Program-made: the position numbers and the translations under genes | IMG/VR virus record: IMGVR_UViG_3300046504_000035 | Location: 1 to 24,866 of that record | Direction: 5' to 3' (one strand) | Source of the DNA: a virus | DNA: 24,866 nucleotides | Shown here: positions 1 through 24,866 of the stretch, in pieces | Layout: every line of letters starts with the position of its first letter | Position numbering within the stretch: the stretch's first letter is position 1 | Notes under the pieces: model-generated | The model's database searches: none | Told to the model about the DNA's origin: nothing | The model's input: only the letters and a program-made list of their open reading frames with translations

Positions 1-1680
1 GACAGCCTTGTGGGCGTCGTCGGCTAGGAGGTAGAGCATTTCCGCGTCTTCGCGCGGTAGGTCCATGCCGCGGGCCTTGGCGTCGGCCTGCATCACGTCC
101 AGCACCTTGCCCATAGGCGTGAGGGAGCCTTGGGCGTGCCGAATCTTGAAGAACGCGGCCATGGCGACGGTTTCCCAAGACGGGTGCGCAGCCGCAGCGG
201 CCGCCTGGAACTTCTCGTCCATCACCTTGTCGAATGGCTCACCCGCGGCCAGTCGCTCGAATCCATCCAGGGATAGGACCGCTTGGAAGGCCGAACCGAC
301 AGCCAACTTGGGAACTTCGCCAGCAATGCCAATAGCGCGGCCGGCAACTGGATTCTTGGCCAGCTTATCCACCCACTTCGCAAAAGCAGGCATGTGCGTC
401 TCAAGGGCCACCGCAATCTTCCCACCGGCCATGGCTGTCAGTTCTGCGCCCTTGGCAAAGCCCGGCTGTGCCCATTTGGGCGTTCGTATGAAGCCAACGA
501 TATCACCGACAAGTCCGGCGGCTTGCTGCGATGGCGATTGGCCAGTGGTGGTGAAGGGATTTTCCTCGGCCCCCATCAGTTCGGCGGCGATGGCCGGTAG
601 GTTCCCGAAGTAGGCGTTAACGGCCTTCATGGCCCCGGCAATAGCTGAGGGAGTTGTTTCTGTCTGGTCGATCAGGTTCATCAGCGGCAGAAGCTGGGTG
701 GCCGCAAGCCGGTCCTGTAGGACGCCGGAATGCAGTTCCTTCTTCAACGCATCCTTGAAGTACTCCGACGGCGCGAAGTCCGCGCCTAGCAGCCGCTTGA
801 GGCGAGGGTAGTCATTCTTCCATGCGTCGGCGGCGGCCGCGCCGGCCTTGGCGAGCATCCCCGGCTCTTCGCCGTTGGGGCCGGAAGGGGCCTGGAGGCC
901 CTCGTACTCTTTCATTTTGGCCGCGGCGTAGTTCTGCGCCAGACGGATCGGGCTACCCTCTGGCAACTCGCCGCTTGGATGCGCCAGTCGTTCCACTGGT
1001 TCCTTGACGACGGGCGTGGGAGCGTTGGCGATCAGTTCCTTTGTCTCTGGGCTGGCATTACGCCAGAACGATTCGAGGTACTGGCCGTGGAGCTTATCGA
1101 ACACGTCGCCGCCGGCCTTGGCGGTTAGGCTGTCCGGGGCGGGCATGTTGTCGGTGTGGCGGATACGGACAGCAGCACGAGCCTCCCGATCTGCGGCTTC
1201 CTTCTGCCTCTGCTGTGCGCCTAGGTCCATCAGGCCGTACGGGTCACCATCGCTGGCCTGTGGAGCATTGGGGTCGCCCGTTACTTTGTGGACGGCACCG
1301 CTGATGCCCGTGTCGATGGAGCGGGCGGCCGTGGCGAGCTTTTCGTGGAAGTTAGGGTTGCCGTAGCCGTGCGAATCCTTGTCCGGGCCGTAGTCGGGCT
1401 TGGGGAGTGTGGCTGATAGATTCTGCGGGGTAGCCGTCACGCCCTCCATGCCGGGGCCTTCGCTGGCCGACTTGAAGTGCGGCTGTGGAATCGAACCGAG
1501 GATGTCGGCCGTGGACTCCGCGTAGGTCTGCGGCTGCTTGGCCGCCACCTGGTCGAAGATGTCGCCGGGAGCCTTGCTCGCCACGCGGTCGAAGATGTCG
1601 CCGGGAGCCTTGCTCGCCACGCGGTCGAAGATGTCACCTTGCGGCTGAACTTCGGCCGGAATGTCGGTGGTAGTGGGCAT
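1..1680 (-). CDS. Large virion-associated (internal/ejection-like) protein, C-terminus cut by window edge
   Basis: The reading frame is open from an ATG at 1680 to base 1, giving 560 codons with no stop, so the protein continues beyond the window. The start overlaps the stop of the upstream 776-aa gene (TAATG), which indicates translational coupling. The N-terminus carries three tandem 12-residue units (GDIFDRVASKAP twice, then GDIFDQVAAKQP, residues about 15-50); a related GDVFDKL motif occurs later. The rest is Ala-rich and mostly helical in composition, with hydrophobic stretches near residues 390-440, and has no recognised catalytic motif. Its place at the far end of the late operon after the tail-region genes, and its size, fit an internal virion, ejection or polyvalent protein. 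That function is inferred from position only; the family was not recognised. Confidence 0.75.
   Translation of the reverse strand, partial: MPTTTDIPAEVQPQGDIFDRVASKAPGDIFDRVASKAPGDIFDQVAAKQPQTYAESTADILGSIPQPHFKSASEGPGMEGVTATPQNLSATLPKPDYGPDKDSHGYGNPNFHEKLATAARSIDTGISGAVHKVTGDPNAPQASDGDPYGLMDLGAQQRQKEAADREARAAVRIRHTDNMPAPDSLTAKAGGDVFDKLHGQYLESFWRNASPETKELIANAPTPVVKEPVERLAHPSGELPEGSPIRLAQNYAAAKMKEYEGLQAPSGPNGEEPGMLAKAGAAAADAWKNDYPRLKRLLGADFAPSEYFKDALKKELHSGVLQDRLAATQLLPLMNLIDQTETTPSAIAGAMKAVNAYFGNLPAIAAELMGAEENPFTTTGQSPSQQAAGLVGDIVGFIRTPKWAQPGFAKGAELTAMAGGKIAVALETHMPAFAKWVDKLAKNPVAGRAIGIAGEVPKLAVGSAFQAVLSLDGFERLAAGEPFDKVMDEKFQAAAAAAHPSWETVAMAAFFKIRHAQGSLTPMGKVLDVMQADAKARGMDLPREDAEMLYLLADDAHKAV
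1552..1638 (-). repeat. 36-bp in-frame tandem repeat (2 perfect copies plus a partial third)
   Basis: Two identical 36-bp units lie at 1552-1587 and 1588-1623. The first 12 bases of a third unit follow at 1624, before divergence. On the minus strand they encode the 12-residue unit GDIFDRVASKAP. A more diverged copy (GDIFDQVAAKQP) follows in the protein. The DNA identity of the two perfect copies suggests recent slippage or unequal exchange. Confidence 0.9.
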
Positions 1681-4010
1681 TAGAAGGTATATCCTGCCGC
1701 CTTCGCCAGTTCGCGGGCCTTAGCCTTGTCGCCGCCAGCCTGATTCAAGAATTGCGCCGCTCTGGCTTCGTCAACAGCCTTTCCTGCGGCCGGCTGTTGC
1801 CCGCCCGCCGCCGGGGTCTGATTTCGGGCGGCCGCCGCCTCTTTGTATTGGGCTTCGGAGTGCACTGCGGCCGTCCACGCCTTATTCTTGCTTTCCTCGG
1901 CGGGGCTACCGGCTGAGCTGCCAGCCTTCTTGAACTCCGCATCAGCGGCCGCGAAAACCTTAGCGTCGGCGTCCATGGTGGCCTTGAGCTCACCAAGGTG
2001 CTCAGCAGCGGCCTCTGCCTTGGCCTTCGCCGTTTCGGCGTCCTTGGCTTCCTTGGCCTTCTGCGTCTCTTCGTCCTTCGCCAGCTTGCCGTCCACTGCC
2101 TTTTCCTTGACTGCCCGGTCGGCGTCTTGCTTGGCAAGGTCTTCGCGGAGGCTCTTGCGGACGACATCTTCTGACGTGCCGGCCTTGATGGACAGCACGG
2201 CCGCGCCAACGCGGTCCAGTTGGCCCGTTCGCTTGGCGCGGTACAACTGGTTCATGATCTCCTTGTTGGCCGCGATCTTCGCGTAGATGTCGTGGAAGGC
2301 TTGCCGCCCAACCTCGTCGTCGCCCGCATACCGCGCCGTTTCGGACAGGCTCGCGGTCAGTTGCTCGGCCTCAATCTGCGCTCGGTACGGCGGCCCGAAC
2401 TTCCGCATCAGGTTGTTGGCCTGATTGACGGCCATTCGCACGTCCATCCGGCCGCCAAGGGCCGGGTCCGTGCCGCGTTTCAGGTCGTCGATCTTCGCGG
2501 CGACGGCCGGCGGCAGGTCAAGGTTGGCCGTGTCGAGCTTTTGGAGCAGGTCGCGACGCACTTGGTCGGCCTCGTGGAATCGGCCTGTCTGCTCGAATCC
2601 ACGAATCTGAGCGTCGCTGGCCGGGTCTCCGATGGAGTCCTTGTACCGGGCGGCGGCCTTGGCACTGTGCTGGGCGGCCAGTTCCTGCATCTGCTGGGCA
2701 AGCGGGCCAGCCTTTGCGGCCAACTTTTCGAGTTCCTTCTGCCGATCCTCCGTGGTCATCTTGCCGAACCGCTCCGGGTCGCGGTAGTTGCGCATCTGCG
2801 TGGCGATGTCGTGGAGTTGCTTCTGCAATGGTGCGACCTGCTGGTTGAACTGCTGGTAGGCCGGGTCGCTCTTGGGAAGCGGAACGGGCTTGCCGTCGGG
2901 GCCGGCGTAGGTCAACGCGCCGGGGGCTTCGACGGACGGCTGCCGCTGGCGTTGGTTGCCCTGCGAGTCGGTGTACGTCTGGACCTGGCCGGTAGCGTTG
3001 GCGTGAATCTCGGCGTTCAGTTCCTTGTTCAGCGTGTCGGCCGTACCGATTGGCACCTGGCCGAGATCAGGTAGGCGGGTGACGTTGCCAGTTGCCGGCG
3101 GTTCGCCGTAGATGGCCGTGGCTGGCGAGCCTTCCGGCCGGTCGATACCGCGCATGGCACCAAGCTGGTCGAAGACGGCCAGCGGGGTAGGCCGAATCTT
3201 GGCCGCTCGCTGGAGCATGTCGCCTGCCGGAATCTGGCCCGTGTCCACCGTCTTGTCGATGATGCCCTGGGCAGCCCGCTCAAGGGGCGTGGAGGGTGCC
3301 GGAGCTGCGGACTCTGCCGCGCCCTGACGGGCCTTGGCCCGCGCGGCCGCCGTTGTCGTGCCGGACGCGGGATTATCGCCGGAAACGGCACCAGAAACCG
3401 GGTTGTAAAGGAAGTCCGCAGCAGCCACGGCCGATTGCGGGGCGCGTTGTGGGTTGGCGATGCGGATGTACTGGTTGCCGACCTGGACGCCGCCGGTGCC
3501 TTGGGCGTACTGCTCGGGCGCGGCGGGGGTTGCCGTTCGGACGATGCCAGAGGCGTCGGTAATGGTGTTCACCCGTGCGTCAGGGGCGGCCGCTGGGGCT
3601 GGGGCCACGGAGGCAAGGAACGATCCCTTGGTTACCGGCGCATCCGTGGGCATGGTGGCCTTCGTGATGTCGATTGGCGGCGGCTGCTTGGACACCGGGG
3701 CGGTGGCTGGTTCTGCGGCCTTCGTGATGTCGATGGAGTTGTTGATGCCTAACCTGGCCGCCAGCGTGTTGATATTGGCGCTTGTGCCGCCGAGGAACGC
3801 CTTAGCGGCCGGGCCGGCCGTTGGCTGGCCGGCTGCGAAGGCTCCCGGCGTGGTGAAGTCGGGGGCGGGCCGAATAGCGTTCGGCTCGTAGGGTTGTGGC
3901 TGGGGAGCGAAGGTCGGCATATTGAACCAGGCCCGCGCGGCGGCACCTGGCCCGCCATGCGGGGCGTTGCCGTCTTCGTCCAGGAAGTCAACTGATGATT
4001 TTCTCGCCAT
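1680..4010 (-). CDS. Large Ala/Gln/Lys-rich putative virion protein
   Basis: This 776-aa protein starts at an ATG at 4010, with AGGA about 10 bases upstream. The first half (to about residue 330) is low-complexity, rich in Ala, Pro, Gly and Thr, and contains two IDITKA repeats. The middle is helical and Gln/Arg-rich. Residues about 600-700 form a highly charged Lys/Glu/Ala coiled-coil-like segment. The C-terminus ends in an AGGDKAKARELAKAAGYTF-like tail, a short motif I associate with phage structural proteins. It has no signal peptide or catalytic motif. It is coupled by TAATG to the next large gene. The position downstream of the coat and tail-region genes suggests an internal virion or ejection protein; no named family was recognised. 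Confidence 0.75.
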   Translation of the reverse strand: MARKSSVDFLDEDGNAPHGGPGAAARAWFNMPTFAPQPQPYEPNAIRPAPDFTTPGAFAAGQPTAGPAAKAFLGGTSANINTLAARLGINNSIDITKAAEPATAPVSKQPPPIDITKATMPTDAPVTKGSFLASVAPAPAAAPDARVNTITDASGIVRTATPAAPEQYAQGTGGVQVGNQYIRIANPQRAPQSAVAAADFLYNPVSGAVSGDNPASGTTTAAARAKARQGAAESAAPAPSTPLERAAQGIIDKTVDTGQIPAGDMLQRAAKIRPTPLAVFDQLGAMRGIDRPEGSPATAIYGEPPATGNVTRLPDLGQVPIGTADTLNKELNAEIHANATGQVQTYTDSQGNQRQRQPSVEAPGALTYAGPDGKPVPLPKSDPAYQQFNQQVAPLQKQLHDIATQMRNYRDPERFGKMTTEDRQKELEKLAAKAGPLAQQMQELAAQHSAKAAARYKDSIGDPASDAQIRGFEQTGRFHEADQVRRDLLQKLDTANLDLPPAVAAKIDDLKRGTDPALGGRMDVRMAVNQANNLMRKFGPPYRAQIEAEQLTASLSETARYAGDDEVGRQAFHDIYAKIAANKEIMNQLYRAKRTGQLDRVGAAVLSIKAGTSEDVVRKSLREDLAKQDADRAVKEKAVDGKLAKDEETQKAKEAKDAETAKAKAEAAAEHLGELKATMDADAKVFAAADAEFKKAGSSAGSPAEESKNKAWTAAVHSEAQYKEAAAARNQTPAAGGQQPAAGKAVDEARAAQFLNQAGGDKAKARELAKAAGYTF
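3657..3734 (-). repeat. Short direct repeat encoding IDITKA
   Basis: The same 18 bases (ggccttcgtgatgtcgat) occur at 3657-3674 and 3717-3734, exactly 60 bp apart and in frame. Each encodes IDITKA in the low-complexity N-terminal half of the 776-aa protein. The bases between are only loosely similar, so this is an older or partial tandem duplication. Confidence 0.75.
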
Positions 4011-4026
4011 GGTTCACCCGTCCTGC

Positions 4027-5160
4027 TTACATTATGATGATGTCCGGCGCTGTCTTTTGCTTCTCAAATCCAACAATGGTTACATGCGCCTGGAACTCCA
4101 CAGTCTGCGCCCCGCCATTGAGAACGTAGGCGTAGATCGCTCCCGTGCCCGTTTCAAGGTTCAGGCCGAAATAGACCGCAGGCGGCGAGCCGCCCACGAG
4201 CACAAAGCTTGCGAAGGCAGCATCCAGATTATTCACCAAATCGAAAGCGTCACCAAACCGGAAGCAGTTGAAGATGAACCCGCCGGTCCATTGAGCGGTA
4301 TGGGCGTTTGCTGGTGGCGGCGTGCCACCTTCAAGGCCCACATAGAGCTGGACCATAACCATGAACTGCCGACCGCGCCAGTCAATGAAGTTCGCGTGCG
4401 GCGGGCCGAGGTCGCCGTCGATGTATCGCTTGGTATTGCTCTTGTTGACTGGGCAGCGAATCCATCTGTCCACTGTTACGAAGCGAGCGCCAGTGTCGTA
4501 CCCTGTGGCTGGCAAACTCTGCCAGACGGGCAGTAGTGCGTTGTCCAGCGTCAGTACGTCGCCCATCAGGTTCTCTGTCGAATCGTACCGCTCCCACTTA
4601 TCGACCGGCCCGGCGAACGTGTTGCCGCGGACGATCGAACCATGCAGGGCAATCGAGTTCGGCGGGCCATGGGTGTCCGTGTGCTGCGCGCCGTCCAGCA
4701 GGATGCAGACCCCGGCACCCGCCGGATTCTGCCATATGTTGACCGCATGGCAAAACCAGCGGTGGCTCGTATCGTCCCACCGCTCCACGATCACGTCGAT
4801 GATGTCGCCCAGGTTCAGCGTCAGGCCCGTGGGAGCCGCCGTGCCGTCGAACAAGGTCACAAGCGCGTTGCCGCGGGCAGCACCACCAACGAAGCTAGAG
4901 AGCACCCCCGTAACCCAATTGTTCGGTGAAATCCAATTGGCGTCCAGTGTGACAGTGCCCTCGCTGTGCGGCGGTAACGGGTTATCCTGCAACGGCTCGT
5001 CGGTGTTGGGGTCCGGCGCAAGTTCAAGGTCGTCGCCCTCGTCGAGAACAACGTCGCCGAGAACGTCAGGCGCGGACGGCTCCTCACGCCACTCCTGGAC
5101 AGGAGGCGGCTCCTGCGGGGCGGCTATCTCCTCATCGTTCTGTTCTTCCGGTTCGTTCAT
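4027..5160 (-). CDS. Putative structural protein with acidic Pro-rich N-terminus
   Basis: This 377-aa protein starts at an ATG at 5160 that overlaps the upstream stop (ATGA). Residues 1-60 are very acidic and Pro-rich with almost no hydrophobic residues, as in a disordered anchoring tail. The remaining 310 residues are rich in Gly, Thr, Val and aromatic residues and look beta-sheet based, as in tail-fibre or surface virion proteins. Its placement between the 577-aa structural gene and the two largest virion genes supports a virion role. No domain family was recognised; a tail or receptor-interaction role is possible but unproven. Confidence 0.7.
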   Translation of the reverse strand: MNEPEEQNDEEIAAPQEPPPVQEWREEPSAPDVLGDVVLDEGDDLELAPDPNTDEPLQDNPLPPHSEGTVTLDANWISPNNWVTGVLSSFVGGAARGNALVTLFDGTAAPTGLTLNLGDIIDVIVERWDDTSHRWFCHAVNIWQNPAGAGVCILLDGAQHTDTHGPPNSIALHGSIVRGNTFAGPVDKWERYDSTENLMGDVLTLDNALLPVWQSLPATGYDTGARFVTVDRWIRCPVNKSNTKRYIDGDLGPPHANFIDWRGRQFMVMVQLYVGLEGGTPPPANAHTAQWTGGFIFNCFRFGDAFDLVNNLDAAFASFVLVGGSPPAVYFGLNLETGTGAIYAYVLNGGAQTVEFQAHVTIVGFEKQKTAPDIIIM

Positions 5161-6890
5161 GTCGTCGCCCAGGAGTTAGTCAACAGCGTATCGAGGAAGC
5201 TGATATCGGCCGTATCCAGCAAGCTCCACGGCTGGCCGGCAAGGGCGACGACGCGATAGCCTACCGACTTGCTATCCACCACGCCCGTACCCGAGTTCAG
5301 CACGTCGACCTGCGTAACCTTTGTTGCCAGCACGTCGCTCGTACCGACTCCGATCCAGTCGCCGCCGTCCTGCGAGAAAAGCACCACGTACTTGACGCCC
5401 CACAGTATCAGGCCGGGCTGGGCGATGATCGGCTCAAGGGACATGTCGTAGATCATCCACTGGCCGGCCGCCGCTGCGATGTCGCCCTCGATGACCACGG
5501 ACAGGGCCGTCGCGGCCGCGCCGGTATTGTTCATCTCGTGCGTTATGCCGATGTCCGAGTAAAGGTGGTAGGTGAAGTTCGGGGTTGCCCCGCCGACCTG
5601 CTCCATGTAGTACGGAGTGTTCAGGGCAAAGCCAGACGGAAGCGTGCCGGCGGTGAACTCGATGGCCGTGCCTGGCTGCTGCTGGAGGATGACGCCCGTG
5701 AGCGTGAACAAGGCCGGGCTTGCCGACGAGATCGTACAGTCAGTGACGGCCTGCCGGCCACCGCTGGGGATCGGCATCTTGTTCAGGGCCACGCTGTTGA
5801 TCTTGCCGAGCTTATAGGTCTGGTCGTCGAAGTAGGTCTGCCGGTCGGTAACGACGGCGTACACCACCAGGGCCGGGTTGGGGATCATTTGGATCGGCGT
5901 GCCGGTCCTGACGACGCTGTAGCCGTTCCGCAGGTCGCCGTGGACGCCCGATAGGTTCGGGCCGTGAATGACAAAGCCGGTCGCGTCCTGCCCCACCTTC
6001 TGCTTGCGGACGCCGGCCTTGCCGAAAAGCACGGCATGGTTGGGGTTCTGTATCAGCCACTCATGCCACGTCGGGACATCGTAATGGGCGACAACGCGGC
6101 AGAGGGGATGCTGAACGCCGTACCAGTCGTCCTGCACCTGCACGTCGATCAGGCATGGGTCGCTCCGCTGGTCCGTTCCGCCACTGGCGTAGACGCTGCT
6201 GGAGGAGCCGGGGTACAAGCTCCACATGGCAAGCCCGCTATTGGCGACGGCGGTAATGCTGCCGGCGGCCGTCAAGGACCCCATCGCGGTGATAAGGCCG
6301 GCGGTTGGGTACAGGCTGTACGTGAAGTTCGGGCTGCTGCCGCCCAATCGCTTGAGGTAGTACGTACTGCCAAGGGCAAAACCGGACGGCATGGTTCCGG
6401 CCGTAAACTTGACGGGCGTTCCATCAGCGAAGTTCTGGGTTGGCGTCGTGGCACCCGTGAAGGTGAATACTGTCGGGTTGGCGAGCGTTATCGTGCATGA
6501 CGCCGTACTGGCGACCGTACCGCCGATCAGGGCGGCCGCGCTGGCCTTGGGCACCTTATCGAAGACGACCTCCAGCGACCAGTTGTGGGCCTTGGTCTTG
6601 CGTGCGTTACGTGAGACGGTGGACTCGTAAGTCCAGATACCGCTTCCGCCCGTCCGGCTGTTGTACTGGACGTAGGTCGCCGTGACGATGAACTTGCCCG
6701 GTACGATGACCTCGTTCACGTCCACCGGGTCCATGACGTAGGCCGTGGCGGGAATCTGGCCCGTACCGCCGGGGCCGGCCGAGCCGACCGCTGGGGCGTC
6801 CGTAATCGCATCGCACAGGTAGCGCGCGATGTAGGTGTTGCGGGCAAACCCGTTTTTCTGGATTCTGCCTCTTAGTTCCATGGAGGCCAT
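5157..6890 (-). CDS. Structural protein with two repeated beta-domains
   Basis: This 577-aa protein starts at an ATG at 6890, one base after the stop of the 88-aa gene. Two segments of about 65 residues, near residues 130-200 and 375-440, are clearly homologous. Both contain an FTAGT(M/L)PSGFAL core, then (S/T)xYY(L/M), a VGG or LGG-type turn and a PNFTYxLY strand. This pattern is common in phage tail-fibre or Ig-like repeats. The C-terminal 60 residues (YRVVALAGQPWSLLDTAD region) are unique. Location downstream of the connector-like gene supports a tail or virion-surface role; the specific function is inferred. Confidence 0.75.
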   Translation of the reverse strand: MASMELRGRIQKNGFARNTYIARYLCDAITDAPAVGSAGPGGTGQIPATAYVMDPVDVNEVIVPGKFIVTATYVQYNSRTGGSGIWTYESTVSRNARKTKAHNWSLEVVFDKVPKASAAALIGGTVASTASCTITLANPTVFTFTGATTPTQNFADGTPVKFTAGTMPSGFALGSTYYLKRLGGSSPNFTYSLYPTAGLITAMGSLTAAGSITAVANSGLAMWSLYPGSSSSVYASGGTDQRSDPCLIDVQVQDDWYGVQHPLCRVVAHYDVPTWHEWLIQNPNHAVLFGKAGVRKQKVGQDATGFVIHGPNLSGVHGDLRNGYSVVRTGTPIQMIPNPALVVYAVVTDRQTYFDDQTYKLGKINSVALNKMPIPSGGRQAVTDCTISSASPALFTLTGVILQQQPGTAIEFTAGTLPSGFALNTPYYMEQVGGATPNFTYHLYSDIGITHEMNNTGAAATALSVVIEGDIAAAAGQWMIYDMSLEPIIAQPGLILWGVKYVVLFSQDGGDWIGVGTSDVLATKVTQVDVLNSGTGVVDSKSVGYRVVALAGQPWSLLDTADISFLDTLLTNSWATT

Positions 6891-6891
6891 A

Positions 6892-7158
6892 TCAGGTTCC
6901 CTGCTTCATGTAGGTCATGGTCACGATGATAACTTGCCACTCGCCGCCGCCCTTCTGCTGGGCGCGGGGGGCATTCCCTACGAACGGGCCGGCAAGATTG
7001 CCGGAGCCTATCGCCTTAGCCGTCTCGCCCGTCCGCAAGGGGCCGGTCGCCCCGCGGGCGGGGAGGGTATCGTTCTGCCCGCAGTTGTAGACGCGGGTTG
7101 TTCGGATGCCCTCGACAACCTCCTCGACCTTCTCAAGTTCTGTCCGTTCTTGGAGCAT
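6892..7158 (-). CDS. Hypothetical 88-aa phage protein
   Basis: The start is an ATG at 7158, inside the end of the upstream 55-aa gene (26-base overlap), and the stop lies one base before the start of the 577-aa structural gene. The first 20 residues are charged (LQERTELEKVEEVVEGI), the middle is Gly/Thr-rich, and the end is a beta-like hydrophobic stretch (WQVIIVTMTYMKQGT). There is no recognised domain. Tight packing in the late operon suggests a small tail or virion-completion factor. Confidence 0.65.
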   Translation of the reverse strand: MLQERTELEKVEEVVEGIRTTRVYNCGQNDTLPARGATGPLRTGETAKAIGSGNLAGPFVGNAPRAQQKGGGEWQVIIVTMTYMKQGT

Positions 7159-7300
7159 CGGCTGCCTTGACCTCGATTTTATGGCTGGGTCGCACGCCAG
7201 CCGCCCACATCAGATCCATTAGATACTGTTGCGCCTCATGCGTGCCGCACAGCGGCGACGTGCCGAGGTTGTGCGGCCGTGGTTTTTCCGGTGTATCCAT
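7133..7300 (-). CDS. Short LMDDLW-motif protein (55 aa)
   Basis: This 56-codon frame begins with an ATG at 7300, directly after the stop of the connector-like gene (TGAATG), and ends inside the start of the 88-aa gene. It contains AQQYLMDLMWAAGVRPS at about residues 23-39. This closely matches AQGLMDDLWNAGIRPT in the 76-aa gene at 17692-17922 and AQRLMDDLWDCGVRPT in the 125-aa gene at 21697-22074. That homology and the seamless spacing make it a real gene despite its size. The family is common in phages with no assigned function as far as I know; this copy is little more than the core motif. Confidence 0.7.
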   Translation of the reverse strand: MDTPEKPRPHNLGTSPLCGTHEAQQYLMDLMWAAGVRPSHKIEVKAADAPRTDRT

Positions 7301-8422
7301 TCACGGTACATCGCTCATGGCAATGCAGGCGTCCGCATCGCCGTGAAGGCTGTAATCCCGCTCGATGGAACCGATCATCAGTTCCTTGTACCGGGCCTCC
7401 ATCGGCCCGTTGACCTTGCCCGTCTTCAACTCCGCTTCGGCAAGCCCGGCGTACTCGATGGTGAGCGCGTCTTCGGGCATCCCGAGCGCATAGCAGGTTG
7501 AGGCGTCCGTCAGTGGTTGTGGCTCGATGCGGTAGCGGAGCGTAACGACCATATCGCTTGTCGGGGGCGGCTCGACCAGCAGGTTCCACCTCTGGCCGGT
7601 GCTGGGCGTGCCGCGGACCTCGATGGACCAGAATCGGCTGTGGCCTGGGCGACTGCCTCGCCGCCTTCGCTCCACGTCTATGCGTGTAGCGGTCGTCCGC
7701 TCCAGGTTGGTTCGGGAGTAGGTGCAGGCGTGGACGAAGACGGGCGTACCAACCATACCGCTGTAGTCGTCGGGCAGGGCGAAAGAACCGTCGCACGTCA
7801 CAGAGAACAGGCCGGACTCTGTGTGCGCGTCGCCCGTGAGCGTAACGACTGTCGCGCTGGTGTATCCGGCCACGACGTATGCGTTGCCGGTGGTCACGAA
7901 GGTCATCGTCCGGCCCACCATGGACGGGTAGAAGCAAGCGGTTGTTGCGGTGGCCGTGGAGAGGCCCGTCAGGGCGGCGTAGGTGATCGAACCGCTGATG
8001 GTGCAGAGGATGGTGAAGTCGCCGGTTTCCGCGCTAGCGTTGCCGGCGACTGTGATGCTTGTCGGACTGACGTAGGCCGCGATGGTGTAGGTGTTGGTGG
8101 TCGTGGTGAACTTGACGACTTGGCCGACCATTGCGGCGTTGAACGTGGCGGAGGCAACTGTCAGCGTCGAGTAGGTCACGCCATCGTAGGTGATAGCCGC
8201 CGAAATCGTGCCACTTGGCGAGCCGAACAGGACAAAGGATGTTTCCGGCCGGAGCCAGGAGAAGTCATGGGAACTGGCCGTTGGGTCGGCCGGGTTCGCG
8301 CCGCGCCGAAAGCGGTCGTAGCCGGAATTGAGGTAGGCAAGGGCGTTGCCGGTCGTGGTGTTGTTGGTGTACGCCTCAATGCTGTTGCACATATCGCCGG
8401 CTGATTTTGCAAGGTTTGCCAT
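7301..8422 (-). CDS. Putative head-tail connector/adaptor protein with inserted beta repeats
   Basis: This 373-aa protein starts at an ATG at 8422, two bases after the upstream stop, with AAGG about 7 bases upstream. The N-terminal 60 residues (AYLNSGYDRFRRG, DFSWLRPE) and the last 150 (LPDDYSGM, RWNLLVEPPP, RYRIEP, then a helical EAELKTG and IERD end) resemble phage connector or tail-completion proteins. Between them lie two tandem beta units of about 60 residues, each with an (A/S)MVG(Q/R) start, a TNTYTIA or GNAYVVA strand, an S(P/A)T core and an ETGDF or ESGLF end. Its place between coat-associated genes and tail genes fits a connector; the assignment is by pattern and position. Confidence 0.6.
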   Translation of the reverse strand: MANLAKSAGDMCNSIEAYTNNTTTGNALAYLNSGYDRFRRGANPADPTASSHDFSWLRPETSFVLFGSPSGTISAAITYDGVTYSTLTVASATFNAAMVGQVVKFTTTTNTYTIAAYVSPTSITVAGNASAETGDFTILCTISGSITYAALTGLSTATATTACFYPSMVGRTMTFVTTGNAYVVAGYTSATVVTLTGDAHTESGLFSVTCDGSFALPDDYSGMVGTPVFVHACTYSRTNLERTTATRIDVERRRRGSRPGHSRFWSIEVRGTPSTGQRWNLLVEPPPTSDMVVTLRYRIEPQPLTDASTCYALGMPEDALTIEYAGLAEAELKTGKVNGPMEARYKELMIGSIERDYSLHGDADACIAMSDVP

Positions 8423-8423
8423 G

Positions 8424-8780
8424 TCACACCTTCGCAGGCTTGATGTTGATCGGCACGGGCCGGATCGTCGGCGTCACCGGCTGGAAGTTCGGCTTTGCCG
8501 TAATCGCGTCGACCTGGGCCTGTGCTACGTCGACCGTCACCTGAAGAGCGACGACCTTCGCCTGGTCGCTGCCCGGCATGGCGATGTTGTTCGCCGGGTC
8601 GTTGCCGAAGGCCGTCAGTTCCTCCAGCATGCCAGTGTAGAGCGCGCCGGTCGTGGTAATGCCGCGGTTCGGGTCAGGGTTGAACAGCGTTCCCAGGCCT
8701 GTGTTCGGGTCCACGAGCAGCACGTAGTCCGGGCCGCAGTAGCCACTTCGTCCGTTTGCGTCTGGTGTTATTATGTTCAT
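8424..8780 (-). CDS. Hypothetical 118-aa structural-region protein
   Basis: I choose the ATG at 8780 (MNIITPDANG). It overlaps the upstream stop as ATGA, and the frame further upstream is the shadow of the preceding gene. The protein begins with a phage-like YCGPDYVLLVDPNTGLGTLF stretch, then has an acidic middle and a VALQVTVDVAQAQVDAI helix, and ends in a Pro/Lys-rich tail (PTIRPVPINIKPAKV). No domain was recognised. Coupling to both neighbours suggests a small virion or assembly factor acting with the connector-like protein. Confidence 0.65.
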   Translation of the reverse strand: MNIITPDANGRSGYCGPDYVLLVDPNTGLGTLFNPDPNRGITTTGALYTGMLEELTAFGNDPANNIAMPGSDQAKVVALQVTVDVAQAQVDAITAKPNFQPVTPTIRPVPINIKPAKV

Positions 8781-9637
8781 GTTAGTGGATACACCCTGTT
8801 TGCGGTTGTTGCGCCTGCGAAGATCGTTTCCCACGACGCCATGCCCTGTCCGGCGGTCCATGTCGGGGCGCCGATACTCCAGCTCGCCGCCTGGCACGGG
8901 TCGTCGTCGTTCGGTGACACAGCCGCTCTTCCCGTACTAATTATGGTAATGCCAGTGCCGCCCAGGCTCGTTGCGATCACCCAGTTGCCGGCTCCGTCGT
9001 TGAACAGGTACGCCGTTAGGCCTGCGTTGTGCCAAGTGCAGTACCCGTTGTAGGTGCCGTTGGTCCGCGTGAACGTGTCGCCGGCGTAGCCGATGCTCGA
9101 ATGGCTCGGCTGTGCGTTCGTGCCGCCGCTGATGTCCACCAGCGTACTACCAGCTCCCACGGCCGCAATGGCCGCCAGAATCGCATCAACGCCGCCGGTA
9201 CCAGCTTGCGGTAGAGCGTTGCCCACCAGGCTGATTTGAGTTGTGGCGCTGCTCAACGCGGACGGCAACTGAACACTCGTTAGGTACGGATGATTCCACA
9301 GATAGATGTAGCCGCAATTCGGCTCTTGTGCGCTACTCGCGTTAAACGTGCGCAGTCGCGACGTGGCCGTGCCAAGCCACATCCAGATGACACCGGGATT
9401 GAGCGCCGCGTCGATGACCACATCGGTGTCTTGCTGCGTGCCTCCCGAAGCAACACCCCAAATGTTAGAGGTGTTCGCGCCCAGGCCAAGAGTCACAGTT
9501 ACACGGTCGCCGGTGTAGGTGCCGTTGGATACGCCGTGGCGGATGTCGCCGGCGTTCGTCACGCCGCCGCCGGAACTGGCCGGAGCGGCCAGCAGGCCCG
9601 GCTTGTTGATCGGACCCGGCATGTTGGTGATGCCCAT
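8777..9637 (-). CDS. Putative virion protein with LRR-like/GGVDAILAA motif
   Basis: The start is taken as the ATG at 9637 (MGITNMPGP), two bases after the stop of the 278-aa gene; the frame upstream of it is antisense or shadow sequence. The 286-aa product is rich in Gly, Thr, Ser and Asn. Residues about 90-190 contain a leucine-rich-like run (NHPYLTSVQLPSALSSATTQ), then GGVDAILAAIAAVG and VDISGGTNAQPS, a signature I know from phage minor structural proteins. The C-terminal third has Trp-rich beta sequence (WSIGAPTWTAGQGMASWE). A surface or tail-associated role is likely but inferred. Confidence 0.65.
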   Translation of the reverse strand: MGITNMPGPINKPGLLAAPASSGGGVTNAGDIRHGVSNGTYTGDRVTVTLGLGANTSNIWGVASGGTQQDTDVVIDAALNPGVIWMWLGTATSRLRTFNASSAQEPNCGYIYLWNHPYLTSVQLPSALSSATTQISLVGNALPQAGTGGVDAILAAIAAVGAGSTLVDISGGTNAQPSHSSIGYAGDTFTRTNGTYNGYCTWHNAGLTAYLFNDGAGNWVIATSLGGTGITIISTGRAAVSPNDDDPCQAASWSIGAPTWTAGQGMASWETIFAGATTANRVYPLT

Positions 9638-9639
9638 GG

Positions 9640-10476
9640 TTACGCTCCCGCGATGACTGGTGTAACGATGGCCCGCTCGGTGTTGGTGCCGATCAGGTAC
9701 ACCGTGTTGACGTTGGCGACCGGGTAGTAGATGCCGGCCGTGTTCGTGGCCTCGCAAATCAGCCGCTTCTGGTTGCCGGCCCCGGAGGTGCCGATACCGA
9801 TGGCGTGGGCGTTGGCCGAGCCGCCGTCGATGTCCGCGTTGGGCGCACGCACCACGACTCCCAGGCACGCCAGACTGCCAGCCTGCACCTGCACGGCGGA
9901 GCCGGTCATCGCCACGGCAATCGGGGCCGCCGTTACCGAGTCGGCCGACGTGGCGATGGTCGTGAGCGAAGTCTGGGCGGTCGTCTGGGCGGCAGATGTC
10001 GCAAGGCCCGTCGTGTTCACGGTTGCCGTTACGGCCGCCGCGCTCTCCACGCTGACGTGCTGGTTGCTATCGACCATGGCGTAGCGCGCGTACCATGTCC
10101 CGCCGCCGCTGGATGAGAGGGTAATCAGGGCGTGCGAGTTCAGGGGCAACTTGACGTGCAACGGTGCCTTGACGTACATCGTCGTGCCGGCCGCAAGCCC
10201 GAACAGGGAACTGTCGGCCAGCGCGGTCTGATCGGTCGTGACGACGGGCAGTTCAATCTGGTAAAGCTGAGTCGCTACGGTGGGTATGCCGGCCGAAAAG
10301 ACCGTCAACGTCACCGTGGCAATCTGGCCCTGCGTCTCGTTGCCGAGCAGTAGAGTCAGGCCGGACGCGCTGGTCGCCACTACGCCGGCCCCGGCGGCCA
10401 CGATGGTCGCTATGGTCGTCTCGACCTGCAAGGCATTACCAGTCCCGCCGCCGTTGTAGAGCAGTGTTCGTAACAT
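9640..10476 (-). CDS. Putative structural protein, Ala/Thr/Val-rich
   Basis: This 278-aa protein starts at an ATG at 10476 with AGGAG about 10 bases upstream. The sequence is almost entirely small and beta-branched residues with few charges, typical of virion surface or decoration proteins. Residues about 145-185 form an Ala/Thr/Ser helix-like linker (TSAAQTTAQTSLTTIATSAD). The C-terminal 90 residues look like a compact beta-domain (VVVRAPNADIDGG, NTVYLIGTNTERAIV). It lies between the paralogous 85/86-aa genes and the GGVDAILAA protein. No family was recognised. Confidence 0.65.
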   Translation of the reverse strand: MLRTLLYNGGGTGNALQVETTIATIVAAGAGVVATSASGLTLLLGNETQGQIATVTLTVFSAGIPTVATQLYQIELPVVTTDQTALADSSLFGLAAGTTMYVKAPLHVKLPLNSHALITLSSSGGGTWYARYAMVDSNQHVSVESAAAVTATVNTTGLATSAAQTTAQTSLTTIATSADSVTAAPIAVAMTGSAVQVQAGSLACLGVVVRAPNADIDGGSANAHAIGIGTSGAGNQKRLICEATNTAGIYYPVANVNTVYLIGTNTERAIVTPVIAGA

Positions 10477-10517
10477 GATGACGAGTCTCCTGCTGCGTCA
10501 CATGACGCGGCGAGTTG

Positions 10518-10778
10518 TTAGTAGCCGATGACCATGATCTTGCAGCGCACGGCCGCGGCCGTGTACAGCGTGATCGTAGCCAGGCTGGCCGACCAGTAGA
10601 ACGCAGGCGTGTTGCCTGTGCCGTTGCTGCTGCTGATGCCGACGAAGAGCACCGTCCTGAACGGGCACTCGAAGGTGTCCGTCGCGCCACTGGGGGTCGT
10701 TGCGTCCCGAAGGAACACGTTGGCCCCGTTCATGTGGAAGTATTGATCGTTTACGCCGCTTGTTGCTGTGATAGCCAT
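10518..10778 (-). CDS. Small structural-region protein, copy B of a tandem pair
   Basis: This 86-aa protein is a clear paralogue of its upstream neighbour at 10824-11081. Both share SGV near the N-terminus, YFHMNGxN at about residue 13, FYWSAS near residue 60, TLYT, and a KI(M/L)V(I/M)GY C-terminus. The size and beta-rich composition suggest a small capsid decoration, tail-tip or fibre-cap protein. No family was recognised. A hairpin with a UUCG tetraloop lies just upstream. Confidence 0.7.
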   Translation of the reverse strand: MAITATSGVNDQYFHMNGANVFLRDATTPSGATDTFECPFRTVLFVGISSSNGTGNTPAFYWSASLATITLYTAAAVRCKIMVIGY

Positions 10779-10806
10779 TGGTTCAGCCCTTGTGTAAAGG
10801 TCCGTG

Positions 10807-10820
10807 CCCGCCGAAGCGGG
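10807..10820 (-). promoter_or_regulatory. Stable C(UUCG)G hairpin between the paralogous small genes
   Basis: Transcribed leftward, these 14 bases read CCCGC-TTCG-GCGGG, a perfect 5-bp stem closed on the extra-stable UUCG tetraloop. No U-tract follows, so a terminator is unlikely. An RNA-stability or processing element setting the level of the downstream 86-aa gene is more plausible. Confidence 0.5.
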
Positions 10821-10823
10821 TTC

Positions 10824-11081
10824 CTAGTAGCCCATGACGAGAATCTTGCACTTGATAGCCGACGACGTGTAGAGCGTCACGGTCCCGCCGCTGGCCGACC
10901 AGTAGAAGTTCGGCGTGACGGTGGTTGTGATGCTGCTGATGAGCACGTTGACGATGGTGTTGAACAGCGTCTTGATCGTCTGCGTGCTGGCGACGGTGGT
11001 GCAATCGTACAGGGCGAGATTGAGGCCATTCATGTGGAAGTAACGCACTTCCACGCCGGAAGTCTGTGTGATGTCTGCCAT
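10824..11081 (-). CDS. Small structural-region protein, copy A of a tandem pair
   Basis: This 85-aa protein starts at an ATG at 11081 and is the upstream member of the duplicated pair. It shares YFHMNG, FYWSASGG, TLYTSSA and KILVMGY with the 86-aa copy. The leader sequences just upstream of both start codons are also similar, so the duplication included the leader. The protein is beta-rich with few charges. Its location next to the capsid-associated pair suggests a virion component. Confidence 0.7.
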   Translation of the reverse strand: MADITQTSGVEVRYFHMNGLNLALYDCTTVASTQTIKTLFNTIVNVLISSITTTVTPNFYWSASGGTVTLYTSSAIKCKILVMGY

Positions 11082-11109
11082 TGGTTCGTTCCTTGTTGTA
11101 AGGCCCGTG

Positions 11110-11141
11110 CCCGGCGAGCGACCGCGAGGCCGCCCGCCGGG
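11110..11141. promoter_or_regulatory. Hairpin in the leader of the 85-aa gene
   Basis: Perfect 7-bp arms CCCGGCG (11110-11116) and CGCCGGG (11135-11141) enclose an 18-base GC-rich loop. It occupies the 75-base gap between the capsid-associated gene and the 85-aa gene, equivalent in position to the UUCG hairpin at 10807-10820. No U-tract follows on either strand, so it is not an obvious intrinsic terminator. Confidence 0.4.
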
Positions 11142-11156
11142 TTCCGTTGTGAGTCT

Positions 11157-11747
11157 CTACGCATCCGCGGAAGACGCGATGCCGATGGTGCCGAGCACGG
11201 TGGCTGTGGGTACCAGGGTGATCGTTGTGCCCGCAATGAGGGTGCCAACGCTCATGCCGCCAACGGCAACCAGGCCGTTCGTGACGAGCGTGCCAGCGGC
11301 GGTGCTGGTCACGAACGCCGCCACGTAATCGCAGGGGCACACCCCGCCGCACCAGAACCAGCCGTAGTAGGTGGCGGTGACGGCGGAGCAGGCGATGGCG
11401 GCCGGGCCATAGCCCAGGCCGACTGCGCCGCTTGCGATGGTCGTCACGGTGTAGGGCGCTCCGGCCGCGGCCGGCGTGACCAGACTCTTGGCGACGACGA
11501 CCGAGTTGGAGGACGCCTGGAGGTAGATGAAGGTCGAGAAGCCGGCGACGCCGATCGCGCCTTCGTGGTAGATCTGAATCTTCGTGCCAGGCTTGTAGAT
11601 CGCCGTGGCAACGTTGTGACCGTAGTTCGCCATGTCGCCGGCATTGGTCGTGTCGGCGAAGCCAGGCGGAAGATTCATGTTCACCGGCACGCCGGGGAAC
11701 TTGTCCAACAGAATGACGTTGGACGATGTGATTGTACTGTCAGCCAT
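11157..11747 (-). CDS. Capsid-associated (decoration-like) protein, copy B of a tandem pair
   Basis: I choose the ATG at 11747 (MADSTITSSN) because AGGAG lies 8 bases upstream and the start aligns with its paralogue; the longer frame upstream is shadow. The 196-aa product is homologous to the 214-aa protein just upstream. Shared features are an ILLDxFPG(V/A)P start, GVAGFSTFIYL near residue 75, LVTxAxxGAPY, and YxGWFWCGGVCPxDYVAAF near residue 130, followed by a Gly/Thr/Val-rich beta end. Position directly after the coat gene suggests decoration or stabilisation of the capsid. The conserved CGGVC pair could form a disulphide or bind metal (inference). Confidence 0.7.
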   Translation of the reverse strand: MADSTITSSNVILLDKFPGVPVNMNLPPGFADTTNAGDMANYGHNVATAIYKPGTKIQIYHEGAIGVAGFSTFIYLQASSNSVVVAKSLVTPAAAGAPYTVTTIASGAVGLGYGPAAIACSAVTATYYGWFWCGGVCPCDYVAAFVTSTAAGTLVTNGLVAVGGMSVGTLIAGTTITLVPTATVLGTIGIASSADA

Positions 11748-11778
11748 GTTCGTTTCTCCTGCTTGTTCTTGTTGTGGG

Positions 11779-12423
11779 TTAGGTGTTCGCAACGTCCGCG
11801 TGACTGGCGACCGCGATGCGGCCAGCCGGGCCGGTCGTTGGCGTGGACAGGCCGATGATCGTGCCGGACCCGGCCGCCAGCGTGCCAGCCGTAGCATCGC
11901 CCACGACCAAGGTGCCATCCGTCGCCAGAGTGATTGCCGTTCCGGACGGCACGAACGCCGCTACGAAGTCAGTCGGGCAGACGCCGCCGCACCAGAACCA
12001 GCCGCCGTAGCCGTTGGTCATGGCCGATACGGCGACGGCGCAAGGGCCGAAGCCGTTGCCGACGGCGGTATTGAGGTTGGTGACGACATACGGAGCGCCG
12101 GTGGAAGCCGTTGTGACAAGGCTGCCAGCGGCTATCAGGCTGGCGCTCTGCGTGCCCACCTTCAAGTAGATGAAGGTGGAAAAGCCGGCGACGCCTACCT
12201 GGCTGCCCGCAGACGAGAGGCCAGTGTTGTAGACCTGGGCCTTCGTACCGAGCGGGTTAAGGTTCGTGCCGGCCGCCACGGGGGCGGCCATCGACACATT
12301 ATGGCCGCAGTTCGTCGCGTCGTCGCCGAGCGAGAATCCTGCCGCCAAGTTCTTGGTCCCGGGCGCGCCCGGAAAGAGGTCCAGCAGGATGATGTTGTTG
12401 GAGGATACTGTGCTATCAGCCAT
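11779..12423 (-). CDS. Capsid-associated (decoration-like) protein, copy A of a tandem pair
   Basis: This 214-aa protein starts at an ATG at 12423 with the same AGGAGAAAC leader as its paralogue. It follows the major capsid gene by 44 bases. It shares the ILLDLFPGAP start, GVAGFSTFIYL and GGWFWCGGVCPTDFVAAF with the 196-aa copy and has extra residues near position 60 (AQVYNTGLSSAGSQ). It is Ala/Gly/Thr/Val-rich and nearly neutral, like head decoration proteins. Two diverged copies could occupy different capsid sites. The function is inferred from position and composition. Confidence 0.7.
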   Translation of the reverse strand: MADSTVSSNNIILLDLFPGAPGTKNLAAGFSLGDDATNCGHNVSMAAPVAAGTNLNPLGTKAQVYNTGLSSAGSQVGVAGFSTFIYLKVGTQSASLIAAGSLVTTASTGAPYVVTNLNTAVGNGFGPCAVAVSAMTNGYGGWFWCGGVCPTDFVAAFVPSGTAITLATDGTLVVGDATAGTLAAGSGTIIGLSTPTTGPAGRIAVASHADVANT

Positions 12424-12467
12424 CGTTGTTTCTCCTGGGTTGTTTGTTCACCTGGATCAGCCGCCGC

Positions 12468-13487
12468 TTAGCTCATGACCTGGTAGCAGCTTGCGTTGGG
12501 CTGGGTGCAGATGATGTTGCCCTGGAGCATCACGCGGCCCAGGAGCTTGTCGGTGCCGTTGGCGTACTTGCCCTGCCATTCGAGGTCGGTGACGTATCCG
12601 AGCCGCCGCTTGGGGCTGAGCATCAGGTGCCAGTCGGGCAGGTGCAGCATAAACGTGTTGGTCGAGAACCCGCCGAGGTCCAGGTACGGATCGGCGATGA
12701 TCTCCACCCCGTCGATGGTCATGCTGGTGAAGCCGAACTCCGCGTGCGGGCCGGCCTTGTAGATGCGCTGCGATTCGACCTGCGACTGCAACGTCCGGTA
12801 GTTGGTGTTGCCGCAGAGGAACAGCAGGTTGTCGGGCGAGTCGGTCGTGGCGTACCGCTGCACGCGGTCAATGATCCGCCGGAAGTTGGCGATGGAGCAG
12901 GCGACCGCAGTCGTCTGTGTGGCCGTCGCCCAGGCGGCCGTCGCCGTGATGTCGGCACTCTGCCACCACGAGTTCGTCGTGGAGTTGGCGCGGGTCTTGC
13001 CGCCGTAGCTCACGTCGAACGCGAGGGCGTCCTTGAGGCCCTGGAACTGCGCGTTGGCGCTTGAGGGCTGGTCGCGGTTGCTGTCGCCGGCGCGGTAGAG
13101 CAGCTTTGACATCGCCAGGCGCATGCCGCGCTGGCCGTTGATGACGAGCCGCTGCCGGATGTCGAAGATCTGGCCGTCGCCGCCGCCATCGCGGTTCTCC
13201 ATGTCTTCCATGCTCTTGAGTTCGAGCGGAAGCTGGGCGTTCTTGCGGTACCACTGGACGGTCGTGTCCGTGACCTTCTCGCCGCCCTGGAGGGTCTCGT
13301 TGTCCGTGTACTCCTGGAACAGCGAGTCCATTTCGGCGTACTGGACCGTGGCCTTGTACGCAGTGCCCTTCTTGAACTGCCGCTGACGCCGCTCTTCCAT
13401 GATGCGGAAGAACGGGAGGCGCAGATACACGTTGTCGTAAACGGTTCTGTCCCAGAATTCCCTTGTAGTTGCGGTTAAGTTAGCCAT
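12468..13487 (-). CDS. Major capsid protein (HK97-fold type)
   Basis: This 339-aa protein is in the canonical slot after portal and scaffold. Features expected of HK97-fold coats are present: a charged N-arm (TTREFWDRTVYDNVYLRLPF), a long beta-hairpin E-loop-like region (about residues 40-90, QRQFKKGTAYKATVQY to TVQWYRKNAQLPLEL), a spine-helix region, and a late TSMTIDGVEIIADPYL / NTFMLHLPDW / KRRLGYV core typical of the A and P domains. The size is normal for phage coats. A 117-base leader separates it from the scaffold gene, unlike the tightly packed neighbours, which may allow its own translation or transcription control. I did not place it in a named subfamily. Confidence 0.85.
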   Translation of the reverse strand: MANLTATTREFWDRTVYDNVYLRLPFFRIMEERRQRQFKKGTAYKATVQYAEMDSLFQEYTDNETLQGGEKVTDTTVQWYRKNAQLPLELKSMEDMENRDGGGDGQIFDIRQRLVINGQRGMRLAMSKLLYRAGDSNRDQPSSANAQFQGLKDALAFDVSYGGKTRANSTTNSWWQSADITATAAWATATQTTAVACSIANFRRIIDRVQRYATTDSPDNLLFLCGNTNYRTLQSQVESQRIYKAGPHAEFGFTSMTIDGVEIIADPYLDLGGFSTNTFMLHLPDWHLMLSPKRRLGYVTDLEWQGKYANGTDKLLGRVMLQGNIICTQPNASCYQVMS

Positions 13488-13604
13488 TGCTCTTCAGCCT
13501 TTCTTGCTTGTACCCGCCCGCCGCACAAATGGCGTTTGCCGTCGTCGGGCGGTATGTTGTCTGTGTTGGCTTACTCGACCGCGCCCAAATGCGGAGTCGA
13601 GGGC
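13488..13604. other. 117-base leader of the major capsid gene
   Basis: This is the longest gap in the left part of the operon. It has complementary 7-bp arms CCGCCCG (13514-13520) and CGGGCGG (13546-13552) that could fold in the leader RNA. No convincing promoter or terminator U-tract was seen. Higher capsid expression by a local promoter or a stability hairpin is possible but not shown. Confidence 0.35.
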
Positions 13605-14480
13605 CTACTTCAACTTCCCTTCCTTTTCCATCGAGTCCCAAACGTCCGAGTACCCGCCCCGCATTGGCTGGATGCCGATACCCTTGCCGCCGCGGCCCGG
13701 ATCGAGGGCGACGTCGGCGGCGGTCCTGGTAGCCGGCTTCTTCTTGGCGGCTGCATCTTTGGCATCGCCGTAGGCTTCCATCAGGTGCTGGAAAAACGTG
13801 GCGTCGTCCGGCGGGTTCTGCTTGTCGAATCCGGCCTCGGCGAGCGACTTCTTGACGAGCTTCTTCGCCGCTTCCCGGTTCTCCGCGCCGAACCTGTTGT
13901 CCAGCCGTTCCATCATCTTGTTGACGGCTTTCTTGCCGGCGGACTCCTCGCTGGCCTCGGCGTCTCGCTTCTCGCGGGCTTCGGCCTGGTCGCTGAGCAC
14001 CTTGAGCTTGCCGGCCAAGACCTTGAGTTCGCCCTTGGTCTCGCTGTCTGCGTTGCGGGCGAAGTTCAGCGTCATCTTGAGTGCCTTGACAAGCTCGTCG
14101 GCCCCGGCGGTTTCGTCGAGGGCCTCGAACTGTTCAAGCAACTCGTCCTTCTTCTCTTCCCGCGCGGCGGTGCCGGCGGGCTGCTGGCGAAGCGTCTCGA
14201 CGAGGCCGGCAACCATCTTGCCCTGCTCCTCGACGGTCTTGCGGAGATTGGCGGCCTCCTGGTCCCGCTGTTGGCGCTCGCGGTCCCACTTGCGGTCCTT
14301 GTCCTTGGCATCCTCTTCGGCGGCGGCGGCCTCGTCTTCGTCCTTGGCGGGCGGCTCGGCCTGCTTGCGGGCCCTGCTGCCCGGAACGATGTCGTCACGG
14401 TGCGGGGCGTCCGCGCCGATACCGGTGCCGTCGTCGTCAATCTCTTCCTCGTCGATTACAGCTTCAAGTTCCTTCGCCAT
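13605..14480 (-). CDS. Capsid scaffolding protein
   Basis: I choose the ATG at 14480 (MAKELEAVID), with GGAG about 7 bases upstream, over a GTG at 14573. The 291-aa product is highly charged and helical. Residues 1-60 are acidic, about 60-115 form a Lys/Arg/Glu/Gln coiled coil, and another helical block covers about 125-195. The C-terminus is basic, then Gly-rich (DPGRGGKGIGIQPMRGG), ending in a short WDSMEKEGKLK helix, the type of basic or helical tail that binds coat protein. Position between portal and coat is diagnostic of tailed-phage scaffolds. No protease domain is visible. Confidence 0.8.
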   Translation of the reverse strand: MAKELEAVIDEEEIDDDGTGIGADAPHRDDIVPGSRARKQAEPPAKDEDEAAAAEEDAKDKDRKWDRERQQRDQEAANLRKTVEEQGKMVAGLVETLRQQPAGTAAREEKKDELLEQFEALDETAGADELVKALKMTLNFARNADSETKGELKVLAGKLKVLSDQAEAREKRDAEASEESAGKKAVNKMMERLDNRFGAENREAAKKLVKKSLAEAGFDKQNPPDDATFFQHLMEAYGDAKDAAAKKKPATRTAADVALDPGRGGKGIGIQPMRGGYSDVWDSMEKEGKLK

Positions 14481-14481
14481 G

Positions 14482-14583
14482 TCAAAACTCCATCTGGCTT
14501 CCGTCCGCCCCGGACTTGCGGCACATGTCCGCCAGTCCACTGCGGTCCACGCTGACTGCCTTCGCCGGCTCACCTATTGGCAC
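14482..14583 (-). CDS. Possible 33-aa small protein upstream of scaffold
   Basis: A 34-codon frame starts at a GTG at 14583 with AGGA about 5 bases upstream and stops one base before the scaffold ATG. It reads roughly MPIGEPAKAVSVDRSGLADM followed by CRKSGADGSQMEF. The composition is protein-like, and the spacing is the same as for other coupled genes here. It fills most of an otherwise empty 143-base gap. Support is limited to start context and spacing; it could instead be untranslated leader. Confidence 0.35.
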   Translation of the reverse strand: MPIGEPAKAVSVDRSGLADMCRKSGADGSQMEF

Positions 14584-14623
14584 ACTGTCCTGTCGGTTGC
14601 CGAGGCGTCAGGGACGCCATCTA

Positions 14624-14842
14624 TCACTTCTGATTGAGGAACGCCTTTGCCGCCGTGTGCGATGACGCACGTCGACGCCCGGCCGCTCCCAATTCAGCGA
14701 ATCGCTTTGCTCCAAATTTCTTCCGGCCGGCCGCGGCGGCTATCGCCTTGGCCGACTCCACGGACTTGCCTTTGGCCTCAAGGGCCTTCGTCATGGCCGC
14801 AAACCGGCCGCCGCCACCGGGCTTCATTGACTTGCCTGCCAT
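14624..14842 (-). CDS. Small basic phage protein (KPGGGGRF type)
   Basis: This 72-aa, strongly basic protein contains MKPGGGGRFAAMTKAL at residues 5-20, then KSAKAIAAAAGRKKFGAKRFAEL-like sequence and an RRR-rich C-terminus. I recognise this layout as a small conserved phage protein usually encoded among the structural genes; its role is not established. The KKFGAKRF segment could bind nucleic acid (inference). It begins a few bases after the 82-aa gene. Confidence 0.75.
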   Translation of the reverse strand: MAGKSMKPGGGGRFAAMTKALEAKGKSVESAKAIAAAAGRKKFGAKRFAELGAAGRRRASSHTAAKAFLNQK

Positions 14843-14846
14843 GGTC

Positions 14847-15095
14847 TTACTCCTCTTCCTGTTCGTCGGCCTTGCCGCCCATGAACGCCCTTGCCGCCGG
14901 CCCGCCGGCCAGGACGGCCTTCGTGGCCGCGTGCTGCTTGGCGACGTGCTTCATGGCCGCGCCGTGCCGCTTCTTGTCGGCCCGAATCTCCTCGGCGTCC
15001 ATCAGACGGCGGGCATCGTCCTTGGCCTGCCAGTCGCCCATGGACGGGTCAGAGGGTTGCTGAATGGCCGGGACCTTCTTGACGTTCCTTACCAT
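14847..15095 (-). CDS. Small charged phage protein between portal and scaffold
   Basis: This 82-aa protein starts at an ATG at 15095, with GAGG about 8 bases upstream and 5 bases after the portal stop. It has a DDARRLMDAEEIRADKKRH segment (residues about 26-45), which I recognise as typical of small helical proteins near portal genes in many phages. An Ala/His/Lys helix and an acidic EQEEE end follow. The function is unknown; an assembly-associated role is inferred from the conserved position. Confidence 0.7.
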   Translation of the reverse strand: MVRNVKKVPAIQQPSDPSMGDWQAKDDARRLMDAEEIRADKKRHGAAMKHVAKQHAATKAVLAGGPAARAFMGGKADEQEEE

Positions 15096-15100
15096 GTTCG

Positions 15101-17164
15101 TTACCTCGCCATTTCGGCCGGGACCTGCTGGTCGGCCGGTTGCTGTTGGGCTGCCGGCGGTTGCTGGCCGGCGGCGGTATCGTTTCCGGGCTGGGCGGCG
15201 GCAGGCGCGGGTGCGGGCGGGCCACCGGCCGCTTTTGCCTTGGCCTGCGCCTCGGCCGCCGCCTGCTGCTGCTGGAGGAACTGCGTGAACTGCTGGAACA
15301 TCGGCAGTTGCTTCATCAACGTCCGGCCCTTGTCGCTCATGCGGAAGGCATCGAAGATGTCCGGCAGGAGCAGCATTCCGCCGCCGGGGGCCACAGCGTT
15401 CACCGCGCCGAACAGGGCCATCATGTCGGCCTTGTCCCTGTCAATGTCGTTGGGAAGATCGGTGGTCGTCATCAGCCGGATGTCGAACCGAACGTCCTTC
15501 ATGCCGCTGGTGATCTGTGCCACGGTGTCTTCGTCGCCGTCGGCCGCCACGCGAATCCACCGATCCGGCGGGTACATCCGCTGGGCGATTTCCGCGATGT
15601 GCTCGAACACGTCGACAGCGAAGATGTCGCACATGCGATTGGACAGGGCCTGCCGCAAGCGGCTGTTAGTCTGCAAATCCTGGGCTTCCGTCGCCGTAGT
15701 GCCCTTCCGCATGGCATGGCCCAGGCCGATGTCCTGCATACCCGTCTGGTCGCGAAGGTCCTTGCCCATCTGCTGGTAGAGCATCAGCGCACCCTGCGAA
15801 ATCTCCGGCGGCCTCTCGCGGCGGACCTTATCCATCGCGCCCTTCTTGACGACAAGAATATGGCCGGCCTTGGCCTTCAACTTACGAGCGATTGCTTCGC
15901 CCGTCTTGACACCAGCCAGTGCGCCCTCCTCAACAACCGCCTGCGGGTCGCCGAAGTATTTGACGTGGTTGCACAGGTGGACCATGCTGATGTTCAGCCA
16001 GTCCTGCAAACCACGGGCTTGCAGCGTGTTGTTGAGGCCCTGCCACACATGCGGCAGAACGTGATTGACGCCGACGGTGTAGGGCCACTTGCGATACGGC
16101 CACCGCTGCTCGGCTGGCTTATCGTTGAGGATCACGCCGTTGCATCGCAGGATCAGGCGGCCGAATGGGTAGGCCGGCGTGGCATGACGCTCGGTTGTCG
16201 GCTCCATCAGCCTATCGCCTTCCCACGGCTGGCCGGTCTTGGTGTTCACATACGTCTCGCTCGGCGCGTGGAAGGCCAGGTGCCCGGCGTCCATCATCTC
16301 CTGCTTGGTAGGCTCGTGCAGCCTGTTCTCCACATTCTCGGAGAAGTCTCGCAGAAGGAACTGCTCTACCGTCACGCGGCGGCGGTGGATTGCCTGCCCC
16401 TGTGTCGTGCTGCCGTCAGGCCGCGGGTTAATCAGGCTGACCAGTTGCCCTATCCAATACTGCTCAGGGGTTCGCTCTTGGTCCTGCTGGCCGTCCGGTG
16501 CCGGGCTGTCGGGGCCGTACCCAACGCCATTAGCGCTCAGGTCATCCACGACGCCCTTCGGAGCGTTCTCAAGTTCGGGGGCGGCGTGGGGCCAGCGGGC
16601 CTTCGCCTCTTCCAGGTCTATCTGCCGGCGGCAGAAGACGTACTTAGCGTCGGTCAGCGTCTCTGCCTCCGGGTCCGCGCCGAAGTATTCCGGCCGAATG
16701 AGCGATAGTTCGATCTCGCCATCCCACCGCTCTTCCCGGTCGTTCCATATGCTCTTCGGATTCCAGTAGGGATAAGAAATCCAATGGCCGTATATCTTGC
16801 CGTCAAGCTGCGCCCGCAAGAGGTGGTCGGCGAACTTGAGTTGCGTTTCGTAGAGCCAGCGGAGGTGCGATGTCCAGACCTTCGCGGCGGTGGAGTCCTT
16901 GCCCTGGCATGGCCGGGCCGTGATGATCTGGTTTCGCTGGCTGGCGAGGGCCAGTTCCTGCATCATGGACGGGAAGATGTAGTTCGCCCAGACCGGCTCG
17001 AAACCATCCTTCAGCGGCATGTCGGCAAGCTGGTTGTCGTAGATGTAGTTGTACGCCTGCCGCCAAATATCCCGCCACTGCTTCGTAACGATAAGGGCAT
17101 CGTCACGCCGCTCATTGAGCTGGCTGTTGAGGTCGTCGAGTTGTGCCTTTACGGTTTTCGGCAT
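15101..17164 (-). CDS. Portal protein
   Basis: This 687-aa protein forms the dodecameric portal through which DNA is packaged. Its start overlaps the stop of the membrane-protein gene (TAATG). Portal features include an N-terminal helical region with WRQAYNYIYDNQ, the WANYIFPSMMQELALASQ helix, GKIYGHWISYPYWNPKS and RPEYFGADPEAETLTDAKYV segments, and a long late helix with QDWLNISMVHLCNHVKYFG and AIARKLKAKAGHILVVKKG. The last 90 residues are an Ala/Gln/Pro-rich barrel-like or disordered tail. The length is close to that of P22-type portals rather than the shorter portals of many siphoviruses. Position between terminase and scaffold confirms it. Confidence 0.85.
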   Translation of the reverse strand: MPKTVKAQLDDLNSQLNERRDDALIVTKQWRDIWRQAYNYIYDNQLADMPLKDGFEPVWANYIFPSMMQELALASQRNQIITARPCQGKDSTAAKVWTSHLRWLYETQLKFADHLLRAQLDGKIYGHWISYPYWNPKSIWNDREERWDGEIELSLIRPEYFGADPEAETLTDAKYVFCRRQIDLEEAKARWPHAAPELENAPKGVVDDLSANGVGYGPDSPAPDGQQDQERTPEQYWIGQLVSLINPRPDGSTTQGQAIHRRRVTVEQFLLRDFSENVENRLHEPTKQEMMDAGHLAFHAPSETYVNTKTGQPWEGDRLMEPTTERHATPAYPFGRLILRCNGVILNDKPAEQRWPYRKWPYTVGVNHVLPHVWQGLNNTLQARGLQDWLNISMVHLCNHVKYFGDPQAVVEEGALAGVKTGEAIARKLKAKAGHILVVKKGAMDKVRRERPPEISQGALMLYQQMGKDLRDQTGMQDIGLGHAMRKGTTATEAQDLQTNSRLRQALSNRMCDIFAVDVFEHIAEIAQRMYPPDRWIRVAADGDEDTVAQITSGMKDVRFDIRLMTTTDLPNDIDRDKADMMALFGAVNAVAPGGGMLLLPDIFDAFRMSDKGRTLMKQLPMFQQFTQFLQQQQAAAEAQAKAKAAGGPPAPAPAAAQPGNDTAAGQQPPAAQQQPADQQVPAEMAR

Positions 17165-17358
17165 TACCCTGTCTCGTCCTCTGTGTCGGTGTCGTAGTGG
17201 GGCGGATCGGCTAGAAGCGGCTCGTCGCGGCCTTCAAGCCGGCCTACGCGCATGGCGACCTTCACGCCGATCAGGAAGGCTGCGATGACGCCGCAAGCGG
17301 CAACAATCCCCTCCACGATGACGGCGACCAGCAACAGAATTTGGGTGGTTTCGCCCAT
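17164..17358 (-). CDS. Single-span membrane protein (holin- or spanin-like candidate)
   Basis: I prefer the ATG at 17358 (MGETTQ), giving 64 aa; a longer start at 17385 is possible. Residues about 6-30 form one uninterrupted hydrophobic segment (ILLLVAVIVEGIVAACGVIAA) followed by Lys/Arg (GVKVAMRVGRLEGR) and an acidic tail (DTDTEDETG). One span with a charged C-terminus is compatible with a small holin or another lysis accessory, but no lysin gene is in the window to support this. It is coupled to portal by TAATG. Confidence 0.6.
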   Translation of the reverse strand: MGETTQILLLVAVIVEGIVAACGVIAAFLIGVKVAMRVGRLEGRDEPLLADPPHYDTDTEDETG

Positions 17359-17478
17359 GCCTGTCCGCCAAGATAAACCAGGCAAGTTGAGGGCTGTGCA
17401 TAAATTGCGGGCGGTGGGCTATTTGTGCTGTACTTTGGCTGGACGATATGGGATATAGGGCGGTTGAAAGGGTTTGCT

Positions 17479-17676
17479 ATGAAAACAAAACCACTGCCGA
17501 GGGGTCCGTTCGCGTCACTCAGGGAAGCGGCCGTTGCCCTGGGCTGTTCAGTAGAGACGGTTCGGCGCAGGTTCGACGAGGGGAAGTTGAAGGGGATTCA
17601 CGACACGCACAGGCGGGTGTACTGGACGAGCGTTGACGCCTACGTCAAGACGCACAGCAACTCGCGGAAGCCGTAA
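17479..17676 (+). CDS. Small helix-turn-helix DNA-binding protein (MerR/excisionase-like)
   Basis: This 65-aa protein starts at an ATG at 17479 with GAAAGG about 8 bases upstream. It contains FASLREAAVALGCSVETVRRR followed by FDEGKLKGIHDTHRRVYWTSVDAYVKTH: a winged-helix layout with an HTH and a basic wing, as in excisionase and MerR-type domains. It is the only rightward gene inside the leftward late operon and ends 16 bases before the converging end of the 76-aa gene. It may regulate the late genes or recombination; the target is unknown. Confidence 0.75.
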   Translation: MKTKPLPRGPFASLREAAVALGCSVETVRRRFDEGKLKGIHDTHRRVYWTSVDAYVKTHSNSRKP

Positions 17677-17691
17677 CCGTGGATGTCACGT

Positions 17692-17922
17692 CTATGTCGG
17701 CCTGATGCCTGCGTTCCAGAGATCATCCATCAATCCCTGCGCTACCTTCGCGTCGATCTTGGCTGTAGGGGCTGGTATTTCCGCATCGACGACGCGATCA
17801 ACCCAGTTGAATGACTCCGCACGAACACGTCGGCCATCATCGGCCACGGCAAATGCGACAAGGGCCAGCCCAAGCTTGGGCCATTCCGAAATCTGCAATG
17901 CCACAAGATTCTCGCTCGTCAT
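17692..17922 (-). CDS. LMDDLW-motif protein (76 aa)
   Basis: The start is an ATG at 17922 overlapping the terminase large-subunit stop (ATGA). The protein ends with AKVAQGLMDDLWNAGIRPT, the core motif shared with the 55-aa gene at 7133-7300 and the 125-aa gene at 21697-22074. The N-terminal 50 residues (SEWPKLGLALVAFAVADDGRRVRAESFNWVDR) look like a small beta-rich domain. This copy lacks the HLQDMR-type C-terminal extension of the 125-aa member. Its function is unknown. Confidence 0.75.
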   Translation of the reverse strand: MTSENLVALQISEWPKLGLALVAFAVADDGRRVRAESFNWVDRVVDAEIPAPTAKIDAKVAQGLMDDLWNAGIRPT

Positions 17923-19826
17923 GTCGTTTCATCCTCTTCGAGAGCCTCGTCCATGTTGTCAATCCCGCCGGCCTGCATGTAGCCCTTGGCGGCCGTTTCA
18001 ATCATTACGAATCCCTCCTCTTCCGGCGTCGTCCTTGTCCGCGGGCAGTCCTTGTGGACCTGCAACGCGATCATCGCGGCGAACAGTTCATCGTCGTGCT
18101 GGCCGCGGGCGTGGTCGCTCCGGCCCGACATCGTGATGATGAATGTCTCCTCCTCGTTCACCAGCACGGCCGAGTGCGGCGTTATCCGACCTTCGTACCC
18201 GCCGTCCGGCCCGGCCCGGCACGCCTCCTTCCACTCGATGACGATCCGCTCGCGGTTGCTGCTCGTCGTGCGGAAGCCGTACTCGGCCAGCTCCGCACCG
18301 CCCTCGACGTTCACCATATCGAGCATCCGCCGGTACAGCCGCTCGTAACCAGCCTCCACCAGCACCAGCACCGTCGCCTTGCCGGTGTTGTTCACTTCCG
18401 GCGTCACCCATGCCCTGTTGTACCACACGGCGCAGAGATGAAGCTGCCGGCCGAACTCCGTCTCACTAATCTCCGGGCCTTCCCACCGGGCGACCTGATG
18501 CAGCGTCACCCTGTCCAGCACGAACCCGCGAGTCCGATCATGCTCGCTGTGATCGTCGTCAGGGTCGCTCAGCTTCCCTTCCGCCACGTCGCCGCCGATG
18601 GCGTAGTCGTGGTAGGGGGCCGGCGGCTGGTATATCTCCCAGTATGAGGTAATGTAATCTCCCTCGTGCGCCGATACGGTGCCGTCAGGCTCCCACTGGA
18701 ACCGAAATTTAGCACCCGTCAGCACGCAGCGACGATGCCTGTCGGTAATGCCAGCGGGTATCCGGCGTCGACCAGAACGTGAAAACGCCTCTGCTGGCGA
18801 GGACGGAAATTCCACGGCGAAGAGTTCTTCGTCGCCACCTTCGTTATCCTCGATGGTTCGCCTGCGCCAGTAGAGTTGCTGGAGCGTCGCCCCGATGGAC
18901 TGCAAGGCCAGTTCCTTCTCCGACATCAGGCCCCATGCGTAGCCAGGCGGCGGCTCGGCGGCGTAGCTGGCGAAGGAAAGCCACGAAAAGAACAGCGGCA
19001 TGTAGCCGGCAAGGCTCGTGGTGTTCTGCTTGCGGTATTCCACGGCCGAGTCCCAGCGCGATTTGAACTCATCCCAGCCCGATGCCGTCGATTCGATGAC
19101 GATGACGTTCGGGCCGGTACGCGGCACGGCGTTGGAAACCGAGTTGAGCGTCTTCTTGGCGTTCCGCCACGAAGGAACCTCTGAGCAGTGTACGAATGTC
19201 AGCGTGTCGCCACGCTTCAGGCTTGTCCTGCCAGCCGTCTGGACCTGGAAGACGCTCCGATGCGGCCGGGACCACCGCATCTCCTTCTTGCCGGGCTTGC
19301 CCTGGTCCAGTTGCCGGGCGGTGGGATTCTCGCTCTGGTACATCGAGGTCATAGAGAATAGCGTCTGCGAGTCCTCGTCCGTCTGCGCGCACACCAACGC
19401 CCTTGTGTTCGGGAACAAGTGGGCCAGCATGTACCCGAACGCCTCCACCACCGTCGAGCAGCCCATCTTGCGGCTTTTTAGGATGATGATGCGGGCCGGA
19501 AGGCCGGCGAGTAGTTGCGAGCACAGCCAGAACAGGACGCGGTACTGAACAGGGTTGACACCGCCGGCAAACCGTGGATCGTGAAGAACGTCCAACGCGA
19601 TCAACGAGCCAGAGTCGGAACGGATGCACAGGTTCGACGCCATCCACCGGCACGTCGCCATCGTCAGGCGGTCACGGTCGTCCTGCGTGAGCGGCCGGCC
19701 CGGTTCGTCAGCTGGGGGGAAGAACTCGACAAGTTGCACCACGCGGCCTTCAAGCCCAGCCAGCGGGTCATCAAGGTTCCTGACACACCACAGCGCGTCG
19801 CGGGGTTGTTCGCCAGGCTTGGTCAT
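17919..19826 (-). CDS. terL: Terminase large subunit (packaging ATPase/nuclease)
   Basis: I choose the ATG at 19826 (MTKPGEQ), which overlaps the preceding stop as ATGA; a GTG ten codons upstream is possible. The 635-aa protein drives DNA into the prohead and cuts the concatemer. The ATPase domain has a Walker A-like KSRKMGCST (117-125), Walker B-like TLTFVHCSE (208-216, E216 catalytic) and a VIVIESTASG coupling motif (241-250). The RNase H-like nuclease domain shows AIGGDVAEG (D413), TPEVNNTG (E477) and GQHDDE (D578/D579), a full set of acidic residues. Small subunit upstream and portal downstream complete the packaging module. Confidence 0.9.
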   Translation of the reverse strand: MTKPGEQPRDALWCVRNLDDPLAGLEGRVVQLVEFFPPADEPGRPLTQDDRDRLTMATCRWMASNLCIRSDSGSLIALDVLHDPRFAGGVNPVQYRVLFWLCSQLLAGLPARIIILKSRKMGCSTVVEAFGYMLAHLFPNTRALVCAQTDEDSQTLFSMTSMYQSENPTARQLDQGKPGKKEMRWSRPHRSVFQVQTAGRTSLKRGDTLTFVHCSEVPSWRNAKKTLNSVSNAVPRTGPNVIVIESTASGWDEFKSRWDSAVEYRKQNTTSLAGYMPLFFSWLSFASYAAEPPPGYAWGLMSEKELALQSIGATLQQLYWRRRTIEDNEGGDEELFAVEFPSSPAEAFSRSGRRRIPAGITDRHRRCVLTGAKFRFQWEPDGTVSAHEGDYITSYWEIYQPPAPYHDYAIGGDVAEGKLSDPDDDHSEHDRTRGFVLDRVTLHQVARWEGPEISETEFGRQLHLCAVWYNRAWVTPEVNNTGKATVLVLVEAGYERLYRRMLDMVNVEGGAELAEYGFRTTSSNRERIVIEWKEACRAGPDGGYEGRITPHSAVLVNEEETFIITMSGRSDHARGQHDDELFAAMIALQVHKDCPRTRTTPEEEGFVMIETAAKGYMQAGGIDNMDEALEEDETT

Positions 19827-20059
19827 CGGCAGTTTGGGCCTCCGACTGGTTTCCACTCGCGTTCGTGCTTACGCAGGAATTCATCTACCCTACAGCGTTG
19901 CCTCCACGATTCGATTGCGTGCATGATCGCTCTGTCGGCCCGGATAACATCGCCCTCCATCGCAACCATCTTGGCACATGCTTCCGGACTCTCCATAATG
20001 GCAGCCTCAAGCGCCTCACATGCGCGGATTACGTTATGAATTGCGTCGATCACGTTCAC
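19823..20059 (-). CDS. Hypothetical helical 78-aa protein between terminase subunits
   Basis: I choose the GTG at 20059, which overlaps the stop of the 26-aa microprotein as GTGA; in-frame GTGs up to 20077 are alternatives. The product is helical with Ala, Glu and Met (IHNVIRACEALEAAIMES, GDVIRADRAIMHAIESWRQRCRVDEFL) and ends in a basic WKPVGGPNCR tail. No family was recognised. Coupling to both terminase genes suggests a role in packaging or gene expression, but nothing in the sequence proves it. Confidence 0.6.
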   Translation of the reverse strand: MNVIDAIHNVIRACEALEAAIMESPEACAKMVAMEGDVIRADRAIMHAIESWRQRCRVDEFLRKHEREWKPVGGPNCR

Positions 20060-20136
20060 GGCTTTCTCCACCACCACCAGCCAATGAATATTCCAACGGC
20101 GACGCCAAGGACATAAAATAAGGTGTTGTCGATCAT
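20056..20136 (-). CDS. 26-aa membrane microprotein with a Trp4 motif
   Basis: This 27-codon frame starts with an ATG at 20136 overlapping the terminase small-subunit stop (ATGA), and its own stop overlaps the next GTG (GTGA). It encodes MIDNTLFYVLGVAVGIFIG then WWWWRKP: one hydrophobic span followed by four tryptophans and a basic end. The double overlap is strong evidence that it is translated. The size resembles phage-encoded membrane micropeptides; the function (holin-like, membrane regulator) is unknown. Confidence 0.55.
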   Translation of the reverse strand: MIDNTLFYVLGVAVGIFIGWWWWRKP

Positions 20137-20858
20137 ATCACGCCGCCTTCCCGTTCCTGCGCCGCCGGCATTACCTCCTCCGGCCTTGTCTCCGGATCAG
20201 CCGGCACCACGCACACCGCTTGCGAGAATCCAGCCGTCGGCGTCGGCACCCCAGGAGCAAGATCGGCTGGCGGCGGCGGAACCTCCACCGGCAACCGCCG
20301 CAGCGGCTCCTGCGTCACGTACCGAGAACGCCCGTCAAACGCGTCCGGCCGCGGGGCCGACTGCTCCGCAGCCAGCTTCACTATCGCCTCGTTCGCCTTG
20401 AGCTGATCGTGCAGTTCAAGCTCCACGCTCTGTGTCTCGTCACCGTCCTTGCCAACGTGCCGAGTCTTCTTCATCTTCTTCACCAGCCGTGTGTTCACCC
20501 CGGCCGCCCTGGCCTCCTTCAACGACATCTTCCCGTCCAGCACGTCCTCCAGGTCCGCCAAGTCGCCCGAAGCTATCTGCGCAATCCGTACCAGCGATAG
20601 CATCGGGTCCACGCCGGCCGCCACTATCCGGGCCTTCAACCACGCCCGGACGCCAGAACGAGTGAGGTACCGCTTGCCGGCCTCAGCCGGCGTCAGCCCG
20701 CACTCCTTCGCGGCCACAGCCAGCACGAACCCTGCCTCCAGGTACGCCTGGCAGAACTTCGCCTCCAGCGGATCGTCAATGAACGGGTCCACCGCCTCCA
20801 GCATCGGCAACGACTCCGCACCAGGCGGCTCAAGAGGATAATCAGCGTCCTTCGTCAT
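20133..20858 (-). CDS. terS: Terminase small subunit
   Basis: This 241-aa protein starts at an ATG at 20858 with GGAG about 7 bases upstream. Residues about 25-80 (DPLEAKFCQAYLEAGFVLAVAAKECGLTPAEAGKRYLTRSGVRAWLK) form the HTH-type DNA-recognition region seen in small terminases. Helical oligomerisation segments follow, with ELELHDQLKANEAIVKLAAEQ near residue 150, a typical feature of this family. The last 80 residues are Pro-rich and disordered. It recognises the pac/cos site and recruits the large subunit encoded downstream. Confidence 0.8.
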   Translation of the reverse strand: MTKDADYPLEPPGAESLPMLEAVDPFIDDPLEAKFCQAYLEAGFVLAVAAKECGLTPAEAGKRYLTRSGVRAWLKARIVAAGVDPMLSLVRIAQIASGDLADLEDVLDGKMSLKEARAAGVNTRLVKKMKKTRHVGKDGDETQSVELELHDQLKANEAIVKLAAEQSAPRPDAFDGRSRYVTQEPLRRLPVEVPPPPADLAPGVPTPTAGFSQAVCVVPADPETRPEEVMPAAQEREGGVI

Positions 20859-21107
20859 CTACTCTCCCCTGATCCGATGGAGAAGGGCTTCGGCATCGGC
20901 AAAATGCTTCATGCACTCCTCAGTGTCCTCGCGGCTGTTTGATGGATTGGTGGCCGCGTCGTACCCGTACTCAAGCAGCCACTCGAGCGCGTCGATCAGT
21001 TCCGGCACCGCCGCGACGGCGCGGATGGTCGCCTCGGAATTGCCCCGCGGCCCGACAACAAACCAAGAATCCTGCATCGCTTCACGGAAGGCGTCTTTGG
21101 TTTCCAT
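20859..21107 (-). CDS. Hypothetical 82-aa protein at the head of the late operon
   Basis: The start is the ATG at 21107 or the GTG directly before it; GGAG lies 6-9 bases upstream. The stop abuts the terminase small-subunit start. The protein is helical and acidic (AVAAVPELIDALEWLLEYGYDAATNPSNSREDTEEC, HFADAEALLHRIRG). No family was recognised. As the first gene of the leftward unit it faces the XRE gene across a 91-base divergent region. Confidence 0.65.
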   Translation of the reverse strand: METKDAFREAMQDSWFVVGPRGNSEATIRAVAAVPELIDALEWLLEYGYDAATNPSNSREDTEECMKHFADAEALLHRIRGE

Positions 21108-21155
21108 CACCGCATTCTCCCTGCCACTACCATTAAGTCAACAGATTTCCAAAAT

Positions 21156-21168
21156 ATTGCATTGCAAT
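21156..21168. promoter_or_regulatory. Candidate operator: ATTGCA-T-TGCAAT palindrome
   Basis: A perfect 13-bp odd-centred palindrome overlaps the -35 element of the rightward XRE promoter, in the 91-base gap between divergent genes. Position and size fit an autoregulatory operator for the adjacent XRE protein, although only one copy is seen. A leftward TTGACT element (21136-21141, minus) nearby has no good -10. Confidence 0.4.
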
Positions 21169-21190
21169 TACCCGAACCACCAGCCATACT
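21162..21190 (+). promoter_or_regulatory. Predicted promoter of the XRE regulator
   Basis: TTGCAA at 21162-21167 and CATACT at 21185-21190 are separated by 17 bp. The expected start of transcription (about 7 bases past the -10) falls on or beside the ATG at 21199, and no Shine-Dalgarno sequence precedes that ATG. This predicts a leaderless mRNA, as for lambda cI from PRM. Confidence 0.45.
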
Positions 21191-21198
21191 ACCACACC

Positions 21199-21423
21199 AT
21201 GACCAACAACGAACATCGAAACGCCCACTGCGCCGCACAACTCCGACAGGCCAGATTGGCTAAAGGACTCTCCATCCTGCAACTCGCCCAGGCCGCCAAA
21301 GTCACACCAGGAACCATCTACGCCTACGAACGCGGTATCGGACTCAAGTGGAGCACCGTCTGCATCCTCGCCCAGGCACTCGGACTTACTCTCGTCACCT
21401 ACCAGAAAAACCCAAACCCATGA
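21199..21423 (+). CDS. XRE/Cro-CI family transcriptional regulator
   Basis: I choose the ATG at 21199 (MTNNEHRN) because coding character begins there. The 74-aa protein is a single HTH domain: LRQARLAKGLSILQLAQAAK (helices 1-2), VTPGTIYAYERGIGLKWSTV (recognition helix with the YERG signature) and CILAQALGLTLV. It lacks a dimerisation or peptidase domain, so it resembles Cro or a small repressor more than full CI. It is transcribed divergently from the packaging and structural operon and is the obvious candidate switch regulator. The next gene starts within its stop codon (ATGA). Confidence 0.8.
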   Translation: MTNNEHRNAHCAAQLRQARLAKGLSILQLAQAAKVTPGTIYAYERGIGLKWSTVCILAQALGLTLVTYQKNPNP

Positions 21424-21671
21424 GTACCGACCGGTTTACAACCCACTGGCAAGTAGTCCCCAACCCCATGCGGAACGACGGCGTGTTCATCGTACTTGAT
21501 GTCCCGCCACAGCCATACCCCGGAGTACGCAATATCCACGGCGGGAAAATCATGCAGCTACCCCCGCACGTCGGGTTCAACAGCTCGATGGACCGCGACC
21601 TGGCCGAGTTCATCGTCAAGGCCGTCAACCTCTTCATCGACAAAGAAACCCCCACCACGCCAGTTACATAA
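21420..21671 (+). CDS. Hypothetical 83-aa protein
   Basis: The start is the ATG at 21420, overlapping the XRE stop (ATGA). The protein has a beta-like N-half (WQVVPNPMRNDGVFIVLDVP), a Pro/His-rich loop (GKIMQLPPHVGFNSS) and a C-terminal helix (RDLAEFIVKAVNLFIDKE). No family was recognised. Coupling to the XRE gene suggests co-regulation. Confidence 0.65.
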   Translation: MSTDRFTTHWQVVPNPMRNDGVFIVLDVPPQPYPGVRNIHGGKIMQLPPHVGFNSSMDRDLAEFIVKAVNLFIDKETPTTPVT

Positions 21672-21696
21672 GGCGGCAGGGAGGGAAGGAGAACAC

Positions 21697-22074
21697 ATGG
21701 AAATCAGCATGGGCAAGACCAGCATCCGGGTCGCCAAGGACATCAAGGACATCGCTGGCGACGGCGTCAAACTCTTCATCCTTCGCGGAGACCAAGCGGC
21801 ACGCAGCCTGCGATGGACAAAGATCAAAGCCCCTAACCACGATCCACTCGCCAGCATGGACGGACACGCCGCACAGAGACTCATGGACGACCTCTGGGAC
21901 TGCGGCGTCAGGCCAACCAGCGACGCAGGAACCAGAGCCATGCCCGCCGTCCAGCACCACCTCCAGGACATGCGGGCAATCGTTGCCGCAACCCTGAAAC
22001 TATCACTTCCTGCCATGCCGCCGCCGCCAACGCAAAAAACCTTTGTGCAGATCGGAGCGGCTACGTGGCAATAA
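21697..22074 (+). CDS. LMDDLW-family phage protein, full-length member
   Basis: This 125-aa protein has a strong site (AAGGAG, 5-6 bases before the ATG at 21697). It carries AAQRLMDDLWDCGVRPTSDAG near residues 58-76 and VQHHLQDMRAIVAATL near residues 84-99. This two-block layout, motif then HLxDMRxLV helix, is familiar from phage genomes but has no established role known to me. The N-terminal 50 residues (KTSIRVAKDIKDI, KLFILRGDQAARSLRWTKIK) appear to be a small alpha/beta domain. The 76-aa and 55-aa genes on the other strand look like shortened relatives. Confidence 0.75.
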   Translation: MEISMGKTSIRVAKDIKDIAGDGVKLFILRGDQAARSLRWTKIKAPNHDPLASMDGHAAQRLMDDLWDCGVRPTSDAGTRAMPAVQHHLQDMRAIVAATLKLSLPAMPPPPTQKTFVQIGAATWQ

Positions 22075-22082
22075 GGACCAAA

Positions 22083-22331
22083 ATGACGAAGTTCTGTCCA
22101 AGTTGTGAGGAAGACCGCCAGGTCAAGACGATTACGCGGGACGCGACCTACACGGTTCGTGATCGGAAGATCACGGTTCGCGTAACCACCGAGGTCTGCT
22201 CCACCTGCGGGCAGCCCGTGGGATCCGATGAGCAGGACCAGGCCGTGCTTGACGCCGTTCACGCGGAGTACCGGCGTCAGGCCGACCTCCTGACTCCGCA
22301 GCGTATCGAGCACGTTCGGGTAGTGTCCTAA
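22083..22331 (+). CDS. YgiT/MqsA-type zinc-finger protein lacking its HTH domain
   Basis: The start is the ATG at 22083, with AAGGA 5 bases upstream and 8 bases after the previous stop. The 82-aa product has the YgiT-type fold signature: CPSC (C5, C8), TYTVRDRKITVRVTTEV, CSTCG (C39, C42), an acidic SDEQDQ turn and a helix with AEYRRQADLLTPQRIEHVR. In MqsA-family antitoxins this LLTPxxIxxxR segment leads directly into an XRE DNA-binding domain; here translation stops four codons later. No toxin gene is visible upstream, where a phage gene lies instead. It is probably a broken antitoxin, or a stand-alone zinc-binding protein. Confidence 0.75.
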   Translation: MTKFCPSCEEDRQVKTITRDATYTVRDRKITVRVTTEVCSTCGQPVGSDEQDQAVLDAVHAEYRRQADLLTPQRIEHVRVVS

Positions 22332-22348
22332 TTTGACGCTCTTCCGCC

Positions 22349-22483
22349 CTCAGTCAGGCCGCAGAAACAAAGTATTCTCTTGCTTGCGAGGCGACGATGC
22401 TGATAAAAACGGTACTCGTCCGGTTTTGGCGAGTGGTGAAACTAATGGTCTTGGATCAAGTACCCTCGGGAGTAGGGGGTTAA
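22349..22483 (+). pseudogene. Frameshifted remnant resembling the MqsA HTH domain
   Basis: Just after the zinc-finger gene, pieces resembling the missing HTH are read in the two other forward frames. LSQAAE comes from 22349, then VFSCLRGDDADKNGTRPVLAS in the next frame, then VKLMVLDQVPSG from 22436 back in the first. Their order matches the LSQxEA, FGGGxxAFxRYExG and IKLLxxLDxHP blocks of MqsA-type domains. At least two indels and an in-frame stop are needed, so it cannot be expressed as one domain. The assignment rests on short matches. Confidence 0.45.
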
Positions 22484-22514
22484 TTCTTCGCGGTACCTCG
22501 CCCAACAGGGCGGC

Positions 22515-22537
22515 GGGGGTGGGTAGGGTGGGGTGGG
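22515..22537 (+). other. G-quadruplex-forming motif
   Basis: Five G-runs of 3-5 separated by 1-2 bases (G5-T-G3-TA-G3-T-G4-T-G3) lie on the plus strand within the gene-free stretch 22332-22732. Loops this short predict a very stable parallel quadruplex. It is about 195 bases upstream of the recombinase start. A role in recombination, replication or transcription cannot be decided from sequence. Confidence 0.6.
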
Positions 22538-22579
22538 TAGGTAGCCTAGGCAAGCTCTCCCTCGCCGGCTGGGTGCGGC

Positions 22580-22598
22580 ACTGGCGAATTTCGCCAGT
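22580..22598. promoter_or_regulatory. 19-bp perfect palindrome upstream of the recombinase
   Basis: ACTGGCGAA-T-TTCGCCAGT is a perfect inverted repeat with a single central base. No T-tract follows, so it is not an intrinsic terminator. It could be a protein-binding site (operator or recombinase-associated site) in the 400-base gene-free stretch 22332-22732. Confidence 0.45.
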
Positions 22599-22694
22599 CG
22601 CGCCGGCGGGCGGGTGCGGGCCGTGTCGATATCATGTCTCGGCAGATAGCCTATAGATCGCCGCGGTTTCGTGCTGGTTTCTGGCTGGCCCGCT

Positions 22695-22714
22695 GTGTAT
22701 ATACTCTAGTACAC
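22695..22714 (+). promoter_or_regulatory. Possible -10 element and dyad before the recombinase gene
   Basis: A TATACT hexamer at 22700-22705 is well placed as a -10, but the -35 region is poor. It lies inside a GTGTA/TACAC dyad (22695-22699 and 22710-22714). A site overlapping the -10 of a resolvase gene would suit autoregulation; the short arms make this tentative. Confidence 0.3.
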
Positions 22715-22732
22715 TCCAAAAAGGAACAACCA

Positions 22733-23350
22733 ATGATTACCGCGGCTTACGTCCGGGTGTCCAGCGTCCAGCAGGATGATACGCTCCAGGTCCAGGCCGT
22801 CGAGCGGTGGGCGGCTGCCCAGGGCGAGCAGGTGACGATCTACCGTGACACGTTCACCGGCCGGACGATGGAGCGGCCAGGCTGGCGACGGCTGGAGGCT
22901 GCTATCCGGGCGGGCGAGGTGTCCCGGCTGGTCACATGGCGGCTGGACAGACTCGGCCGGACGGCGGCCGGGCTGGCCGTGCTGCTGGAGGAGCTGTCCG
23001 CCCGCGGCGTCGTCCTCGTCAGTCTCACCGAGGGCCTGGACCTGTCGACGCCGGCCGGCAGGCTCATGGCGGGCATCATCGGCAGCGTGGCGGCCTATGA
23101 GACCGAGATCCGCCGCGAGCGGCAGGAGGCTGGCATTGCCACGGCCAGGGCGGCGGGCCGTCGGTGGGGCGGCTCGCGGCCAGGTCGACGCAAGGCCAGC
23201 GCGGCCCAGCGCGAGGCGATAGCGGCTCTCCGGGCCAGCGGGCACGGGCTGCGGGCGGTCGCCGCGGCTGTTGGCCTGTCCGTAGGCTGCGTGCGGCGGG
23301 TGCTGGCGGACTATCACAATGTGGTAGAAACTGCCTCTATCACACCGTGA
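22733..23350 (+). CDS. Serine recombinase (resolvase/invertase type)
   Basis: The start is the ATG at 22733, with AAGGA about 8 bases upstream. The 205-aa product is a standard small serine recombinase: AAYVRVSS at the N-terminus (R8, catalytic S10), RDTFTGRTMERPGW, TWRLDRLGR (D72, R73, R76), VSLTEGLDLSTPAGRLM, and the E-helix IIGSVAAYETEIRRERQ leading to a C-terminal HTH (LRAVAAAVGLSVGCVRRVLADY). All catalytic residues are present. It is too short for a large serine integrase, so resolution of multimers or inversion is more likely than phage integration. GC is higher than in the flanking gaps. Two related dyads lie at its 3' end. Confidence 0.85.
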   Translation: MITAAYVRVSSVQQDDTLQVQAVERWAAAQGEQVTIYRDTFTGRTMERPGWRRLEAAIRAGEVSRLVTWRLDRLGRTAAGLAVLLEELSARGVVLVSLTEGLDLSTPAGRLMAGIIGSVAAYETEIRRERQEAGIATARAAGRRWGGSRPGRRKASAAQREAIAALRASGHGLRAVAAAVGLSVGCVRRVLADYHNVVETASITP

Positions 23351-23352
23351 TA
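23311..23352. repeat. Paired TATCAC-N3-GTGRTA dyads at the recombinase 3' end
   Basis: TATCAC-AAT-GTGGTA (23312-23326) and TATCAC-ACC-GTGATA (23338-23352) are two copies of one dyad, 26 bp apart centre to centre. The second is perfect and spans the recombinase stop codon. The spacing of two and a half helical turns suits protein binding. They may be recombinase subsites or an operator. Confidence 0.45.
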
Positions 23353-23458
23353 CGCCAACACCAAAAAGCCCATGGCAACGATACCTATGGATATGACGAG
23401 TCAATCTATTTTCGGGCAAATCGGTATACGTTACTCCATTGCTGGCCGTGGTTTAGGC

Positions 23459-23481
23459 TAGATGCAACTGATTTGCATCTA
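23459..23481. repeat. 23-bp inverted repeat with perfect 9-bp arms
   Basis: TAGATGCAA and TTGCATCTA flank a 5-base CTGAT loop. It lies in the 23351-23611 stretch, which has no convincing gene apart from a 29-codon frame at 23372-23461 without a good start. The arms are AT-rich and the nearest T-run is about 15 bases beyond, so a terminator is doubtful. Confidence 0.45.
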
Positions 23482-23611
23482 CTTTGCGCTTGCTTTTTGG
23501 TGGTTTTCCCCTTCATACTACCCCTGACTTCTGCATGTGCCTGAATCTCGAAACTCCTCCTCCTCTGCTGATATTCTCCTCTTGCTCTTTCCGTTGGTCG
23601 TCGTTATCGTA

Positions 23612-24154
23612 ATGTGCACAATGATTGTGCAATCGGCATTTCGTAACCCACCTGCTCGGCATTTACCGAAAAGCGCGCCTTCGATCGCTCTCGGTCCGCA
23701 CAAGGCCTTGTGCGTCTCCCGCGAGGGTCTCATTATCGCCAGAAACGTCCTTCGAGTGTGGCGGGCGTTAAAACCTGGTGTGACTGCTGCCCGGTTGGCG
23801 TTATCGGCCGGCATACACGCAGAGGCGTGGCGTCAAACGTGCCGCGGGCAGGGCAACCCGACAATGACTCGGCTATGTCGAGTGGCGGCGGCTCTGGGGT
23901 GCTGTGTCGGAGATCTCGTGCGCGGCCTGCCGTGTCATCAGCTGCAATTCCGTGAACCTGCGGTGGTGCTGATGGAGGGAGGGCGGGTAATCTACCACGG
24001 CCCGGCTGGCGGGGCACCTCCAGAGTATCAGGCGGAGTTGATGCGGCTGCCGAAACCGGTCGACGTGGTGCCGCGGCGGCCCGGTAAGGGCGTGGCACCC
24101 CTGGAGACTGTGGCGGGCGATGATCCTACCGATCAGGCGGACTCGGACTCGTAG
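23612..24154 (+). CDS. XRE-like HTH protein with uncertain start
   Basis: The frame is open from a GTG at 23537, but no start has a clear Shine-Dalgarno site. I list the ATG at 23612; TTG 23708 or GTG 23756 are possible. The secure part contains a putative HTH: KPGVTAARLALSAGIHAEAW, QGNPTMTRLCRVAAALGCCVGDLVRG, similar to the LAxxAGI and LxxIAxALGxxxxDLL blocks of XRE domains. A Pro/Gly-rich tail ends in TDQADSDS. The stop overlaps the converging end of the 96-aa gene by 22 bases. Two GCACAA/TTGTGC palindromes lie within the first 100 bases and may be its operators, which would favour a later start. Confidence 0.55.
   Translation: MCTMIVQSAFRNPPARHLPKSAPSIALGPHKALCVSREGLIIARNVLRVWRALKPGVTAARLALSAGIHAEAWRQTCRGQGNPTMTRLCRVAAALGCCVGDLVRGLPCHQLQFREPAVVLMEGGRVIYHGPAGGAPPEYQAELMRLPKPVDVVPRRPGKGVAPLETVAGDDPTDQADSDS
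23616..23630. promoter_or_regulatory. Palindrome GCACAAT-G-ATTGTGC
   Basis: This is a perfect 15-bp odd-centred palindrome near the uncertain 5' end of the XRE-like gene. It shares GCACAA/TTGTGC with a second palindrome 82 bp downstream, which suggests paired operators for one regulator. Confidence 0.45.
23697..23714. promoter_or_regulatory. 18-bp perfect palindrome CGCACAAGG-CCTTGTGCG
   Basis: This perfect 18-bp palindrome shares the GCACAA/TTGTGC half-site with the site at 23616-23630. Its position inside the longest form of the XRE-like frame suggests either an intragenic operator or a start downstream of it. Confidence 0.45.
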
Positions 24155-24423
24155 GCCTGGGCGAGCTGTACCAGGACCCGGGCGGTTTCGTCGGCGAGTC
24201 TGGGATTGCCGGACCACGAGACGGCGGCGGCGGCGAAGGCGGTGTATCGCTGGAGCCGGACGATTTGTCGCTGCTCCTGGGCTGGGGTGGCCGTGGTGTG
24301 GTAGGTCGTCACTGAATCGGTTTCTGTGACGTTTTGGGCAACTGCCGGGCGGGCGGCGGATCGTTGATCCTGGGGCAATGTGGGCACGGTGGCGGGCTTT
24401 GGGGTGGTCTCTGCCATTGTCAT
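24133..24423 (-). CDS. Hypothetical 96-aa protein
   Basis: The ATG at 24423 overlaps the HTH gene's stop (ATGA); a second ATG two codons on has the better spacing (9 bases) from AGGAG. The N-terminal half is low-complexity, rich in Thr, Pro and Ala. The C-terminal half is helical (RQIVRLQRYTAFAAAAVSW, ADETARVLVQLAQAYESE). No family was recognised. It forms a two-gene unit with the upstream HTH gene. Confidence 0.65.
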   Translation of the reverse strand: MTMAETTPKPATVPTLPQDQRSAARPAVAQNVTETDSVTTYHTTATPAQEQRQIVRLQRYTAFAAAAVSWSGNPRLADETARVLVQLAQAYESESA

Positions 24424-24635
24424 TCACTCCTGGTTGGTGGCTTGCGTCCGGGCGTACGTTTCGGCGGGCGGGCGAGATCGGCGAGGCGGATGAATCGCCG
24501 GCCGTCGCCGTCGACGCTGGGTAGGCGTCCATCGCCGATCCACTGGTAGACGCGGCCGCGTGTGACACCCAGCCTGGCGGCGGCCTGGCCGACACCTACG
24601 CAGGGCTGCCCGTCGACGAGTAACTCGATGACCAT
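24420..24635 (-). CDS. Helix-turn-helix protein (excisionase/MerR-like)
   Basis: I choose the ATG at 24635 (MVIELLVDGQ). The 71-aa protein has VGVGQAAARLGVTRGRVYQW (HTH), IGDGRLPSVDGDGRRFIRLADL (wing) and a basic tail (RPPKRTPGRKPPTRSE), the usual layout of excisionase-like domains. A predicted promoter ends just upstream, so the mRNA may be leaderless; no Shine-Dalgarno site is visible. TTG 24671 and GTG 24665 are alternative starts but lie in the promoter. It may be a recombination directionality factor or a regulator. Confidence 0.7.
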   Translation of the reverse strand: MVIELLVDGQPCVGVGQAAARLGVTRGRVYQWIGDGRLPSVDGDGRRFIRLADLARPPKRTPGRKPPTRSE

Positions 24636-24642
24636 TGCCACC

Positions 24643-24671
24643 AGTATACGGCCATATCCCTGCACTCGCAA
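24643..24671 (-). promoter_or_regulatory. Predicted promoter of the leftward HTH gene
   Basis: Read leftward, TTGCGA (24671-24666) and TATACT (24648-24643) are 17 bp apart. Seven bases separate the -10 from the ATG at 24635, so transcription would begin at or next to the start codon, giving a leaderless transcript. Confidence 0.5.
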
Positions 24672-24701
24672 GATAATTATTTATTTTGTCCGGATTTATC
24701 C

Positions 24702-24729
24702 TTGACATTGCCGATACAGGGTGTATAGT
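24702..24729 (+). promoter_or_regulatory. Strong sigma70-type promoter reading out of the window
   Basis: A consensus TTGACA at 24702-24707 and TATAGT at 24724-24729 are 16 bp apart. It is divergent from the leftward HTH promoter, the two -35 elements being about 30 bp apart. It would transcribe the sequence running off the right edge. Confidence 0.6.
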
Positions 24730-24789
24730 GAAAGTGTAGATGCTGATTGAAAAGTGAATAGGAGCCAGGAAAGGGCAAAAGGCCAACCC

Positions 24790-24866
24790 ATGCGAAAGCC
24801 ACGGAGCCCCGTAGAGGGGCAAACCCAGGGAAGGCCGGCCCGAACCTCGAAGACGACGGCAAGACA
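24790..24866 (+). CDS. Possible start of a rightward gene, cut by window edge
   Basis: An ATG at 24790 (AAAAGG about 7 bases upstream), or an in-frame GTG at 24754, opens a basic frame (MRKPRSPVEGQTQGRPARTS) that stays open to the edge. Only 25 codons are visible, so the support is the promoter upstream and the open frame. An untranslated leader is equally possible. Confidence 0.3.
   Translation, partial: MRKPRSPVEGQTQGRPARTSKTTAR

Follow-up and report, generated by a model that had tools for sequence, protein, structure and literature searches.

The window analysed here, a 24,866-base virus contig, encodes three dispersed proteins of 125, 76 and 55 aa that share a short motif around LMDDLW and GhRP (h, hydrophobic), and the locus raises the question of whether these proteins form interacting or competing parts of one system, as an initial annotation proposed, or are copies of one gene that have been reduced to different extents. 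The annotation described the record as one small genome; it may be a fragment. All three open reading frames were found with the coordinates, strands and lengths that the annotation had given them, the 125-aa copy in a rightward regulatory set and the 76- and 55-aa copies in a leftward late set. The genes considered below, with their best profile matches, are as follows:

21697..22074, plus strand: complete member, 125 aa (family profile E 2e-21)
17692..17922, minus strand: C-terminally shortened member, 76 aa (family profile E 3e-13)
7133..7300, minus strand: motif-only copy, 55 aa (family profile E 6e-7)
17919..19856, minus strand: terminase large subunit, 645 aa (phrog_2 8e-9, phrog_38407 2e-11, phrog_24361 5e-7)
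15101..17164, minus strand: portal protein, 687 aa (phrog_156 1e-32)
17473..17676, plus strand: helix-turn-helix gene, excisionase/HTH_17-like, about 67 aa (phrog_66 2e-4; HTH_17 9e-5, below cut-off)
7301..8422, minus strand: late gene of 373 aa directly upstream of the 55-aa gene (no PHROG match)
6892..7158, minus strand: 88-aa gene sharing 26 nt with the end of the 55-aa gene (no profile match)

Two further tandem duplicate pairs, at 51% and 55% identity, are present in the same phage.

Relatedness of the three proteins

The degenerate DNA motif core ATGGAYNNNNTNTGGNNNNNNGGNNTNMGNCC has exactly three occurrences in the window, one per gene of this trio, and none in any of 100 dinucleotide shuffles of the window. 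A family HMM built from 138 outside members, with no window sequence included, placed the three genes first to third among 583 window ORFs (E-values as listed), the next having an E-value of 3.9. The proposed relatedness is thus borne out by an independent profile. All three proteins carry a motif helix with D, W, G, a hydrophobic residue, R and P in order. The shared motif is therefore real, although the AQxxLMD spacing first ascribed to all of them is true of the 55-aa protein only; the 125- and 76-aa proteins, like the family, have AQxLMD.

The 55-aa protein consists of the motif EAQQYLMDLMWAAGVRPS flanked by unrelated ends. It is very unlikely that its match reflects convergence on a generic amphipathic helix-turn rather than common descent: only 21 residues align, the protein has a weak independent resemblance to a short family, phrog_9855 (E 0.006, one genome), and its MDLMW variant has no other instance in IMG/VR, but the match stands at 6e-7, and at 9e-7 in a second profile search, against profiles from unrelated phages, motif-pattern ORFs in the fetched loci all look like family members, and the shuffles yielded no motif core at all.

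Architecture of complete and reduced copies

Outside the window, the family comprises phage proteins of about 107 aa marked by the motif LMDxLW-GxRP. In IMG/VR it is common, with 144 dereplicated stretches, of which 138 entered the profile alignment. The D and W were kept in 48/48 members recovered without the MD[DE]LW[DR]C pattern; beyond this 48-member check, motif conservation was largely ascertained by the search patterns. The predicted fold consists of beta strands, motif helix 1 (AQxLMDxLWxxG), the hRP turn, a conserved glycine-serine loop and helix 2 (HLxDMR). AlphaFold2 gave mean pLDDT values of 88.8 and 85.6, the latter for the 125-aa protein (strands 8-14 and 24-30; helices 56-68 and 77-100); pTM was only 0.57. 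The conserved loop lay in the least confident internal block (65-69), as would be expected of a surface that becomes ordered on binding.

The 125-aa protein has this complete layout: it aligns to the family profile from position 14, with the N-terminal strand region present, and continues through the motif helix AQRLMDDLWDCGVRPT, the loop and the HLQDMR-bearing second helix into a proline-rich tail of its own. HLQDMR had been read as an add-on of this protein; it proved to be the family norm, found in strict form in 181/191 motif ORFs. Because complete members of the family carry the second helix, HLQDMR is an ancestral part that the short copies do not have. The loop and helix 2 are absent from both the 76- and the 55-aa proteins, which makes these reduced copies and not complete members.

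The two reductions differ in kind. The description "motif-only" fits the 55-aa protein, which covers profile positions 57-77 and has no counterpart to the N-terminal strand region, but not the 76-aa protein, which matches positions 11-75 and consists of the N-terminal region and the motif helix AQGLMDDLWNAGIRPT, followed by a stop, with nothing past GxRP. Their genomic settings are tight. The start codon of the 76-aa gene overlaps the terminase stop codon (ATGA), giving the order terminase-[76 aa]-portal, and the stop of the 373-aa gene is followed at once by the start of the 55-aa gene (TGAATG). Both had been placed in a late operon after terminase and connector-like genes; this holds for the 76-aa gene, whose 645-aa neighbour has PHROG terminase matches, but nothing in PHROGs supports a connector role for the 373-aa gene that precedes the 55-aa gene.

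The terminase-portal position of the 76-aa copy is one at which other phages carry complete copies. Its stop lies 16 bases from the end of the opposite-strand helix-turn-helix gene, where helix 2 would be encoded, and no helix-2 remnant was found downstream in any frame, on which ground a nonsense or frameshift origin was rejected. Given where it stops, the 76-aa copy was probably cut short by a rearrangement with that gene. A conserved helix-turn-helix partner in this gap was also considered and rejected: small genes in the gaps of two other loci (L176 and L201) are alike by eye only; they match no profile and do not resemble the helix-turn-helix gene of the window.

These features bear on whether the two short genes are functional. 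It is somewhat unlikely that they are non-functional remnants of duplicates on their way to being lost, whose frames have stayed open through chance and through the overlaps of the operon. Such an origin would fit their GC3, the lowest among the genes measured (0.61-0.62, with 0.62 for the 55-aa gene, vs 0.72-0.91), the stop of the 76-aa copy exactly at the edge of an opposite-strand gene, the ends of the 55-aa protein without family match, and the single-copy state everywhere else. However, the frames are open, the best-reading frame of each of the three ORFs is its own, the genes join their neighbours cleanly at both start and stop, and both retain the full motif core, which would be eroded under neutral decay; moreover, C-terminally short forms also occur in two other loci, L158 and L163. 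No other protein ending right after GxRP[S/T] was found in IMG/VR with the exact pattern.

The best reading, which we hold tentatively, is that the window carries a complete copy and two reduced ones from an uncatalogued family of putative small binding proteins belonging to modules for DNA processing and packaging, which would dock by helix 1 and the hRP turn and whose copies here arose by duplication or re-acquisition followed by reduction. Helix 1 and the hRP turn would be the surface essential for docking to a partner from the machinery of DNA processing or packaging, with the loop and helix 2 adding a second contact, such as oligomerisation. The extra copies would have been gained in this phage by duplication or re-acquisition, the one at the terminase-portal site then being shortened and the 55-aa copy perhaps representing a further reduced or degenerating motif peptide; the three copies need not act together. 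A tree did not serve as arbiter between duplication and separate gain, its topology leaving both standing (grouping of the 76- and 125-aa copies, p-AU 0.1, which neither supports nor rejects that grouping). On this best reading, the part that survives by itself in a reduced copy, helix 1 with the hRP turn, is likely to be the functional core of the family.

Copy number and the long-short proposal

The initial annotation suggested that long and short forms are interacting or competing parts of one system, and named a lack of co-occurrence in related genomes as one finding that would speak against it. Searched over their full length (up to 157 kb), 49/49 further phage records had exactly one copy, so that the three in the window are the only multiple case, and no second match of at least 14 bits was found among 212 fetched loci. 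One apparent two-copy pair (L213/L215) turned out to be the overlapping ends of one contig, and no long copy accompanied the short forms of L158 and L163 within their 7-8 kb contigs. With one copy per phage elsewhere and long and short forms together in none of these records and loci, co-occurrence is therefore not a general system, and the idea of long versus short fails a simple copy-number survey. An interaction peculiar to this phage may nevertheless exist; searches by terminase, capsid and portal gave no useful close relatives (terminase matches in named phages were 25-28% identical among the matches listed).

Dedicated regulation, with the late 55- and 76-aa proteins competing with the early 125-aa protein for a partner or poisoning its oligomers, is decidedly unlikely. 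It would account for the D, W, G, R, P core kept in all three, the split between regulatory and late sets, the tight, intact operon junctions of both short genes, and the late position of forms without the C-terminus in L163 and possibly L158. Yet multiple copies are seen in no other phage record, the two short proteins are reduced in different ways and do not make up one type of regulator, and GC3 is most deviant in precisely these copies. Highly improbable, too, is a lineage-specific timing switch in which one binding element occurs in three sizes, the full protein early and the strand-plus-motif and motif-only forms late; if true, a partner in DNA processing or packaging would first belong to an early complex and then pass to late peptides linked to packaging. 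In sum, the family is real and worth testing, and long-against-short control is without comparative support.

Genomic neighbourhoods and nearest known proteins

In other phages, members frequently lie among genes of replication and recombination, nuclease and methylase genes, and terminase/portal genes. Recurring neighbours across loci are an HNH endonuclease, DNA methyltransferases, DnaB helicase, an exonuclease, a ParB-like protein and terminase, together with an SSB-like cluster as read from sequence. Terminase or portal-like genes adjoin, overlap or lie near a member in L085, L129, L052, L119, L143, L163, L176, L200 and L201, while in L110 the member follows a head-tail adaptor gene; the short form of L163 overlaps its portal-like gene, and that of L158 lies about 3.7 kb before the terminase. 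Neighbourhoods are diverse and therefore indicate no single partner, and many members are far from terminase.

In a further explanation, the family would be an early host-takeover or anti-defence protein and its proximity to packaging genes merely the usual accessory site before terminase. We regard this as unlikely. Where a member and a terminase fall within 5 kb of each other, the terminase is downstream in 10/11 records, as in a classic accessory region; methylase and nuclease genes are among the neighbours, and the member in Burkholderia phage CSP3 sits between an ssDNA-binding gene and replication genes. Against this, some members are late-operon genes with terminase on one side and a portal-like or adaptor gene on the other, and the net charge of the family is near neutral (median -2), which led us to reject the idea of a DNA mimic.

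Neither the three proteins nor the family has an above-cut-off match in Pfam, PHROGs v4 or NCBIfam 20.0. The family is thus absent from these libraries and uncatalogued; it was missed by three major collections of profiles and is found once among named phages (1/50,697). The motif LMDDLW was printed in no paper that we found, nor did we find a paper on phage CSP3. Searches of the PDB by sequence and by fold gave no counterpart, with no Foldseek match at E <= 0.001. At that threshold the only viral models were two uncharacterised BFVD entries, A0A6J5KLQ2 (uncultured Caudovirales phage) and A0A0F7L7S9 (uncultured marine virus), with E-values of 1e-5 and 1e-4, probability 1.00 and TM-scores of 0.40-0.50. 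Among known profiles, PF10910 (Phage_gene29) has a weak likeness to the motif region of the 125-aa protein (E 0.019, residues 40-91). Membership was rejected at 15.6 bits (14.7 in the genome search) vs a curated gathering cut-off of 29; only 2/67 family members match, and the same model appears below cut-off in 7/14 unrelated control genomes. Two PHROGs, phrog_30489, which touches helix 2 in 14/67 members (best E 0.0036), and phrog_31201, which touches the motif in 3 members, are possibly distant relatives of the family, their matches being partial and weak.

The nearest known protein is WBF05250.1, a hypothetical protein of Burkholderia phage CSP3 (OQ053201.1, Lessievirus), which is a complete member with the same strand-helix-GxRP-loop-HLxDMR layout and aligns with residues 31-111 of the 125-aa protein at 39% identity. 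Describing the family would put a name to what is now a "hypothetical protein" in at least 140 uncultivated phages, with CSP3 as the cultured entry point. In CSP3 the gene is present as a single copy, in a replication region near ssDNA-binding, helicase and DnaC genes, whereas the window has three.

Homology and Make-Up of the Three Window Genes

The three genes singled out in the initial annotation for a common LMDDLW-GhRP motif are present as claimed:

7133-7300, minus strand, 55-aa protein
17692-17922, minus strand, 76-aa protein
21697-22074, plus strand, 125-aa protein

A degenerate DNA pattern for MDxhWxxGhRP matched the window exactly three times, once per ORF, and had no matches in 100 dinucleotide shuffles of the window. 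Relatedness was borne out by a homology test free of circularity, in which relatives were collected from IMG/VR and a profile was built from 138 of them with the window sequences left out. An unfiltered search of the 583 ORFs in the window recovered all three proteins (125-aa, E = 2e-21; 76-aa, 3e-13; 55-aa, 6e-7), the next-best ORF having E = 3.9. A second profile, which contains the 125- and 76-aa window proteins, gave the same outcome in a whole-record search (3e-24, 1e-14, and 9e-7, respectively). Each gene's own frame is its best-reading frame. Their junctions with neighboring genes are neat: the start of the 76-aa gene lies within the terminase stop, whereas that of the 55-aa gene coincides with the stop of the gene before it, and its end overlaps the following gene.

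The observation of three motif genes is sound, with corrections. The AQxxLMD spacing attributed to all three holds for the 55-aa protein alone, the family spacing being AQxLMD, and “motif-only” describes the 55-aa protein but not the 76-aa protein, which also has the N-terminal strand region (profile 11-75). The HLQDMR helix, formerly read as an add-on of the long protein, is instead standard in the family: 181 of 191 motif-bearing ORFs have its strict form, and most of the remaining 10 have a looser second helix. This helix is missing from the short proteins, rather than gained by the long one.

Copy Number and Origin of the Copies

The three paralogues had been interpreted as parts of one long-short system, with long and short forms expected to co-occur in related genomes. 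Whole-record searches covered 50 records: three copies were found in the window and one in each of the others (49/49). No second copy was found in 212 fetched loci (filters off, 14-bit threshold); thus, in our sample, the two forms do not co-occur outside the window phage, an outcome that the initial annotation had itself specified as a refutation, and the interpretation lacks comparative support. A single apparent two-copy case was rejected as two overlapping ends of one contig. C-terminally short members also exist alone: one of 63 aa (locus L163) overlaps the beginning of a gene whose SU10-portal match is below threshold, and one of 76 aa (L158) has a terminase approximately 3.7 kb downstream.

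Since the family tree (140 rows) is poorly resolved and a grouping of the 76- and 125-aa proteins is not rejected (p-AU 0.1), the copies may have arisen either by duplication inside the window phage or by separate acquisition. This phage does duplicate genes, as indicated by two other tandem pairs, each adjacent in the late operon and probably encoding duplicated virion proteins:

10518-10778 and 10824-11081, minus strand, tandem duplicate pair, 55% protein identity
11157-11918 and 11779-12423, minus strand, tandem duplicate pair, 51% protein identity

Among the genes measured, GC3 is lowest in the two short copies (0.61-0.62 vs. 0.72-0.91), consistent with recent arrival or with relaxed constraint. 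The search for close relatives in which selection could be measured found none. The window phage is far from any named phage: tblastn against 50,697 named phages found nothing for its capsid or portal, and its terminase reached only 25-28% identity among the matches listed.

In the window, the 76-aa gene is flanked by terminase and portal, a placement shared with members in some other loci. Its frame, however, stops 16 bases away from an opposite-strand helix-turn-helix gene, and no frame downstream retains a second-helix remnant; we infer that its C-terminal part was lost by rearrangement.

Elsewhere in the window, the 125-aa gene is overlapped at its end by a gene (22065-22331, plus strand) with a zinc-finger domain of the MqsA antitoxin type (PF15731, 30.2 bits vs. 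a cut-off of 30). A serine recombinase of the DNA invertase/integrase type (22634-23350, plus strand; phrog_125, 6e-46; phrog_95, 1e-37) suggests a temperate phage. A 36-bp tandem repeat (1543-1635; 2.6 copies, 96% matches) lies just past the stop of the 776-aa gene.

Genomic Setting, Predicted Structure, and Proposed Role

Recurrent neighbors of family members include HNH endonuclease, DNA methyltransferases, DnaB helicase, exonuclease, ParB-like proteins, and terminases, along with an SSB-like cluster recognized from sequence only. A large terminase was detected in 29 records and lies within 5 kb of the member in 11 of them, downstream in 10 of the 11 (our own count, of distances that do not wrap around a contig end). 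The member directly abuts or overlaps the terminase gene in four loci (L085, L129, L052, L119), follows the terminase in L201, and in L110 is preceded by a head-tail adaptor gene. In L129, L176, and L200 it separates the terminase from the large protein that follows; these large proteins are mutually homologous, and are portals by position only.

AlphaFold2 predicted strands followed by helices for a canonical member (mean pLDDT 88.8; strands 4-11, 18-26, 29-32; helices 55-67, 79-98) and the 125-aa window protein (mean pLDDT 85.6; strands 8-14, 24-30; helices 56-68, 77-100). With a pTM of 0.57 for both models, the relative arrangement of these parts is unsure, and the conserved inter-helix loop sits in the weakest internal block of each (65 and 69). 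Foldseek returned no solved structure at E ≤ 0.001, its matches being two uncharacterized viral models only, and a PDB sequence search gave no match.

In our best-supported account, the family would be a small binding protein. Helix 1, which carries the motif, and the hRP turn would form the essential contact, because this part is kept in every form, and the loop and helix 2 would make an additional contact. Judging by the genomic setting, the partner may belong to the DNA-processing or packaging machinery. The analysis shows homology, copy number, synteny, and a predicted architecture; docking, the class of partner, and the cause of the truncation are inferred.

Extent and Conservation of the Family

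Two IMG/VR scans gave 171 relatives (80 kept) plus at least 119 pattern matches; in the fetched loci there are 198 member ORFs, which dereplicate to 144 stretches. The 138 profile members have a median length of 107 aa and a median net charge of -2. As loci were collected via motif patterns, conservation of the motif letters is partly ascertained. Nevertheless, D and W are invariant in 48 first-scan members that do not match MD[DE]LW[DR]C and were thus picked up via the GxRP pattern. One member (L210, 9692-10177) has a cysteine-containing stretch (CCRNCGWF) in place of the N-terminal strand region, hinting that this part may be exchanged as a module. Another (L168, 1497-1796) has the entire loop deleted, with GLRP directly joined to TERHLADMR.

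Pfam, PHROGs, and NCBIfam offer no model that covers the family, and no member was found in plasmids. Among 300 genomes from the order of Cupriavidus there was one clear match, in an already-known genome, and one marginal match; of the 50,697 named phage records, that of Burkholderia phage CSP3 is the sole one with a member. Recognition of this uncatalogued, well-conserved phage protein family, with its one named-phage representative, is a more useful product than the long-short interpretation.
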